Shown here piece after piece: positions 1-64,000 of a DNA stretch of 64,000 nt. The notes under the pieces were generated by a model. It did not search any database, was not told where the DNA came from, and worked only from the letters and a program-made list of their open reading frames with translations. Within the stretch, counting starts at the first letter, position 1. Every line of letters begins with the position of its first letter. The DNA lies in NCBI GenBank assembly GCA_949286015.1, contig CASEBB010000003.1, positions 1 to 64,000 of the forward strand, read 5' to 3'. Source of the stretch: an uncultured Succinivibrionaceae bacterium (GTDB taxonomy: Bacteria; Pseudomonadota; Gammaproteobacteria; Enterobacterales; Succinivibrionaceae). The position numbers and the translations under genes were made by a program.

Positions 1-553
1 CCATCAAGATAAACCGCTAATACAAGCCATCCAATAGTGATCTTCAAAGTAGATCGCTGATCGGTGTGGCTCGGTAAATACTTTTGAACTTCATCACTAA
101 AGACCTACTGTTACGCCTCTTTGTGTGGGGGCTTAGAGTGGCTTCCTCTTACTCTTCTTGTCCTCTCACCGCGCCGCCACAGGACTACACCGCCACGCCT
201 GTGCCAAAACGCAACATCTCCGTAACTTCTCCGTAACTGCACCACAACTTCTTTTCACCCGCCATTACCACGTTTCGCCTATCGCAACATAGCCTCTTTT
301 GCTCAAATGCGCAAAATGAGAACTGGCCCCCATTTTTATGCACAACTACCCAAACTATGCGCATCTCTTTGCCAAAAGTGCGTACATCATCAAAATTAAC
401 GAGCGCAAATTTTCGTATGCTAAGGCGACACATGGCCCCCTTTTCAGGTGGCCTCCCCCATACATCTTCCTAAACTTAAGGAAAGAACCACGTCGCATAA
501 TGCATCGCGACATGGGGCGCTCACGAATTACTCAGGTTAAGAGGTAACTGCGT
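1..553. other. Non-coding leader upstream of glgC
   Basis: No convincing gene is seen. The open frames here have no ribosome binding site and no family resemblance. The 3' half is AT-richer than the flanking coding DNA and probably holds the glgC promoter, but no clear -35/-10 pair stands out. Confidence 0.5.
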
Positions 554-1798
554 ATGTCAGGAGTTTTGGGAATGATCCTCGCTGGTGGCGAGGGCACGCG
601 TTTAATGCCACTCACCAAGTCGCGCTCTAAGCCTTCTGTGCCTTTCGGCGGCAGCTATCGCTTAATCGACTTCGTGCTGAATAACTTCGTTAACTCCGGC
701 ATCCTGCGCCTGTACGTTATCACTCAGTACAAGTCCCAGTCCCTTTATATGCACTTAAAGAACGGCTGGACGGTCTCCGGTATTCCTGGCTGCTTCATCG
801 ACCCAATCCCAGCCCAGATGCGTACCGGTAAAGAGTGGTACCAAGGCACCGCCGACGCTATCTACCAAAACTTAACCTTCATCGAGGATCAGTATCCTGA
901 TGATGTCTGCGTGTTCGGCTCTGACCACATCTACAAGATGGACATCCGTCAGATGCTGCACTACCACGCCTCCAATAAGGCCAGCCTCACCGTCGCTGCT
1001 ATCCGCCTGCCATCTAAGCTCTGTGCTAAGGCCTTCGGCGTCATCGAGGTCGACCAAGCCGGCCGCATGATCGGCTTCGAAGAGAAGCCAGAAGTGCCAA
1101 AGGAGATTCCTGGCGATCCAGGCTACTCCTTAGTGTCGATGGGTAACTACATCTTCAACGCTAAGGTCTTAAGCCACGAGCTGCGCGTCGATGCTGAGGA
1201 TCCAAACTCCTCCCACGACTTCGGTAAGGACATCATCCCTAAGCTCTTCCCACGTGGCAACGTCTTCGTCTACGACCTCTCCAATAACACCATTGAGGGT
1301 GAGCCATCTGAGGTGTACTGGCGTGACGTCGGCTCCATCGACGCCTACTGGGATGCCCACATGGATCTGCTGGTTCCTAATGCGCCATTTACCTTAATGA
1401 ACTTAAAGTGGCCATTACACACCTTCTACCCACCTCTTCCACCAGCCCACTTCTCTGACACCAAGCAGAACCAATCGGTAGTCTCGCAATCGATGATCTC
1501 TGCCGGTTGCAACATCGACGGTGCCAAGATCAACAAGAGCGTCTTAGGCTTCCGCTGCGAGGCTCACGACGGTTCCTTAGTTGAGGAGTCGGTGTTAATC
1601 GGTGACGTCAAGATCGGCGCTAACTGCAAGGTGCGTCGTGCCATTATCGACCGCGACGTCGAATTAGCCCCTGGCTTCACCTTAGGCTATGACGAAGAGG
1701 CCGATAACAAGATCCTCACCCCAGACAACAAGAATGGCCCACAAAGATCCGCCGGTGGCATCATTGTGATCCCAAAGGGTGTGCGCTTAGGCTTCTAA
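554..1798 (+). CDS. glgC: Glucose-1-phosphate adenylyltransferase (ADP-glucose pyrophosphorylase)
   Basis: Makes ADP-glucose from ATP and glucose-1-phosphate, the committed step of bacterial glycogen synthesis in the cytosol. The 414-residue product is close to the 431 of E. coli GlgC. The N-terminus carries the nucleotide-binding signature AGGEGTRLMPLT (residues 10-21) followed by KPSVPFGG. The sugar-phosphate-binding FEEKP motif lies near residue 176, and the C-terminal third has the left-handed beta-helix character of the family (VLIGDVKIGANC). A GAGG ribosome binding site sits 9 nt before the ATG. glgA follows on the same strand, but about 840 bp of non-coding DNA lies between them, so they may not form a tight operon. 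Family allosteric control (fructose-1,6-bisphosphate, AMP) is likely but cannot be read here. Confidence 0.96.
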   Translation: MSGVLGMILAGGEGTRLMPLTKSRSKPSVPFGGSYRLIDFVLNNFVNSGILRLYVITQYKSQSLYMHLKNGWTVSGIPGCFIDPIPAQMRTGKEWYQGTADAIYQNLTFIEDQYPDDVCVFGSDHIYKMDIRQMLHYHASNKASLTVAAIRLPSKLCAKAFGVIEVDQAGRMIGFEEKPEVPKEIPGDPGYSLVSMGNYIFNAKVLSHELRVDAEDPNSSHDFGKDIIPKLFPRGNVFVYDLSNNTIEGEPSEVYWRDVGSIDAYWDAHMDLLVPNAPFTLMNLKWPLHTFYPPLPPAHFSDTKQNQSVVSQSMISAGCNIDGAKINKSVLGFRCEAHDGSLVEESVLIGDVKIGANCKVRRAIIDRDVELAPGFTLGYDEEADNKILTPDNKNGPQRSAGGIIVIPKGVRLGF

Positions 1799-1856
1799 GC
1801 CCTGTTTAGGTCTCTAAGCTGTGCTTAGTTTTCTAAGCTCCACTTAGTATCTAAGC
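1795..1856 (+). repeat. Serial CTAAGC/GCTTAG mini-hairpins at the glgC stop
   Basis: CTAAGC occurs four times at roughly 19-bp spacing (1795, 1814, 1833, 1851), the first overlapping the stop codon. The units at 1814 and 1833 are each followed by an inverted GCTTAG or ACTTAG, giving 6-bp mini-hairpins in a row. Possible role in 3'-end protection or termination; this is inference. Confidence 0.55.
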
Positions 1857-1867
1857 CCCAACCAAAA

Positions 1868-1895
1868 GAGCGGCAGCAGTGAGTGGCTGCTGCTC
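1868..1895 (+). terminator. GC-rich hairpin downstream of glgC
   Basis: GAGCGGCAGC pairs with GCTGCTGCTC across an 8-nt loop, a 10-bp stem with one G-T pair. No T-tract follows, so it may be a pause or 3'-processing hairpin rather than a true intrinsic terminator. Confidence 0.4.
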
Positions 1896-2641
1896 TCCAT
1901 ACCGTCGCGGGGCCTAAAGCGGCGGTATGGCTAACCGGTTCTTAGGCCGTTAGATCTGTCTAGTCCTACAAAGCCTGCTGCTATTTTTGCCTGAATTTAC
2001 TGAAGATACACCCGTATTGTGCCCTGCACTTTGGTGCCTACACTCAAGTGCCTGTACTTGAGTGCCACGTCCTGAAGTGCCCGCAAGCTCAAAGCTAAGC
2101 TCCCTGTGGAGCCACACGCAAAAGCATGGCTCTATGCCCTGCGCGGTAGGTGCAGTGTGAGCTTGAGTGCGCGTCAAGCGTCTGTCGCATAAAGCGTCTG
2201 TCTGGGGGTAACTTCACTATGGTGCACTCTATCCTTGCTGTACCACAGCGCAAAAAATGCGTAGTAATGCGTAGGCTTTAGGGGCAAAATAAGAGTTACC
2301 ACAGTTTCTGTCTGTGGCCAATGTAAGTTGTGCCCTCACGCCCTACCCACGCCGTTCTTAAGGCCCTTGCGTAGTGCCTACGGTCGCAGCTTACTGGGAA
2401 AAAGTGGTAACTCCCTGCGGGCTTACCGCCATGATCCCGAGTAAAGCACTAATTCCACTTTGACCGTGCTCCTGCACATAGGCCAAAGCTATTAGTGTGG
2501 CCTTACTGCGGAACAATCCACCGGAGCGCTGCAGCCCTTCTACGACTGCACTGAGCTTAGGTAAAACCTTGGCTGTGGGCTAACCACTGGCCTAAGCTTA
2601 GCAAAGCATGGCTCGCCGTTTAGTTAGAGTAAAGGTGAACT
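1896..2641. other. Gap between glgC and glgA
   Basis: No gene is seen in about 750 bp. It contains a perfect 9-bp hairpin, CACTCAAGT/ACTTGAGTG, at 2041-2064. The glgA ribosome binding site (AAAGGTG) lies at its end. Confidence 0.5.
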
Positions 2642-4096
2642 TTGAACATCCTATTTATTTCCTCTGAGGTTGCAGACGTTTATAAAACCGGCGGTCTTGC
2701 TGACGTAGCTAAGGCGTTACCGGCTAACTTAAAGGCAAATGGCCATAATGTCCGTGTAGTTATGCCTGGCTACACCATTATCAAGGGCTATGAAAACTTC
2801 CCTATCATTGGCCACTCTAGCCTTAACCCAAACACCGATCGCCAAATTGACTACTCCATTCGTAGCACCAAGATCGGCAATGACCTTGAAGTCTGGCTCT
2901 TAGACTGCCCTCGCTACTACGATCGCACCTCGATCTACGGCGATAACAACCAAGCATATTGGGACAATGGTGAGCGCTTTGCGTTCTTAGCCGCTGCTGC
3001 TTTAGACGCCGCTCGTACCTTAGACTTTAAGCCAGATATCGTCCACTGCAACGACTGGCACGCTGGCTTAACCCCAATGATCCTGCGCATCAAGTATGGC
3101 GCAGATCCATTCTTTGATAAGACCCGCTCGATCATCACCGTCCACAACGGTGCCTTCCAAGGCGTCTTTGATCGTGGTCAGATCTACTTAGTCCCAGAGA
3201 TCTGCAATGTCTACAATGACATGATCTCGCAGGGCTCCTACATCAATTTCTTAAAGTGTGGCGTCTTCTACGCTGACAAGATCACTGCCGTGTCGCCAGG
3301 TTATGCCCAAGAGCTGACCACCTACTTAGGCGGCCACGGTATGACCATCAACTTCCAAAACCGTGCTGCTGACCTCGTCGGTATCATCAATGGCTGCGAT
3401 TACAGCGATTGGGATCCTGCTACCGATAAGTACCTCAAGATCCAGTACGACATCAACACCTTAGAAGAGAAGATCTTAGGCAAGTACCTCCTGCAAAAGG
3501 AGTTAGGCCTGCCAATGTGCGACGACCCAATTTACGGTATGGTCGCGCGTTTAACCGATCAAAAGGGTGTTGGCCTCTTAATCCCTATCATTGAGCAGTT
3601 CTTACGTCACCGCGTGCAGATTGTCATTGAGGGTACCGGCGATCCAAACTTAGCTAAGCAACTCCACGAGATTGCTGACCGCCACCCAGACAAGATGATC
3701 TTCCGCTCGGTGTACGATAACGCCTTAGCGCACCAGATCGAGGCGGCAGCCGACTTCTTCTTAATGCCATCGATCTTTGAGCCATGCGGCCTCAACCAGA
3801 TGTACTCCTTAGCCTACGGTACTATCCCAATTGTCCGTGGCGTGGGTGGCCTGCGTGATACGGTGACCAACTACGATACCGATCAGCAAAATGGTAACGG
3901 CTTTATCTTCTGGGATCCAAACCCAGAGGAGCTCTTAAGCTGCTTACGTCGTACTCTGATCTTCTATCTGGAGGATCCTGTCGAGATGCAGCGTCTGCGC
4001 TTAAACGCTATGCGCGTGCGCTTTGGCTGGGAAGAGTCCTGCAAGAAGTACGAGGATCTGTACAAAGAGGCCTTAGCCAAGCCAAAGTGGTGGTAA
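2642..4096 (+). CDS. glgA: Glycogen synthase (ADP-glucose type, GT5)
   Basis: Transfers glucose from ADP-glucose to the non-reducing end of a growing alpha-1,4-glucan. The 484-residue product fits the family (477 in E. coli). The N-terminal ADP-glucose-binding motif KTGGLADV starts at residue 15. The C-terminal donor-site motif EPCGLNQMYSLAYGTIPIV is present, followed by GVGGLRDTV, as in GT5 enzymes. The start is TTG, chosen because MNILFISSEV aligns with the family N-terminus and AAAGGTG lies just upstream. It works downstream of GlgC. No branching enzyme (glgB), phosphorylase or debranching enzyme gene is in the window. Confidence 0.96.
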   Translation: MNILFISSEVADVYKTGGLADVAKALPANLKANGHNVRVVMPGYTIIKGYENFPIIGHSSLNPNTDRQIDYSIRSTKIGNDLEVWLLDCPRYYDRTSIYGDNNQAYWDNGERFAFLAAAALDAARTLDFKPDIVHCNDWHAGLTPMILRIKYGADPFFDKTRSIITVHNGAFQGVFDRGQIYLVPEICNVYNDMISQGSYINFLKCGVFYADKITAVSPGYAQELTTYLGGHGMTINFQNRAADLVGIINGCDYSDWDPATDKYLKIQYDINTLEEKILGKYLLQKELGLPMCDDPIYGMVARLTDQKGVGLLIPIIEQFLRHRVQIVIEGTGDPNLAKQLHEIADRHPDKMIFRSVYDNALAHQIEAAADFFLMPSIFEPCGLNQMYSLAYGTIPIVRGVGGLRDTVTNYDTDQQNGNGFIFWDPNPEELLSCLRRTLIFYLEDPVEMQRLRLNAMRVRFGWEESCKKYEDLYKEALAKPKWW

Positions 4097-4157
4097 GCCA
4101 GCCCTTATAGTGGCTTAAAGCCACCAAGGGCTTAAAGCCACATAAACTCCCCCACAG

Positions 4158-4191
4158 CAAAGGAGCAGATGCGTCAGCATTTGCTCCTTTG
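4158..4191 (+). terminator. Intrinsic terminator of glgA
   Basis: CAAAGGAGCA pairs with TGCTCCTTTG, extended inwards by ATGC/GCAT around a GTCA loop, and is followed by TTGCGTTT. The long stem 61 nt after the glgA stop makes a terminator likely despite the imperfect T-tract. Confidence 0.65.
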
Positions 4192-4242
4192 TTGCGTTTA
4201 GGGCATCATAAGCGCTCTTTGGCATGATTGTGACCTTTATCT

Positions 4243-4469
4243 CCGACCGTGAGGAGGTCTGGGATAATTTTGGTCAAGCTGATAAACACACGGTTTATGG
4301 GCATGCATCAGACTATCTCGAGGTAACACTTGAGCACAAAGTAATGCACTTTACCTCAGTTTTGTGGCATAAGTCCCCTTGCTTTGGCCCATATTACCTT
4401 TAAGTAGGTGACCAAGAAACGCCTTATTTATGGGGTTTATAAAATTAGCTTAGACCTCCTCACGGTCGG
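4243..4469. mobile_element. 227-bp MITE-like element (family C) with 18-bp inverted ends
   Basis: The ends are a perfect 18-bp inverted repeat, CCGACCGTGAGGAGGTCT (4243-4260) against its complement at 4452-4469. The match resumes further in with TAATTTT. Directly outside both ends is TTATCT (4237-4242 and 4470-4475), the appearance of a 6-bp target duplication. No transposase fits inside 227 bp, so it would be non-autonomous. The right end lies 9 nt before the start codon of the next gene. The interior holds one copy of the TATCTCGAGGTA motif (around 4314). Only one copy is seen in the window. Confidence 0.75.
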
Positions 4470-4478
4470 TTATCTCTC

Positions 4479-4928
4479 ATGAAAATCGTGATTCCTACCG
4501 AGCGCAGTACGGCGCTCATTGACACCTTTTTACCAGTGTGGGAGCGCTCTGTGCGCGCCACCCACACCTTCTTAAGTGACGCCGAGATCGCCACCATTAA
4601 GACCTACGTACCTGAGGCCTTTAAGGGTGTACAGCATCTGGTGCTGGCCTATGATGATGATAACGATACCCCTCTGGGCTTTATGGGCATAAACGAGCAC
4701 AACCTCGAGATGCTCTTTTTAGATCCAGCCTATCGTGGTCAGGGCTTAGGCCGCACCTTACTGCAATACGGCATCGACAACTATGGTGTGGACACCTTAG
4801 CTGTAAACGAGCAAAACCCTAGTGCCCGTGGCTTCTACGAGCACATGGGCTTTGTGGTGTTTAAGCGCACGGAGCGCGATGAGCAGGGCGGCCCCTACCC
4901 ACTGCTCTATTTACGCCGCGAGGCCTAA
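4479..4928 (+). CDS. yjaB: GNAT-family N-acetyltransferase, YjaB-like
   Basis: A 149-residue GNAT acetyltransferase using acetyl-CoA; the substrate is not known. The acetyl-CoA loop appears as YRGQGLGRTLL (about residues 87-97) after the beta-strand LEMLFLDPA. The C-terminal VNEQNPSARGFYEHMGF and the ending PYPLLYL resemble E. coli YjaB as I remember it. No Shine-Dalgarno sequence is visible: the bases before the ATG are the end of an inserted mobile element plus TTATCTCTC, so translation may be poor, leaderless, or driven from within the element. The gene is monocistronic and shares a downstream bidirectional terminator with gltX. Family assignment is sure; the YjaB name is less so. Confidence 0.85.
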   Translation: MKIVIPTERSTALIDTFLPVWERSVRATHTFLSDAEIATIKTYVPEAFKGVQHLVLAYDDDNDTPLGFMGINEHNLEMLFLDPAYRGQGLGRTLLQYGIDNYGVDTLAVNEQNPSARGFYEHMGFVVFKRTERDEQGGPYPLLYLRREA

Positions 4929-5011
4929 GCGCCAGCGACTACAACTCTTGGTGGTTAAAAGCGCATCACTTCCTCCGAGATACCGCCTGCTTTACACCAT
5001 CACGCCAGCAA

Positions 5012-5049
5012 CAAAAAAGGCCATGTACTCTCAGCACATGGCCCTTTTG
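5012..5049. terminator. Bidirectional terminator between yjaB-like gene and gltX
   Basis: GGCCATGT pairs with ACATGGCC over a 9-nt loop. An A-run lies on the left and TTTT on the right, so on the minus strand it reads as stem plus TTTTTTGTT (gltX end) and on the plus strand as stem plus CTTTT. The two convergent genes share it. Confidence 0.85.
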
Positions 5050-5125
5050 CTCAGTGACGGTACCCCGCACGCTTGATGCGCTGGATCTTACCTATCTGTG
5101 AGCTTACAGCAGCTCACTACTGCTG

Positions 5126-6544
5126 CTACTTCTGCGAAAACGCAGCAATAGCCTGCTCAATGCGCTTAAAGGCGCGCTCGCGGCCCACCAGCTCCATGGT
5201 GTCACCAATACCAGGAGACGATGGCGTACCCGTCATCGCTAAACGCAGTGGCTGGCCTACCTTTGCCATACCCACCTCATGCTTAGCAGCAACCCCCTCA
5301 AGAGCCTTATCAATAGTAGCGGCTTGCCACTCCGCAGCAGGAATAGCCTGTAAGGTCTCGAGGCTATCCTTTAAGATCTCCACCGAGTTTTCCTTAATCC
5401 ACTTCTTGACGCCAGCTGCATCGTACTCCTTGATGTCCTCAAAATAGCAGCGGGCCTTCTCCGCCATCTCCTTTAAGGTATGAGCACGCTCGCAGTAGTT
5501 CTTCACTACCAGCTCTAAAGCAGGGCCCTCGACCTTATCCGTGTCGATGCCTAAGCGGCCTAAGTGCCACTTGAGCTCCGTGGCGACTTCCTCACGTGGC
5601 AGCGTCTTCATGTAGTGGGCATTGAGCCACTGCAGCTTCTTGGTGTTGAAGCTTGAGGCGGACTTGTTAATCTGCTCTGGGGTAAAGAGCTCGATCATCT
5701 CTGGAACCGAGAAGATCTCCTGATCACCATGACTCCAGCCTAAGCGCACTAAGTAGTTGACTAAGGCCTCAGGTAAGTAGCCCTCTTCACGGTACTGCAT
5801 CACGCTCACAGCACCATGACGCTTGGAGAGCTTGTTACCGTCGTCACCTAAGATCATGGCCACGTGACCAAAGACTGGCTCTTTGACGCCTAAGGCACGG
5901 TAGAGGTTGATCTGACGTGGGGTGTTGTTGACGTGATCATCACCACGAATCACGTGGGTAATACCCATGTCATAGTCGTCGACCACGACGCAGAAATTGT
6001 AAGTCAGCGAACCATCGGAGCGCTGAATAATAAAGTCATCCAGCTCGCTGTTTTGGAACTCGATATGGCCCTTGACCATGTCATCAAACGCGACCACGCC
6101 GGTGTCTGGATTTCTAAAGCGCACCACGTATGGCTCATCTGGGCTGTGCTCAGAGTGGTCATCACGGCAGTGGCCGTCATAACGTGGCTTTAAGCCCTTT
6201 TCCTTTTGCTCGTTGCGCAGGGTCTCTAAGCGCTCTTTGGAGCAGTAGCACTTATAGGCCTTGCCCTCAGCTAAGAGCTGGTCGATCACCTCACGATAGC
6301 GGTCATAGCGCTTCGTCTGGTAGTAAGGGCCCTCATCCCAATTTAAGCGGAGCCACTGCATGGACTCTAAGATAGCGTCGATGGCAGGTTGGGTGGAACG
6401 TTCGCGATCAGTGTCTTCGATGCGCAGTACAAAGGTACCGCCGCAATGACGAGCATAAAGCCATGAAAACAACGCAGTTCTGGCACCACCCACATGCAGA
6501 TAGCCCGTTGGTGATGGCGCAAAACGAGTCTTGACCTTTTCCAT
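5126..6544 (-). CDS. gltX: Glutamyl-tRNA synthetase
   Basis: Charges tRNA-Glu with glutamate (class I aminoacyl-tRNA synthetase). At 472 residues it matches E. coli GltX (471). The HIGH-equivalent site is [12 protein letters not shown] near the N-terminus, and the KMSKS-equivalent is KLSKRHG. The zinc-site region CYCSKER...YDGHC is present as in the enteric enzyme. The frame opens 30 codons further upstream, but the ATG at 6544 is chosen because it has AAGGAA at proper distance and gives the family N-terminus [14 protein letters not shown]. Converges with the yjaB-like gene on a shared terminator; no operon partner. Confidence 0.97.
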
Positions 6545-7028
6545 CGAAAAAATTCCTTGATCGCTGCAAATCGACTCAGCAGTGAACTGAGCACAGATAA
6601 GCTTTACCGCTCGTGCTGATTGAAGCAGCTGCACTGGCAGCTGGGGGTTGCGCTAGCAAAGCCTAAATTGGGCTATTTTACCACCGAAAGCGCATTGCGG
6701 CTTGAGCTCATGGTGCGCACAAGGAGCGCGCATGGTGCCAAGCCCCAGCCACGTGTACGCTCCTGCATCTTACCCGCGCTCGGGCCCGATCACTACCACT
6801 ACAGGCATTACAGCGCCCGCCCCATTACGACGTCTGCTGCCAAACTGCCAAGTATCGCCAGTCAGCAGCAAGAGCTGACAGCAGGAGGAGGTGATGGTGG
6901 TGCTGGCCACCACATAAGGCTGCCTCAGGATAACTTACTCTGAGGTAGCTCGCTACCCACCATACGCCTGCTATAGCCCTGTGGAGACAGCGTCCCCTTG
7001 GCGACTACTTGCTGCTGTGGTTGGGCTT
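6545..7028. other. Gap between the AAA-ATPase gene and gltX
   Basis: No supported gene. It holds one exact copy of the 14-mer ACAGCGCCCGCCCC (6810-6823) that recurs in three other gaps, and CTCAGGATAACTTACTCTGAGG near 6925-6946 in shorter palindromic pieces. No strong promoter is visible. Confidence 0.5.
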
Positions 7029-8897
7029 TTACGGCTGCATTGGCGACGGCGTTTGCGGCTTTGTCTGCCAATGCACCCTGCCATGCTTCACTTGCTGTTG
7101 GGTCAGCACATTGAGCGGAGGAATGTAGCCCTCATGGTGCTCAATGCCTGCATCTGTTTGCGTCAAGGTGCGCCACGCACAGATCTGATGATCCTTGTCG
7201 CTAATGACCAAGATCACGCCAGTCTGCGGCAAGTCATTATCAGTGAGGTTGCTGCCATAGCCTCTTTCTAAGAGCTGGGTCTCGCCATCGGTAAGACGAG
7301 TGAACTTATGATGCTCAGTTTTTTGTTCGGCACCTAGACGCTTAAGCTCAATAGGATAGAGGTGATCAGGGGTGACAGCCACCAAATCACACCGCCCAAG
7401 GGTGTTCACGACTTCTTCTGAAACCTTAATGAAGTTAGCGCTCAGGAATCTTGCTATGAAGGCACGGTATAGCTCCTCATTGGCATAGTTCAGGATCTTA
7501 GAGTGAATCTTACACAGGATCTGGTTAAGCCTAATGCACATGCACTCGATGTCACCAGCAAGAAGGCTCTTTTGCGCATCAATGCCCTCAGATTTAAGCG
7601 CCTTGCTCTTATCGGCGTCAAAGTTCACCAAGTAGTCGGTCACCACTGGCTCAAATTTTTCTGCCACTTCTTGATTGGTAACACCGCAGTTAAATTCTCT
7701 ATTACTAGATTCAGGGTCACCAGCCAAAGACTTAATGGAGAAGTAGCCAGCCTGCACCAAGAGCTGCTTGAACTTAACGGTGCCGAAGAAAAAAGACTCA
7801 CAAAGCTCATCTTTAGTCAGCGTCAAATGCTGCCGACAAATCTGGCTGAGGTCTTTTTGCTCCATAGGATGGGTGCGCAAGAAAGAAGTTAACGCTACGC
7901 TAGCATTGGCGCTGTTCATCCAAAAGTTATCAAACACCAGCTGCTTGTTAGGCATCAATAATTGAGCAAAGAACCTGTTGATGGAGTACGGACAATACAC
8001 CTTGACCGAGGCATTCTCGTCAAAGCAAAAGCCATCATAATACTGTTCCAGTTGCTCCATTAGCTGCTCTTCGGTAATGTTAAGCTTCTTGGCAGCACAA
8101 GTGATGTGAGGCGCAAAGTTGGTGCGCACTTCATTGTGGGTATAGCCCAGCAAATCCGCCCAATAAGGCTCCATGCTTAAGTCTTGGACATCCTGCCCCG
8201 AAAACAATGATGTTTCACGGTAGCGCATAATACCCGTGATCAACATGAAGCGCACATTTGGCAATAACCGCAACCAAACGTAGAAATCTTTGAGTACCGT
8301 CTTGGCGACGTTATATTTGTCTTGATTGTTTAGGCTGCCAGACAGAGGATCATCCCACTCATCAATAATGAAGACCAGCTCGTGCTGTAGCGCAATCTGG
8401 TTAAATTTGCCTAAGAACCCAGAGAGGGTAACGTCCCTCTGAAAGCTCTCCACCTCAGGAAAACCAGCCTGACAAAAGGCATTGACTACTGCATCTTTAA
8501 GGGACGCCTCAAACTTGCTGATATTATTGCCGCCAATAGCTTTAAAGGAGAGGCTAATCACTGGGTAAACATTAGGTTCTGTCCACAGATCGTAAACGGC
8601 TGTGCCCTCAAACTTACCCTTGCCATGAGCAAACAGCTCATGCAGCATGGAGCACAAGGTGGTCTTACCCATACGCCGTGGGCGGCCAATGAAAACTGCA
8701 TTGTATTCCACAAGCTCTGCCAACTTAGCGGTTTTGTCGACAACCACATAGTCACGGGCTTTGTTCACAAACTTGTTCCACTCTGAAACACCCAACGGGA
8801 TTTTTTGCAGTGCAGAGTCATCCTTAGAGCTTTGCAGTGCAGGCCCCACTAACGTGCGCTCTTGCATTAGTTGCGCTATCGGCTTAAGTCTTAACAT
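7029..8897 (-). CDS. AAA-ATPase with C-terminal PD-(D/E)XK nuclease-like domain
   Basis: A 622-residue protein of the family usually annotated as AAA-ATPase-like plus PDDEXK_9 (formerly DUF1703), common as multiple paralogues in gut anaerobes and of unknown function. The Walker A loop is GRPRRMGKTT (residues 71-80) and Walker B is VFIIDEWDDPL. The C-terminus has GRCDLVAVTPDHLYPIELKR, the expected D...ExK nuclease core. The start is set at the ATG at 8897, which has GAGGTGAG about 5 nt upstream; a GTG 8 codons earlier lacks this. The gene stands alone. It could be a defence or DNA-processing protein, but nothing in the neighbourhood supports a specific role. Confidence 0.85.
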   Translation of the reverse strand: MLRLKPIAQLMQERTLVGPALQSSKDDSALQKIPLGVSEWNKFVNKARDYVVVDKTAKLAELVEYNAVFIGRPRRMGKTTLCSMLHELFAHGKGKFEGTAVYDLWTEPNVYPVISLSFKAIGGNNISKFEASLKDAVVNAFCQAGFPEVESFQRDVTLSGFLGKFNQIALQHELVFIIDEWDDPLSGSLNNQDKYNVAKTVLKDFYVWLRLLPNVRFMLITGIMRYRETSLFSGQDVQDLSMEPYWADLLGYTHNEVRTNFAPHITCAAKKLNITEEQLMEQLEQYYDGFCFDENASVKVYCPYSINRFFAQLLMPNKQLVFDNFWMNSANASVALTSFLRTHPMEQKDLSQICRQHLTLTKDELCESFFFGTVKFKQLLVQAGYFSIKSLAGDPESSNREFNCGVTNQEVAEKFEPVVTDYLVNFDADKSKALKSEGIDAQKSLLAGDIECMCIRLNQILCKIHSKILNYANEELYRAFIARFLSANFIKVSEEVVNTLGRCDLVAVTPDHLYPIELKRLGAEQKTEHHKFTRLTDGETQLLERGYGSNLTDNDLPQTGVILVISDKDHQICAWRTLTQTDAGIEHHEGYIPPLNVLTQQQVKHGRVHWQTKPQTPSPMQP

Positions 8898-9386
8898 ACA
8901 ACTCACCTCGACAAGATTCACAGTGGCCTCAGTCCGTATAACGACATCTTACCAGTTTTGGCACCTCATGCAGGCCACATAAAAGCGCTTTTCCCTCCAA
9001 CCGCTGAGCAAGCAGTCCTGCCCCCTCATTGTCCCTCACTGGGAGCTATTGGAATGCATGGGCGTTAAGTTAAGCAAAAGCGCTTAAACATCAGCACCAG
9101 CGCCACTTAAAGTGGCTTTTAGGCCAGTCGATTGGCATTTTAGCCTTAAAACCTCTTTTCCTAACCCAAGCGAACCACTAACTTAACGCTCATGATTGGA
9201 ATGTAGGCTACCTGCGCCCTAACAGCTCCCGTCTTTGCCGCCCTATAGCGCCCTCCCCAGTAACGCCCCGCTAACTTTGTGCACCACCGCCAATCCTTTT
9301 GCGCAAAATTTGTTGTATGGCACGCAAAAAGATTTGTCATTACGCTAATATGCCATTATCGCAAGACTCAGGACAGGACGACTACA
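8898..9386. other. Divergent intergenic region between AAA-ATPase gene and ptsI
   Basis: No gene. It contains the complete 138-bp family B element (9057-9194) and, after it, AT-rich DNA with TAATAT near 9346 that could be part of the ptsI promoter. Confidence 0.55.
9057..9194. mobile_element. 138-bp MITE-like element (family B), 16-bp inverted ends, 9-bp target duplication
   Basis: The left end CATGGGCGTTAAGTTA (9057-9072) and the right end, read inwards as CATGAGCGTTAAGTTA (9179-9194), match at 15 of 16 positions. Both ends are flanked by the same 9-bp word ATTGGAATG (9048-9056 and 9195-9203). This is the full signature of a transposed non-autonomous element. A CAT-starting end and a 9-bp duplication would suit an IS4-type transposase (IS231-like ends also begin CATG); that is inference. 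The interior holds no coding frame. Confidence 0.85.
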
Positions 9387-11837
9387 GTGAGCACGCCAAA
9401 AGATTCTGCTTCAGTTCTCCCCCAATCGAGCACGGATAACTCTGCCATTCAAGTGCCAGAGGCCATCACACCTGCGCCCACAGATACCACCACGCCAGTA
9501 GACTTACAAGCACAACCATCTACTACTGACTCTACCAATCCTACAGCCCAGCCTCCTCTACAGGCTCCAGTCGCTCCTGCCATTCCTGCCACTACCTCCC
9601 AAGATGCGGCAAACTTCACTGCCGTCCCAACCGCTATTCCTGCCGATCCCCAAGCTGCTGCCGCCTCAGCTCAAGCTGCAGCCGCCGCAGCGGTGCAAGC
9701 TGCCTCAGCTGCGACCCAAGCTGCTGCACAAGCTCAAGCTGTAGCCAAAGCAGCCGTTGCTGCTGCTAATGCCGCCACGCAGAGTGCAGAGAGCACCGAG
9801 AACGAGAACGCAGAGGACGCAAGTACTCCTGAGAGCGCTACTGGCAGCAATGGGGATATCGTCCAAGCAGCAATGGTCAATGGCGACCTGATGCAGGCAT
9901 CTACCGCCGCAGCCGCTGCGGCCGCAACCGCCAGCACCCCAACAGCGCCAGAGCAAATGCAAATGCAAGCCGCAGCTGCCAACCTGTCCCAGCAAGCCAC
10001 AGTCAGTGACTTTGCCGTGAGTGGCCTTGACTACAGTAATGACACGGCTGACACGACTCCAGCCTCTGACATTAGCACGGCGCAAGGCACAAGCAGCAGT
10101 GCTACTCCTACAGCTGCTACTGATAGCGCTCAGTACAGTGAGGAGATGCAGTTTATCCCTGACAACAATGTGCCGTTTACCCCAGATGACGATGACGAGC
10201 ATCTCATCTTACATGGCACCCCCGCCAGTCGCGGTATTGCGGTCGGGCGTATCTCCTTTTTACAGCGCTCTGCTCCTGCCGCCTCCAAACAGCACATCGA
10301 TGATGTCGAGGCGGAGTTAAACCGCTTTGAAGCCGCCCGTGTTGAGGCCATTGCGCAATTAGGCAAGCTCTACGAGATGACCGTAGAGAAGCTCGGTGAG
10401 CAAAACGCGGTCGTCTTCCAGATTCACCAAATGATGCTCGACGATCCTGAGTACGTCGACGCCATTCGCACCACCATTAAGGACGAGCAGGCCAACGCTG
10501 AATATGCGGTCGATGCCACCGGCCAGCGCTTCTCTGACATGTTTAGTCACATGGACAATGACTACATGCGGGGCCGAGCTGCCGACGTCCTTGATGTCTC
10601 ACATCGTCTCTGTGACATCCTGCATCAGCACGCTGGTGTCTCCATTCACCACAATCTGGTGCAAGCCAACGAGCCAATTATTCTGGCTACCGATGACTTA
10701 GCCCCATCGGAGACGGTACAGCTCGATCAGAACTTAGTACGCGGCATTCTCACCTCTGAGGGCTCTTCACGCTCGCACACCGTTATCTTTGCCCGCACCT
10801 TAGGCTTACCAGCGGTCATCAACATTGGTAACCAGTTAAATAAGGATTTAGAGGGCAAGCTGGCCATTGTCGATGGTGGCGCCGGTGTCGTCATCATTGA
10901 CCCAGATGAAAAGACCCTCTCTATTTACGCCGAGCGCAAGCGTACTGAGGACGCCTTACGCGCCCGCTTAGAGCAATTCCGTGGTAAGGAAACCCGTACC
11001 TTAAGCGGCCGCCGGATCCTGCTCTTTGCCAACATTGGTGCGGTCTCTGACCTCGACATTGTCAAGACCTCTGATGCTGAGGGTATTGGCCTCTTCCGCT
11101 CTGAGTATATCTACCTCTCCTCTTCAGATTTCCCGACAGAAGAGACGCAATTTAACATCTACAAAGAAACTCTGGCGGCAATGGAAGGCAAAAAGGTGGT
11201 GATCCGCACCTTGGATATTGGTGCGGATAAGACTGCTGATTACTTCATGCTCAAGCCTGAGGAAAACCCAGCTATGGGCATGCGCGCGGTGCGCATTTGC
11301 CTGTCGCGTCCAGAGATCTTTAAGACGCAATTGCGCGCCTTATACCGCGCCTCGGTTTACGGCACCTTAGCCATCATGTTCCCAATGATCTCCTCAGTAG
11401 AGGAGGTAAAAGAGTGCCTGCGTATCTGTAAAGAAGTGCAGGATGAGTTAACCAATGAGGGTAAGCCTTTCTCTGACCACGTCGAGCTGGGCATTATGAT
11501 TGAGACGCCAGCCTCGGCGATCATCTCTGACCTGCTGGCCGAGTACGTGGACTTCTTCTCCATTGGTACCAATGACCTGACGCAGTTTACGCTGGCAGTT
11601 GACCGCCAAAATGCGGAGGTCGGTCGCTTCTTAAATCCATACCACCGTGCAGTGATCCGTCTCATTGAGATGACCGTGAAGAATGCCCACAAAAACGGCA
11701 TCTGGGTCGGTGTCTGCGGTGAGCTGGCAGCTGATGAGGGCTTTACCCACGAGCTGGTGCGCATTGGTGTGGATGAGATCTCTGTGGTGCCATCATCGAT
11801 TCTGATGCTGCGTGCCCGTATTTCGACCTTAGGCTAA
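9387..11837 (+). CDS. ptsI: PTS enzyme I (PEP-protein phosphotransferase) with long low-complexity N-terminus
   Basis: Takes phosphate from PEP onto a histidine and passes it to HPr, starting the sugar phosphotransferase relay in the cytosol. From about residue 273 (LHGTPASRGIAVG) it aligns with PtsI: the phospho-histidine motif SSRSHTVIFAR (His464), the PEP-binding barrel (IRTLDIGADK, MIETPASA, FFSIGTNDLTQ) and the catalytic cysteine in GVCGELAADE (Cys777). Total 816 residues against about 575 usual. The first ~270 residues are Ala/Thr/Gln-rich and resemble no domain, and the C-terminus is about 30 residues shorter than in E. coli. The GTG at 9387 is the likeliest start (AGGACAGG upstream); a GTG at 9279 is possible. 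Neither ptsH nor crr is adjacent, unlike the enteric ptsHI-crr operon. Confidence 0.92.
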   Translation: MSTPKDSASVLPQSSTDNSAIQVPEAITPAPTDTTTPVDLQAQPSTTDSTNPTAQPPLQAPVAPAIPATTSQDAANFTAVPTAIPADPQAAAASAQAAAAAAVQAASAATQAAAQAQAVAKAAVAAANAATQSAESTENENAEDASTPESATGSNGDIVQAAMVNGDLMQASTAAAAAAATASTPTAPEQMQMQAAAANLSQQATVSDFAVSGLDYSNDTADTTPASDISTAQGTSSSATPTAATDSAQYSEEMQFIPDNNVPFTPDDDDEHLILHGTPASRGIAVGRISFLQRSAPAASKQHIDDVEAELNRFEAARVEAIAQLGKLYEMTVEKLGEQNAVVFQIHQMMLDDPEYVDAIRTTIKDEQANAEYAVDATGQRFSDMFSHMDNDYMRGRAADVLDVSHRLCDILHQHAGVSIHHNLVQANEPIILATDDLAPSETVQLDQNLVRGILTSEGSSRSHTVIFARTLGLPAVINIGNQLNKDLEGKLAIVDGGAGVVIIDPDEKTLSIYAERKRTEDALRARLEQFRGKETRTLSGRRILLFANIGAVSDLDIVKTSDAEGIGLFRSEYIYLSSSDFPTEETQFNIYKETLAAMEGKKVVIRTLDIGADKTADYFMLKPEENPAMGMRAVRICLSRPEIFKTQLRALYRASVYGTLAIMFPMISSVEEVKECLRICKEVQDELTNEGKPFSDHVELGIMIETPASAIISDLLAEYVDFFSIGTNDLTQFTLAVDRQNAEVGRFLNPYHRAVIRLIEMTVKNAHKNGIWVGVCGELAADEGFTHELVRIGVDEISVVPSSILMLRARISTLG

Positions 11838-12230
11838 CGCCTCAGGATGGCTCAGGCCTGTGTACCTTGAGGCAATGCCACACCGTCGCAGCAGCCTTGT
11901 CACTTCCTGAGTGGGCCAAGGCACAGCTGCGCTGAAAGCTGCCGTCAGTGGTGCGCAGCCAAGTTACACTAAGCTTCAGTGCTGGAGCTACGCTACGTTA
12001 CGCCCTGATCTTAGGGTACCACCTGCCGCTCTTTGCTCTACCGGTGGGCTTGCCTTCAAGCCTGCCCCATCAGCACTCAAAACATCATCCCCTGTGCCGC
12101 TTTTAGGCACCAACCTTTTACTCACGCCCGTTCACTTGCCCCCAAAAGACGCTCCCACCTCAGACTAATACCATGCTAAGTCTTGGTTTGCTATTATGGG
12201 CCCGCATTTTTCTGCTCGAGGATCATTTCC
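11838..12230. other. Gap between ptsI and the DUF1537 gene
   Basis: About 390 bp without a supported gene or clear terminator. The ribosome binding site of the next gene (GAGGATC) lies at its end. Confidence 0.45.
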
Positions 12231-13550
12231 ATGGCTAAATGTGTTGTCATCGCCGATGAGATCACAGGTGCAAGTGCTGTCGGCGCCTTACTGCAAAAGA
12301 ACCGCTCTAGCGTTTGCTCCCTGATTAGCTCGCGCGCTCTCAAAGATGCAGCCACGCAGGAGTTTGATTGCATCGTCTACGCAACCAACAGCCGCAATCT
12401 CACTCCTACCCAAAGCTATCAAATGGTCTTCTACGCCGGTAAGCTCCTCAAGTCCCCTGAGGTTAAGCTCTACGCTAAGCGTATCGATCCCGCAATGCGT
12501 GGTAATACCTGCACCGAAACTCAGGCCATCTTGGACGCCTTAGGCGATCAAGACCGCGTGGCGATCGTGGTGCCTGCCTTCCCAGAGCTCAAGCGCTCCA
12601 ATGTGGGTGGCTACATGCTCGTCGACGGCAAGCCAATCCAAAAGTCCTTAGTGGGACTTGATGACCTGCGCCCAGCCGCCAGCGGCCGTATTGCCGACCT
12701 CTTTATCGAAAAATTCAACTACAAGACCGAGATTCTCTACTTAAAGGATCTCTTCCACGGCCCAGACTATCTGGCTAACAAGATCAAGTCCTTTGCGGAA
12801 AACGGCGCCCGTGCCATTGTCCTTGACTGCACCTCACAGCAGGATATCAACACCATTGCTGATGCCGTGCTGAAGTCTGGCATTAAGTTTATTGCTGTTG
12901 ACCCAGGCCCATTTACCGCGACCATGGCCCGTAAGGTGATGCGTGCCGTCTCTGATGAGCAGGTCGCTAACCAAAAGATCTTTGGTCTGATCGGTGGCTC
13001 CAATCCGCTCATTGCGGCGCAGGTTGAGATGCTGCGCCTTGAGGAGAACACCCTCTTTGTGCCGGTGAAAAACATCGATCTTATCGATGATGACCAAAAG
13101 CGCGCCGCAGAGATCGAGCGTGTGGTCTCTAACATTGTGGCCCGTGCCGATGAGTACACTACGGTCTTTGCCGTCTCAGATCACTTAGGCGCTAATGCGC
13201 AAATCCTCATGAACTTTGCCAAGATGTTAGAGGAGAGCAAGCGCAGCCGTGTGGAGGCTATGGACTTAATCTCCACTGCCTACGGTCAGATCACTCACTT
13301 AGTGCTAGAGCGCTGCCCTAACTTTAAGGCAATCTACTCCGCTGGTGCCGAGTACACGGTGGCCATTTGCCGTGAGCTTAAGTCGATTGGCTTTAATATC
13401 CAAGGACAGGTACTGCCTCTTACGGCCTATGGACAGTTAATCGGTGGCTCCTATGATGGTCTTAAGTACGTGGCCTCGGCCTCGTCAGCTACTGACCCTG
13501 ACACCTTAGTGCGCTCGATTCAGTACTTAAAGCGCAAGCTGGTGCTGTAG
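12231..13550 (+). CDS. Four-carbon acid sugar kinase family protein (DUF1537, OtnK-like)
   Basis: A 439-residue member of the DUF1537/OtnK family, which phosphorylates four-carbon sugar acids such as 3-oxo-tetronate, denes or related compounds in catabolic operons. The N-terminus VVIADEITGASAVGALL matches the family's substrate-side ADDLTGA motif in altered form. A GG-rich loop (FGLIGGSNPLIAAQ) marks the start of the C-terminal nucleotide-binding domain. The usual C-terminal K-S/A-G-G-F-G segment is replaced by YVASASSATD, so the protein is divergent and its substrate cannot be named. The ATG at 12231 has GAGGATC upstream. No aldolase, dehydrogenase or isomerase partner is beside it, which is unusual because these kinases normally sit in such operons. 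Confidence 0.75.
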   Translation: MAKCVVIADEITGASAVGALLQKNRSSVCSLISSRALKDAATQEFDCIVYATNSRNLTPTQSYQMVFYAGKLLKSPEVKLYAKRIDPAMRGNTCTETQAILDALGDQDRVAIVVPAFPELKRSNVGGYMLVDGKPIQKSLVGLDDLRPAASGRIADLFIEKFNYKTEILYLKDLFHGPDYLANKIKSFAENGARAIVLDCTSQQDINTIADAVLKSGIKFIAVDPGPFTATMARKVMRAVSDEQVANQKIFGLIGGSNPLIAAQVEMLRLEENTLFVPVKNIDLIDDDQKRAAEIERVVSNIVARADEYTTVFAVSDHLGANAQILMNFAKMLEESKRSRVEAMDLISTAYGQITHLVLERCPNFKAIYSAGAEYTVAICRELKSIGFNIQGQVLPLTAYGQLIGGSYDGLKYVASASSATDPDTLVRSIQYLKRKLVL

Positions 13551-13601
13551 TAGCGACCGCTGGCGACCTCACTCCCACCAACGCGACACTCACCACTCCC
13601 C

Positions 13602-13633
13602 GCAAGCAGTCCCCTTAGCGGGGGCTTGCTTTT
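13602..13633 (+). terminator. Intrinsic terminator of the DUF1537 gene
   Basis: GCAAGC pairs with GCTTGC, with an inner CCCC/GGGG stem and a 3-nt bulge, followed by TTTT. It lies 52 nt after the stop. Confidence 0.75.
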
Positions 13634-13654
13634 GCCACGCGCATTATTTACAAT
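13626..13654 (+). promoter_or_regulatory. Promoter of tRNA-Gly
   Basis: TTGCTT (13626-13631), a 17-bp spacer and TACAAT (13649-13654) form a sigma-70 promoter starting a few bases before the tRNA. The -35 box overlaps the T-tract of the preceding terminator. Confidence 0.6.
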
Positions 13655-13666
13655 GCATGCCGTTAT

Positions 13667-13740
13667 GCGACTTTAGTTTAATGGTAGAACAAAAGCTTCC
13701 CAAGCTTTTGGCGCGGGTTCGATTCCCGTAAGTCGCTCCA
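13667..13740 (+). tRNA. glyU: tRNA-Gly(CCC)
   Basis: A full cloverleaf: the acceptor stem GCGACTT pairs with AAGTCGC, the D-arm reads GTTTAATGGTAGAAC, the anticodon loop is TTCCCAA (anticodon CCC), and the T-arm has GGTTCGATTCC. The CCA end is encoded. It resembles E. coli glyU and reads GGG codons. Confidence 0.97.
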
Positions 13741-14213
13741 ATCACCTCTCTGCTTTTAGGCTACGTCCCTGAGCGTACCGCATCTCTTCTCGTCTTTTCC
13801 TCTTCTTTCCCCTTTCCTCTTGTTCTCTTCACTTCTGCTCTGCCCTTATTGTCGCCACATCATTGCTGTGTCTGCTCAGCGCGCCACGTTGGTCGGTTAC
13901 AAATGCCAGTAAAGTGTGTTGCAGGCGCTCGCCCTCAGATGGCCCCGCAGAAGGTTCTACCCCAAGAGGATCAGGGCACGCAAAGACAACAGCTTCCTTA
14001 AGTGCCTATCCCTCAAAGACTGGCCTATAGCCACGCAGTGCTTCAGTTGGCCGCCTGTAGTCCTGACCTTGAGTATCCCAAAAAGCAAATCTCAAAGGAG
14101 GTAACTGCCTACAATCAGGTGTTTTACCCTGAGAGTAGGCGTTGCTGAGGCGCTACTCTCGAGATAAGATGCTGTCTGGCGCTTTTAGGTTACCTACTCC
14201 TGACCGCTACAGC
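13741..14213. other. Gap after tRNA-Gly
   Basis: No supported gene. Pyrimidine-rich DNA follows the tRNA, then copy 1 of the 130-bp family A element. Confidence 0.5.
14069..14197 (+). mobile_element. MITE-like family A element, copy 1, with 8-bp target duplication
   Basis: 129 bp, from TTGAGTATCCC to AGGTTACCTAC. It is flanked on both sides by TCCTGACC (14061-14068 and 14198-14205), a perfect 8-bp duplication. The ends form an imperfect inverted repeat (GTGAGTATCC-type against GTAGGTAACC). An internal hairpin GAGAGTAG/CTACTCTC is intact. The 3' hairpin is damaged in this copy (ATGCTGTCTGGCGC). Confidence 0.9.
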
Positions 14214-14489
14214 TTATCTCTTGCGGTCTCTTAGTTTCCGTGGCTGGTGCTGCTGCGGCTGCGCAGCAGGCTTAGGATTAAGCTCAGGCTCAAGCGATAT
14301 AGTCCCCTCCTCTCCTGTAATGAAGTTCGCTGCAAGCGTGGTCTCCTGCAAATAGCCCGCAAATGCATAGCAAAGCGACAATACAGGCAAATAGCTGTAA
14401 GGGTCTATTACCAGCTGCGAAGCAGCATCAACGAACACCACAACAGTGTAAGGAGGCATTACAGCGCTTTGCGGTGCAGGTTCAGTCAT
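14214..14489 (-). CDS. Unknown small protein downstream of a secreted Asp/His-rich protein
   Basis: A 91-residue frame with a proper ribosome binding site (AGGAG, 9 nt before the ATG at 14489). It starts 45 nt after the stop of the secreted-protein gene on the same strand, so the two probably form one transcript. The middle is hydrophobic and aromatic (VIDPYSYLPVLSLCYAFAGYL) and the C-terminus is basic and Pro/Gln-rich (PQQHQPRKLRDRKR). No signal peptide is obvious and no known domain is recognised. Existence is supported by the binding site and the gene arrangement only. Confidence 0.5.
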   Translation of the reverse strand: MTEPAPQSAVMPPYTVVVFVDAASQLVIDPYSYLPVLSLCYAFAGYLQETTLAANFITGEEGTISLEPELNPKPAAQPQQHQPRKLRDRKR

Positions 14490-14534
14490 CTATCTTTGCT
14501 CCTGTAGGCATTTGCAGCGCATCACGCGCACCAG

Positions 14535-15029
14535 CTAGAAAGAGCCCGAGCGCGGCATGGTATGCTTGTACTTTACCCAATCCTCGGCATCATGGCCATC
14601 ATCATCATGATCATGGCCAGAGTCAGCACTACCCTCGTCATCATCATAGCCATGGCGGTCATGATCACCATAACCATCGCTATCACGGCCAGAGCCGTCA
14701 TCTCCGTAGGGTTCAAGCTGCGACCATGGCCACTGCTGCCCCGCAGAGCCGTCACCATAATCATGCTCGTCGCCCTGCCACGGGATAGTAAGATCGTCCT
14801 CGCCCCAGTTATCATTCCAAGGAATGGTGATATCGTCCTGCCCTTGTTGCGCGAACCACGGATCACTGCTCCATGGATAATCCCCACCATTATCGCTCCA
14901 CGTCTGAGCTGTAGCCACGTTTAGACAAGTGGCACCTGATACGAATCCCAGCGGCAGCACTAAGCTCAAGACGCACTTGCGTGCGCATAGACGTGAAAAC
15001 ACGCAGAGACGGGACAACAGCGGCAGCAT
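14535..15029 (-). CDS. Secreted Asp/His/Trp-rich low-complexity protein
   Basis: A 164-residue product. Residues 1-42 look like a signal peptide: basic start, hydrophobic core CVLSLVLPLGFVSGA, and a possible cleavage after ATA in NVATAQ. The mature part is very acidic and rich in Asp, Gly, Trp and His. DDITIPW and DDLTIPW repeat near residues 65 and 78, and a late run contains HDHDDDGHD. Such composition suggests binding of divalent metals or calcium outside the inner membrane, but this is inference. GGAGG lies 8 nt before the ATG at 15029 (a GTG one codon earlier is also possible). The gene appears to be first in a two-gene unit with the 91-residue frame. No homologue is recognised. Confidence 0.6.
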   Translation of the reverse strand: MLPLLSRLCVFSRLCARKCVLSLVLPLGFVSGATCLNVATAQTWSDNGGDYPWSSDPWFAQQGQDDITIPWNDNWGEDDLTIPWQGDEHDYGDGSAGQQWPWSQLEPYGDDGSGRDSDGYGDHDRHGYDDDEGSADSGHDHDDDGHDAEDWVKYKHTMPRSGSF

Positions 15030-15390
15030 CACTCTATCCTCCGTAATAACGCTTGCTACTCAAGTAGCTCACAGTGCAGACAAGCATACAACAATTACGA
15101 GGCGAGAAAACGGGTTCTAAGCAGAGTTTGGTGGATACCAAAGCAGCATCCCGCTGCGATCACTCATGGGGCTCATGTGATGGCGTTTGGCGGGACTCAC
15201 CTTGGAGTAAAGCACCCTTCTTCAAGGTCACTAACAATATGGGGTACCGCACAAGGCCTGCTTCCCTGTACAGGGATAACCTCATGGGTAGATCACGTTG
15301 CTTTTCCCTGCCGCTAAAACAACAAAGGCCGCCTACTGGCAGCCCCTGTCTTCATTCCCAAACAGCACTAATAAGCTGTGGCGTAGCTTA
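15030..15390. other. Gap between nagA end and the secreted-protein gene
   Basis: No gene. It holds the nagA terminator hairpin and the start region of the secreted-protein gene. A segment near 15118 (CAGAGTTTGGTGGATACCAA) is echoed near 41592 (CAGAGTTTGGTGGCTACAGC). Confidence 0.45.
15315..15344 (-). terminator. Terminator of nagA
   Basis: On the minus strand GGCTGCC pairs with GGCGGCC around AGTA, followed by TTTGTTGTTTT. It lies about 45 nt after the nagA stop. Confidence 0.75.
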
Positions 15391-16557
15391 CTAAATCAGC
15401 TCCGCCGTCGTCTTTAAGAAGCCGTTTTGGATCACGTAGCGGATCTTAAAGTCATCATTAAAGATAATTAAGTCCGCACGGTAGCCCGTGTCGATGTAAC
15501 CGCACTCCTTGTCTAAGCCCAGCACTCTTGCTGGTACCGTCGAGGCCGCCATTAAGGCCTCATCAAGTGGAATGCCGCAGGTCTTTACTAAGAACTTCAC
15601 ACCATCCATCATGCAGATGTTAGTGCCCACCAGCGAGCCCTTAGCGTCGATCAGACCACGCTTCGCGTCGTTAAACACTTCCGTGCCCGCAATGGTAAAG
15701 CTGGTCATCAGCTCAGGTGAGCCCGCCACCGCCTGCGAGTCGGAGACAATGTACATGCGGTCTTTTAAGAGCTGGTGAATGATACGCACAATGGCAGGGT
15801 GCACGTGACGGCCATCGGCAATCACACCGGCGCTTACCGTCTGCGCATTTAACACCGCACCAATGAGGCCAGGCTCGCGACCATTGACCATACGCATGGC
15901 GTTAAAGAGGTGGGTCACATTGGTCACACCCAGTTTAAACGCCTCAACCGCATCATTAAACGAGGCATTGGTGTGACCTAAAGACAGGCGCATGCCCATG
16001 CCTAAGAGGTCGACTAAGAACTTGCCTCGCACCACCTCCGGCGCAATCGTCATGTAGGCGATGTTGTCGATGTTCTCACGTAAATAAGTGATATCCGAGC
16101 TGCTAATACCACGGATATAGCCACTGCCATGGAAACCCTTACGCTCTGGATTAATGAACGGCCCCTCAAGGTGTAAGCCAGGGCACACACCAGGGTGCTT
16201 GTCCATAAACTTACGCACCGCTTGCAGTGCACGCGTCATACTCTCACGTGGGCCTGAGACCAAGGTCGGCACAAACGTTAAGGTGCCGTGCAGGGTCTGC
16301 CAGCGACGCATACGCTCAAGACCATCTAAACTCAGATCGGAGCTAAAGGTCACACCCGCACAGCCGTTAACCAAGAGGTCAACAAAGCCTGGGGCGACGT
16401 GCATGCCATTGAGATCAATCTCTTCAGAGGTGCCGTCCTCAAGCAGCACCGGATCCAAAGGGATGATGCGGTGATTCTGCACCGCTAAGCTATCAGCACC
16501 ATCAAGTACACCACGGGTCAGGTGTAACTTGGCATTGCGTAAAATAGTTGCTCCCAT
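15391..16557 (-). CDS. nagA: N-acetylglucosamine-6-phosphate deacetylase
   Basis: Removes the acetyl group from GlcNAc-6-phosphate, giving glucosamine-6-phosphate for catabolism or cell-wall recycling. 388 residues (382 in E. coli). Metal and active-site motifs are visible: APGFVDLLVNGCAG near residue 55, the glutamate in LHLEGPF, the histidines in LSLGHTNA and THLFNAM, and the catalytic aspartate in IVSDSQAVAG. There is no nagB, nagC or nagE beside it. Its product can feed GlmM and the peptidoglycan genes further along, since glmS lies 3 kb away on the same strand. Confidence 0.95.
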   Translation of the reverse strand: MGATILRNAKLHLTRGVLDGADSLAVQNHRIIPLDPVLLEDGTSEEIDLNGMHVAPGFVDLLVNGCAGVTFSSDLSLDGLERMRRWQTLHGTLTFVPTLVSGPRESMTRALQAVRKFMDKHPGVCPGLHLEGPFINPERKGFHGSGYIRGISSSDITYLRENIDNIAYMTIAPEVVRGKFLVDLLGMGMRLSLGHTNASFNDAVEAFKLGVTNVTHLFNAMRMVNGREPGLIGAVLNAQTVSAGVIADGRHVHPAIVRIIHQLLKDRMYIVSDSQAVAGSPELMTSFTIAGTEVFNDAKRGLIDAKGSLVGTNICMMDGVKFLVKTCGIPLDEALMAASTVPARVLGLDKECGYIDTGYRADLIIFNDDFKIRYVIQNGFLKTTAELI

Positions 16558-16884
16558 CTTGATGGTATCCGCTATTCAATCCAGCGCGCGAGCGCATCTC
16601 TCCTAAGCACGGGCAGCAGCCCTTTACTTAGCCCTTAGCGCTCTTTACCTACCTACTACCTGCTTTAGCCTATAGCGTGTAGTCAACAGCGCCACACCAG
16701 CGAAAGTCGCAACCTCAAGCGCAGCATCTTGACGGTACTAAAAAGCAGCAGGCGTAAGCTACGTAGCTGCTGCTTAGCCTCAGTACGCTTGTATTTGCTC
16801 TGAGGCTTGCTGTTCTGTAAGTTTAGTGGTCTGCGCCACAGGCTCTGCCTATACCACAGGCTTACTGCACCTGTGCCTGCGCCG
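16558..16884. other. Gap between srmB and nagA
   Basis: No gene. It contains a good minus-strand terminator hairpin for srmB at 16739-16775. Confidence 0.5.
16739..16775 (-). terminator. Terminator of srmB
   Basis: On the minus strand AAGCAGCAG pairs perfectly with CTGCTGCTT over a 15-nt loop and runs into TTTTAG. It lies 110 nt after the srmB stop. Confidence 0.7.
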
Positions 16885-18384
16885 CTACTCCTTTGCCGCG
16901 TCAGCTGCACTTGCTGACGGGTCCTTGCTGGAGTCCTGAGCAGAAGCGGCAAGAGCTTGCTCTTGTAAGCGTGCTGCTTTCTTCGCCCGCTTGGCCGCAA
17001 AATCAGGCTTGCCCTTGTTCTTCTTATCACGCAAGCGCACCTTTTTACGCGGCTTCTGCTCGTCTTTGTTGGCAGCTGCTTTCTTGGCAAAACCACCATG
17101 AGGATTGGCGCGGCTGCGCTTCTTCTCACTCGGGTGATTTGCCCCCACCTCCGCAAAGGAGGCACACAGACCTTTAATCGCACGGCGCTCAATTGGGCGC
17201 TGGGTATAGCGCTCAATGCGCTCTAAGGCCGTAAACTCAGTAGCCATCACTAAGCTTACGACCACACCCTTAGCGCCTGCGCGCGCAGTGCGACCCGCAC
17301 GGTGAACATAGATCTCGCTTTGCTGCGGCAAATCATAGTTGTAGACGTATTCCACGTCATCAATGTCTAAGCCGCGCGAGGCCACATCTGTGGCCAGCAT
17401 TAGATTCACCTCGCCGTCACGAAAGCGACGTAACGCCGCTGTACGCTCAAGCTGCGAACTTTCGCCCTTGAGGGTAGCAAAGCTCATACCTTGCCTTTTC
17501 AAAAAAGCAGAGAGGTGGGCTAAGTGATCCTTGGTGCGCACAAAAACAATGGCGCGCGCCTTAACCGTGGTGAGCAGATGCAGCAGGATCTTATCCTTTT
17601 GCAGATCTGAAGCAGCGTAGTAAGCACGCCCCTGTAAGAGCTCGGGCAGCTTCTCTACAGCCCCCGTGGCCACCGCCTCTGCCGCCGCTCCCTCTTCCCC
17701 GCTGGCTGCAGCAGCCGCGAGGTTAGAGCCATTGGCGCCTAAGATGATCTCCACGGGATTGTTGAGCACATTACGGGCAAAGTCCCGCACCCCGAAGCCC
17801 TCTAAGGTCGCCGAGAAGAGCATAGTCTGATAGCGCTCGGTGAGCTTACGAGTAATAGCGGCGATATCGTCTCTAAAGCCCATATCCAGCATGCGGTCGG
17901 CCTCATCAATGATGAGGATTTCCACGGTCTTAGGCTCAAGCCAGCCCTTTTGCAAAAACTCTAAGAGGCGGCCTGGGGTAGCGCAAATGATCGTAGCTAA
18001 GTTTTCACGCTGGCGGACGCGGTCGGCACCACCAATCACGGTAGCCACGCCAATAGGCTCGGTGATTTCTCCTTCGGCGGCGCTAATGGCCTCATCCTGC
18101 ACTTGCAACAGCTTTTGGGCAACGCTGCTGATTTGCTCTGCTAACTCGCGGGTTGGCTCCAGAATAATGCATTGCACGCCCTGACGTGGACGCTGGGCTA
18201 ATCGAGCAATAATAGGCAGTAAAAACGCAGCACTCTTACCGGTACCGGTAGGGGCACCACCTAAGACATCACGACCCTCTAAAGCCGGAGGCAGCACCAG
18301 CTTCTGGATAGGAGTTGGCTCCTCCCACCCTAATTGCGCCACGGCATCTAAGAGAAAGCCTGGCAGAGCAAATTCGTCAAACAT
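16885..18384 (-). CDS. srmB: DEAD-box RNA helicase, SrmB-like
   Basis: An ATP-dependent RNA helicase; SrmB acts early in 50S ribosome assembly. 499 residues. All core motifs are present in order: Q motif PTPIQ, Walker A APTGTGKS, PTRELAEQ, the DEAD box in IIDEADRMLDMGF, SAT in LFSATLEGF, RGLDIDDV and HRAGRTARAG. The N-terminus (FDEFALPGFLLDAV) and the order RDVLGGAPTGTGKSAAFLLP are closest to SrmB among the E. coli paralogues. An Ala/Glu-rich insert separates the two RecA domains, and the C-terminus is a basic tail (KKVRLRDKKNKGK) likely to bind RNA. The start at 18384 has TTGGAG 7 nt upstream; the frame opens 62 codons earlier without support. Confidence 0.9.
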   Translation of the reverse strand: MFDEFALPGFLLDAVAQLGWEEPTPIQKLVLPPALEGRDVLGGAPTGTGKSAAFLLPIIARLAQRPRQGVQCIILEPTRELAEQISSVAQKLLQVQDEAISAAEGEITEPIGVATVIGGADRVRQRENLATIICATPGRLLEFLQKGWLEPKTVEILIIDEADRMLDMGFRDDIAAITRKLTERYQTMLFSATLEGFGVRDFARNVLNNPVEIILGANGSNLAAAAASGEEGAAAEAVATGAVEKLPELLQGRAYYAASDLQKDKILLHLLTTVKARAIVFVRTKDHLAHLSAFLKRQGMSFATLKGESSQLERTAALRRFRDGEVNLMLATDVASRGLDIDDVEYVYNYDLPQQSEIYVHRAGRTARAGAKGVVVSLVMATEFTALERIERYTQRPIERRAIKGLCASFAEVGANHPSEKKRSRANPHGGFAKKAAANKDEQKPRKKVRLRDKKNKGKPDFAAKRAKKAARLQEQALAASAQDSSKDPSASAADAAKE

Positions 18385-18709
18385 ACAGTTCTCCAAGAGT
18401 GTGGCGGGGTTACAGCAGCAGATCTTCAAAGAGCAAAGAACAGCACTGCAGAGCACAGCACCACTGCGCAGCTCTAATGTTAGGGCAGCCTCCCCTGAGG
18501 TAGCTTTCCCCTGAGGATAAGCCCTGCCCAAAGCTGCCTGCTCTCGCCATAAGGCAGGAGCACGCACCATGTGGCAGGCGGGTGGCAGGCGTCAGCTGGT
18601 AGCAGCCGTTATTGCTACCACTGTAGGACGTGGCCTGCACTCGCTCTGCCGTGGCTTTGCCTGCGGCGCGGCGGCACAAAAGTACGGTGCTAAAGCTAAA
18701 GGAAGCCTA
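18385..18709. other. Gap between sdhE and srmB
   Basis: No gene seen in about 325 bp. Two close CCCCTGAGG(T/A) words lie near 18490 and 18510. Confidence 0.45.
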
Positions 18710-18979
18710 TTACACGCCCTCACGGCCTGCACGGGTGGCGTGGCAGGCAATAATGGTCTCTACCATTTGCTTACGCTGTGGGGTATTTGGCTCGGCGGTG
18801 TGATGCAGCCAGCGAAACAGCTCTAAATCAGTGGCGTCGAGTAAGTCCATATAGGCAGCAACGGTAGCTGCATCCATTTTTGGTAAGTCGTGCTCGACAA
18901 AAGGTAAGAGCATGAGATCAAGCTCACGCATACCACGGCGGGATTGCCACTTAATACGGCCCCAATTTACTTCGCTCAT
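18710..18979 (-). CDS. sdhE: FAD assembly factor SdhE (YgfY/CptB family)
   Basis: Helps attach FAD covalently to the flavoprotein subunit of succinate dehydrogenase and fumarate reductase. An 89-residue protein (88 in E. coli) with the family's conserved RGM motif (SRRGMRELDLMLLPF, near residue 16) that binds the flavoprotein. The ATG at 18979 is chosen because GGAGG lies 6 nt upstream and the N-terminus MSEVNWGRIKWQ fits the family. No sdh or frd genes are in the window; in a succinate-producing anaerobe its client would more likely be FrdA (inference). Confidence 0.93.
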   Translation of the reverse strand: MSEVNWGRIKWQSRRGMRELDLMLLPFVEHDLPKMDAATVAAYMDLLDATDLELFRWLHHTAEPNTPQRKQMVETIIACHATRAGREGV

Positions 18980-19767
18980 TGCAAACCTCCACAAAAAGGA
19001 CGCCTAATGATACCGCATCGCGGCAGTGATGTGGCTTTAAGAGCGGTCAGTAAGGGGCGCCCAGCGTGGCAATTGTGAGGTTGTTGAGGGTGGTGAGGGA
19101 GTTGTGTGAGTGGAGGTAGTCTCGTGACATGAGAGCGGGACGCTGCTATGGCAAGCGCTCCCCACAGGCGGTAGCTCACCTGCGCCTCATAGGGATCACC
19201 GCGCTTCACAGCACCATTAGCCTCAGCACCGCGTGATAGCACTTTACGGGTGCTTGGGGCTGCACTTTCTACCAAAAGTGCCACCCCCTCTTTTAGGCTT
19301 ATGCGGCAGTAGCGTCAGCAGTAGCGTCAGAACAGGCGTTTCTCCCAGTTTAGCCACACCTGCTATTAAGGTGTAGACGAGGGTACAGACACCGTCTCTA
19401 TGAGGGTTAGCACTTAAGGCAATAACTCCGCAGAAGACACTCTGGCCATAAGTTGCCGCCTGCCCCGCCACTGAAGAGACAGGCGCCTCTTTGCTGACGC
19501 CATTGCCTGTAACCAGTGGAGCAACAGGAGCAGCCCCGCTTCCTCTGTGAGCACCCGCTCTCCCCACCGTTGCTCCAAGTGGGCACCGCAAAAGCGCTTG
19601 GCAGCGCCTGCTCTTGATAGTAACGCCGCCAACACTACTCTCAGGGTAAAACACCTGCTTGCAGGCAATTACCTCCGTTGTGATTTGCTTTTTTGGGATA
19701 CTCGCGCTCACGGCTCTGGCGTCCGCGCTTACCCCGAGAGGTACTGCACCCCGCCTGCTTCTTAGCG
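18980..19767. other. Long gap between glmS and sdhE
   Basis: About 790 bp. No supported gene: the open frames run through repeat DNA. It contains a decayed copy of the family A element at 19579-19705. Confidence 0.5.
19579..19705 (-). mobile_element. MITE-like family A element, decayed copy
   Basis: Read on the minus strand it runs from GCGAGTATCCC to GGTGCCCAC, 127 bp. It retains recognisable blocks of the family (AAAGCAAATC, GGAGGTAA, CAGGTGTTTTACCCTGAG, AGCGCTTTT). Both internal hairpins and the flanking duplication are lost; the flanks share only GCTC. It seems an older insertion than the other four. Confidence 0.7.
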
Positions 19768-21645
19768 CTACTCTACCGTTACCGACTTTGCAAGATTACG
19801 CGGCTGATCCACATCCGTACCATTAATCACAGCGACATGGTAGGCCAAAAGCTGCAGCGGCACCGTAAAGATCATTGGGCTAATAAACGGCGACACGTCG
19901 CTTACCTGCATCAGCACGCATTGCTGCGCTGCATCCGGCCCCAGCTCCAGATTGGTACCAGCAAATATGTACAGTCTGCCCCCACGCGCCCGCACTTCCT
20001 CAATATTGGAAATGAGCTTTGGTAAGAGCTTGTTATCTGGTGCCACCACGATCACCGGCATCTTGCTGTCGATCAGCGCGATTGGGCCGTGCTTTAACTC
20101 ACCGGAAGCATAGCCCTCAGCGTGGATATAGCTGATCTCTTTGAGCTTTAAGGCACCCTCTAAGGCAATGGGGTACATCGGACCACGGCCTAAGAACAGG
20201 CTGTGCTCTTTACCCACAAACTCATGGGACAGGGCCTCAATCTGCGTATCCAGCTTTAAGACCTCAGAGATCACAGCAGGGGCGGAGTTTAAGGCCTGCA
20301 CCATCTCTTTGCCCTTAGCCGCATCGATTTCCCCACGCTTGCGGCCTAAGGCTAAGGTCAGCATGGTGAGCGCCACCAATTGCGTCGTAAAGGCCTTAGT
20401 GGAGGCCACACCGATCTCGGTGCCCGCACGCGTAAAGAAGGCAAATTGGGACTCACGCACCAGCGAGCTATTGGCCACATTACACACGCACATGGTGTGA
20501 GCGTAGCCTTGGCTCTGTGCCAGCTTTAAAGCTGCTAAGGTATCAGCAGTTTCACCTGATTGCGACAGCGTCACAAAGAGGCTGTGTGGCGGCACAATAG
20601 TGCGCTTGTAGCGATACTCCGAGGCAATGGTGACCTCAGTGCTCACCCCCGCGTACTCCTCAAGAAAGTACTTACCGACTAAGCCTGCATGGTAGGAAGT
20701 ACCACAAGCCACAATCTCGATGTGATCGATGTGAGCTAAGCACTCTAAGAAGTCGAGCTCAGCGGCGCCATCGTTCTTGGTGGCGTTGTAAATAAAGGCC
20801 CCGCTGGTGACGTTATCCTCACTTAAGCGGCCCATGAGGGTGTTAGCCACTGCCTCAGGCTGCTCAAAGATTTCCTTTTGCATGTAGTGCTTGTAAGGGC
20901 CCTTGCCTAAGAGCTCGCTGTTAAGCTCCAGCGATTGCACCTCACGTTGCACCTCATGACCCTGCGCATCAAAGATGTGGTACTCATGGCAGGTTAAAAC
21001 CGCGCGGTCACCATCTTCTAAGTAGATAAAGCGGGACGTTACCGGCAGCAGCGCCAGCACGTCTGAAGCGGCAAAGTTTTCCCCAATGCCCACTCCCAGC
21101 ACCAGTGGCGAGCCCTTACGCGCGACATAGAAGCGATCGTGCTCACCTTTTACCACCACGGCAATGGCATAGGAGCCTTGCACCTGTGCAAGCGCGCTAT
21201 CTAAGGCCTGCGGCATGGCTTGCCCAGCTTGTTTACAACTATCGATTAAGGCGGCTAAGACCTCGGTATCGGTGTCGCTCTTAAAGCAATAGCCCTGAGC
21301 TTGGAGCTTGGTTTTGAGCTCTTGGTAGTTTTCGATGATACCGTTATGCACGAGGGTGATATCGCCCACGCAATGAGGGTGGGCATTGGCCTCAGTTGGT
21401 CGGCCGTGGGTAGCCCAGCGGGTGTGAGCCACACCTAAAGTACCGTTAGCATGGCGCTCGTGAACGAGGGCTTCAAGGGCACTGACCTTACCGGTGCTGC
21501 GGACTAAGTGACCGGCATCTTGAGGGTCAGAGGAGCAGACATACAGACCGGCGGAGTCATAGCCACGGTACTCGAGGGCGTGCAGGCCCACTAAGAGTAT
21601 TTCTGCAATGGGACGTTGGGCGATGGCCGCGACGATACCACACAT
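19768..21645 (-). CDS. glmS: Glucosamine-fructose-6-phosphate aminotransferase (isomerizing)
   Basis: Makes glucosamine-6-phosphate from fructose-6-phosphate and glutamine, the entry to amino-sugar, peptidoglycan and LPS synthesis. 625 residues (609 in E. coli). Residues 1-240 form the glutaminase domain, with the nucleophile Cys2 after Met (MCGIVAAIAQ) and RGYDSAG. Two SIS isomerase domains follow (ACGTSYHAG, LSQSGETADT), then the conserved tail PRNLAKSVTVE. The start at 21645 places Cys2 correctly and has AAGGAAG upstream; the frame opens 54 codons earlier. glmU is not adjacent. No glmS ribozyme is expected or seen in this lineage. Confidence 0.97.
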   Translation of the reverse strand: MCGIVAAIAQRPIAEILLVGLHALEYRGYDSAGLYVCSSDPQDAGHLVRSTGKVSALEALVHERHANGTLGVAHTRWATHGRPTEANAHPHCVGDITLVHNGIIENYQELKTKLQAQGYCFKSDTDTEVLAALIDSCKQAGQAMPQALDSALAQVQGSYAIAVVVKGEHDRFYVARKGSPLVLGVGIGENFAASDVLALLPVTSRFIYLEDGDRAVLTCHEYHIFDAQGHEVQREVQSLELNSELLGKGPYKHYMQKEIFEQPEAVANTLMGRLSEDNVTSGAFIYNATKNDGAAELDFLECLAHIDHIEIVACGTSYHAGLVGKYFLEEYAGVSTEVTIASEYRYKRTIVPPHSLFVTLSQSGETADTLAALKLAQSQGYAHTMCVCNVANSSLVRESQFAFFTRAGTEIGVASTKAFTTQLVALTMLTLALGRKRGEIDAAKGKEMVQALNSAPAVISEVLKLDTQIEALSHEFVGKEHSLFLGRGPMYPIALEGALKLKEISYIHAEGYASGELKHGPIALIDSKMPVIVVAPDNKLLPKLISNIEEVRARGGRLYIFAGTNLELGPDAAQQCVLMQVSDVSPFISPMIFTVPLQLLAYHVAVINGTDVDQPRNLAKSVTVE

Positions 21646-22311
21646 AATTCTTCCTTGCAGTTGATTGCTTGCTGATAGCTGAGGGCGAGACGATCGTAAA
21701 GACTTAAAGCGGGTGCGGGCAAACGGGCGGAAACAGAGTTGTTGCGGGCCTACGGCTCTTATTCTTAATCTGAGTAAGACACAAGGAGCAAAGCACTGGC
21801 AGTTCACTTGCGGGTACAGGGGAGTGGGTACTTGGGTAATGGGTGCTGGGGTGATGGATGCTCACCCTCTGGGTATGCGCACCATCCAACCATCCACAGA
21901 TCCCTGCTTTTGGGGCCCCCTCTTTTTAGAGCCTTGAGGTAGCTGCCACCGCAGGGCATGTGGTGATCTTCACTCATGGAGTGATCTTCGCTCATGGTTT
22001 GAGCTCACCACCTCATCCTAATGAGGCTACCTTAAGAGCCCCTCTCCCTACTGTTTCTTACCAAAAGTTTCCACCCCAGCTTAAGGCTATATACCCCCTA
22101 CTCTGCGCTGCAGCTCAGGTGGGTGCTTCCAACGCTGCTGACGCTACGCATCACGCCATTTATCACGTCAGTAGCAGTCCCCTGTCTTCAGGTTAGGACG
22201 TGGTCGTAAGACCCACCTAATAGAGGATGAACACTTGTGGTAATAAACCACCACCTTGAAGAGGGTGGCCTTAATGCCCATGCAGCGCACTTACTTCATA
22301 GGGGATTGCGT
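21646..22311. other. Gap between thyA and glmS
   Basis: No supported gene in about 665 bp. A short direct repeat, GTGATCTTC(A/G)CTCATGG, occurs twice in tandem at 21962-21996. Confidence 0.5.
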
Positions 22312-23106
22312 TTAGACCGCTACTGGCGCCTTAATCGCTGGGTATGGGTCGTAGTCCACCAGCTCAAAGTCATCGTAGTCGTAATCAAAAAGCGTTGGGG
22401 CCTGACGCTTAATGATCATCTTTGGCAGCGGACGTGGAGTACGGCTTAACTGCTCCTTAACCTGCTCAAAGTGGTTGTGGTAGATGTGGGTATCACCACC
22501 CGTCCACACAAAATCACCAAGCTCTAAACCGCACTCTTTGGCCATCATCATGGTCAACAGCGAGTACGAGGCGATGTTAAAAGGCACGCCTAAGAAGAAA
22601 TCACAGCTGCGCTGATAGAGCAGGCAGCTTAACTTGTTATTGGCCACGTAGAACTGGAAGAGCAAGTGGCAAGGTGGCAGAGCCATCTTCTCCACGTCAG
22701 CCACATTCCACGCGCTGACAATGATGCGGCGGCTGTTAGGGTTGGTCTTAATCTCCGTAATGGCATTGGAGACCTGATCAATGATGCGGCCGTCTGCGCA
22801 CTCCCAGTGACGCCACTGCTTACCGTAGACAGGGCCTAAATCGCCGTGCTCGTCGGCCCACTCGTCCCAGATGCTGACCTTATGGTCGTGCAAGTACTTG
22901 ATGTTGGTATCGCCGTGGAGGAACCAGAGCAGCTCGTATATGATCGACTTGAGGTGTACTTTTTTGGTGGTCAGCAGAGGAAAGCCCTGACTTAAGTCAA
23001 AACGCATTTGTGTACCGAAAATGGAACGGGTGCCCGTACCGGTGCGATCACCACGATCGACGCCCTCTTCCATAATCTTTTTCATCAAGTCCAGATAAAC
23101 CTGCAC
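22312..23106 (-). CDS. thyA: Thymidylate synthase
   Basis: Converts dUMP to dTMP with methylene-tetrahydrofolate. 264 residues, exactly the E. coli length. The family signatures are clear: [11 protein letters not shown] near the N-terminus, the catalytic cysteine in [30 protein letters not shown] for dUMP binding, and [10 protein letters not shown]. The start is GTG at 23106 with GGAGG 7 nt upstream. In E. coli thyA is followed on its 5' side by lgt and ptsP; here an unknown gene stands where lgt would be. Confidence 0.98.
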
Positions 23107-23733
23107 AGAGCAACCTCCAATAGGTTAAGGTCAGGGTAGCAAGCCCCACACAAAATAGTACCTAATGGTACCTTTTGCCCTGCTACTAAGCAATGCTGCT
23201 TTTGCAGCAGCTTACTGCGCACCGGCTGTAACCACTGCTGTGCTCTGCTCAGGTGCATTTTAGTCCCCTTAAACGAGCCAGCCACCCCACCACCTACCGC
23301 GCACGGACTAAAGCTACCTCTAAATAGCTCTCCGCTTCGCGCACCACCAGCAATTACCTCAATTACGCTCCAAAGCTCTCTCGTGGTGGTTCCCGCTAAG
23401 ACGTGCTCATGGTGGTCTGCCCTTAGTGCCGCGCTCTTGGTACCCCTCCTTTGGCCATTAGACAAGAGTGCTCTCATCAGTGATGAATGCGCAACTGAGA
23501 GCAGGCAACATCACCAACCTCGAGATAAAAGGTGCCGATAAGCTTGAGCTTATCTTCAGCCGTCACTAACACCATACAAGGGCCACTACCACCCCGTGGC
23601 GTAATGGTGCTTTGCTCTTCCCAGAAACACCAACGGCGCCCGTAGGCGCCGTATCGTGAGGGGTGTTGCGTTGCGGCTAAGCCGCCGCAGAATGCTGGAA
23701 GCTGGAAGCCGCGTCGCCGCGCCCTAAAAGCAG
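23107..23733. other. Gap between an unknown gene and thyA
   Basis: No supported gene. It contains a GGCGCC-CGTA-GGCGCC hairpin near 23640 inside a longer inverted AACACC/GGGTGTT pair, and CTCGAGATAAAAGGTGCC near 23519, a piece of the hairpin/CTCGAG module described in the findings. Confidence 0.5.
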
Positions 23734-24708
23734 TCACTGCTGCGGTTTTGCCGCCAGCAGCTCCTGATAAAACTGCACCATGAGCGGAAAATCCTGCATC
23801 TCCGTCACCATGTTCTGGTAATGCTGCCACACGTCCCCATACTCCTCAGGATGCGCCCGTACCTGATTCTCACAGTCCCTAAAGAGCATGCGCATGTGGT
23901 CACCCCACTGCTCAAAGCTCACGATATCCAGCCGCGATCGCGGCGCTAAGGCCTGAATGCGCTGCATGTTATCAGGCAGCGTCAGCAGCTTGATATGAGC
24001 CTTATTGAGCTGCTTGACCATAGCCACTGTGACATTTTGCGCACAAGTCGCCACGTAGCACAGCTCCGGCTTGGTGGTGCTCTTAATCTTGGCGATGAGG
24101 TCGTCTAAGCGCTTGGTCATATTGCTCTTACACCACACGGCACTGCCCATTTGCGTACCAAAAAGCGCAATATGCGCCGCCGATGGGGCTAAGAGTCCAA
24201 TGGCACTGCGCAGCGATAAGTCCGCCATAGCGCAATGCTGCGCGCAAGGCACGCCCATGCCTATCAGCAGGCAGCCTAAGGCGCATTCCAGCTCCTTATC
24301 ATTGCGCCCACGACGGGCTAAGCTACCCGCCTGCTTTAAAACCTCACCAAAGCCAGAATCGGCCATAACCACGTCCACCATCTGCTCTGGCGTCATGGTC
24401 TTTTGCGTGTCCTCATCGAGAAGCTCTGCTGCTACCTCCTGAAAAAAGCTCTGCTCTTTTGCAGGGTAACGCGCCGCGCAATCTTGCAGCACGTACAGCA
24501 CAAACTCACTTGCATGCGTGGCAAACCACTCCTGAAGCTGCTGGCGCAAGGCAAGGGGATCAGTAGTACCTGCTGCCGAGAACTGCGTAGTCAAAGCTTG
24601 CACTTTGGCGGCATAGGACTCGTAAACCATGATCTCAGGGGTAGGGATGTATTTGTTGCGCCGTAAGCTGAGCAGAAACTTGTACTCAGGTACCGTGTAC
24701 AAAAACAA
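23734..24708 (-). CDS. Unknown cytosolic protein at the position of lgt
   Basis: A 324-residue protein with no recognised domain. The sequence is mostly helical and soluble, with no signal peptide or membrane segment and several cysteines (ELECALGCLLIGMGVPCAQHC; LCYVATCAQNV). The preferred start is TTG at 24708, which has CAGGAG six bases upstream; an ATG at 24630 has no good site, and the frame runs back into the neighbouring mobile element. It lies between thyA and ptsP on the same strand, where E. coli has the membrane protein Lgt; it shows no resemblance to Lgt. The frame is long and uninterrupted, so it is probably real. Confidence 0.7.
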   Translation of the reverse strand: MFLYTVPEYKFLLSLRRNKYIPTPEIMVYESYAAKVQALTTQFSAAGTTDPLALRQQLQEWFATHASEFVLYVLQDCAARYPAKEQSFFQEVAAELLDEDTQKTMTPEQMVDVVMADSGFGEVLKQAGSLARRGRNDKELECALGCLLIGMGVPCAQHCAMADLSLRSAIGLLAPSAAHIALFGTQMGSAVWCKSNMTKRLDDLIAKIKSTTKPELCYVATCAQNVTVAMVKQLNKAHIKLLTLPDNMQRIQALAPRSRLDIVSFEQWGDHMRMLFRDCENQVRAHPEEYGDVWQHYQNMVTEMQDFPLMVQFYQELLAAKPQQ

Positions 24709-25157
24709 AGCAGACTCCTGTGTAGTTTGCCATGATGCTGGTGGGAAAAGGAATGTGAGGCGCGGCAGCGCAGTGCTGTTGCCGCTGGTGGTAGGTATGA
24801 CGTGAGTATCCCCAAAAAGCAAATCTCAAAGGAGCTAACTGCCTACATTCAGGTGTTTTACCTGATAAGAGGCGTTTGCTGAGGCGCTACTCTCGAGATA
24901 AGGCGCCGTCAGGCGCTTTTAGGTTACCTACGTATGACTGAGGACGCCAGAGGACAGCTGCCCCGCTAAAGGGTAGCTGCCGCCTTTACTAGTGGGAGAT
25001 TCGCGCCGCAATTTTAGCTAAAAGGCCACTCTCTCTTGTGATAAAAGTGCTTGTGTCTGGGGTTCTACTGTCCCCAGTAAACTAGGAGCGCTATCTGAGC
25101 CGCGCCGCGCTTGTGGCGATGAGGTGCGGTTCTACCGCACTGCGATGCACTTGTGGG
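24709..25157. other. Gap between ptsP and the unknown gene
   Basis: No gene. It is largely occupied by family A element copy 2. A GTGCGG/CCGCAC hairpin without T-tract lies near 25125-25140, downstream of ptsP. Confidence 0.5.
24802..24931 (+). mobile_element. MITE-like family A element, copy 2, with 7-bp target duplication
   Basis: 130 bp, from GTGAGTATCCCC to GGTTACCTAC, flanked by GTATGAC on both sides (24795-24801 and 24932-24938). The 3' hairpin GCGCC-GTCA-GGCGC followed by TTTT is intact. The larger internal hairpin is partly broken (GATAAGAG against CTACTCTC). Confidence 0.9.
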
Positions 25158-27452
25158 TTAAAAGTGCTTAGCGTTAATCTCGCTGGCCGACTCCTGATTG
25201 GAAAGGGCAATGATGCGGCCTAAGCCCTGCGCATTGGCGTAGTTATCGTACAGCGCCTTAATCTGCGAGCTCTCGGTTAAGGTCAGAGCCTGCTTGCCCA
25301 CCTCACGCAGCTGCGCAAAGCTGACACGACGCAGAATGTACTTAATGCGCGCAATGTACGAGTAATTCATGCTCAGCGAGGTGTAACCCAGCGACAGCAG
25401 CATTAAGGCACCTAATGGGTCACCGGCAATCTCACCGCACACATTAATGCGCTTGCCATTAGCTTCAGCCTTACGCACTAACTCGTTCAGACAGCGCACC
25501 ACACATGGATGGAAATGATCAAAGAAGCGTCTTACCTTTGGATTGGAGCGATCCACCGCCAGTAAGTACTGCGTTAAGTCATTGCTACCAATGGAGAAGA
25601 AGTCCACCTCACGGGAGAGCTCATCCATCATGTAAGCACAGGCTGGCACCTCGATCATGACGCCAAAGCGAGGCAGCGTCACTTCTTGCGCGGTCTTACC
25701 CCGCAGCTCATTGGCCACCTCAATAATGGCCTTTTTCACTGCCACTACTTCCTCAAGGCGCGACACCATTGGGATCATGAGCTCTAAGTTGCCGTACTTT
25801 TGGTGGGCTCGCAGTAAGGCTCTCAGCTGCGTGTACATGATGTTTGGCATGTCCAAAGTGACACGCACACCACGCCAGCCTAAAGCAGGGTTGGCTTCCT
25901 TGTTTGGCAGGTAGCTTAAGCCCTTATCCGAGCCAATATCCAAGGTACGGATGCACACAGGCTTTGGCGCAAAGGACTCTAACAGGTGCGAGTACCAATC
26001 AAATTGCTGCTGCTCACTAGGGAAGGTCTGGCAGAGCATAAAGGCAATCTCAGAGCGGTAGAGACCAATGCAATCCGTCTCACCAATGAGATTGCTGTCA
26101 TTATTCTGGTTTAAGCCCGCATTTAAGCCAATGACAATGTGCTGCCCATCTAAGCAGTCCACTGGCTTCATGCTCTCACGGGCAAAGAGATCACGCTGCT
26201 CGCGATTTTGATTTACCAGCTGCTTAAACTCGTCAACCACACTCTCTGGAGGGTCTAAGATCACCTCACAGTTATGGCCGTCCACAATAATGGTGTGACC
26301 ATCGATGTCGTTAACATTGAGGTTAACGCCCAACACCGAAGGGATGCCTAAATCACGGGCTAAAACAGTAGCGTGTGCACTGGTATCTTGTGAGGTAGTA
26401 ACAAAGCCTGCAATCTTGTCCGCTGGCAGCTCTGCCACCATCGACGATGGCATATTCTCCATGACAAGGATGACCGGCTCAGAGAAATCAAACTCTTGAT
26501 TGCAAGCGTGAATGAGGCGCGACACTAAGACCTGACCAAAGTCCTTGAGGTCGATAACGCGGGCGTTTTGGCCTTGCTTCTTAGCCTCAGCTAAGAGGCG
26601 CTCGATGACAATACGCACGGCCGAAGTGGCTAAGTACTTACCATCTTCAATGGTGCGCGTGATCTCATCCTGAATCGAGGTGTCATCTAAGAGGCTGCCG
26701 TAGCTGGAAATATAGCCAAAGACTGCTTGCCCCTTATCCCCCTCTTGCATCTTCAAGGTGGCACGATCCATCTCAATTTGCAGCTGGAAGAGCACCTGAT
26801 TAAAGAGCTCGACCTGCATGAGAGGGTCATCACCATGTTGGATGCGCACGTCCTCAAGAGAGACCTCTGGCTGCCACACTAATGCAGGGGCAATGGCGAT
26901 GTCACCGGTAGAGGCGAGACCCTTGATGCGCTGCAGCACGTCTTCTTCGACGCTGTTTTCTTCTTTGGAGCGGGCAATGAGCGAGCCTAATTGTGCGGCC
27001 AGCGTCACGAGGAAGGACTCCTCTTGCTCGCCGAACATTTGCTTAACCTTGCTTTGCACCACCAAGACGCCTAAGAGGTCGCCTTTGTTGAGGACAGGGA
27101 CGCCAAGAAAGGAGAGGTACTCGTCTTCACCAACCTCTGGCAAGTACTTAAAGTTTGGATGGGATGGCGCATCCGCTAAGTTTAAGAGCTCACCGGTGGA
27201 GCCCACCACACTCACTAAGCCCTCATCGGCGCGCAGCGTGACCTTACCCACAGCTTGTTGTAAGAGGCCATCGGAAGCGACGAGGCGATAGCGCTTACGG
27301 AACTCATCAAAGAGGTAGAGAGAACAGCAATCGGCGTCAGTGGTCTTGCGAATGTTCTGCACCAAGAGCGCCATAGCTTTGGTCAAATCATGCTCGCTAG
27401 CCACCTCTTGCGTGATTTGACTGAGAGCCCGTAAAAATAGTTTGCCGTCCAT
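25158..27452 (-). CDS. ptsP: Nitrogen-PTS enzyme I (EI-Ntr)
   Basis: PEP-dependent first kinase of the regulatory nitrogen PTS; passes phosphate to NPr. 764 residues (748 in E. coli). An N-terminal GAF domain (about residues 1-165, DADCCSLYLFDE) is followed by the enzyme I body: the phospho-histidine region SQDTSAHATVLARDLG, the barrel motifs IRTLDIGSDK, MIEVPA and FFSIGSNDLTQ, and the catalytic cysteine in INVCGEIAGDP. GGAGG lies 6 nt before the ATG. As in E. coli it follows rppH on the same strand, here 294 bp apart. It gives the window two enzyme I paralogues; only this one has the GAF domain. Confidence 0.95.
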   Translation of the reverse strand: MDGKLFLRALSQITQEVASEHDLTKAMALLVQNIRKTTDADCCSLYLFDEFRKRYRLVASDGLLQQAVGKVTLRADEGLVSVVGSTGELLNLADAPSHPNFKYLPEVGEDEYLSFLGVPVLNKGDLLGVLVVQSKVKQMFGEQEESFLVTLAAQLGSLIARSKEENSVEEDVLQRIKGLASTGDIAIAPALVWQPEVSLEDVRIQHGDDPLMQVELFNQVLFQLQIEMDRATLKMQEGDKGQAVFGYISSYGSLLDDTSIQDEITRTIEDGKYLATSAVRIVIERLLAEAKKQGQNARVIDLKDFGQVLVSRLIHACNQEFDFSEPVILVMENMPSSMVAELPADKIAGFVTTSQDTSAHATVLARDLGIPSVLGVNLNVNDIDGHTIIVDGHNCEVILDPPESVVDEFKQLVNQNREQRDLFARESMKPVDCLDGQHIVIGLNAGLNQNNDSNLIGETDCIGLYRSEIAFMLCQTFPSEQQQFDWYSHLLESFAPKPVCIRTLDIGSDKGLSYLPNKEANPALGWRGVRVTLDMPNIMYTQLRALLRAHQKYGNLELMIPMVSRLEEVVAVKKAIIEVANELRGKTAQEVTLPRFGVMIEVPACAYMMDELSREVDFFSIGSNDLTQYLLAVDRSNPKVRRFFDHFHPCVVRCLNELVRKAEANGKRINVCGEIAGDPLGALMLLSLGYTSLSMNYSYIARIKYILRRVSFAQLREVGKQALTLTESSQIKALYDNYANAQGLGRIIALSNQESASEINAKHF

Positions 27453-27746
27453 CCAAGACCTCCGTGGGGTTTGTTAGGTCTACCTAGCTGCGGAAAAAAT
27501 GACCAAAGAGAAAGCTTAGCGCCAAGTACATTCGCTGTCTACATTTGTAGTACATACATGTGAGCTTATCTAGGTTTTTTCTTCCCAGTAGTTGAGCATC
27601 ATGACCACACATGACAGCGTACCGGCGGCGCCTTGGGGGAGCAAAAGTCGTGCACTGCCCTGTTGTGACTCTGTACAGCGCCCGCCCCTTAATGGTGCTG
27701 CCCTAGCAGCTTATCGTGGCAGATCTTCAGGTGCAGGCAAGTACTT

Positions 27747-28262
27747 TTAGCGGCGTTGCAGCCTTGGGGGAGCCTTTAGTGAGAGGCGTAAGGCGGCGGG
27801 GGCAAACTCAGTGAGCATTTGCCGGTAAACGTCACGCTTAAAGGGCACTACATGGCGAATGGGGTACCAATACGAGACCCAGCGCCAGCTATCAAATTCG
27901 GGGTGCTTGCTGCAATTAAAGCGCAGAGTGAGGTCGCTGTCCTCATCGTTAAGGGAGAGCAGAAACCAGCGCTGCTTTTGCCCTTGGTATTGTTTGTTGG
28001 CCTTGCTCACGTGCATGTGCTTAGGCACTTTGTAGCAGTAGTGTTTACGTGAGGTCTGCATGACGTAGACATCTTTGCTATTAAGGCCGGTCTCTTCGTA
28101 GAGCTCACGGTAGAGGGCTTCTTCCTCGCTTTCGTCTTCTTTGAGGCCGCCTTGGGGAAACTGCCAGGTATTGTGGCGGACGCGGCGGGCCCAGAGAACT
28201 TGGCCGAGGTGATTGACGATCACCATCCCAACATTGAGGCGGAATCCGAACCTATCCAGCAT
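27747..28262 (-). CDS. rppH: RNA pyrophosphohydrolase (Nudix)
   Basis: Removes pyrophosphate from the 5' end of triphosphorylated mRNA, opening it to RNase E decay. 171 residues (176 in E. coli). The Nudix box is intact: GGLKEDESEEEALYRELYEETGL spans about residues 37-59, with REL and EE-TGL catalytic residues. WRWVSYWYPIRHVVPFKRDVYR matches the E. coli C-terminal part closely. The start at 28262 is chosen because FGFRLNVGMVIVN aligns with the family N-terminus and GGGAGG precedes it, though only about 3 nt away; the frame opens 50 codons earlier. It heads the rppH-ptsP pair. Confidence 0.95.
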   Translation of the reverse strand: MLDRFGFRLNVGMVIVNHLGQVLWARRVRHNTWQFPQGGLKEDESEEEALYRELYEETGLNSKDVYVMQTSRKHYCYKVPKHMHVSKANKQYQGQKQRWFLLSLNDEDSDLTLRFNCSKHPEFDSWRWVSYWYPIRHVVPFKRDVYRQMLTEFAPAALRLSLKAPPRLQRR

Positions 28263-29736
28263 AACCCTCCCTATAGCCATGCTAAAGCAAGTAGCATTGG
28301 CCAAAAGCATGTGGTGGCTTTTATCATAGCGCAATACGTCGGCAGCAAAAGGGGTAATTGCTGCTGACATTGCTGCCATAAGCCAAGGCGGTAATCTTAC
28401 GCAAGGATACACAGCTGCAACTTAGCGGCGGTGAGAGGCGGAGTTTTTTCTCATTGGCTCTGGCTGTCTCTTACGAGGGGTGCTACAGGCTGCACTGAGG
28501 ATAAAAAGCTGCAGGTGAAAGCATGACTTTATCATGGTGCCCTTGACCCTTGGGGTAAGGCATCGCAACGCTGCAATGGTGCTCGCGCCTCAGCACATCA
28601 CCATGCCCTTACTCTACTTTTCCCTGCCTCACAGCCACCATGAGCATACCCTAAAGGGCATCACCGCAACCACGATACGCAGAAGCTGTCATCTGCCATT
28701 CACGCCCCCTCAGTGTAACGGTTCTAATGGCGGTATTAGCGGGAGTGAGTGATGGCTATCCTTTGCCCCTTTGGAGTAAGGCGTCGCAGACGCCGTAATG
28801 GTGCTGTGCCACAGAACCTACCCTGCACTTATTCGTGATTATCCCCAAAAGCAAATCTCAAAGGAGGTAACTGCCTACAATCAGGTGTTTTACCCTGAGA
28901 ATAGGCCTTTGCTGAGGCGCTCCTCTCGAGATAAGGCGCCGTCAGGCGCTTTTAGGTTACCTTCCTTAATCTCTTTTCCCAGCATCACAGCCACCATGTG
29001 CCTACCCTAAAGCCATACCAGCAACCACGGTACGCAGAAGCGGTAGCACAACACTACCCACCCTGCAACACCTTTCTTTACAGCCCCTCCACGCCCTCTC
29101 CTTCACCCCTTACACTCACCACAAAAAGCGGCCACAGCCGCCTGCATAGCCCGCACCGCTTTACCCTGCCGCAGCTCACACTTTACGCAGCTCATGTCAG
29201 CCACTTCTATCACCATTTCCCCTCCCCCAACCCTTCCCGTATCAAAGCCTAACTGGCTCCAGCGTCACTGCCATAAGTCTATACGCATCGCCCAAGCGTT
29301 TGCTGCTTTTCATACCCATTTGCAAGCTTTCCCTTATTTAAGCCGCGCAGACGCTAATCTCGTCTAAAAAGGCAGCACGTTATCGGTCATATTGCGCGCA
29401 ACGCGAGCTATTGACGTAAAAGGGCTTATATATCAGCTTGAGAAGAGATAGTCATACCTCAAAACGCCACCTGACGTCACTTTTACGGGGGTTTTTGCCC
29501 AAAGTCAGGGTGTAGTGTGTTGACAAGACCAAAAAGTCTTGAGCGCAGGTCAGTCTGCGTTGCTTCCTCCTTACACGCCCGTCTGCCTACTGGCTGTGGT
29601 TACAGGGTTACACAGTCCGATGGGCTGTAAGGCAAGGCAACGCTGCTGACTTTGCGATCTGTGCTTTTTAGTTGGTGCTTACGCCCGCGCCGGTTGTAAG
29701 CCCAGTCACCATCTTCCTTGATAACAGGAGCTTTCT
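28263..29736. other. Long gap upstream of rppH and of the 515-residue gene
   Basis: About 1.47 kb between divergent genes. No supported gene. It holds family A copy 3, and a roughly 40-bp motif present twice, near 28547 and 28770, ending GTAATGGTGCT or CAATGGTGCT after GTAAGGC(A/G)TCGCA. AT-rich DNA near 29400-29440 may hold a promoter. Confidence 0.5.
28835..28964 (+). mobile_element. MITE-like family A element, copy 3
   Basis: 130 bp, from GTGATTATCCCC to GGTTACCTTC. The flanks are CTTATTC and CTTAATC (28828-28834 and 28965-28971), a 7-bp duplication with one mismatch. The 3' hairpin GCGCC-GTCA-GGCGC plus TTTT is intact; the larger hairpin is broken (GAGAATAG against CTCCTCTC). Confidence 0.85.
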
Positions 29737-31284
29737 ATGAGCGACTCTCATTTACACACTTTCAACTCTGGCAGCGCCACCATCACTACCGACACCGCCA
29801 TCATGGACGCTACCACTGCCGGTAACACCACCGGCACCACCCCAGTCCCAGCCTCGACAGAGACCAACACCGCCTCGGTTGCGACTACCTCCGTCACTGC
29901 TAACGACCCTACTGTTAGCACCTTAGCGGACGCCACCAAGCGCAACACCCACCTTGAGTTCACTGTTGGTAACACCACCGTGGAGCTTAACCTTACCACT
30001 TACGGTACCTTTGGCTGCCGTAAGGGTGAGGATGCCCTCTTTAGAGCCACTGAGCTCTTCAATGGCCTCGATGACGAGGCCTTACGAAAGGGCCTACACC
30101 TGACCCCAAAGGCCTTCACTAAGAGCCAAGCGGCGCTGGAGGTTATGGGCTGCATCTGCACCTACGAGGGCCACACCTACCGCATTCCAGCCGACCCTAA
30201 CTTTAACCCTGATGCGGTTAAGCCTTTTGTGCTGCCAAAAGGCGCGATCTTAAGCCCTTGGGATCCTAACTCCCTTGTCCCTGTAAAGATCCCTTTTATG
30301 GAGATGGGCTCGGGGCAGATTAACTCTACCATGGGCTATCTGTGGGGCTATTTGAACACCGTAAAGTGCTGCAAGGTGCAGCTTCTCAAGCGCCTGCTGC
30401 ACTACAGCAAGAGCACCATGCGCTTTCTTCAGGTCTTAGATAGCTGGGGCTTAGTCCTGCTGCGTAACGACCTTGTCTACCTCATCCCACGTGACCCAAA
30501 CTTCTCTCCTGAAAAGGAGTTCCGCCGTCAGGCTCTGCACTACGATCCACAGTATGCTGCGGGCTTTATCAGCATGCCTTTTGTGGCTGCTGACAGCTCT
30601 GCGTACTACCAAGAGCTGCAAGACGCTGCGGAGGCCAAGAAAGCCGCCCGCCGTGCCGCACGTCAGGCCAAGCTTGCTGCTGCCGCTGCCGCTGCTGATG
30701 CAGCTAAGGATGCTGCAGCTGTAAAGACAGCTGAGGAGAACAAGGCGACCACCACCGAGGCACCAGCCGAGGTAGCCTCCGAGGGCATCCCTTGCATCTT
30801 TACCCAAGAGCAACTGGCGCACAACATCCCTGCACTGCAACAGCTGCTGCCTCCTAAGTTTGCCGAGGTGCTGCCACCTCTGGTAACCAGCGACATATGC
30901 GCCGCTACCTGCGATGTGCGTAACTCTGACCTCGACCTGCCACAGCCTTACTCCTTTGCGCGCTTGACCCCACTGCAGCGCGCTTGGGCTACCACCTCTG
31001 GTCTGACCCCAGCGGCTATCCTGCCGATCATTGCGTACCATGCGCAGTTCAAGTCGCAGTACGTGCAGCAGGCCTTAAGCTGCGGCATTCCGCAAGAGTA
31101 TGCCGCCAACCTTGTCTGTACACACATCAAGAGCAACATCCTCAAGGAGATTGCTCTGAAGCCTTACGGCAAAGAGGTGCTGTGTCAGCTCTTAAGCCAG
31201 AGCAAGAGCAAGCAGAAGCTGAGCACCGCCTGTGACTGGGAGCTGTGGTTACCGCGTTTTGGTGAGAGCAACAACAGCAAGTAA
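29737..31284 (+). CDS. Unknown protein with two related winged-helix-like segments
   Basis: A 515-residue protein of unknown function. CAGGAG lies 6 nt before the ATG. The first ~75 residues are Thr/Ala/Ser-rich and disordered. Two segments resemble each other: one ends in GHTYRIPADPNFNPD (about residues 147-161), the other in NDLVYLIPRDPNFSPE (about 245-260), each preceded by a helical stretch and a short hairpin (LLKRLLHYSKSTMRFLQVLDSWGL in parts). This looks like a duplicated winged-helix unit, which would suggest DNA binding; that is inference. A long Ala/Lys helix (about 290-330) follows, then a C-terminal domain of unknown type. It lies between rppH and mutH, which are neighbours in E. 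coli. Confidence 0.7.
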   Translation: MSDSHLHTFNSGSATITTDTAIMDATTAGNTTGTTPVPASTETNTASVATTSVTANDPTVSTLADATKRNTHLEFTVGNTTVELNLTTYGTFGCRKGEDALFRATELFNGLDDEALRKGLHLTPKAFTKSQAALEVMGCICTYEGHTYRIPADPNFNPDAVKPFVLPKGAILSPWDPNSLVPVKIPFMEMGSGQINSTMGYLWGYLNTVKCCKVQLLKRLLHYSKSTMRFLQVLDSWGLVLLRNDLVYLIPRDPNFSPEKEFRRQALHYDPQYAAGFISMPFVAADSSAYYQELQDAAEAKKAARRAARQAKLAAAAAAADAAKDAAAVKTAEENKATTTEAPAEVASEGIPCIFTQEQLAHNIPALQQLLPPKFAEVLPPLVTSDICAATCDVRNSDLDLPQPYSFARLTPLQRAWATTSGLTPAAILPIIAYHAQFKSQYVQQALSCGIPQEYAANLVCTHIKSNILKEIALKPYGKEVLCQLLSQSKSKQKLSTACDWELWLPRFGESNNSK

Positions 31285-31657
31285 CTGCATGCTCGGCTGC
31301 GATGCCATCGCTACCGGCCACACCACTTCGTAGTAGCACCGCATTGCGGTGCTGTTGCCATGCATGGTGGCATGGCCTCATGGTGCATGACCGTAGTGAC
31401 TCTGGTGGCCTCTAACCATGTGTACTGGGTCTATCACCTCCGCCGAGGTCACGACTACAGCTGTTGGGGTAATTACAGGCACAGGTGAGCTGAACTGAGC
31501 ATAGCTGAGTGTGAATCCTTGTACCTTACAAGGCGCAAGATTACACTAAGCGCTGATGCTGCTACAGAGGCGCTGCTTTGCGCGCCGCTCCCTAACGCTC
31601 TAACGCCCTTTATTCCTGCTTTGTTTCCTGTACCTCACTGCCAGAGGCTCAATAGTC
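31285..31657. other. Gap between the 515-residue gene and mutH
   Basis: No gene. A perfect AGCACCGC-ATT-GCGGTGCT hairpin lies at 31335-31353. Confidence 0.5.
31335..31353 (+). terminator. Perfect 8-bp hairpin after the 515-residue gene
   Basis: AGCACCGC/GCGGTGCT with a 3-nt loop, followed only by GTTGCC. It may terminate transcription 50 nt after the stop, but the T-tract is poor. Confidence 0.4.
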
Positions 31658-32548
31658 ATGACGCTTAGTGCTGCCAACGACACCACGCTCCTGCGCGCCC
31701 AAGATCTCCACGCCCTCTATGAGGGTGCTGATAGCGCGGTGCCTTTCTACAAAAAAGAACTGCCGAGCCCGCTGTCCTTTGCTGAGCCCGAGACTATGGC
31801 CGAGCTTGAGCAGCGTCTGCACCTCATCATGGGGCGCTCTATCGGTGAGCTTACCCAGCTATCTAAGCTCAATGCTGCTGCATATGCCACCGCCAAAGGC
31901 TTTGCTGGGCAGTTAGTCGAGCTCTTTTTAGGCGCCCACGCCCATAACCAGAGTGGCCCTGACTTTACCAAGCTGGGTATTGAGCTCAAGACTGTGCCCG
32001 TGGGTTTTGACCTGATGCCGCAAGAGCACACCTTTATCTGTGCAGCGGATCTCGCACCACGGCATATGATTCCTTTTGCGCAGTCCGCGCTCTTTCATAA
32101 GATGCAGCACATGCTCTTTGTAATGCTCCTTGCTCCACGCAATGCAGGCTTAAGCATGGGGGAGCGCCGCATCTTGGGTTACTTCTTCTTTGATCTTAAA
32201 GGGGAACACCGCCAACAGGTAGAAACGGACTATAACGAGATGCAGGAGCTACTGCTTAGCCACCAGTTCGATCAGCTGACCTCCTCCTTAGGCAACGTGC
32301 TGCAATTGCGTCCGCGTGGTTTGCCAGGAAAGGACGTCGTGGCGGTTCATGACGAGGAGGGGCAGCTTATCTACACCAAGACCCGTGGCTACTACCTGCG
32401 CTCGAGCTTTACCCGCACTCTGCTCCAGAACTTTATTGCCGAGCAGGGTGTGGACAGTGAGGCCCTTAACCAGTTGCAGGACTTCAAAAAGCGCCTGCGC
32501 CTGCAAGAGGATGAAGATGACTCTGAGTCCGACTCTGATGGTGAGTAG
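31658..32548 (+). CDS. mutH: DNA mismatch repair endonuclease MutH
   Basis: Nicks the unmethylated strand at hemimethylated GATC sites when activated by MutL. 296 residues (229 in E. coli); the extra length is an N-terminal ~45 residues and an acidic C-terminal tail (EDEDDSESDSDGE). The catalytic core is clear: DFTKLGIELKTVPV carries the D...E-x-K triad, and GYYLRSSFTRTLL matches the family end. Presence implies a Dam-directed repair system, although dam, mutS and mutL are not in this window. It is divergent from rppH as in enterics, but with an extra gene between them. AGAGG lies 10 nt before the ATG. Confidence 0.93.
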   Translation: MTLSAANDTTLLRAQDLHALYEGADSAVPFYKKELPSPLSFAEPETMAELEQRLHLIMGRSIGELTQLSKLNAAAYATAKGFAGQLVELFLGAHAHNQSGPDFTKLGIELKTVPVGFDLMPQEHTFICAADLAPRHMIPFAQSALFHKMQHMLFVMLLAPRNAGLSMGERRILGYFFFDLKGEHRQQVETDYNEMQELLLSHQFDQLTSSLGNVLQLRPRGLPGKDVVAVHDEEGQLIYTKTRGYYLRSSFTRTLLQNFIAEQGVDSEALNQLQDFKKRLRLQEDEDDSESDSDGE

Positions 32549-34154
32549 GCTTGTTTGCGGCGGTAATAATTGCCATAAGTTCCCACCCTCTTTCAGAGGC
32601 TCTTAGCGCCTTTTTAGTTGCAAGGTCTTCACCGCCCCTGCTGAGGGTTATGCTTGTGGCGTAGTGGGTCATCGCAGCTCTTTGTATCAGCATCTTTTTG
32701 CAAGCCCTAACCTTACCTCTGGACATCCTCTCGAGGTGGCTGTGGGGAGGGTCTGTGCGTGCCTGTAGAACATGTAGAGAGGCAGAGCTATTTTCGTCAT
32801 AGGCACCCTTAAGATGGTGGTGGTAACGGTGACGGTGGCAGTGACGTCTGGCGTTGGTGCTCAAGGTGGGTGGTGTCTGTGTCTAAGCCTGCTGTCAGAC
32901 AGGCTTGCTGACTACAAAGACGCCGCATATCACACGTTCTGACACCTGTAGCGTTAAGCTCACTGTCACCTCATACCCCAGCCACGTCACCACAGGGTCT
33001 AAGTGCACCACAGCGCCACCTTTAACCCCAGTCTTGGCACATCCGCCAGCCCCAAAACCGCCCTTAAAACCACGTACTGCCACCCTGTAGCACAATCGCC
33101 ACCACGCCAGCTCCATCTTTTTTCACTTTTTTACCCTCCATACCACGTCCCCACCACCCTCTAAAACCTGATAAATAAGCCATTTAAACCCCTTACTGTA
33201 GTTAGTACACCCTTTTCTTTTTGAGCACGTCTACTTTATGCCTTTTACCCAAGGTCAAAGTTGAATATAATTCACCTTGAGCATAATCAGTTTATTGATA
33301 TTTTTAATGTACTGATTAACAAAATGTTGTCATGAGACAGGGGCTGCACCTCGTAATGAACGGCAAGTCGGCACGGGTTGGCACCTGCCTTAGAGGCGTC
33401 GCCAGAGTGAGCAGCGCAGTATGCACGTGAGCTCCTCCCCTCACTTGTGGGGAGGCAGCATGGCCTGCCCTGTAGCTAAGACCGCTAGCTTTAGTGCCTC
33501 AGCACTAAGCTTCCCCTACCTCCCCTCACTTGGGGGGGGGCGTGGGGGCGACCGTGGTTATAACGCTAGTTATGGCCATGGGAGGTGGCCTGCGCTCACC
33601 CTGTCATGAGCTCTGACACCGGCCCCAACCACCTGCAAGGATGCAGCTGGTCTGGGGGCTAAAGGTGGCAGCACAAACTGCCCCTAAAGCATCGTTACAG
33701 GGTGTTCCCACTCTGTCACGGTACGGTGTAAGGCTCATAGGCGTGACGCCATGGCACCCTGCTATCGCAATCAGGCAAGCTTGCGGCAGCAGCTAAAGGT
33801 GCCACGACAGCATCTACCCTGCTCATCTTTGTGGTTGCTTCACCCCTGATCACCACGCTCTTGAGCTTTTAGCCAAGAGCCTCTGGGGGTCACCACCACA
33901 TACCTCTGCCTGACCTTGTAGGATGCAAGGTTGGGTAGAGGAGGGTGTCAGGCGCGCTACCCAGCACGTACCCTCAAGCCATCTGATCATGAGGACGTGG
34001 GCCGGTAGCGTTGGCGCTTTCCACCCTGTACCCCCGTAGCCTGAGCCACGGTCTTGAGGTACCGGCTGGCAGTGCGCGTATCTTCTTTTAGGAAGCGACG
34101 ACCTCTGGAGCAACCCCAACTTTAAAGTGATAGCCAGAGCGCAAGGTATAGTCT
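32549..34154. other. Long gap between mutH and the CBM48 gene
   Basis: About 1.6 kb with no supported gene on either strand. AT-rich DNA at 33230-33330 contrasts with the GC-rich flanks and may hold a promoter. A short direct repeat of CCCCTCACTTG(T/G)GGGG lies at 33437 and 33527. Confidence 0.5.
32595..32615 (+). terminator. Weak terminator of mutH
   Basis: AGAGGC can pair with GCCTTT across TCTTAGC, followed by TTTT. The stem is short and contains a G-T pair; it lies 47 nt after the stop. Confidence 0.4.
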
Positions 34155-34499
34155 ATGAGCGTTTCCAAGAGCATCACCAAGGACGGCAAAAAGGTCACTA
34201 TCACCTTCTACATCAAGAAGGAAGCCGCCCAAGGTGCCAAGCAAATCTTCTTAATCTGCGAGCACAATGGTTGGGAGCCAGTGGCCATGAAGCCACAAAA
34301 GAACGGCACCTTCCGTGGCTCGATTTCGGTACCAACTGACGTGCAGCCAAGCTATCAGTACCGTTTCAAGTACGTGATGCCTGACGACCAAGTCAAGTTT
34401 GATAACGATTGGGATGCAGAGAGCTATTGCCCAAATCCATTCTCTGGTGAGAACTCGGTCTTTACGGTTAGCAAGACTGCGCCAAAGTCTGCAAAGTAA
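34155..34499 (+). CDS. Stand-alone glycogen-binding (CBM48/isoamylase early-set) protein
   Basis: A 114-residue protein that is essentially one carbohydrate-binding domain of the CBM48/AMPK-glycogen-binding type. Seen: KQIFLICEHNGWEPVAMK (a beta-strand with the Asn-Gly-Trp sugar-contact pattern), GTFRGSISV, YQYRFKYV, and the final DNDWDAESYCPNPF and ENSVFTV typical of the fold. No catalytic domain is attached. It probably binds glycogen made by GlgC/GlgA 32 kb away, as a granule protein or regulator (inference). AAGG lies 8 nt before the ATG, and a strong terminator follows, so it is a monocistronic gene. Confidence 0.82.
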   Translation: MSVSKSITKDGKKVTITFYIKKEAAQGAKQIFLICEHNGWEPVAMKPQKNGTFRGSISVPTDVQPSYQYRFKYVMPDDQVKFDNDWDAESYCPNPFSGENSVFTVSKTAPKSAK

Positions 34500-34532
34500 G
34501 ACGCGAGCCTCTGGCTCTAGCTACGTACCCCT

Positions 34533-34560
34533 AACCGCGATCTGTGCGGTCGCGGTTTTC
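34533..34560 (+). terminator. Intrinsic terminator of the CBM48 gene
   Basis: AACCGCGA pairs with TCGCGGTT and runs into TTC; it begins 33 nt after the stop. Confidence 0.8.
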
Positions 34561-35248
34561 TCTCTCCCTCCTCAGCGTCCTTGCGAGGAGGCATTTAGCG
34601 AGCTTTGTGGCAGCGTTTCTGATCTGCCGCGTTTTTACTTTCGCTCAAGTCAGACCCTTTCCTTTCTCTTCTCTCTGCCGCTCTTTAGGCTCCTCTATTG
34701 TCCCACCCCACCCACTATCACTAAAGCCGCTCTACTATCGCTTGGCTAAGCCGTATCAACACCAGCATCTCTAGCGCTGCTACGTCCCCTCTTCTTCGCT
34801 GCACTGACCCTACCCATACCCAGCATCACGACCACCAACCACCGGCACGACTGTCGCCTCACACCATCACCACTGCCAGCCACCTACAGTACCTATTACC
34901 TCCAAGATAGCGCCCGCGCACATTGTAGCTTGCTCACGTCCCCTCTTAAGTTTCCTACCATAAGTGTCACCCCCTCCTCACTCTGACCACCTCTTAAGTG
35001 CAGGTGGTGCTCTCACAGCTGCTCTTAGGGTCTCAAGGATAAAGCGCAGCAATGGTGTCAGTGCCTCGCATCACGTGGCGGCAGCTTACACCTGCCCTCC
35101 AGAAACCACCACAGGACACCACCTACACCATTGGTGCTCCACAGCTAACAGCGCCTGCCCCCACGCCCCACCATAAGGCCCCTGCCCTCTTTTTGCTCAC
35201 CACTTTTGCCCTGTTTTTGTGCACTCTTAATCTTATCTTCTATAAAAC
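34561..35248. other. Gap upstream of the initiator tRNA genes
   Basis: Pyrimidine-rich DNA without a supported gene. Open frames here lack ribosome binding sites and family resemblance. Confidence 0.5.
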
Positions 35249-35277
35249 TTGACATACCTCACACCTGCCCCTATAAT
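35249..35277 (+). promoter_or_regulatory. Consensus sigma-70 promoter of tRNA-fMet
   Basis: TTGACA (35249-35254), a 17-bp spacer and TATAAT (35272-35277): both boxes and the spacing are perfect consensus. The tRNA starts 14 nt after the -10 box. Strong constitutive expression is expected. Confidence 0.92.
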
Positions 35278-35290
35278 GCAGCCATTCAGT

Positions 35291-35367
<77 letters not shown>

Positions 35368-35374
35368 AGCACTA

Positions 35375-35397
35375 AGCAGCACGAGCTGCTTTTTTTA
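35375..35397 (+). terminator. Terminator after tRNA-fMet copy 1
   Basis: AGCAGC-ACGA-GCTGCT followed by seven T. Confidence 0.9.
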
Positions 35398-35460
35398 TCC
35401 TTGGGCTCTGGATGCTGTGGCTGGCATCGCAGACGCTGACTGAATAATGCAGCCGTCAGT

Positions 35461-35537
<77 letters not shown>

Positions 35538-35547
35538 ATACTAAGAG

Positions 35548-35569
35548 GCAGCCTGAGGCTGCTTTTTTT
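35548..35569 (+). terminator. Terminator after tRNA-fMet copy 2
   Basis: GCAGCC-TGA-GGCTGC followed by seven T. Confidence 0.9.
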
Positions 35570-35940
35570 GTTTCTGGGCACTGCGTTTTGCGCGTGTCTC
35601 TTTTCTCAGCGCAGTCTTTGCGCTTTGATCTGCCTTGTGTGCAGTCCCGTCCCTACTCTCCTGTCTTTCCCCTCTTCAGTCCTCTTCCTCTTTTGTTCTT
35701 GCTTGCAGTACTGTCCCTATACGCTTACGCTGCGCTTAGATGAGCCGTTGCACGGCATGCGCCCGTATTGCGTCCTAACAGACCGTAATGGTGTCTGCCC
35801 TCAGAACACCTACTGGTAGTCGCTGCAGCCACGCCTAGCGCTGCGTCCACGCTCCGCTGACATTAAGGAGCTCCCGCAACGCCCCGACGTGTTCTGACCT
35901 GCTCTCAAGCGCTCTCACCAAGCTCATGCAGCTCAGTAAG
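35570..35940. other. Gap after the tRNA-fMet pair
   Basis: No supported gene in about 370 bp. Confidence 0.45.
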
Positions 35941-36588
35941 CTACGCCCCTTGCAGCTCCCATGGTGCCGCTTGCGGTGCCTTAAAGCCCACCTTATTACA
36001 AAAGAGCCAGCCTTTCTTCAGGCTCTGTGGGTGCCGACAAAAGAGCTCCTCACGCAGACGGTGCATGCGTACCCCCTGCTCTTGAAGCTCCTGCACCTGC
36101 TGCTTTGGCAGCTGTGCTTCCAGCTCCTCCCAAAAGAGCGCATGCAGCCCTGAAGCAAACATGCCCGAGGCAATAGCCTCAGCCCACACCTGACACAGCA
36201 CTCTGTCCTTAATAAAGGTCTGTGGCCGCACCGCGTACCACTGTAAGCGCCACCATAGCTGCTCTGGGGTGCACACCACCATGTGCCGCGACATACCGTG
36301 CCCTAAGACCTTCTCTAAAGGCTGCGTCCGCGCCGCAACGTTATCTGTAAGCTCTGGCTTGCTTTGCAGCAAAGCTGCCCACTCCGCTGCCGGAGGGTTA
36401 AGCCATGTCTTTGGCAAACGCACCATATTGTCGTCTGCACAGCCACGCACAAAGCGATAGCAGTCCTCTAAAAAGACCACCACCTGCCCCTTGTGCACAA
36501 GGGCTTGCACCTTTGCTACCATCTGCAGCGACTCTACGCGCAGAGGAAAGCGCAGGGTTTTCACCACGGGACGCTCATTGCTCGCCAT
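35941..36588 (-). CDS. Unknown cytosolic protein next to the rplS operon
   Basis: A 215-residue protein without recognised domain. AAGGA lies 5-6 nt before the ATG at 36588. It is rich in Trp, Leu and basic residues (QLWWRLQWYAVRPQTF), with no signal peptide or membrane helix. It is on the same strand as the rplS operon and starts 64 nt beyond that operon's terminator, so it is probably a separate unit or receives read-through. Nothing suggests a function. Confidence 0.65.
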   Translation of the reverse strand: MASNERPVVKTLRFPLRVESLQMVAKVQALVHKGQVVVFLEDCYRFVRGCADDNMVRLPKTWLNPPAAEWAALLQSKPELTDNVAARTQPLEKVLGHGMSRHMVVCTPEQLWWRLQWYAVRPQTFIKDRVLCQVWAEAIASGMFASGLHALFWEELEAQLPKQQVQELQEQGVRMHRLREELFCRHPQSLKKGWLFCNKVGFKAPQAAPWELQGA

Positions 36589-36651
36589 ACCGATCCTTTT
36601 GTCTGTTGCATTTAGATCACGTGGGTTCTCTTACCACCCGCGTCTAAAACG

Positions 36652-36683
36652 AAAAAAGCCCTGCCCCAGCGAGGGACAAGGCT
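36652..36683 (-). terminator. Terminator of the rpsP-rimM-trmD-rplS operon
   Basis: On the minus strand AGCCTTGTCCC pairs with GGGGCAGGGCT around a short loop (one central mismatch or wobble region) and is followed by TTTTTTC. It lies about 60 nt after the rplS stop. Confidence 0.85.
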
Positions 36684-36744
36684 CTTGGTAGGCTCAAGAC
36701 TAGTCGTGAGCCGCTTATCTAAATTCGGTCTGTTTACCCTGTGG

Positions 36745-37095
36745 TTAGACCTTCTCGCGAATACGAGCAGCCTTACCAGTGCGGTTGCGTAAGTAGTACA
36801 GCTTAGCGCGACGCACGTCACCACGACGGGTCACAGTCACAGAAGCAATTAATGGGGAATGCGTCTGGAACACACGCTCCACACCCTCGCCAGAGCTGAT
36901 CTTGCGCACGGTGAAGGAGGAATTTAAACCACGATTGCGCTTGGCAATCACGTTGCCCTCAAAGGCCTGTAAACGGGTCTTGTCACCCTCAACCACACGC
37001 ACCTCAACACGCACGGTGTCGCCTGGGTTGAAGTTTGGAATGTCCTGACGGAGTTGCTCTTTTTCCAGCTGGTCAATAATTGGATGGCTAGCCAT
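36745..37095 (-). CDS. rplS: 50S ribosomal protein L19
   Basis: Ribosomal protein at the 30S-50S interface. 116 residues (115 in E. coli). The family signatures [31 protein letters not shown] and the final [18 protein letters not shown] are all present. Last gene of the rpsP-rimM-trmD-rplS operon, starting 44 nt after trmD. Confidence 0.98.
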
Positions 37096-37139
37096 TTCTT
37101 TACCTACCCTAAAAGTAATCTGTACTTCCTCAAACGCTG

Positions 37140-37892
37140 CTACTGCTCATTACTTACAGTGCGCTGCTTGAGGTATTCCTCAAGGAGCTCTTGCTCCTCA
37201 GGATTGAGTAACCGAGATCGCAATAAATCAGGTCGCCGCTCATACGTGCGAGCTAACGCCTGCTGCAATCGCCAACGCCGGATCTTCTCGTGATCGCCGC
37301 TTAACAATATCTCCGGTACGCCCATCCCATCGATAATCTCAGGACGCGTGTACTGCGGAAAATGCAGCAAGCCATCGGCAAAAGAATCCTCATAGGCACT
37401 ACGTAAGTTGCCTAAAACTCCAGGCACCATACGTGATACCGCATCGATGACGCACATGGCAGGGATTTCACCACCCGAAAGCACGTAGTCACCGATTGAA
37501 ACCTCCAGATCGACTTCCTTCTGAAGGATACGCTCATCGATTCCCTCATACCGTCCGGCTATGAGGATTAACGAACCCCAGTCATGGAATCGCGTGACCA
37601 GTGAGTGGCTAAGACGATCTCCTTGCGGAGATAAATAAACGACTTTTGTTCCCTGAGGCGCTTTCTCCCGCGCTGCCTTGATGGCATCACGTAGTGGCTG
37701 CACCTTCATTAACATGCCAGGGCCGCCACCATAAGGCTTGTCATCTACGGTCTTGTACTTGTCATAGGCAAAGTCTCGCGGATTCCACACCTCTATCTCT
37801 ATAAGAGAGCGCTTCACCGCGCGGCTTATTACCCCAGACTCCGTAATAGCCTTAAACATCTCAGGGAAGAGCGATATGACCCCAAACCACAT
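37140..37892 (-). CDS. trmD: tRNA (guanine-N1)-methyltransferase
   Basis: Methylates G37 next to the anticodon in tRNAs reading CNN codons and so prevents frameshifting; uses S-adenosylmethionine bound in a trefoil knot. 250 residues (255 in E. coli). Knot motifs are visible: [21 protein letters not shown] and [11 protein letters not shown], with [10 protein letters not shown] near residue 56. GAGGAAAG lies 8 nt before the ATG. Third gene of the operon. Confidence 0.98.
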
Positions 37893-37997
37893 CTTGCTTT
37901 CCTCTTTAGATGCCTCTTACCTGTAAGGCAAAACCTTACAAGCACTACTGCCGCAGGGAACTTCAGCTCAACCTGTGGCGCATCTTCTAGGAAGGGT

Positions 37998-38528
37998 TTA
38001 GTAGTCTTCGCCCCACTCCACCCAAATCTTGTGCGCAGCTAAATCAACACGCGTCACAATTGGGCCTTTAACGTAGGGTATGAGCCTCTGCTGTGGTACA
38101 CCCTGCGTTTGGTCAGAGGGAGATACTACCATATAGGGAGCAGCTCCTTGATCCACAACCCTCGACACCACGCCGAGGTTAACACCGTTAAGACCGATGA
38201 CCGTGCAACCTTCGAGGTCGACTAAATAAAGTTCATCGTCTGCAGGTGCGGGCAAGCTTGAGCGCTTGATCCCGATGTCCATGCCAGTCAGAAGAGCAGC
38301 CTCTTCCTTGACATTGGCCGCATCGAGCTTCACGATGAAGCCGTCGTTATGCGGTTTCCAAGCTTCTACCTGAACCTCACGCCAATCTTCCCCACGCCGA
38401 CGAATGAACCATGGCGAGTAGTCAAAAAGGTTTGCAGGTTGCTCGGTAAAGGACTGAACCTTAAGGTAGCCCTTGAGGCCATAAGTAGAACCTAATCTAC
38501 CCATGGGACGTGGAGTATCATCAACCAT
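37998..38528 (-). CDS. rimM: 16S rRNA processing protein RimM
   Basis: A maturation factor for the head of the 30S subunit that binds S19. 176 residues, two beta-barrel domains. The N-terminal GRLGSTYGLKGYLKVQSFTE is the typical RimM opening, and the PRC-barrel part contains DELYLVDLEGCTVIG. The final IPYVKGPIVTRVDLAAHKIWVEW matches the family end (LIPFV...VDLA...I.V.W). It begins 32 nt after rpsP. The site before the ATG at 38528 is poor; an ATG eight codons in is an alternative. Confidence 0.95.
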   Translation of the reverse strand: MVDDTPRPMGRLGSTYGLKGYLKVQSFTEQPANLFDYSPWFIRRRGEDWREVQVEAWKPHNDGFIVKLDAANVKEEAALLTGMDIGIKRSSLPAPADDELYLVDLEGCTVIGLNGVNLGVVSRVVDQGAAPYMVVSPSDQTQGVPQQRLIPYVKGPIVTRVDLAAHKIWVEWGEDY

Positions 38529-38560
38529 AAGCTAAACTAGTTAGCGTGTAGCCGTGATAA

Positions 38561-38941
38561 TTAAGCCTGAGCGGCTTCAGCAGCACCCTCGGCTGCGCCC
38601 TCAGCAGCAGCGGCGGCAGCGGCAGCTTCGGCCTTAGCCTTACGAGCAGCAACAGCCTTCTCGTACTTGGCGGCCTTGTAAGCGGCAACAGCCTCAGCAC
38701 CCATCTCCTGATCCTTGATCAGACGCTCAACACGCTCAGATGGCTGGGCACCGACGCTCTTCCAGTAGTTAACGCGCTCTAAGTTTAAGTTTAAGCGTAC
38801 TTCCTTACCCTTAGCGATTGGGTTATAGAAGCCGACTTGCTCGATGAAGCGACCAGTAGCGGCAAAGCGAGAGTCTGCAACCACTACGTGATAAAAAGGA
38901 CGCTTCTTAGCGCCAGCGCGACGTAAACGAATGACTACCAT
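38561..38941 (-). CDS. rpsP: 30S ribosomal protein S16 with Ala/Glu-rich tail
   Basis: Ribosomal protein needed for 30S assembly. The first ~80 residues are canonical ([44 protein letters not shown]). The total is 126 residues against 82 in E. coli; the extra ~44 form an Ala/Glu/Lys tail ending [13 protein letters not shown]. First gene of its operon, with a candidate promoter about 115 bp upstream. Other proteobacteria also carry S16 tails, so the tail is notable but not unique. Confidence 0.97.
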
Positions 38942-39055
38942 TTCGCAAATTACCCATTAATTTGTTTTTTCTCACTGAGAGGTGCGTCGGCAGCTAGTAG
39001 CTAGTGCCTTAAGACGAGGCAAACGCGCATCAGTGAAGTAATACACAGACCGACA

Positions 39056-39083
39056 ATTTTACAGCCTTTCTGGGAAAAAGCAA
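39056..39083 (-). promoter_or_regulatory. Candidate promoter of the rpsP operon
   Basis: On the minus strand TTGCTT, a 16-bp spacer and TAAAAT. The implied leader to rpsP is about 105 nt. Confidence 0.5.
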
Positions 39084-39437
39084 GAACCAGCGCGCATTTT
39101 TCGGCACTACCCCCTACCCATGCGGGGCATACTGTGTTATTGTTTCTAAGATTTGTGAGCTGCGCTGGAGGCTATTGGTTATGACTGCACCAACTGCCAT
39201 GGCAAAGGGTACAAACCTTAGCGCTAACAGCTTCCCTTGATGCCCGCCTTCCTGTGCGTCTTAGTCCCTTGCAGCAGCGGCTGCGACGGCCTTTCCTCTT
39301 TGTCCCTTTGTGTAGACGCTCCGGCCTACCAACTCACCTACCTACCTACCTCTTCCCTCTTCTCTTCTTCCTCTCTCTCTCTGCTATCCTGCTGCGAGTG
39401 TTTTTCCCTCGTTCCTAAGAGTATTTTCTACTAGGTT

Positions 39438-39575
39438 CTTGGCTTAGAATCGGCCTTTGCGGTGGGTTTAAGCCCCTTGAGGCAGAAAGCTGATATGGAA
39501 CATCAAGCATCGCGACCGCGACGTTTCTTTGCGGTAGGGTAATGGCCAGTAGCTTGGCTCTCACATGGAGAAACG
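39438..39575 (+). repeat. Dispersed ~140-bp repeat (family D), copy 1
   Basis: Shares blocks in the same order with 58452-58590: AATCGGCCTTT, TTAAGCCCCTTGA, GCAGAAA, CTGATA, CAAGC, CGCGACGT, TAATGGC and AGCT. Similarity by eye is about three quarters. No terminal inverted repeat or flanking duplication was found. Confidence 0.65.
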
Positions 39576-39751
39576 CCCTAAGTAGACAGCGTGGAGCCAC
39601 TGCACTTACCAGCGTCCCTGCAGTGCGCCTACTCTGGCCACCGCTGGCTACCGCCATTACTCTAAGTAGTGCTAAGGGCTGGCTGCGGAGCTGGCTTCCT
39701 CCACTCCACCACTCCACCCTATGCTGGTGCCTGCGCTTTCTCCCCGCCCAG

Positions 39752-39792
39752 AAACAAAAAGGCAGCACTACGGAGCAAACCGCAATGCCGCC
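39752..39792 (-). terminator. Terminator of ffh
   Basis: On the minus strand GGCGGCATT pairs with AGTGCTGCC (two G-T pairs) and runs into TTTTTGTTT; 54 nt after the stop. Confidence 0.75.
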
Positions 39793-39845
39793 TCTTTGAG
39801 CTTTAAGCTTTGCGCTCTGAGCTTGGCGCTAAGCAGCGCTCCGCC

Positions 39846-41249
39846 TTAGCGGCGCATCTTGCCGCCAAAGCCGCCTAAACCGCCAAAACCACCCAAGCCA
39901 GACATCATGCCTTGCATGCCGCGCATCATGCCCATTAAGGCCTTTGGGCCCTTATTGCCCATGCGCTTCATCATCTTCTGCATCTGATCCACTTGCATCA
40001 GCAGACGATTGACATCTTGCACCTGTACACCAGCACCGGCGGCAATGCGCTTCTTACGCGAGGCCTTAATAATGGATGGGTCACGACGCTCCTTGATCGT
40101 CATGGAGAGAATAATAGCCTCCATGTGAGCAAACTGCTTGTCGTTAATCTTATCGCCCGCCTTGGCCATGATGGCGCTACCACCTGGCAGCTTCTCCAGC
40201 ATCGAACTGATGCCGCCCATCTTGCGCATTTCTTTGATCTGATCGAGGAAGTCCTCTAAAGTCAGAGTCTTGCCCTTGGTAATCTTCTTGGCGATCTTGT
40301 CAGCCTTGCAGGCATCGGTCTTACGCTGCACTTCCTCAATTAAGGAGAGCACATCGCCCATGCCTAAGATACGCGAGGCAATACGATCAGGGAAGAATGG
40401 CTCTAAGGCCACCACCTTTTCACCGGTACCAATAAACTTGATTGGCTTGCCAGTAATCTCACGCACCGATAAGGCCGCACCACCACGGGCATCACCATCA
40501 GCTTTGGTTAAGATCACGCCGGTTAATGGCAGCGCGTCCGCAAAGGCCTTTGCGGTGTTCGCCGCGTCTTGACCAGTCATGGAGTCAACCACAAACAGGG
40601 TCTCGGTAGGCTCGCAGATCTTATGCAGATCCTGCACTTCGCGCATCATGTCCTCATCGACCGCCAGACGACCAGCGGTATCGACGATCAGCACTTCGGT
40701 GTAGCGCTTCTTAGCCTCGGCCAGTGCGGCCTTAGCGATCTCTTGTGGCGTGCTGTTAGGGTCAGAAGGGAAGGCATCAATGCCAATTTCTTTGGCTAAG
40801 GTCTGTAACTGATCGATAGCCGCAGGACGGTAGGTATCGACCGACACCACGAGCACGCTCTTCTTTAAGCGCTCTTTGATGTACAGGGCCAGCTTGGCAG
40901 CGGAGGTGGTCTTACCAGCACCTTGTAAACCGGCAAGTAAGATCACTGCTGGTGGTTGGTGAGCGACATTGAGGGCGTCGTTCTTGGCGCCCATGGTCTC
41001 TACCAACTGGTCATAGACGATTTTGATGAACTCTTGGTCTGGGGTTAAGCTCTGACTAACCTCTTGACCTAAAGCTCTTTCCTTAACCTTGGCGGTAAAG
41101 CTCTTCACCACGCTTAAGGCGACGTCAGCCTCTAACAGGGCAGTACGCACCTCACGGAGGATGTCCTTAACGTTGTCCTCGGTAATGCGGCCCTTACCAG
41201 AGATCTTCTTAAAGGCTTGACTGAGTCTTTCGCTTAAATTATCAAACAT
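39846..41249 (-). CDS. ffh: Signal recognition particle protein Ffh (SRP54)
   Basis: The GTPase that binds signal sequences on ribosomes and delivers them to FtsY at the membrane. 467 residues (453 in E. coli). N domain (FDNLSERLSQAFKKISGKG), G domain with P-loop LAGLQGAGKTTSAAKLA, DTAGR and TKADGDARGG, then the methionine-rich M domain (MQKMMKRMGNKG, MMRGMQGMMSG) ending in a Gly/Phe-rich tail. The start at 41249 gives the family N-terminus; the frame opens 19 codons earlier and no strong ribosome binding site is seen. It precedes rpsP as in E. coli. Confidence 0.97.
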   Translation of the reverse strand: MFDNLSERLSQAFKKISGKGRITEDNVKDILREVRTALLEADVALSVVKSFTAKVKERALGQEVSQSLTPDQEFIKIVYDQLVETMGAKNDALNVAHQPPAVILLAGLQGAGKTTSAAKLALYIKERLKKSVLVVSVDTYRPAAIDQLQTLAKEIGIDAFPSDPNSTPQEIAKAALAEAKKRYTEVLIVDTAGRLAVDEDMMREVQDLHKICEPTETLFVVDSMTGQDAANTAKAFADALPLTGVILTKADGDARGGAALSVREITGKPIKFIGTGEKVVALEPFFPDRIASRILGMGDVLSLIEEVQRKTDACKADKIAKKITKGKTLTLEDFLDQIKEMRKMGGISSMLEKLPGGSAIMAKAGDKINDKQFAHMEAIILSMTIKERRDPSIIKASRKKRIAAGAGVQVQDVNRLLMQVDQMQKMMKRMGNKGPKALMGMMRGMQGMMSGLGGFGGLGGFGGKMRR

Positions 41250-41764
41250 CGCGCTATCTTGTTTGTCCAGTGCACTCGGCGGTGGTGCAGTGCAGTTACA
41301 CCTCAAGCCCCCTTATGAAAAGAGGATTAGCCCAAAAGAAGCGGTGGGCTGGGTGGTGACGAGCGTAGTGTGGGTGTGCCACGCTACCTACTCACATCAT
41401 CCTGCTGATTATAGCCTACAAACGCTATAACGCGCGGCTAAGAGGTGGTATAGCCCACGGTGGGGGCGTGACCACAAGTCCTGACCCTCTGTAGCTGGCT
41501 GTTTTGCTGTGAACTGACACGCAGCGAAGGTACCCTTAAGAACGCAGCGTGGATCTACCCTACCTCTCAAGGGTAAGGCGACAGCCTTAAAAAGGGCTCT
41601 ACTCAGAGTTTGGTGGCTACAGCAACGTAGCCTCACACCTTGAGGCAAGCGCATGAGCCGTGGTTGTGGCTTTTAATGTCAGCCACCTAAAATAAAAAAC
41701 CCAGCAAGGATTTGCTCCCGCTGGGTTTGTCAGCACCTGTGGTGCTATTCACCTGAGCCTTAGC
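41250..41764. other. Gap between motX and ffh
   Basis: No supported gene in about 515 bp. It includes the motX terminator and a CAGAGTTTGGTGG word also found near 15122. Confidence 0.45.
41692..41727 (-). terminator. Terminator of motX
   Basis: On the minus strand ACCCAGC pairs with GCTGGGT over a 14-nt loop and runs into TTTTTTATTT; about 40 nt after the stop. Confidence 0.88.
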
Positions 41765-42487
41765 TTAGTAGTCAGAGAAGTTGTCGCTCATAGCCCGCGC
41801 CACAATATTGGCAGGCATCATCTTCTTCATCTGCTCTTGTAAGTATTGGCTCTTGGCGCGCTCGTACTCACTAAAGTAAATCGTGTGGTACAGCCAGCTA
41901 AAGGCCTCCTCATAGTAAGCAGGAGCACCTAAGCCACGCACCAGCATGTCCGCCCACTGTAAGCGTGCGGTGTTAGAGCCGAGCGAAGCCGCTGCGCGCA
42001 TCAGCGAGATGGCACGGTGGCGGTCACGTGATACTAAAAAGCCACGCTCATAGAAATCAGAGAGCTTAATCATGGCAGGCGCATAGCCGTGGCTTACTGA
42101 CTTATTGAGATAGTCGAGGCCTAATTCCACGTCCTGCTTGACGCACACGCCATTAATGAGCATGTCACCCCAGACAAACTCAAAGGCAGGCATGCCCACG
42201 ATACGAGCACGGTCTTCGATATCAGGGGTAAACTGGCACTTATCGCGGTCGTGAATGACCTGCATATAAACGCCGGTTTCGACGTAAGTGTTGAGCTCGT
42301 CTACGGTGTAGACGTTAACTGACGTATTGTCGTCCTTGTACTTTTCCAAGGTGCTTTCAATAGCCTTACGGGCTACTAAAGCCTGCGCATCTGTCACGCG
42401 ATCGTAAGTCGACGAGACCGAAGCAAAAGCACAGCTGGACACACCCACTAACAGTGCGAGTGTAGCTCCCATCACTTGCTTGAGCAT
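41765..42487 (-). CDS. motX: MotX-like sodium-type flagellar motor protein (Sel1 repeats)
   Basis: A 240-residue exported protein. Residues 1-23 are a signal peptide (LKQVMGATLALLVGVSSCAFA); VSSC could also be read as a weak lipobox. The body carries Sel1-type repeats and follows MotX of Vibrio as I remember it: DKCQFTPDIEDRAR, PAFEFVWGDMLINGVCV, QDVELGLDYL, HRAISLMRAAASLGS and the final MPANIVARA. MotX forms the periplasmic T-ring that holds PomA/PomB stators of polar flagella. The gene stands alone here, as motX often does. GAGG lies 5 nt before the ATG. If not MotX, it is still a periplasmic Sel1-repeat protein. Confidence 0.82.
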   Translation of the reverse strand: MLKQVMGATLALLVGVSSCAFASVSSTYDRVTDAQALVARKAIESTLEKYKDDNTSVNVYTVDELNTYVETGVYMQVIHDRDKCQFTPDIEDRARIVGMPAFEFVWGDMLINGVCVKQDVELGLDYLNKSVSHGYAPAMIKLSDFYERGFLVSRDRHRAISLMRAAASLGSNTARLQWADMLVRGLGAPAYYEEAFSWLYHTIYFSEYERAKSQYLQEQMKKMMPANIVARAMSDNFSDY

Positions 42488-43285
42488 GATAACCTCAATT
42501 CTCCGCTCCGCCCTGTAGGGCTGATCGCGTTTTATTCTGGCGCTTGATGCTACTAGACTGGCATCGGGCGCGGTTGGTGTAAGGCTCTGGGACAGCCGTC
42601 CCTCGGGATGCAGAGAGCTTTCTGCGGCGGGGTAAGGCCCGCATATCTTAGAGGTTCCTACCTCACGTTACCCTAGAGCTAAAGCTATGCAACGACAATA
42701 CCACCGCCCCCTAGGGGCTCTCGCCACGCTCAAGCCTCTTACGGTGCTAGTGTGGCTCTAAGCTGCATCCTACGCTGCTCTTGGCTGTATCGCCCTTATG
42801 GATTGCGTCTGCGGCAGGCTACACACTGTGCTTGTACTGTGCTGGTAACCACCTGCTCACCTTGTGGTCAGCTCAGCGACCACGCTGGGAGCAACGTGTG
42901 AAAGTTTTGCTCTGCAGAGGTTAGCCCCTAGTGTCACCTCCCCTGAGGACGTACCACCGAGGCCCCTGTTACCCTGTTGTGGTAAGCGGCTCATGGTTGC
43001 ATGACTCTCTGGGTAAGGCCTCTAATACCATACTCCACAGAGCCTCAACCCCGCGCCCCTAAAGGCAGCACCTGAGGCACAAGCAGCCGCCCTCTCTTAG
43101 TGACCACAGAGATCAGTAAGCTTGAGTCTCCCTACCCAGAGAGGGTATTCCTATAGCAGCGGTGTGGGGGCACCTACCGTCATTGCAGGCGGCCTCTAAG
43201 AATATTCACCATAAATGGCCTCCCCCGCAAAGCCCTGATACTATCTGCTCTGAGCACCACTTAGAGCTACACCCAATCGCCACCA

Positions 43286-43318
43286 TAAAAAAGGCCAGAA
43301 CATGTTACTGCTCTGGCC
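43286..43318 (-). terminator. Intrinsic terminator, owner unclear
   Basis: On the minus strand GGCCAGA pairs with TCTGGCC over 12 nt, followed by TTTTTTAT. It is a good terminator but lies 340 nt past mdh, so it may end an unannotated transcript (small RNA or tiny gene) between 43320 and 43500. Confidence 0.75.
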
Positions 43319-43507
43319 CTTGTAATCATTCAGCAAAAAATCCATTTGGTTTGCCTACTTACGTAGAACAGAGCCGTGGTTGGCTTCAAACCAAGCACCT
43401 GCTCCCAAATAGACAAAACTACTGTGTGCATTAGCATTGCCTCTCAAAGCAAGGATTAAGCCGCTACTTAACATGCTTAACCGCAGCTTTTTGGGCACTA
43501 CTAATAG

Positions 43508-43539
43508 AAAAGGCCAAAAACTTGCGCTCTTGGCCTTTT
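43508..43539 (-). terminator. Terminator-like hairpin downstream of mdh
   Basis: AAAAGGCCAA and TTGGCCTTTT form a perfect 10-bp stem over 12 nt; the terminal Ts are part of the stem, so it could work in both directions. It lies 120 nt after the mdh stop. Confidence 0.65.
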
Positions 43540-43659
43540 CCTCTGATACAACCTGCCATGGTAACCACTTAAGGCGCATCGCACCTGTAGTCACCGGCAG
43601 TTACTGTCAGCTTTTGCCGCATACTCTCAGCAAAAGCTACAGCTCAATCCTGTAAGGGA

Positions 43660-44622
43660 TTACTTGTTCTCAGCAATCCACTTCTGGCCGAACTCAACAC
43701 CCTTCTTGATGTTGCCAGCTAAGACGGACTGTAAGTCGTCTAAGCACTTCTGCTCGTAAGCGGAGATGGTGCCGAAGTCGATCACACGCTTCCAGCCCTC
43801 GGTACCAAACTCAATGCGCTGCGCAAAGAATTGGCCGTACTTCGAGCCACCCTCGACATAGCCGTACTCGGTCACGCCTGGCTCGCCTAATAAGCCACGG
43901 ACAACCTTTAACGCAAAACGAGCACCGGCAGCAGCCATCGATAAGGTAGCGGAACCAGCACCAGCCTTAGCCTCAACCACCTCAGTACCAGCGTTCTGAA
44001 TGCGCTTGGTTAAAGCGTCGATACGCTCCTCAGAGATCACCTCAGAGCCAACAACCTTCGACAGTAAAGGTAAGATGGTGGTGCCAGAGTGACCGCCGAT
44101 CACTGGAACCTGAGTGTAAGCCTTGGACAGACCTAACTCCTCGCCTAAGAAGGTCTCAGAACGCAGCACGTCTAAGGCGGAGATACCAAATAAGCGGTGA
44201 GCGTCGTAGACACCCTCAGCCTTTAAGACCTCAGCAGCGATAGGAACAGTGGAGTTCACTGGGTTGGTGATGATGCAGATGCAAGCCTTAGGGCAGGTCT
44301 TAGCGCAGTTCTTCACTAAGTTAGCGATAATGCCAGCATTGACGTTGAAGAGGTCGTCACGGGTCATGCCTGGCTTACGAGCCACACCAGCTGGAATTAC
44401 GACCACATCGGCGCCTTCTAAGGCCTTGGTTAAGCCGTCATCACCAGTGTAACCATCGACGCAAACGTCGGTTGGGATGTGGCTTAAATCCTTAGCAACA
44501 CCAGGGGTGAATGGGGCAACGTCATACAGGGAAAGGCAGGAACCTGCTGGTAACTGAGTCTTTAAGATTAAAGATAATGGCTGGCCAATACCACCTGCTG
44601 CACCTAAAACGGCAACCTTCAT
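43660..44622 (-). CDS. mdh: Malate dehydrogenase
   Basis: NAD-dependent interconversion of malate and oxaloacetate; in succinate-forming anaerobes it runs reductively from oxaloacetate. 320 residues (312 in E. coli). The Rossmann start [16 protein letters not shown], the substrate arginines in [24 protein letters not shown] and the catalytic histidine in [13 protein letters not shown] are all visible. GAGGAA lies 9 nt before the ATG. Monocistronic. Codon use is strongly biased, which fits high expression. Confidence 0.98.
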
Positions 44623-45255
44623 AAGATCTAATTCCTCATGCTGTTACACCCATCAGCCGCAAGGCGGTGATGGCACCTGAGCTTTATCAGCGCAGCTTCA
44701 TGCTGCGTTGCAGCCATTATCTTAACGCATTTTGTGCAAGGCACAAACAACGCACTGAGTTAGTTCTGCGCGTTAAGGCTATGACCTGAGCTTAAGCTCT
44801 TGAAACTTTGGGGATTATAGCACAGCTCTTTTGCCCGCCTTTTGAGGTCTATCACAAAGCCAGCGGCATTGGGACAGCTTTAGCGGTGCTTAGCGCGCAC
44901 GTGCAGGCGGCGGGCATGGCGGCATAGGTAATACGGTGCTCTAAGCGGGAGCTCTGCAAGAAAGGCAGTTCTTAGCCGCGCTACACCTCAAAGATACGCC
45001 CTGACCAGCATGCGCTCACTTCAGAGGTGTCACCAGCAGCAGCGGCTGCGACTGCGGTTGCTGCAGCTGCTCTCAGGAGTACTGCTCTCCGCAGTAATGT
45101 CCATAGCCCACCTGTGGAGCTATCAACCCCCGCCATCCTAACGCTCTCAATGATACGGCGCTTAGCGCTGTCACATCCCTTGTTTTGGCAGCCCTGAGCA
45201 CTACCTGCAATCAGAGATAGTCACTGCCAAGAGAGCACGATCCCAGAGGTGTTCC

Positions 45256-45385
45256 GTAGGTAACCTAAAAGCGCCTAACGGCGCCTTATCTCGAGATTAG
45301 AGCCTCAGCAAACGCCTAATCTCAGGGCAAAACCCTTGATTGTAGGCAGTTACCTACTTTGAGATGTGCCTTTTGGGATAATCAC
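45256..45385 (-). mobile_element. MITE-like family A element, copy 4, with perfect 8-bp target duplication
   Basis: 130 bp in inverse orientation. It is flanked by GGTGTTCC on both sides (45248-45255 and 45386-45393). On the minus strand it runs from GTGATTATCCC to GGTTACCTAC. Its larger hairpin is GAGATTAG/CTAATCTC, while copy 1 has GAGAGTAG/CTACTCTC: both arms changed and pairing was kept. The 3' hairpin GCGCC/GGCGC plus TTTT is intact. Confidence 0.92.
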
Positions 45386-45408
45386 GGTGTTCCTTACTCC
45401 TGCCCAAA

Positions 45409-45450
45409 ACAAAAATCCGGCCGCCCACCTTGTTTGCAGACGACCGGATC
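45409..45450 (-). terminator. Terminator of acnB
   Basis: On the minus strand ATCCGGTCG pairs with CGGCCGGAT (one mismatch/bulge region) and is followed by TTTTTGTTTT; 50 nt after the stop. Confidence 0.8.
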
Positions 45451-45500
45451 TTCGTAGCCTTAGCGCAGTAGCTTGGCACTAAGCCCTAAGCCTTACGGAC

Positions 45501-48074
45501 TTAAACCTGCGCAAAGTTTAAGAGCTGATAGAGCTCACCTTCATGGCCATTTAAGCAGGCCGTGTACTTAAAGTACTCTTCCTTCGTAGGAATGTAGCCT
45601 AAGCGGGCACACACCGCGCACAGCTCAGCACTACCTAAGTACACCTGCGAGCCTTTACCTAAGCGGTTAGGGAAGTTGCGGGTCGAGGTGGAAATCACCA
45701 CAGCATTGTCCGCCACACGGGCTTGGTTACCCATGCACAGCGAGCAGCCTGGCATCTCCATACGCGCACCAGCCTTAGCAAAGAGCGAGTATAAACCCTC
45801 CGCCATCAGCTCACTCTGATCCATACGGGTAGGAGGCGCCATCCAGAAGCGGCATGGGCTCTCATGTTCCATACCACCTAAGATCGAAGCCACCGCACGG
45901 TAGTGACCAATGTTGGTCATACACGAGCCCACAAAGATCTCATTGAGCTTGGTGCCTTGGCAATCGCTTAAGAGATAGGCGGCATCAGGATCATTTGGCA
46001 CGCATAAGATTGGCTCAGTGATCTCATCCATGTTGATCTCCAGCACAGCGGCATATTCGCAGTCTGGATCAGCCTGAATGCGCACAGGATTCTGGATAAA
46101 CTCATCCATCGCCGCCGCACGACGCAGCAGGGCATCCTTATCCTCATAGCCCTCAGCGGCCATCTGCTTTAAGAGCGCGCTATTGCTCTTTAAGTAGGTA
46201 ATCACCGACTCGTTGCTCAGATCAATGGCGCAAGCAGCAGCCGAGCGCTCAGCGGAGGCATCAGCCAGCTCAAAAGCGTGCTCCGCGCTTAAGTCCTCTA
46301 AGCCCTCAATCTCGAGAATACGGCCATTAAAGACATTGACCTTACCCTTCTTATCTAAGGTTAAGAGGCCCTTTTGGCGGGCAAAGTAAGGAATGGCATG
46401 CACCAGATCACGCAGCGTAATGCCTGGGCGACGCGTGCCCGTAAAGCGCACTAACACCGACTCCGGCATATCAAGCGGCATCATGCCCGTAGCTGCGGCA
46501 AAGGCCACTAAGCCCGAGCCCGCTGGGAAAGAGATGCCTAAAGGCATACGGGTGTGGCTATCACCACCGGTGCCAATGGTGTTTGGCAGGCACATGCGGT
46601 TTAACCACGAGTGAATCACACCGTCACCTGGGTGTAAGGCCACGCCACCGCGCTCGATCATAAACTGAGGCAGCGTGTGGTGGTTCTTCACATCCACTGG
46701 ACGTGGGTAAGCGCAGGTGTGACAGAAGGACTGCATCACCAGTGGCGCGGTGAACTTTAAGCAGGCTAAGTCCTTGAGCTCATCACGGGTCATTGGGCCC
46801 GTGGTGTCTTGTGATCCCACTGTGGTGACCTTAACCTCGACGTACTCGCCAGGGCGCACGCCCTCACGGCCGCACGCTAAGCCCACAATCTTCTGCGCAC
46901 GGGTGTAACCCTTCTTCCCTGAGGCTGCCTCTGGAGCAGCTGCCGCAGCTGGGGTAGCAAAGACCGCAGGTAAGTCCTGACCTAAGTACTCGCAGGCGCG
47001 CTTGGTTAAAGCACGGCCAATGATGAGAGGAATGCGACCACCGGCACGCACTTCATCGACGAGGCTTGGACGCAGCTTAAAGGTCGCTAAGACGTTATCA
47101 CTGTCATGAGCGGTAATGGTGCCCTGAGCAAAGTGCACATCAATGGTATCGCCCATATTCATGGCAGACACATCGAGCTCAATTGGCAGAGCGCCGGAGT
47201 CTTCTAAGGTGTTGTAGAAGATTGGGGCGATCTTGCCGCCTAAGACTAAGCCACCGGCCTTCTTGTTAGGCACGCCGTCGATGTCATCACCAAAGTGATA
47301 GAGCACCGAGTTGGTAGCAGACTTACGCGAGGAGCCGGTACCAACCACGTCACCGACAAAGACCACAGGGTTGCCCTTAGCCTTTAAGGACTGAATCAGC
47401 TTCATTGGGCCAATGACACCATCCTCATCAGGGGTGAGGCCGTCACGGGCGTTTTTAAACATGGCTAAGGCGTGCAGAGGAATATCAGGACGCGACCACG
47501 CATCGCCAGCTGGGGAGAGGTCGTCGGTGGTGATTTCACCGGTCACCTTAAAGACGGTGTAGCTGCGGCACTCTGGTAAAGCGTCACGCGAGGTAAACCA
47601 CGTAGCTTGGGCCCAACGGGAAATCAGTTCCTTGGCCGAGTCGTAACCCTCTTGCGCAAGCTTAGCGACATCATCAAAGGCATCGTAGATTAATAAGGTG
47701 TGCTCTAAGGCATTGACGGCGGCGTCGGCTAACTCGCTATCCTTAAGGAGGGCGATTAATGGAGCGACGTTATAGCCACCCTTCATGTTGCCTAAGAGCT
47801 CGACGGCTTGCTCGCGGCTTAAAAGAGGGCTTTGCTTGCTACCCTGTGCCACGGCGCTTAAGAACTCAGCCTTAACCTGAGCAGCCTCGTCTACCCCAGG
47901 TGGCACACGCTGGCTCAGCAGGTTAAAAAGTACGGTCTCGCTGCCAGCAGGTGGATTTTGCACCAGCTCGACGAGCTCTTTGACCTCATCAGCGGTTAAA
48001 GGTAATGGCTCAATGTGTTGCCGTCCACGCTCACTTGCTTTCAAGAAATAATCGGTCAAATAGTCTTGAGCCAT
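45501..48074 (-). CDS. acnB: Aconitate hydratase B
   Basis: Interconverts citrate and isocitrate (AcnB type, also acting on 2-methyl-cis-aconitate), using a 4Fe-4S cluster. 857 residues (865 in E. coli). The AcnB-only N-terminal HEAT-like region (NPPAGSETVLFNLL, RVPPGVDEAAQVKA) is present, followed by VTGEITTDDLSPAGDAWSRP. The cluster cysteines appear in FVGSCMTNIG and in MPGCSLCMGNQARV. The start at 48074 has only AGAGAG upstream; the frame opens 16 codons earlier. An Ala-rich linker lies near residue 375. Citrate synthase and isocitrate dehydrogenase are not in the window. Confidence 0.97.
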   Translation of the reverse strand: MAQDYLTDYFLKASERGRQHIEPLPLTADEVKELVELVQNPPAGSETVLFNLLSQRVPPGVDEAAQVKAEFLSAVAQGSKQSPLLSREQAVELLGNMKGGYNVAPLIALLKDSELADAAVNALEHTLLIYDAFDDVAKLAQEGYDSAKELISRWAQATWFTSRDALPECRSYTVFKVTGEITTDDLSPAGDAWSRPDIPLHALAMFKNARDGLTPDEDGVIGPMKLIQSLKAKGNPVVFVGDVVGTGSSRKSATNSVLYHFGDDIDGVPNKKAGGLVLGGKIAPIFYNTLEDSGALPIELDVSAMNMGDTIDVHFAQGTITAHDSDNVLATFKLRPSLVDEVRAGGRIPLIIGRALTKRACEYLGQDLPAVFATPAAAAAPEAASGKKGYTRAQKIVGLACGREGVRPGEYVEVKVTTVGSQDTTGPMTRDELKDLACLKFTAPLVMQSFCHTCAYPRPVDVKNHHTLPQFMIERGGVALHPGDGVIHSWLNRMCLPNTIGTGGDSHTRMPLGISFPAGSGLVAFAAATGMMPLDMPESVLVRFTGTRRPGITLRDLVHAIPYFARQKGLLTLDKKGKVNVFNGRILEIEGLEDLSAEHAFELADASAERSAAACAIDLSNESVITYLKSNSALLKQMAAEGYEDKDALLRRAAAMDEFIQNPVRIQADPDCEYAAVLEINMDEITEPILCVPNDPDAAYLLSDCQGTKLNEIFVGSCMTNIGHYRAVASILGGMEHESPCRFWMAPPTRMDQSELMAEGLYSLFAKAGARMEMPGCSLCMGNQARVADNAVVISTSTRNFPNRLGKGSQVYLGSAELCAVCARLGYIPTKEEYFKYTACLNGHEGELYQLLNFAQV

Positions 48075-48614
48075 AGCAATCTCTCTTACAAACCAAACCC
48101 AAACGGAGTTCCTGCACCACACCTTACTTTAAGTGGCAACGGGGGCTCTAACCTTAGTGCCTGTCTTTACAGGAAAATATGCACAGCCGCGCTGCAGGCA
48201 TTGATGCCATGCGGCCGCTGCGTGCTAACGCTATGCGGCAAGGCTGCGAACAAGGCCGCACTTACACGCAGAGCCCATAGCAAACTAACAGTCTAATGAA
48301 AGAGTGAGTTTTTCTTAAGCTGCAGCGCTATATTAGTGCAAAGAGGAACAAAATGCACCAGAGAGGGGCTGCGGTTGCAGGTGGGAATGGCGCGATGGTG
48401 CTGACGCTACAGAGGGGACGGTGTGGTGGTTATCGGCGCGGCGGAAGGTAGTGGCCAGCGCTGGTGGTAAGAGAAGTGCTGGCGCGGTGACGGCGGCGGT
48501 GACTACAGCGGTGACTGCACTGTGGCGCTGGCGGTAGCCTCTTCCTCCGCCTGAACTCCCTATAAGTTACAAGGCGGCGTCACGCCGCTTGATCTTGCTT
48601 AGAGTTGAGTTGGC
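48075..48614. other. Gap between ampD and acnB
   Basis: No gene in about 540 bp. The stretch 48370-48540 is rich in GGTGG/GCGGTGAC-type words of low complexity. Confidence 0.5.
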
Positions 48615-49271
48615 TCACGGCTCCTCTCTAAGCGTGCGTAAGCCAATACGCTGGTAGTAAAAGTAAGGGCCTGGGTCAGTCTTGCGCTGTGGTGCCACCT
48701 CCGAGTGCGACGCCACGCGCCACTTACCGTCCGCACCCTTAATGTCAGGGTACGCAGCATAGAGCAGGGGCAGCAACGAATTTAAAGTAGCGTACTGCTC
48801 GTCTGTGTACTCCTGATCGTCTGTTCCCTCAAGCTCAATACCAATGCCAAAGTCGTTGCACTCCTTTTGGCCCTGATAGGAGCTCCGCCCCGCATGCCAC
48901 GCGCGGTCTAAAAAGGACACATACTGTGTGATACGCCCTTGACGGTTGATAAAGAGGTGCGAGGACAGCTCCTGCTGGTAGATGCCCTCAAAGTAAGGGT
49001 GCTCGCGCGGATCTAAGCTCTGGGTAAAGAGCTGATCAACATACGGCCCCCCAAACTGTGCCGGTGGCAGGGAAATGCAATGGATAACAATCAGCGAGAT
49101 CTCGCGCGCCGGTCGCTGATTAAAGTTTTTTGTTGGCACCTGCCGCACGCGAGGCCCTTGCAGCCAGCCTGCTACTAAGCGCAGCGGCCCGCATGGTGCC
49201 TCGGTCATGTTTGCCTGAAGTAATGCAGGCACAGCTGCTCTAGGCACAGAGTCGATACCAGCGTATGGCAT
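48615..49271 (-). CDS. ampD: 1,6-anhydro-N-acetylmuramyl-L-alanine amidase
   Basis: Cytosolic zinc amidase that splits anhydro-muropeptides during peptidoglycan recycling; its loss induces AmpC in enterics. 218 residues (183 in E. coli), with about 20 extra at the N-terminus. Zinc ligands are visible in LIVIHCISLPP and in ASHSEVAPQRKTDPGP; YQQELSSHLFINRQG and AWHAGRSSYQG are family motifs. The ATG at 49271 has AGGAG 6 nt upstream; a second ATG 21 codons in would give the usual length. No signal peptide, as expected. It follows lpxC on the same strand. Confidence 0.95.
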   Translation of the reverse strand: MPYAGIDSVPRAAVPALLQANMTEAPCGPLRLVAGWLQGPRVRQVPTKNFNQRPAREISLIVIHCISLPPAQFGGPYVDQLFTQSLDPREHPYFEGIYQQELSSHLFINRQGRITQYVSFLDRAWHAGRSSYQGQKECNDFGIGIELEGTDDQEYTDEQYATLNSLLPLLYAAYPDIKGADGKWRVASHSEVAPQRKTDPGPYFYYQRIGLRTLREEP

Positions 49272-49613
49272 GGAGGGCTCCTAACTTTACCCAAAAAAAC
49301 AAGAGCACGCGGCACAGGACAACTTTGAGCTAAGCCGAGACAAGCGCGCACAGTCACGGTCACTGCTATGCACTGCACTGCTCTACTCTGCTCTAATCTG
49401 AGCTGAGCTGATTCTACACAGTCCCGCACTTGTTACCGCCAGAAAAAACAAAACCGCTCCCCAGTTTCCTAGGCAGCGGTTTGTAAAAACAACCAAAAGT
49501 TGCGGAGAGCTTGGCTTATCTTAGCTTTGCTTAGCCCTGCTCTGACGCCATAAGGCTTAGAGCATGGGCATGATCAGAAGCGCGCTGTGCTGTGTGCTAC
49601 GCTGCGCTGGCCT
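49272..49613. other. Gap between lpxC and ampD
   Basis: No gene. It contains the lpxC terminator. Confidence 0.5.
49451..49482 (-). terminator. Terminator of lpxC
   Basis: AAACCGCT pairs with AGCGGTTT over 16 nt; on the minus strand it is followed by TGTTTTTTC. It lies about 130 nt after the lpxC stop and 180 nt before ampD, so the two are separate transcripts. Confidence 0.75.
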
Positions 49614-50561
49614 CTAACCTAAGATCAGCTTGTGGCCAAAGCCAGCTTGCTGCTCTGGGCTGTCGAGGAAGTTGATCGCTTGTTGCTCTGCGCTCTCACC
49701 CGCCTCAATAAACTCGTAGTTAGCGCTGTTTTCCAGCACCGCCCGCAACAGCATGTTGTTGAGCTTGTGGCCGGTCTTGTAAGCCTTGAAGCTGCCTAAA
49801 ATGCTGTGGCCGCTCATGTATAAATCACCGACCGCATCCAGCATCTTGTGCTTAACAAACTCGTTAGGATAGCGTAAGCCCTCTGGGTTGATCACGCGGT
49901 AGTCATCTAAGACCACAGCGTTCTTTAACGAACCACCTAAGGCTAAGTTGTGGGCATGCATGTACTCCACATCGCGCATGAAGCAGAAAGTACGTGCACG
50001 CGAGAGCTCCTTGACAAAGCTCTTACCCGAGAAGTCTAAGTAAAAGTGCTGCAGCTGGCGATCCATCGCAGGGTGGTTAAAGTCGATGGTCAGATCGAGA
50101 CTGAAACCATCAGATGGGATCAGCTCCGCCCACTTGTCACCATCCTCAACGCGCACCTTACGCTTGAGGTGTAAGAACTTCTTAGGGCAGTTGAGCTCGG
50201 TAATACCGGTGCTCTCTAAGAGGTAAATAAATGGCTGCGCGCTACCATCCATCACTGGCAGCTCAGGAGCATTGACGTCCACATAGAGGTTGTCGATACC
50301 CATGGCACTTAAAGCAGCGGTTAAGTGCTCTACAGTGGAAATACGCACGCCATCTAAGTTGACCAGCGCCGTGCATAACTGGGTGTCACGCACCGCCTCT
50401 GGCGCACACTTGATGGAAACGGCAGGGTTTAAATCCGTGCGCGTGTAAATGATACCTGTGTTGGCAGGTGCCGGACGAAAGGTTACTTCTACCTTCGAGC
50501 CCGAGTGCAGGCCGATACCAGTAGCAGAAACCGTTTCTTTTATCGTTCTCTGTAAAATCAC
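49614..50561 (-). CDS. lpxC: UDP-3-O-acyl-N-acetylglucosamine deacetylase
   Basis: Committed step of lipid A synthesis; zinc-dependent. 315 residues (305 in E. coli). Zinc ligands appear in [11 protein letters not shown] (first His) and in [13 protein letters not shown] (His and Asp). The N-terminal [18 protein letters not shown] is typical, as is the active-site loop [14 protein letters not shown]. It shows a Gram-negative, lipid-A-making cell. It lies downstream of ftsZ as in E. coli, but 858 bp away. Confidence 0.98.
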
Positions 50562-51419
50562 GGAAGCTCTCCTACTACAGACTACAGAACCCGCAAAGTA
50601 CGATTCTTCTCACTTACAATTTTATTACAAAGACTGCAAAAAAGCAGATCTCACGCGAAAAGATCGCAACATTTTCCTCTCCGCTGACAGGGTATTTTGC
50701 CAGCAGGGTGTAGCGGCTCCCGTATCTACAGTCATCAGCTCATTAGCCCCTATCTGTAGCTTGGCTCAAGGGCAAAAGACCACCTTGTATGACAAGTAAG
50801 CCTAAGCTAACTTTCAGCTAATTTTAGGAGTTAGCACGGGATGATCGTAACGGGCACAAGCGCTTACGGGGATTGCGGTAAAGGGGCAGCATATGTGGAG
50901 CAACGACAGGATTACAGGGCGGCAGTTGCTGTTTTCGGCGCTACTTTGAGCTGTCTTTGGAGGTTAGACCGCAGAGAGTAGGTGATGTTCCCCGATCATG
51001 GAGAAAAGCGACAGTAGGTGGTGCTGCGCATGTGAGGCGGGGTGGTGCTTATCCCGAGGGATGCTGCGCAGTTAAGGTGACAGGACACTAACAGGCAATC
51101 TACCTTGAGATGACGCCTTTGTGCGGTTATGGTAGTGGTGGTGGTGGTCAATCTTAAGATGGCTTGTGGCTAAGCGCCTTACCCTGAGTAACCTGCGCTT
51201 CTCACACCTGACCGGCTTCACCTTGATAACGCCCCAGCTTTACCTTGAGGGTAGCGTCCTCCTGCCTACCTGCTAAGCCCGCTTACATGGCCCTCTCTTG
51301 AGCTGCGTGCGCTGGCGATGCCTCGCTGCACTCCACCACAAAAAACAAAGCCAGAGCAAGGTCGCCCCTGCTCTGGCCTTAGATTAGTTTTTGTGATGCT
51401 TTACTAAATGGGGTAGCCG
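50562..51419. other. Gap between ftsZ and lpxC
   Basis: About 860 bp without a supported gene. It holds the ftsZ terminator. Confidence 0.5.
51342..51380 (-). terminator. Terminator of ftsZ
   Basis: On the minus strand GGCCAGAGCA pairs with TGCTCTGGC over a short loop and is followed by TTTGTTTTTTG; 40 nt after the stop. Confidence 0.85.
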
Positions 51420-52778
51420 CTAGACCTTATTACGGAAAATGGCTGGGATCTCGTTCATCTCAGACCACTCGTCGTTGTTGGCCTCGCCATTAATCTGGAC
51501 TTCCTGCTGGCTGTAAGGCATGTTCTGACCCACTGCCTTCTGCTGCATCGCTGGATTTACGCCCATGTTTGCTTGTGGGGTACGCATCCGTGCGTCCATT
51601 GGTTGTGGCTGCGCCTGTGGACGGTTTAAAGCCTGCGGAGCACGTGGCGCTACACCCGCATTAGGGTTGTAGCCCTGTGCCTGCTTAAAGAAATTGTTGT
51701 CAGGAGTTGGCGCATTACGACGTAATTGCGCCGCAGTACGGGCCATTGCCGCTGGGCTCTCAGATTGGGTCTGATCAAAGCCGGAAATACCCGTCACTAA
51801 GATCGTCACCACAATCTGGTCTTCGGCCAGCTGGTCATCAAAGACCACACCGTACTTGCAGTCCGCTTCCTCATCAGCGTAGTTCTGGATCTCTTGGTTG
51901 ATCTGTGCCCACTTGCTGATTGGGAAGTTCTGGTTAACACGGGCATTAACAAGTAAGCCCGTAGCCGACTTGATGTCGACCTGATCGATCAGAGGCGAGT
52001 GAATAGCACGCTGCACAGCGTCTTCCACAAAGTTTGCGCCCTGACCCACACCGTTACCAATAATGGCATGGCCACGGCCACGCATAATGGTCACGATGTC
52101 GCTAAAGTCGAGGTTGATGAAGCCTGGAGCCGTGATCGAATCGGTGATGCCCTTAACGGCATTTAACAGCACGTCATTAGCCTCGTTAAAGGCATTAATG
52201 ATCGAGATGTTGGCGCCTAAGTTCTTTAAGAGCTTGTCGTTGTCGATCACAATCAGCGAGTCTACGTGCTTGGAAAGCTCGGTAATACCCGCCTCGGCGT
52301 TCACACGGTGACGCTTACCCTCAAACTGGAATGGCTTGGTCACCACCGCAATGGTTAAAGCACCAGTCTCTTGGGCAATGTCAGCAATAATTGGAGCGGC
52401 ACCAGTGCCCGTACCACCACCCATACCAGCGGTGATGAAAATGAGCTGCGAGCCCTGTAAGAGCTTCTTGATGTCGTCCTTACTCTCCTCAGCAGCCTTA
52501 CGACCCTTGTTAGGATCGCAACCTGCGCCGAGGCCGTTGGTTAATTTAACGCCGATCTGAACCTTCAATGGTGCAGTCGAGCGATTAAGAGCCTGAGAGT
52601 CGGTGTTCACCGCAATGAACTCCACGCCGCCCAAGCTTTGGTTAATCATATGTTGCAGGGTGTTGCCACCGCCGCCACCTACGCCCAGCACTCTGATAAC
52701 GCAGGCTTTGGCCGAGTGAATCCCTGACTCACTGATGGTAGGGTTGGTGCCCACCTCAACAGAAATGTGCTCGCTCAT
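51420..52778 (-). CDS. ftsZ: Cell division protein FtsZ
   Basis: Tubulin-like GTPase that forms the Z ring. 452 residues (383 in E. coli). The N-terminal GTP site is present (GVGGGGGNTLQHM, tubulin signature GGGTGTGAAP at residues 120-129, T7 loop in NLDFSDIVTIM). A long Pro/Gln/Asn-rich linker (about 335-435) accounts for the extra length and leads to the C-terminal peptide EIPAIFRNKV that binds FtsA and ZipA. GGGAG lies close before the ATG. It is separated from ftsA by 1.07 kb, so it must have its own promoter or a long leader. Confidence 0.98.
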   Translation of the reverse strand: MSEHISVEVGTNPTISESGIHSAKACVIRVLGVGGGGGNTLQHMINQSLGGVEFIAVNTDSQALNRSTAPLKVQIGVKLTNGLGAGCDPNKGRKAAEESKDDIKKLLQGSQLIFITAGMGGGTGTGAAPIIADIAQETGALTIAVVTKPFQFEGKRHRVNAEAGITELSKHVDSLIVIDNDKLLKNLGANISIINAFNEANDVLLNAVKGITDSITAPGFINLDFSDIVTIMRGRGHAIIGNGVGQGANFVEDAVQRAIHSPLIDQVDIKSATGLLVNARVNQNFPISKWAQINQEIQNYADEEADCKYGVVFDDQLAEDQIVVTILVTGISGFDQTQSESPAAMARTAAQLRRNAPTPDNNFFKQAQGYNPNAGVAPRAPQALNRPQAQPQPMDARMRTPQANMGVNPAMQQKAVGQNMPYSQQEVQINGEANNDEWSEMNEIPAIFRNKV

Positions 52779-53844
52779 ACTACTCCCATGATGATGAGAT
52801 CATGCATCACACAAAAACTACAATCTCTAATATTATAACCGTAATCCCTTACAAAAGGCACAAAGCGCGCTAAAAGCGCCTGTCTCTCCCCCTCTGTTAC
52901 GTCTTACCGCTACCTGTCTGTAAGCGCGTACCCCTGCCCCGCTTTTGTTCTGAAAAGCCCGTAAATAAGCCGCAAAACTCCACTATCTTGCACTGTGCTT
53001 TCTCTACTCGTGCCACTTAAAACACCTCAAGGAGCAGGCAGTCCTAGGTTGAAACAAAGCGTGCCTTTATTTACGCCATTGTTGCCGATTTTATCTTTCA
53101 CGCCTCTTACAGCGCCCGCCCCTGTAAGCACTTACATACAAGTGTGGCGATGTCTCTTGCGCCGCAAAAACAGCCCCTTTGCTGACAAACTCCGCTCCAT
53201 TTGTGGCAGCGCACAATGCACGGCTATGAGCGTCCCCTTTGCCCTCACTTTCTGCTTTTGCGTCTGCCTTTGTGCCTATGCACACTTGTATGACAAGTTA
53301 GCACTAATGTGGTGCTCAAATCCTCTCTCTGGTGCACAGTTCTTTGCTCAGCTTACGCCGCAACTTAGCACTCGTTTCTGTATAACAGCGCCCGCCCCTG
53401 CCTGCTACTACCCATAGGGGTATGGGCGCCTTACCGCGTCTTATCTCGAGGTACGACCAAGGGCGTCACCATCTACTCAGATTGGTGGTGGTGGTGGTGG
53501 TGGTGGTTGCTACTCCCTACCAAACACCGCGCTCTGTGTCTGGCACTACCACTATGAGTGCTTCTGCTACTACCCTCAGTAGTACAAGGCACGTTACCGT
53601 GTCTTATCTCGAGGTACAGCCGCGTGCGTCAACAACTAATCGTAGTGGTGGTGGTGGTGATGGTGATGGCTCTTTTGATTGCTGACAGGCTATCCCCTAC
53701 CAGCAAACGCACTCAGTGTTTGGCACTGCCACTACCAGCACTACTGCTACTCGCCTCAAGGGTACAAGGCGCGTTACCACGCCTTATCTCGAGGTAAGAC
53801 CAATGGCGTCACCATATATTCAGATTGGTAGCTGCCCGTGCCCA
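52779..53844. other. Unusually long ftsA-ftsZ gap
   Basis: These genes are normally adjacent. No gene is seen. It holds two copies of ACAGCGCCCGCCCC (53109 and 53385), three tandem hairpin/TTATCTCGAG units, and a (GGT)8 run at 53484-53507. Confidence 0.6.
53425..53796 (+). repeat. Three tandem 163-180-bp units, each with a hairpin and TTATCTCGAGGTA
   Basis: TTATCTCGAGGTA begins at 53441, 53604 and 53784. Each is preceded by a hairpin with a CTTACC or GTTACC loop: GGCGC/GCGTC, AAGGCAC/GTGTCTT and AAGGCG/CGCCTT-type stems. Arms differ between units but stay pairable. Between anchors, words such as TGTTTGGCACT(G/A)CCACTA and a GGT-rich stretch also repeat. Confidence 0.8.
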
Positions 53845-55182
53845 CTAAAACTCTTTAGCCAGCCACGCCTTAATCCACGACAGCGTCTTTGCTACCGTGC
53901 CACTCTGGCTCTTATAGGCATCCACCGCCTCACGACGACGCAGCCTATCCTGCTCCATCGAATAAGCCACTCGTAAAAGGCCAATTGACGTCGCCCACTC
54001 AGGTGAGTCCAGCTTCGCCGCCTCTTCCTCATCCCCCTCGTAGGTCACACCACGTGGCTTGCCAATGTTGACTACCGTCTTGACCTTGTCATCCTTCAGC
54101 GTCGCTTGAATTAAGAGGTCGATACCAACCGTCTTAGCCACGCCACCAGTGATCACAAAGCCCGCACCTAAGGCGAGGCTCTGCCCCGTCTCCTTGTAGT
54201 AGCCCTGCACGCGATTGAGCACCACACGCGTAATGTCCATGAGCTCAAAGCCAATATTCGTGGCCAGCTCCTTGACGCTAATCAAGCATGGGTCAGAATA
54301 ACCCTTTGGAGTCACGCTATAAAACTCAGGGCCATCCTCAAGCAAGCAAGGGTGGGCTAAGCCACAAGTGCGCTTGGCAAACTCTGCCACACGTAAAGGC
54401 AAGTTGAGCTTGGTGGCCACATGCTGGGTAATGGAGTTACCGCTTAGCTTTAAGCCAAAGGTCATGACCAGCTTGCCCTTGTCATAGACCGCAACACTGG
54501 TCGAACCGCCACCGATGTCCACTAAGCACACGCCAATCTCTTTTTGCTCTTGGGAGAGCACGGCATCAGCAGCGGCAATACCGTTGTAAATCACTTCGTC
54601 GATGCTGATATTAGAAGACAGGCGCTCAAAGGCAGCACGCAGGTCGTTCTCCTGATCCTCATTGCAGGTAATGAGGTGAGCATTGACCTTAATGTACGAC
54701 GAGCTCATACCAATAGGATTGGTGACCTCGTTGTCCCTTTTTGTAAAGTAGGCCTGTGGCACCACATGAATTAAGTGCTGCGACTCCGAGAACTTATACA
54801 TGGCCGCATGATCGATGGCTGTATTGCGATCGATCTCGGTAATCTTGCCTGTAGGGACATTGGCCTCACCTGAGTAGTTAATCGACTCAATGTGAATGCC
54901 AGACATGCCAATCACGCATTGTGAAAAGGTCTGCTCCGTCTCGGCCTCATAGGACTCAATGAGGCTGGAGAGCTTGTTACTGAGCTTATCGATATCGCTA
55001 ACGGAGCTGTTGAGCACACCATCCGATGGGCACTCATCAAAGTAAGTGACATTGACCTCGCCGTTGTCATTGACCTCACCAACGATCAGGCGAATCTTGT
55101 TGCTGCCAATGTCCATAGCCACCAGTGGCTCTTGGGCATTAGCATGTTTAGCTCTAGCTTTAGCTCCCTTGTTAAACCACAT
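53845..55182 (-). CDS. ftsA: Cell division protein FtsA
   Basis: Actin-like ATPase that ties FtsZ to the membrane. 445 residues (420 in E. coli). Motifs: phosphate 1 in VAMDIGSNKIRLIVGEV, the 1C domain with CVIGMSGIHI, phosphate 2 in CLVDIGGGSTSVAVY, and the adenosine region FVITGGVAKTVG. The last residues KTLSWIKAWLAKEF form the amphipathic membrane-targeting helix. It follows ftsQ by about 100 bp on the same strand. Confidence 0.97.
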   Translation of the reverse strand: MWFNKGAKARAKHANAQEPLVAMDIGSNKIRLIVGEVNDNGEVNVTYFDECPSDGVLNSSVSDIDKLSNKLSSLIESYEAETEQTFSQCVIGMSGIHIESINYSGEANVPTGKITEIDRNTAIDHAAMYKFSESQHLIHVVPQAYFTKRDNEVTNPIGMSSSYIKVNAHLITCNEDQENDLRAAFERLSSNISIDEVIYNGIAAADAVLSQEQKEIGVCLVDIGGGSTSVAVYDKGKLVMTFGLKLSGNSITQHVATKLNLPLRVAEFAKRTCGLAHPCLLEDGPEFYSVTPKGYSDPCLISVKELATNIGFELMDITRVVLNRVQGYYKETGQSLALGAGFVITGGVAKTVGIDLLIQATLKDDKVKTVVNIGKPRGVTYEGDEEEAAKLDSPEWATSIGLLRVAYSMEQDRLRRREAVDAYKSQSGTVAKTLSWIKAWLAKEF

Positions 55183-55285
55183 ACATGACCTCTAACAAAC
55201 TTGACAAGCAACTCACGCCACCGGCAAAGCTTACGCCAAGTGACGGACGGACAAGTGCCTTGCGCAGTATCACCCTACTGTGCAC

Positions 55286-56119
55286 CTACTGAACTCCTAC
55301 TGGCGGCACGGTAGTTTGTGCGCCACCTGAGGCCTCAGCCTCATCTTGATCGCTGATAGCGCTGCGCTCACCTACAGCAAAGCCATTATCGTAGCGCATA
55401 TCGACATAAGCCACATCACTCAGCGCTAAATGCGTCTCACCAAAGGCCAGCAAAAAGCGCTTTAAGCGAATGAGCGGGAGGTCAGGCGAGCTCTCGCGGC
55501 CGAGAATTACCCACACATCGCCCTTTAAGCGCAATCTATAGCTGCGCGCGGCATCTAAATGCACTTCCTCAACTAAGTAGGGGGTGTTGCGCGTGAGGCT
55601 AATAAACTGGTACGCGTGCTCATAGAGCTCTTTGGCAAGGGAGTCGTGCGGAGCGCTGAGCGTCACAAGCGCGCCCTGAAATTGGCGCATGTCTGGGTAG
55701 AACACCGTGCCAGTACGCGCATCGTACAGGCCGCTCGTTTTCCAGCGCGCTGAGGCAAAGTGCTCCACTAAGGACACCTCAATGGTGTCAGGAAAGCGCT
55801 TATTGACAGAGACCTGCGCTACCCATGGCATCTGCAACAGAGCGTTGTGCAGCGCCGAGAGGTCGAGGGTCACAATGTTCTTGCCACCGACCATTTTACC
55901 CACTTCTTGGGCAATCTCTTCTTGCGTCACGTGCTGGAGTTTGGCGTTAATGGTGACGCGCGCCACGGGAAAGGTGTGGGGATCGGTAAGGAACTTGTAG
56001 GCGGAGTAATAGCCTGCTGTCAGCAAGGCGCAAAAGCACAGAAAAAAGAGCAGGGAAATGAGGAAGCTACCTCTACTTCTCCTTCTGCGTCTTAAGCCTG
56101 GTCGCTTTTGCTTCACCAA
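55286..56119 (-). CDS. ftsQ: Cell division protein FtsQ
   Basis: Divisome membrane protein that joins FtsB/FtsL. 277 residues (276 in E. coli). A short Arg-rich cytosolic start (LRRRRRSRG) precedes one membrane helix (about residues 18-38), then a POTRA domain (FPVARVTINAKLQHVTQEEI, MPWVAQVSVNKRFPDTIEVSL) and the FtsQ domain with DMRYDNGFAV. AGGTGG lies about 7 nt before a TTG (56119); the next codon is GTG, so either could start. ddlB, usually just upstream, is absent. Confidence 0.93.
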   Translation of the reverse strand: MVKQKRPGLRRRRRSRGSFLISLLFFLCFCALLTAGYYSAYKFLTDPHTFPVARVTINAKLQHVTQEEIAQEVGKMVGGKNIVTLDLSALHNALLQMPWVAQVSVNKRFPDTIEVSLVEHFASARWKTSGLYDARTGTVFYPDMRQFQGALVTLSAPHDSLAKELYEHAYQFISLTRNTPYLVEEVHLDAARSYRLRLKGDVWVILGRESSPDLPLIRLKRFLLAFGETHLALSDVAYVDMRYDNGFAVGERSAISDQDEAEASGGAQTTVPPVGVQ

Positions 56120-56618
56120 CTGAACCCACCTAAAGTTACAAGCCCCACCGGCTTACCTTGCCATTGCTGACTTAAGCAGCACCCGAAAATATCTTGGCCG
56201 TCTGCTGTTGCTATCTCCATACCTAAAAAGACGGGGCGAATTGTAGCACAGGGCCGCAAAAGCATGGCAGCGTGCACTTTTCTATGCCGTGCGCAGTAGG
56301 AGAGAAATAAGCGCTTGGCGGTGATGCTAACAGCAGCCGAGGGCAGCTTTAGTTACAGCAGCAGGAGGGGCCGTGACTTACGCCTCGGCGTTAAGGCGCC
56401 TGTTGGCGCCATTATCTTGAGGAGCAGCAGCAGCAGCAGCAGCCACTGCGTACCGCTTGCTTCCTCTTTGCCTTAGAGTAAGCCGTAAGGCTTCCTCTCT
56501 GCGTAATGGCGGTAATGGCCCCTGTTGGCGCCTGTTATCCTTACCCAGAGCCACCGCGCTTCCTTCGCGAGGCTAGCGCTGTGAGGCTTTCCTCTGCGTT
56601 TGTGGCCCCGCTTAGCCG
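56120..56618. other. murC-ftsQ gap (usual site of ddlB)
   Basis: About 500 bp with no ddlB remnant recognisable. It contains GGCGCC-TGTT-GGCGCC followed by ATTATCTTGAGG (56391-56422) and a (AGC)7 run at 56423-56443. Confidence 0.55.
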
Positions 56619-58160
56619 TTAGTCGTCAGCGGCGTGCGTGTCGTTAGACACTCCTGACGCCCCTCCTGACGCCACTCCCTGAGAGGAAGCACGTGAGCGC
56701 AGGTTCTGATCATAAGCGACCTGTGGCCAGCGCGAGCTTAACATGCCCGCTACCTGCACCACGTTACCCGCGCCCTGCGTCAGGACAATATCGCCCTCTT
56801 GGCAGATACTGTCTAACAGCGCTGGTACCTCATTAACCGTCTCCACAAAGTGTGGCTCCATCCGGCCCTGCGAGCGAATCGAGTGGCATAAGTGACGGCC
56901 ATCGACGCCCACAATCTTTTCCTCACCGGCCGCATAGACTTCCACTAAGATCAGCACGTCCACCTGCTGCAGTACTTTGACAAAGTCTTCGTAGAGATCG
57001 CGGGTACGGGTATAGCGGTGTGGCTGGAACACCATAACCAAGCGGCGCTGTGGCCAGCCCTCACGTACCGCCTTAATCGTAGCAAGCACCTCCGATGGAT
57101 GGTGACCATAATCGTCCACAATGCTGACCACGCCATGTGGTGCCTGATAGCGGCCATAACGCTGGAAACGGCGGCCCACACCCTCAAAGTGCTCTAAGGC
57201 ACTTAAGATGTACTGCTCTTCAATGCCCTCTTCTAAGGCCACCGCAATAGCTGCTGTCGCGTTCTTAGCCATGTGCAAACCAGGCAGCGCTAACTTCACA
57301 TGTAAGTCTGGCTTCTTATTGCCATTCTCATCTAAGCGGTTGCGCTTGACCGTAAAAAACGACGCCGCTTGCGTTTGGATGTAGTCGCACACTTGCAAGT
57401 CAGCCTTGTCACTGACACCATAGGTAATGGTCGAGCGACCAATCTGTGGCAGGATGCGCTCAATGGTTGGGTCGTCAATGCAGACCACCGCCACACCATA
57501 GAAAGGCAGGTTGTGTAAGAACTGCACAAAGGTCGCAGTCAGCTGCGCAAAATCATTGTGGTAGGTCTCAAGGTGGTCAGCCTCGATGTTGGTCACCACG
57601 GTCAGCATAGGCTGTAAATGGAGGAAGGAGGCATCAGACTCGTCAGCCTCGGCAATGAGGAAACGGCTGGTGCCTAAGCGGGCATTGGTACCGGCGCTGT
57701 TTAAGAGGCCGCCAATCACAAAAGTTGGGTCTAACGCCGCCTCACCAAAAATCGACGCAATCAGCGAAGTGGTAGTGGTCTTACCATGAGTGCCAGCCAC
57801 AGCGATGCCGTAGCGATAGCGCATCAGCTCGCCTAACATCTCCGCACGCCGCACGACGGGAATGCGCATTTCCATGGCCGTATCCACCTCGGGATTGCCA
57901 CGGTGAATGGCTGAAGATACCACCACGACACTCGCACCGACGACATTTTCGGCGTGGTGACCAATGTAGACGGTGATACCCAGACTACGTAAGCGCTGGA
58001 CGACCTTGCTTTCGGCGATATCGGAGCCGGAGACGGCATAGCCCTCGTTGTGCAGGACTTCGGCAATGCCACACATACCAGCGCCACCGATACCCACAAA
58101 GTGGATGCGCCGTACCTTGTGCATGTGTGGTACTTGAGCAAAATTAAAAAACTTATTCAT
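56619..58160 (-). CDS. murC: UDP-N-acetylmuramate-L-alanine ligase
   Basis: Adds L-alanine to UDP-MurNAc, the first amino acid of the peptidoglycan stem. 513 residues (491 in E. coli). The Rossmann start is [18 protein letters not shown], the Mur ligase P-loop GTHGKTTTT lies at residues 123-131, then [20 protein letters not shown] and [10 protein letters not shown], and the C-terminal [11 protein letters not shown]. The final ~25 residues are a Ser/Gly/Ala-rich tail. No strong ribosome binding site is seen. Between murG and ftsQ as in enterics. Confidence 0.98.
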
Positions 58161-58677
58161 GAAAAGTCCAGCCCAGCGAGCGCGAAAGAACCACAGGCAC
58201 CATGGAACTCACCACCTCTGTGCTTCACGCGCAGCGCTGCAAAGATGGCAGTGAGGAATGAGGTAAACAGGCAAAAATTCGCGTTTAACCATAAATGCCC
58301 AGCCAAACTTGTGAGCATAACACAAATGGGGCGGGGCGATGAAGAGGCAGGAAAAGAGGCCGCGAGCAAAAGGGCCGGTGGCGGGGAGATGCAGCGGGGA
58401 AATTTAAGTGGCAGGATAACAAGCTGAGCGAGAGTGTTTTGCCCCTATGTGATTGCCTTAAAATCGGCCTTTTATGTGGGATTAAGCCCCTTGATGCAGA
58501 AACCTGATAGAGAGCAGCAAGCGTCGCTACCGCGACGTACCTCTAAGGTAGATTAATGGCAAGAAGCTGTGCTCACAAATGGGGAAAGCTCTCTCAGCTG
58601 AGCCAACTACCCTCAATGGGAGTAACCAGCGGCGCCGCCAGCGCCGCTCTCTCGAGGTAAAGGGCTGTAAGTCCGCG
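58161..58677. other. Gap between murG and murC
   Basis: About 520 bp where these genes normally touch. No gene. It holds family D repeat copy 2 and an AGCGGCGC/GCGCCGCT hairpin followed by CTCTCGAGGTA (58629-58656). Confidence 0.55.
58452..58590 (+). repeat. Dispersed ~140-bp repeat (family D), copy 2
   Basis: Colinear with 39438-39575 over about 140 bp. The shared blocks include AATCGGCCTTTT, TTAAGCCCCTTGA and ACCGCGACGT. Same orientation as copy 1. Divergence suggests an old duplication. Confidence 0.65.
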
Positions 58678-59754
58678 CTATTTAGCGCTGGCTTCCACAA
58701 TGTCACACACCTCAGTAGTGGCATGAAGCTGCGCCTGCTCTGCGCACGCCTGTGACATCGCCGTGAGGTTATCCACCGCCCGCATCTTAGAGACAATCTC
58801 GTGAATCTTCTCTGGCGTAATGTCCTGTTGTGGCAGCAGCACACCCGCCTTTGCATTCACTAAGGTCAGCGCGTTTTTCGTCTGGTGGTCATCCACCGCC
58901 GTTGGCAGCGGTACTAAGATCGCAGGCAGCTTCGCCGCCCCCAACTCACTTACCGTCGAGGCACCCGCACGGCAAATGATGAGGTCGGCATGCCGATAGG
59001 CCGAGGCCATGTCCGTAATAAAGTCACTGGTCTCCACCGTAAAAGCCGCGCCCTCATATAAGGCCGCCGTCTTATCAGCATTGCCGCGACCGCACTGATG
59101 CACCACGCTGATCTCATCAGAGCCAAAGAGCTTTAAGCCCAGTGGGATCTTCTCATTGAGCGCCTGCGCACCTAACGAGCCACCAATAATGAGAATACGG
59201 GTCTTACCATCCTCATGGGCAAAGTTACGTGGCTCCTCATAGAGCTTGAGGATCTCAGCACGAATAGGATTGCCCACCGCCTTGACCTTTGGCCCTGTAA
59301 AAGCCTGACCGACACCTAAGAGGATCTTACTGGCAAAGCGCGCCAGGATGCGGTTAGTCATACCCGCAGCGGCATTTTGCTCGTGCAGCAAGAGAGGAAT
59401 ACCGCTTAAGTAAGCAGCTATGCCACCAGGACCAGAGGCATAACCACCAAAGCCGATCACCACATCAGGGCTAAAGCTCTTCATGACACGGCGGGCCTGC
59501 CACACAGCATGAGCCACCATAAAAGGAGCGGTCAGCAGCGACTTGATGCCGTTACGGCGCACGCCTTTGACATCGATGTAGTGAATGGTGATGCCCTCTT
59601 GGGGAATCAGACGCTCTTCGAGGCGGCCACGGGTACCCAGCCACTCTACGGTGTGCCCCCGTTGCTGTAATTCCTTGACGATAGCCAGTGCAGGAAAGAC
59701 GTGACCGCCTGTGCCTCCGGCCATGACTAAAACTTTGAGCTGACGCTCACTCAT
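58678..59754 (-). CDS. murG: UDP-GlcNAc:undecaprenyl-PP-MurNAc-pentapeptide GlcNAc transferase
   Basis: Makes lipid II from lipid I at the inner face of the membrane (GT28). 358 residues (355 in E. coli). The acceptor-site loops are visible: LVMAGGTGGHVFPALA, GFGGYASGPGGIAA and HEQNAAAGMTNR. The donor-site LIIGGSLGAQALNEKIP and LIICRAGASTVSELGAAKLPAILVP are present in part as GxS and GAxT motifs. GAGG lies 8 nt before the ATG. A tetranucleotide repeat sits 30 bp upstream of the start. Confidence 0.98.
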   Translation of the reverse strand: MSERQLKVLVMAGGTGGHVFPALAIVKELQQRGHTVEWLGTRGRLEERLIPQEGITIHYIDVKGVRRNGIKSLLTAPFMVAHAVWQARRVMKSFSPDVVIGFGGYASGPGGIAAYLSGIPLLLHEQNAAAGMTNRILARFASKILLGVGQAFTGPKVKAVGNPIRAEILKLYEEPRNFAHEDGKTRILIIGGSLGAQALNEKIPLGLKLFGSDEISVVHQCGRGNADKTAALYEGAAFTVETSDFITDMASAYRHADLIICRAGASTVSELGAAKLPAILVPLPTAVDDHQTKNALTLVNAKAGVLLPQQDITPEKIHEIVSKMRAVDNLTAMSQACAEQAQLHATTEVCDIVEASAK

Positions 59755-60080
59755 TGTCCTTACCTCTAACCAGACAGTGCTTACTTGCTTGCTTGCTTGC
59801 TTGCTTGCTGGAGAAACTCCCAGCGGTCGGTCTGTATGTCTGTACTCTTGTAGGTGCTGCGCTCAGCTTACCCCAAGCAGGGGCTTACTGCCTAAGAGCG
59901 CCATGGAGCGACTTACTCAAGAGATGACGGATCTTAGGGCAATCAAGGTGCACTGTCCTAAGGACGGCTTAGACTTACCTGCACCATTCATCTCGAGGTG
60001 TGTATTTGCTCTCACACCTCCCCTCTGCCGTCATTTATGAGCTCACTCCTTCCCCTGCTTTGGCGTCTGTCGCAGCGTGC
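59755..60080. other. Gap between ftsW and murG
   Basis: No gene. It holds the (CTTG)6 run near murG and a lone CATCTCGAGGTG at 59990-60001. Confidence 0.5.
59784..59807. repeat. (CTTG)6 tetranucleotide microsatellite upstream of murG
   Basis: Six perfect CTTG units, 30-53 bp before the murG start codon, in the leader or promoter region. Such tracts can gain or lose units by slippage. Confidence 0.9.
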
Positions 60081-61232
60081 TTAGTCGTCGTATTTGAGCT
60101 TACCCAGCTGCTGATGCCGCCACTCAAAGTCAATGCGCAGCAAGATACCTAAAGCCCACATACACACAATAAGCGACGAGCCTCCATAGGAAATCAAAGG
60201 CAGAGTTAAGCCCTTGGTTGGCAAGCCACCTGAAGCGGCACCAATGTTAATCACCGTTTGCAGGCAGAAGAACATGCCAATACCAAAGGCCAAATAACCC
60301 TGAAATTGCGAGCGCTGCCGTAGGATCTTGGCAGATAAGATCAGCGCCTTGGAGATGATGACAAACTCCAAAGCGATAACAAAACACACGCCCAAAAAGC
60401 CGCACTCCTCGCCCATAATGGCCATGACAAAGTCGGTATGCGCCTCAGGCAGATAACCGAGCTTTTGAATGGAGTTACCGATGCCCTCACCAGTAAGGCC
60501 GCCTCGACCAAAGGCCATCAGAGACTGGGTGAGCTGGTAGCCTGAGCCAAAGCGATCCTGCCACGGATCAAGGAAGGAGGTCACACGGGCTAAGCGGTAT
60601 GGCTGGAACCACACGATTAAAGCGCCGATGCCGCCGATCACGCTTAAAGTGAGGATGTACTTTAAAAGACCGGCTCCGGCCACAAAGAGGATGCCGTAGG
60701 TAATAGCGGTGACGACCACGAGGGAGCCAAAGTCTGGCTGCATTAAGAGTAAAAAGGCGATGACGGCAATAAAGCCCATTGGCTTAAAGAAGCCCCAGAC
60801 TTTATTGTGTAGCATCTCGATCTTACGGGAAGTGTAACTGGAAAAGTAGATGATCCAAAAGAGCTTTAAGAGCTCGGCTGGCTGGAGGTTGATCGGGCCA
60901 AAGGCGATCCAGCGTTTAGCTTCGTTCACCTCACGACCGATGATCAGCACGAGAACCAGCAGAAAAAGGGAGATGCCCATGAGAGGCACAGAGATGTTGA
61001 ACCACGTTTTGGAGGGGATCGTGGTCATGATCAGTCCCCACGTGACGGCCACGCCCGTAAAGATGAGTTGGCGCTTTAAGTAGTAATACTGGTCGCCGGT
61101 GGAGGTATAGGCCTCTTGGACGGAGGCAGAGGAGATGAGGACGATGGAGATGAGCAGAAGCAGCAGAGAGACCACGATGAGGGTGCGATCCAAGGCGGCT
61201 ACATGGCGGGCTTTGAGGTCGATCTTGAACAT
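60081..61232 (-). CDS. ftsW: Septal peptidoglycan polymerase FtsW (SEDS)
   Basis: Polytopic membrane glycosyltransferase that polymerises lipid II at the septum with FtsI. 383 residues (414 in E. coli), about ten membrane helices. SEDS motifs: RWIAFGPINLQPAELLKLF, LLMQPDFGSLVVV (with the key Asp), the loop GSGYQLTQSLMAFGRGGLTGEG, LPEAHTDFVMAIMGEE, and GLTLPLISYGGSSL. The ATG at 61232 is chosen because GAGG lies 8 nt upstream; the ATG 16 codons earlier lacks a site. Between murD and murG as in E. coli. Confidence 0.97.
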   Translation of the reverse strand: MFKIDLKARHVAALDRTLIVVSLLLLLISIVLISSASVQEAYTSTGDQYYYLKRQLIFTGVAVTWGLIMTTIPSKTWFNISVPLMGISLFLLVLVLIIGREVNEAKRWIAFGPINLQPAELLKLFWIIYFSSYTSRKIEMLHNKVWGFFKPMGFIAVIAFLLLMQPDFGSLVVVTAITYGILFVAGAGLLKYILTLSVIGGIGALIVWFQPYRLARVTSFLDPWQDRFGSGYQLTQSLMAFGRGGLTGEGIGNSIQKLGYLPEAHTDFVMAIMGEECGFLGVCFVIALEFVIISKALILSAKILRQRSQFQGYLAFGIGMFFCLQTVINIGAASGGLPTKGLTLPLISYGGSSLIVCMWALGILLRIDFEWRHQQLGKLKYDD

Positions 61233-61860
61233 GCGCGGATCCTCAATCTTGGTGGTGACAGAGCTATCTGCTGCGAGCATACGCGTTGGCCTGTATGAGG
61301 TCTGAAAAAGTGGTGGTTGGGGGCGCGGTTTTGAGCGGCTGCGACTAATGCGGCTAATGAGGAGCGCAAAGACTCACCTTGGGGTAAGGCGCGCTAGCGC
61401 CGCGCTTACCCTGAGGTTTAGCAGGCTTTCCCACTGGCCACAGGCCAATGGCCACTCCAAGAGGCGCCATTACTGTCCCTGCGGCGTAAAGAGCCTGTGG
61501 CGTAGTCACATTGAGGTAATAGCGCCCTCACCTTAGAGTCAGCAACCTACTCCAAGAGGAACCACTCCTAATGCTCCCTCTTGCAATAAAGAGCCTCTGG
61601 CGCTTCTCTGGCGGCGGCTCACAGGTAAGGGCGGCTGCCGCCGCTTACCCTGAGGCTTAGCAGGATTTTCCGCTGGCCACAGGCCGATGCCACTCCAAAG
61701 AGGTGCCATTACTGCCACCTGCGGCGTAAAGAGCCTGTGGCGTAGCCATCTTGAGGTAACAGCGTTTACTTCTGAGAATCAGCAGCCTACTCCCAAGAGG
61801 AACCACTCCTAATGCTCTCTCTTAAAGTAAGGCCCGCAGGCGTCGCGCCCCTAACATAGC
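61233..61860. other. Gap between murD and ftsW
   Basis: No gene in about 630 bp. Most of it is the 239-bp tandem duplication listed separately. Confidence 0.55.
61378..61855 (+). repeat. 239-bp tandem duplication with palindromic heads
   Basis: Two direct copies, anchored on CTTACCCTGAGG at 61405 and 61644. Each begins with a GTAAG..CTTAC palindrome (GGTAAGGGCGGC against GCCGCCGCTTACC in copy 2) and continues through GGCCACAGGCC, GCGGCGTAAAGAGCCTGTGG, TTGAGGTAA, CAACCTACT or CAGCCTACT, and AAGAGGAACCACTCCTAATG. The copies are close but not identical. Confidence 0.85.
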
Positions 61861-63726
61861 TTAGTGCTTTACACCCTTAGCTTTGGTCTTAGCAGAGCTC
61901 TTAGCACGGCTACCTTTCTTAGCAGCTGGAGTGGCTGGAGTGGCAGCAGTCTTAGCAGGCGCTGCAGCCTTCGCAGGCTCTTCAACCTTAGCAGGAGCCG
62001 CAGTCTTTGGAGCATCCTCAGCCTTGGATGCAGGTACCGCCTCAGCTTTGGCCGCAGGGGCTGCTTCAGCAGTCGCAGTCTCTGCTTTAGAAGCAGCTGT
62101 CATGTCCTTATCCGTTGCTACCACGTGCACGCCCGCAAACAGCGCATCAGGCTTGGTCTTCGCCTCGGCCTCAGCTTTAAGCTCCTGCGCCATCTCGCGC
62201 TCCTTGGCAGGCACGGGGTCACCCGCAGGCAGATCAAAGGAGTCAACAGCTACTGCCTCTTCTACCACCGGCGTTAAGCCCGAAGCCTCGACAGCATTGT
62301 CTAAAGACTCATTTACCTCATCCTCAGTCTTTACCTTGCCATCAAAGGTAAACGCAGGCGCCTTACGCACTGACACCTCCACAATGGAGGTCAGGTTGTT
62401 CACGAGATTTACAAAGACGCGGCCGCGCTCATCAAAGCCCTTGAACTGATCAAAGGACGAGCATGCTGGACTTAATAAAATGGCCTGCCCAGGCTTAGCC
62501 TCCGCAAAAGCCTTGCGAATAGCCTGACGCATATTCAGCACGCCCTCGCAGCGGTCTTTATCTAACGCAATGATCTTTTCAGCATCACGGCCAAAACAGT
62601 AGGCCTTAACCACCTCATGACCAAAGAAGCGCTTTAATGGCGTAAAGTCCTGCCCCTTACCAATACCACCGGCAAGCAGGATGATACCGTCCTTATGACG
62701 GTCAGCTAAGCCGGTAATAGCAGCCTCAGCTGAAGCCACATTGGTAGCCTTGGAATCATTGTAGAAAGAGACACCATCTAAGATACGCACTAACTGGCAG
62801 CGGTGCTCAAGGCCATAGAAGGTCTTTAAGGCCTGCACCTGCACCTCACGTGGCACGCCCATAGCGTCAGCTAAGGCCATCGCTGCTAAAGCATTGAGCT
62901 CATTGTGCTTGCCATAAATAAAGAGGTCGCGCACATCCAACACTCTCTGGCCCTTAACGCACAGATAGGTGGTGGTGTCCGTCTCCTCACGGCTGTACTC
63001 GTTAGGATCGTTATCTAAGCCGAAGCTGGCAAAGATGTGGGCACGATTCTCTGGTTGATGTGGATAGGTATGAGGGTCATCGCGATTGACGATGATGTGA
63101 TCGCAATGCTGGAAAATGCGGTGCTTAGCCTCGGTATAGGCCTCAATGCTGCCATCGTAGCGATCTAAGTGATCCTCAGAGACATTTAAGATCACACCAG
63201 CCGTTAAGTGCAGGCTCTTGGTGGTCTCCAGCTCAAAGCTCGACAGCTCTAACACGTAGGTCTCGACGCTATCGGAGAGGATATCAAAGACGGCGTTACC
63301 GAAATTAGCGCCAATAGCCGTGCGCACGCCAGCCTTTTCCAGCATGCAACCTACTAAGGCGGTCACGGTGGACTTACCATTAGAACCGGTGATACCCACG
63401 ACAGGGACATTGACTTCGCTGGCAAAGAGCTCGATGTCACCGACGATTTCGACACCGGCGTCAGCAGCGGCCTTCAGCTCTGGCTTGTTAATTGAGAGGC
63501 CTGGGCTTACCACCAGCATGTCATAAGTCTTTAAGAGCTCGCCATCGAGGGGGCCTAAGTTAAAGTCGATACCGCCAGGCACTTCTTCGGCGTAAGGAGG
63601 ATTGGTGCGGGTATCAAAGATGGAGAGCTTCTTTAAGTCTTGCTTGAGCAGGTAAGTTACTACGGCGATATTCGAGATGCCCAAGCCGATGACGGCGATC
63701 TTTTTACCTTGCAGTCTATTGTTCAT
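61861..63726 (-). CDS. murD: UDP-N-acetylmuramoylalanine-D-glutamate ligase with long Ala/Lys-rich tail
   Basis: Adds D-glutamate to UDP-MurNAc-Ala. Residues 1-445 are a complete MurD: IAVIGLGISNIAVV, the P-loop GITGSNGKST (111-120), NVSEDHLDRY, YNDSKATNVASAEAAI and LSPACSSFDQFKGFDERG. E. coli MurD ends there (438 residues), but this frame runs on to 621. The ~176-residue tail is acidic at first (EDEVNESLDNAVEASG), then Ala/Lys/Pro-rich and ends in KKGSRAKSSAKTKAKGVKH, similar in composition to histone H1-like or nucleic-acid-binding tails. No stop or frameshift separates the two. No ribosome binding site is evident. The stop lies beside the tandem repeat. Confidence 0.95.
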   Translation of the reverse strand: MNNRLQGKKIAVIGLGISNIAVVTYLLKQDLKKLSIFDTRTNPPYAEEVPGGIDFNLGPLDGELLKTYDMLVVSPGLSINKPELKAAADAGVEIVGDIELFASEVNVPVVGITGSNGKSTVTALVGCMLEKAGVRTAIGANFGNAVFDILSDSVETYVLELSSFELETTKSLHLTAGVILNVSEDHLDRYDGSIEAYTEAKHRIFQHCDHIIVNRDDPHTYPHQPENRAHIFASFGLDNDPNEYSREETDTTTYLCVKGQRVLDVRDLFIYGKHNELNALAAMALADAMGVPREVQVQALKTFYGLEHRCQLVRILDGVSFYNDSKATNVASAEAAITGLADRHKDGIILLAGGIGKGQDFTPLKRFFGHEVVKAYCFGRDAEKIIALDKDRCEGVLNMRQAIRKAFAEAKPGQAILLSPACSSFDQFKGFDERGRVFVNLVNNLTSIVEVSVRKAPAFTFDGKVKTEDEVNESLDNAVEASGLTPVVEEAVAVDSFDLPAGDPVPAKEREMAQELKAEAEAKTKPDALFAGVHVVATDKDMTAASKAETATAEAAPAAKAEAVPASKAEDAPKTAAPAKVEEPAKAAAPAKTAATPATPAAKKGSRAKSSAKTKAKGVKH

Positions 63727-64000
63727 AATAGTGTTGTTTTAACCTTGCGCGCCAGCGCCAAAACACGATAGAGGCAGCAAAGTACGTGCTGCAACTTGCT
63801 GCGCTCCCGAGGGCTGGCCACGCATATCTTACCTGCACTACGAAGAGTCAGTGGTGCGGAGTGGCGGAGTGGTCGGAGTGGGCAAAGAGGGTGGAGAGGT
63901 CTTTTGGCAGAGTGGAAAAAGGAGAGGCGTGAGCGCTAAGTTTACCGCAGACGTAAGGCACTCTTGGCTGTTTTTCCTTGTGGATAACAGCGCCCCTTGT
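63727..64000. other. Region upstream of murD at the window edge
   Basis: No gene seen. In E. coli the next gene would be mraY; it does not begin within these 274 bp. The last bases include AACAGCGCCCC, part of the recurrent 14-mer. Confidence 0.4.

Follow-up and report, generated by a model that had tools for sequence, protein, structure and literature searches.

A 227-bp MITE, probably mobilised by an IS1634-type transposase, lies nine bases before an acetyltransferase gene in an Anaerobiospirillum-group genome

The locus between glgA and the acetyltransferase gene

The window analysed here is a stretch of 64,000 nucleotides from an uncultured Succinivibrionaceae bacterium (contig CASEBB010000003.1), whose genome is regarded as a MAG of the Anaerobiospirillum group, with the genus assigned by kinship. 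The region that follows glgA contains these features:

4155 to 4194, forward strand: hairpin 3' of glgA, with 18-nt arms that are 89% complementary, placed like a terminator (glgA of the relative G009 is also followed by a comparable hairpin)
4237 to 4242, no strand: left target-site duplication, TTATCT, the same 6-mer as at the other edge of the element
4243 to 4469, forward strand: non-autonomous MITE of 227 bp, with copies that share its borders (91% mean column identity among 21 copies)
4243 to 4271, forward strand: left terminal inverted repeat, 29 nt, equivalent to the right end of the putative partner (IS1634-like, see below)
4441 to 4469, reverse strand: right terminal inverted repeat, whose terminal 33 nt are 97% identical to an end on G000:C213 that is interpreted as the left end of the putative partner
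4470 to 4475, no strand: right target-site duplication, TTATCT, the same 6-mer as at the left edge
4479 to 4928, forward strand: YjaB-like GNAT acetyltransferase gene, 149 aa, with an intact frame and no Shine-Dalgarno sequence

The element at 4243-4469 is a MITE: a DNA transposon that is short, carries no gene and has inverted ends of about 29 bp. At its ends (CCGACCGTGAGGAGGTCT / AGACCTCCTCACGGTCGG), the outermost 18 bp form a perfect inverted repeat (18/18), the match over 29 nt is 90%, and the ATG at 4479 follows the element after 9 nt (TTATCTCTC). The first-pass annotation had described a 227-bp segment with perfect 18-bp ends, TTATCT flanks and 9 nt to the ATG, and re-measurement gives the same values. 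Allowing up to three mismatches, the terminal 18-mer occurs in the window just at the two ends of this element, against a chance expectation of 0.04. There is no open reading frame of 80 aa or more inside the element, which is, like other MITEs, short (below 600 bp) and non-coding.

The best solved structure for the acetyltransferase is YjaB (2kcw, E 7e-23). The protein has GNAT Pfam domains above cut-off and scores 124.5 bits against NCBIfam PRK10514, just below the curated cut-off of 134. G009 has the same gene order, glgA, acetyltransferase, gltX, and its leader is similar in length to the site rejoined here by removal of the element. In G003, the acetyltransferase between glgA and gltX (L182 / L202) survives as an internally deleted remnant, and the matches in G005 (L181, elsewhere in its genome, with a stop) and G007 have broken frames. 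The gene thus decays in several lineages, and the remnant and the frame breaks suggest that the genus can do without it. An upstream ATG at 4224 was rejected as the ancestral start because it is one base out of frame after rejoining. The hairpin at 4155-4194 is, we infer, the terminator of glgA and, since a hairpin follows glgA both here and in G009, read-through from glgA is probably limited.

A multicopy family in two Anaerobiospirillum species

The host genome that was searched, a fragmented draft of 4.47 Mb in 241 contigs, contains tens of copies of the element, and the full ones align exactly from inverted repeat to inverted repeat with up to 97-98% identity. The family is multicopy and its members have common borders, as is characteristic of MITEs. 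With up to three mismatches, the terminal 18-mer has 67 matches in this genome (38 + 29), against two (1 + 1) for a reversed control pattern. Among 58 relatives, full copies were found in just one congener (G002), and in a scan of the collection the contigs bearing copies belong to Candidatus Anaerobiospirillum pullicola; the family is known here from two Anaerobiospirillum species only. Single matches of the 18-mer in unrelated, mostly actinobacterial genomes outside Anaerobiospirillum were put down to chance, as was an apparent end pair (L086) outside the genus that lacks a target duplication. Two isolated 18-mers in viral contigs, neither with a partner end, were also discarded. The plasmid and phage collections searched gave no match. 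The family is new and apparently undescribed, and it is of a well-known kind.

Many host contigs stop 96-99 nt inside a copy. Short variants of the element (126-162 bp) have similar breakpoints near this contig-end position, and their lengths may therefore be products of assembly. That the window copy is such an artefact is argued against by its modal length, which is found in two assemblies, and by its intact duplication.

Evidence of insertion

A total of 36 end-to-end pairs were gathered, of which four are not simple copies (L086, a chance pair; L098 and L125, the same nested locus; and L006, which is compound). Direct repeats of 5-6 bp occur at the edges of 24 of the approximately 32 complete copies (six bases in 20 and five bases in four), and about a quarter of the complete copies lack a target duplication. 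When left and right flanks of different copies were combined as a control, 5-6 bp duplications were found in 5 of 1,260 combinations. Insertion is shown directly by a sister copy (L012) that sits at TAAAAC inside another, otherwise unbroken repeat: when its flanks are rejoined, they form a continuous alignment with five copies of that repeat that lie uninterrupted in the window. In addition, the element adjoining glgA is absent in all eight congeners in which the locus was found. The family thus has both the target duplications and the empty sites that are expected of a MITE. The exact borders of a multicopy family, the 6-bp duplications, the natural empty sites and the eight empty congeners support the claim of the first-pass annotation that 4243-4469 inserted as a mobile element and duplicated TTATCT.

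The interrupted repeat is a second dispersed family of about 130 nt, represented in the window by five copies, which lie on both strands (14066-14197, 19635-19696, 24804-24932, 28834-28962 and 45255-45388). The MITE is inserted at TAAAAC in other copies of this repeat, namely at L012 and, at the same site, at L161. The window also contains two identical 83-nt tRNA-like units with a CAT anticodon context, 170 nt apart (35286-35368 and 35456-35538), and imperfect tandem repeats of about 180 and 240 nt (53402-53849 and 61403-61793).

A putative transposase partner of the IS1634 type

The sole transposase found to end in the same terminus belongs to the IS1634 family and is encoded, in a 5'-truncated form, on contig G000:C89. 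It scores 105 bits against NCBIfam NF033559 (cut-off 100) and 25.8 against DDE_Tnp_1 (cut-off 23). The contig reads ...AAATTATCCTAGACCTCCTCACGGTCGG / ...CGAAATTATCCTAGACCTCCTCACGGTCGG on the 3' side, after the transposase, and the last 28 nt of this terminus are, but for one mismatch, the mirror image of the left end of the MITE. The first 33 nt of the C213 end, in turn, match the right end of the element (97%). Both remnants are incomplete, and no intact autonomous partner was found in the genomes searched: C89 starts in the middle of the transposase at the contig edge, where the amino-terminal part is missing and another repeat abuts, and the C213 end is broken after about 30-31 nt, where another repeat begins, so that it was rejected as the start of an intact parent. 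Because no similarity was seen between the interior of the element and the partner, the link between them rests on about 28-33 terminal nucleotides and on the length of the duplications.

Ends that begin with C and duplications of 5-6 bp are features of the IS1634 family (PMC2266710), and ISPfe2, a captured member, made a 6-bp duplication (PMC3281130). The duplications of the MITE family fall in this range, and the family is thus best read as an IS1634-mobilised MITE. With respect to the IS1634 end consensus (C-----YT), C1 and T8 match in the MITE ends and position 7 is G, not Y. Related ends (CAGACGTCGGGGAG, CAGTCTTTGGGGAG) and duplications of 5 and 6 bp occur in two IS1634-like elements of the genus that are full-length. 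The two parental ends seem to come from an IS1634-type element, and the MITE was probably moved by the C89 transposase or an intact copy of it; an intact partner would have ends of the form CCGACCGTGAGGAGGTCTAGG...

The transposase remnant on C89 (L134 1600-2330) has a long carboxy-terminal tail in which units of about 35-40 aa are repeated (GDIATPHDAGGA.CTASD.ATAVEPD...), which is unusual for a transposase. The repeat at the start of C89 (the first ~98 nt; L134 1-98) was set aside as a different dispersed repeat, outside the MITE family, that abuts the remnant. This repeat has the end GCATGCACACCGACAATTTGC..., also lies at the ends of contigs C208, C46, C91, C16 and C206, and breaks many contigs.

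The missing Shine-Dalgarno sequence

The empty site was rebuilt by removing the element and one TTATCT, and the 22 nt before the ATG were paired with the anti-Shine-Dalgarno sequence. The rejoined site (...GATTGTGACCTTTATCTCTC-ATG) gives a duplex energy of +0.6 kcal/mol, that is, no pairing, as against -5.8, -6.0 and -5.6 for the acetyltransferase leaders of G009, G001 and G003, and a median of -5.45 for 20 long frames in the window. With the element present there is a weak pairing (-4.0), which lies inside the terminal-repeat stem. The gene does lack a Shine-Dalgarno sequence of its own in the accessible leader, as the first-pass annotation had stated. That the insertion pushed this sequence upstream is not supported: the three relatives have a Shine-Dalgarno sequence, whereas the rejoined site has none. 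The motif is thus missing irrespective of the insertion, and, assuming that the leader has not changed since, the gene would have lost its Shine-Dalgarno sequence, or never had one, independently of the MITE.

Course of the insertion and alternative explanations

In the course of events that we propose, an IS1634-family DDE transposase would have acted in trans, recognising the shared ends and duplicating 5-6 bp of target. The MITE landed in a leader of about 51 nt between the glgA hairpin and the acetyltransferase gene, duplicating TTATCT, and in a read-through transcript the acetyltransferase ATG would now be preceded, at a distance of 9 nt, by a very stable hairpin. Taken as a whole, this account of an IS1634-mobilised MITE inserted before the gene is very probably correct.

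If the sequence were a conserved operator or cis-regulatory RNA controlling the acetyltransferase gene, and not a mobile element, this would explain its position in the gene leader and the very stable hairpin predicted for the 227-bp element (-90.5 kcal/mol, with a folding z of -7.9 when the ends are included). The strong fold, however, is due to the ends, since the interior without them is unremarkable and folds little better than shuffles (z -1.4), and the element matches no Rfam family at gathering score. A locus-specific regulator is refuted by the occurrence of this sequence at dozens of unrelated places, by the target duplications and by the empty locus in all congeners read, and we give it almost no credence. 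It is also highly improbable that the same MITE was moved by an IS630-family transposase, as might be proposed from the pullicola locus L098, where 18-bp ends enclose a piece of an IS630-type DDE_3 gene (7258-7989; 732 bp). This piece has internal ends of its own (GTACAGG...), is flanked on each side by a TA dinucleotide inside two 17-bp ends that stand back to back, is single-copy with no close relative in the host genome, and the locus is without a 6-bp duplication. The duplications of the MITE family are 5-6 bp in length and not TA, and L098 was therefore rejected as the parent; it fits a collapsed MITE copy into which an IS630-type element, with its TA target, has inserted. Such nesting implies that the MITE copy at L098 7258-7989 had shrunk to little beyond its two ends.

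For the gene, the first-pass annotation had offered two outcomes: that the element silenced it, or that it now supplies the leader. The second of these, in which the MITE took over as leader and supplies promoter or ribosome-binding function, we regard as unlikely. The acetyltransferase frame is intact, the rejoined site without a Shine-Dalgarno sequence implies that another route of initiation exists, the right end of the MITE beside the gene provides the weak duplex described above, and other MITEs, Correia among them, are known to contain promoters (PMC10969869). Yet this duplex is enclosed in the terminal-repeat stem, no forward sigma-70-like promoter was detected on the gene's strand between 4080 and 4560 (the element and its flanks), and placement close before a sizeable frame is rare among 30 copies (L001 at 9 nt; L004 at 3 nt, with a doubtful frame). 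That the hairpin is a working translational leader, as its Shine-Dalgarno-like (GAGGAGGU) and anti-Shine-Dalgarno-like (ACCUCCUC) end strands might suggest, seems very unlikely.

For the inserted MITE, then, we lean, purely by inference, towards a neutral to mildly repressive effect on the acetyltransferase gene. In Microcystis, a full IS1634 element inserted between genes lowers downstream expression (PMC11448079); this repression, together with the MITE promoters known elsewhere, makes both outcomes possible for the gene. The two cases are alike in being IS1634-type insertions between genes, but in Microcystis a complete IS of 1.7 kb was inserted and transcripts were measured, whereas the present element is a MITE. 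With IS-derived MITEs (Correia, MITEAba12, QMITE and others) the element shares its short, non-coding and multicopy nature, terminal inverted repeats, target duplications, intergenic bias and a hairpin-forming transcript; it differs in that its sequence is unrelated in the plasmid, phage and Rfam searches and in the lack of a detected promoter. Similarly, the 5-6 bp duplications, the ends starting with C and a partner transposase above the NCBIfam cut-off relate it to the IS1634 (formerly IS1549) family, from which it differs in having no transposase gene, in its size (227 bp as compared to 1.5-2 kb) and in end position 7, which is off consensus.

The MITE family is abundant and breaks short-read assemblies in a gut genus that has been little studied. 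Since the two end strands pair, any RNA with the MITE would carry a hairpin that might capture or hide a ribosome-binding sequence near a start codon. This locus, where the hairpin stands nine bases ahead of a gene that lacks a Shine-Dalgarno sequence, is a clean natural test of how such a structure affects the gene. Otherwise, the insertion of the MITE here is ordinary genome biology.

What the first reader, a model, noticed from the sequence alone, without database searches (positions are those of the whole stretch)
14061..45393. A 130-bp non-autonomous mobile element in four copies with target duplications
Copies at 14069-14197, 24802-24931, 28835-28964 and 45256-45385 have almost constant length (129-130 bp) and well-defined ends. 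Each is bordered by its own short direct repeat: TCCTGACC (8 of 8), GTATGAC (7 of 7), CTTATTC/CTTAATC (6 of 7) and GGTGTTCC (8 of 8). The borders differ between copies, so they come from the target. A decayed fifth copy is at 19579-19705. The ends are imperfect inverted repeats (GTGAGTATCC-type and GTAGGTAACC). Four to five copies in 64 kb suggests many genome-wide. The parent transposase is not in the window; 7-8 bp duplications fit several IS families, so no family is assigned.
Basis: seen in the sequence. Interest (0 to 1): 0.85.

Follow-up and report, generated by a model that had tools for sequence, protein, structure and literature searches.

The report
Many-copy 130-bp MITE in Anaerobiospirillum
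A 130-base piece of DNA with no transposase gene of its own has been inserted again and again, mostly between genes, in a bacterium of the genus Anaerobiospirillum, and it is one of several kinds of short repeat that crowd this genome and its sister species but were not found in eight other species of the genus.

Summary
Four 129-130 bp copies and one decayed copy lie at the stated coordinates with the stated border words. In the window's own genome (4.47 Mb draft) a 24-base pattern from the element hits 174 times (control 0). Of 76 full copies read with flanks, 51 have a 7-8 bp border duplication with at most one mismatch, against 22 of 5700 mixed flank pairs. A sister species (Candidatus Anaerobiospirillum pullicola) has clean empty sites at 4 of 8 sites examined, 2 of them window copies; 2 sites are shared, 2 unresolved. 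So this is a MITE: a non-autonomous element inserted by a trans-acting transposase (inferred) with 7-8 bp staggered cuts. Insertions are nearly all between genes (2 of 69 in a long ORF; random 273 of 400). No autonomous partner was found; IS66 transposase was not found in this genome. The family was found in 2 of 10 congeners and 0 of 30 more distant relatives searched. The same two genomes carry about eight groups of 100-200 bp dispersed repeats (3.3% of a 446.5 kb sample, biased upward); three that were tested show the same two-species pattern. New member of a known kind, in an unusually crowded genome.

The parts
14069..14197 (+). MITE-A copy 1 (129 bp); site unresolved in the sister species, where only the left flank aligns
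14061..14068 (.). left target duplication TCCTGACC of copy 1
14198..14205 (.). right target duplication TCCTGACC of copy 1
24802..24931 (+). MITE-A copy 2 (130 bp); empty site in sister species
24795..24801 (.). left target duplication GTATGAC of copy 2
24932..24938 (.). right target duplication GTATGAC of copy 2
28835..28964 (+). MITE-A copy 3 (130 bp); empty site in sister species (the border word itself has diverged there)
28828..28834 (.). left target duplication CTTATTC of copy 3
28965..28971 (.). right target duplication CTTAATC of copy 3 (6 of 7)
45256..45385 (-). MITE-A copy 4 (130 bp); its site was not examined in the sister species
45248..45255 (.). left target duplication GGTGTTCC of copy 4
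45386..45393 (.). right target duplication GGTGTTCC of copy 4
19579..19705 (-). decayed MITE-A copy 5; the same insertion is present in the sister species, where its copy is itself interrupted by another insertion

Best explanation
[quoted passage not shown] It is about 130 bp, too short to carry a transposase, and has imperfect terminal inverted repeats of about 18 bp (GTGAGTATCCCAAAAAGC at one end, GTAGGTAACCTAAAAGC at the other; three of the 30 aligned copies have more symmetrical ends, about GTAGGTATCCCAAAAAGC, and may be an older subfamily). A DDE-type transposase acting in trans would bind both ends, move the element and insert it at a 7-8 bp staggered cut, which repair turns into the border duplication. 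Shown here: many copies, precise ends, 7-8 bp duplications, empty sites in a sister species, nested insertions, and presence almost only between genes. Inferred: the transposase and its type. The family amplified in the lineage of two sister Anaerobiospirillum species, partly before they split and, unless precise loss is common, partly after. The closest copies compared are 97% identical, so no very recent burst is visible.
For: Copies and ends. Duplications: 51 of 76 against 22 of 5700 control pairs in this genome; 6 of 14 against 1 of 182 in the sister genome. Empty sites: joined flanks align continuously to the sister genome at window copies 2 and 3 and at L041:7749 and L041:18803. Shared older insertions: window copy 5 and L041:13791. 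No match in 38 of 40 genomes searched, 8 congeners among them. Intergenic: 2 of 69 in a predicted ORF of at least 150 aa against 273 of 400 random positions. Nesting: a copy of another repeat family (MITE-B) lies inside one MITE-A copy in contig C155. Age: maximum pairwise identity 0.969, median 0.867 over 90 copies.
Against: No element bearing a transposase between these ends was found, so the enzyme is inferred only. 25 of 76 full copies lack a duplication under the strict count, and 8 of 14 in the sister genome; imprecise borders or decay may explain this but were not resolved one by one. Two of 8 examined sites could not be resolved because only the left flank aligns in the sister genome.
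Confidence: 0.95

Rival explanations
1. The mobilising enzyme is an IS66-type transposase, so MITE-A is a deletion derivative of an IS66 relative that has been lost from this genome.
For: IS66-like matches occur in 34 of 56 genomes of the bacterial family, the sister species among them. Four such elements read here have inverted ends beginning GTA and an exact 8-bp duplication (L147, L167; L176, L189). These came from searches that required a 7-8 bp duplication, and also GT ends; most of the 50 partly overlapping loci scanned gave no clear pair. MITE-A also begins GTA/GTG.
Against: No IS66 transposase match in this genome. None of the 16 IS66-like stretches compared has MITE-A ends. MITE-A shows many 7-bp duplications (10 exact at 7, 16 exact at 8), whereas IS66 is recalled to give 8 bp.
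Confidence: 0.2
2. An immobile repeat kept for a function of its RNA (terminator, attenuator or small RNA), spread by recombination.
For: Five strands of four copies fold more stably than shuffles, z -2.4 to -3.7, and copies lie between genes.
Against: Border duplications and empty sites. In 30 aligned copies the covariation term is unfavourable (+0.64) and only 1 of 28 predicted pairs has a compensatory change. The fold partly follows from the inverted terminal ends.
Confidence: 0.03
3. A REP/REPIN-type repeat moved by a RAYT (IS200/IS605-like) enzyme; one end does start with GTAG, as GTAG-tagged REPs do.
For: One terminus begins GTAG; GTAG-tagged palindromic REP repeats are known (PMC3733652, title and start of abstract seen in a search listing).
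Against: REPs are 20-40 bp (same listing); MITE-A is 130 bp with 7-8 bp target duplications, which RAYT-type enzymes are not expected to make (recalled).
Confidence: 0.02

Closest known systems
Prokaryotic MITEs in general (ERIC, Correia, RUP, Chunjie, MITEAba12; review PMC10969869)
   Same: Short, non-autonomous, many copies, normally intergenic. The review gives Correia >120 and ERIC 30-711 copies and describes bunched elements inserting into one another in S. pneumoniae (section 3 read; passages).
   Different: Host lineage and, as far as recalled, sequence. No alignment to any named MITE was made here; the only Rfam matches at gathering scores in the window are three tRNAs, outside the copies.
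IS66-family elements of the same bacterial family
   Same: Four that were read have ends beginning GTA and duplicate 8 bp.
   Different: They carry a transposase; their ends do not match MITE-A's.
MITE-B, a second repeat family of the same genome (model B; e.g. L041:5532-5661)
   Same: Similar size, border word CAACTTTA (8 bp by eye) and an empty site in the same sister genome.
   Different: Different, longer inverted ends (consensus GGCTCTACTCAGAGTTTGGTGGATA), so probably a different enzyme (inference).

Membership tests
MITE (non-autonomous DNA transposon) | short element without a transposase gene, in many copies | tested here: met
   about 130 bp; 174 pattern hits in the genome, control 0; length 130 in 38 of 76 full copies, 110-144 overall
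MITE (non-autonomous DNA transposon) | terminal inverted repeats | tested here: met
   imperfect, about 18 bp; more symmetrical in L223, L244 and L250
MITE (non-autonomous DNA transposon) | target site duplication of characteristic length | tested here: met
   7-8 bp, 51 of 76 with at most one mismatch against 22 of 5700
MITE (non-autonomous DNA transposon) | empty sites in relatives | tested here: met
   4 clean empty sites of 8 examined, 2 shared, 2 unresolved
MITE (non-autonomous DNA transposon) | ends shared with an autonomous element | tested here: inconclusive
   none found, but whole-genome end patterns allowed few mismatches; a diverged parent could be missed
IS66 derivative | IS66 transposase available in the genome | tested here: not met
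   no PF03050 match in the window's genome; one 1100-aa frame with IS66 matches in the sister genome
IS66 derivative | ends shared with an IS66 element of a relative | tested here: not met
   16 of 20 fetched stretches compared with the MITE-A ends, no match at 15 or more of 18 bases
REP/REPIN | 20-40 bp palindromes, no target duplication | tested here: not met
   130 bp with 7-8 bp duplications

The most novel reading that the evidence does not exclude
Two sister Anaerobiospirillum species carry a plant-like crowd of miniature elements: about eight groups of apparently unrelated 100-200 bp dispersed repeats, roughly 3% of the sequence sampled, amplified only in their common lineage and inserting into each other, with no recognisable autonomous partner left for MITE-A. 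This would suggest a lineage-wide loosening of control over transposition, or serial invasion by transposases that later disappeared.
Probability: 0.35. Interest if true: 0.6.

Novelty: new member of a known kind. Interest (0 to 1): 0.42.

Why it matters
A 2024 review says that nothing like the plant situation (dozens of MITE families, 8-10% of a genome) has been observed in prokaryotes (PMC10969869, section 3.2). Here one family is shown to have inserted repeatedly, and two further, apparently unrelated repeat families are found in the same two species and not in eight congeners, apart from one 26-base match. The sister species is 89-95% identical in the four longest matching stretches of the 16.5 kb compared, so insertion, decay and loss can be followed site by site.

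Tried and rejected
Parent transposase. (a) Score matrices of both ends over 640 kb of fetched sequence (loci overlap, not deduplicated): outside element copies no site reached half of the maximum score of 37. (b) Whole-genome patterns in 10 genus members for each end followed by non-element sequence. The other-end pattern gave 14 hits here and 21 in the sister genome against controls of 1 each. I looked at the surroundings of about half and judged the rest from the letters printed: most are element copies shifted by an indel. Nine lone hits were checked for a partner end; none had a 7-8 bp duplication. The pattern gave 2 hits, one a damaged copy; the pattern gave 11, of which nine were inspected and were element copies or lone sites; in one (L277) an element copy lies 1.3 kb away. 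One G000 place (C14, L253:4039-4265) has both end types 227 bp apart, but no duplication and no relative among the fetched loci; left as coincidence. (c) IS66 as parent: no match in this genome; relatives' IS66-like elements do not share the ends. (d) Viral contigs: no exact match to a 27-base core. Other transposase families were not searched for.

Structure: a consensus fold of 90 copies gave almost none; fold_alignment on 30 copies gave a fold without covariation support. An RNA function was rejected as the main explanation.

An automatic search for borders of the other repeat families found border words only for B/F5 and partly F4. For MITE-A it ranked a chance-like 2-base signal first and 7-bp words (at most one mismatch) at the right ends in only 23 of 60 copies, because indels shift alignment columns; so its negative results for F2, F3, F6, F7, F9, F13 and F14 are not evidence of immobility. 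Copies of B were counted in both orientations there, so its 31 is inflated.

Sampling bias: the 446.5 kb sample is most of the window's contig plus stretches of seven contigs that already had MITE-A matches, so densities from it are too high for MITE-A (25 pieces in 446.5 kb, against 174 pattern hits in 4.47 Mb).

Literature: searches for Anaerobiospirillum with 'transposable element' (2 papers) and with 'insertion sequence' (5 papers), Succinivibrionaceae/MITE terms (10 of 1,095 listed), MITE terms (20 of 30 and 12 of 18 listed) and 'Anaerobiospirillum pullicola' (1 paper). No listed title or abstract start describes these elements. Only listings were seen, except the outline, passages and section 3 of PMC10969869 and the outline with abstract of PMC2229807.

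Full report
What was checked. The window is positions 1-64000 of contig C3 of a 4.47 Mb draft genome in 241 contigs. Aligned with 10 bp of flank, similarity stops at the borders. The decayed fifth copy is real.

Which organism. A 27-base core of the element was found in 4 stretches of the named species collection, all from the MAG Candidatus Anaerobiospirillum pullicola; that collection may leave out the window's own genome. Three of the four contig lengths (9895, 16151, 17552) equal those of contigs of the genus-mate G002, so G002 is taken to be that species. The window's species is therefore another Anaerobiospirillum; its name and source were not established. A. pullicola appears in a paper on chicken gut metagenomes (PMC8035907, listing only).

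How many. Genome-wide BLAST scored 40 of 238 first-look candidates and reports 40 matches. A 24-base pattern (19 specified bases) with up to three mismatches gives 174 hits (100 forward, 74 reverse), reversed-pattern control 0. Of 40 genomes searched (this one and 39 relatives, nine of them in the genus), only this genome and G002 have matches.

Target duplications. From loci, contig stretches and 60 further stretches around pattern hits, 76 full, non-redundant copies with flanks were extracted from this genome, and 14 from G002. Flank identity rises clearly above control only for words of 7 and 8 bases; 10 copies have an exact 7-base word and 16 an exact 8-base word. With at most one mismatch, 51 of 76 copies have a 7-8 bp duplication; control 22 of 5700 mixed pairs. 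For G002, 6 of 14 against 1 of 182. The flanking words lean towards G at the first and C at the last base (each about 0.4-0.46), as a weakly palindromic target would give.

Empty and shared sites. G002 is 89-95% identical in the four longest matching stretches of the 16.5 kb compared. Eight sites were examined: window copies 1, 2, 3 and 5 and four copies in L041 (contig C36). With the element and one border word removed, the flanks align continuously to G002 at window copy 2, window copy 3, L041:7749 and L041:18803: four empty sites. The L041:7749 alignment has a 30-base insertion in G002 further to the right, and at window copy 3 the border word itself differs in G002. Window copy 5 and L041:13791 are present, decayed, at the same place in G002. 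At window copy 1 and L041:5232 only the left flank aligns. Window copy 4 was not examined. So some insertions predate the split and some are found in only one lineage.

Age and context. Over 90 copies the median pairwise identity is 0.867 and the maximum 0.969: no identical pairs, so no visible very recent burst. With the element excised, 2 of 69 insertion points fall inside a greedily predicted ORF of at least 150 aa, against 273 of 400 random positions (7 of the 76 had too little flank). This is crude gene calling but a large difference, and fits either target choice or removal of harmful insertions.

Structure. Five strands of four copies fold better than shuffles (z -2.4 to -3.7), but across 30 copies the covariation term is unfavourable and 1 of 28 pairs shows a compensatory change. 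There is no evidence for a conserved RNA fold.

Parent. The ends are GTGAGTATCCCAAAAAGC and, reading inwards from the other side, GTAGGTAACCTAAAAGC. Three of the 30 copies aligned (L223, L244, L250) have more symmetrical ends. No lone end was found in fetched sequence, and no element with another interior in whole-genome patterns over ten genus members. These patterns allowed few mismatches, and the pattern excluded ends that continue into GC as the element's own do, so a diverged parent is not excluded. IS66 was tested because its ends are recalled to begin GTA with 8-bp duplications: no IS66 match in this genome. In the family, 34 of 56 genomes have a match. Four IS66-like elements read here have ends beginning GTA with exact 8-bp duplications, found by searches that required such a duplication, but none of 16 stretches compared has MITE-A's ends. 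IS66 stays a lead; other transposase families were not searched for.

The wider picture. Self-comparison of a 446.5 kb sample gave many clusters of short repeats. Eleven family models, which fall into about eight groups because B, F5 and F13 share ends and F9 and F14 share their first bases, mark 111 pieces covering 3.3% of the sample, 15 of them in the window. The sample is biased (see Tried and rejected). F2 (159-position model) and MITE-B have 246 and 161 first-look candidates in this genome, 40 scored for each. Both have many matches in G002 (181 and 214 candidates, 40 scored) and none in the other eight congeners, apart from a 26-base, E=8e-4 match of MITE-B in one. MITE-B has an empty site in G002 with an 8-bp word, and one copy lies inside a MITE-A copy. 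Mobility of the other groups was not shown; some F4 copies show border words of about 8 bp by eye.

Verdict. MITE-A is a genuine MITE family that has been mobile in the past. It is a new member of a known kind; the crowding of several apparently unrelated miniature families in one bacterial lineage is the more interesting aspect and deserves its own study.

Noticed in passing
L041:5532-5661; L215 (G000:C155, inside a MITE-A copy): MITE-B: a second family with long inverted ends (consensus GGCTCTACTCAGAGTTTGGTGGATA), 8-bp border word, an empty site in G002, and a copy nested in MITE-A.
   Followed up: partly
window 59904-60056 (-), 23459-23561 (+): F2: a dispersed repeat of about 159 bp with inverted ends, 246 first-look candidates genome-wide (40 scored); of 10 genus members matches only in this genome and G002. 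Border duplication not resolved.
   Followed up: partly
window 39398-39578, 58424-58592: F4: a dispersed repeat of about 190 bp with GAGAGCGTTTTCCCC-type ends; by eye a similar insertion sits inside the G002 copy orthologous to window copy 5.
   Followed up: partly
window 4243-4371 (+) and 4353-4469 (-): Two F6 repeat matches in inverted orientation, overlapping by 19 bases; in L044 pieces of F6 flank a MITE-A copy at 8270-8398, as if the MITE had inserted into it.
   Followed up: no
window 24979-25084: F9 repeat just right of MITE-A copy 2; its consensus shares its first bases (CTAGTGG.AGATTCG) with F14, which has long near-perfect inverted ends (L042:9390-9544).
   Followed up: no
window 35286-35368 and 35456-35538: Two identical 83-bp repeats, each holding a tRNA-Met gene (CAT anticodon), starts 170 bp apart.
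   Followed up: no
L253:4039-4265 (G000:C14): A single 227-bp stretch bounded by sequences like both MITE-A ends in the right orientation, without target duplication or other copies among the fetched loci.
   Followed up: partly
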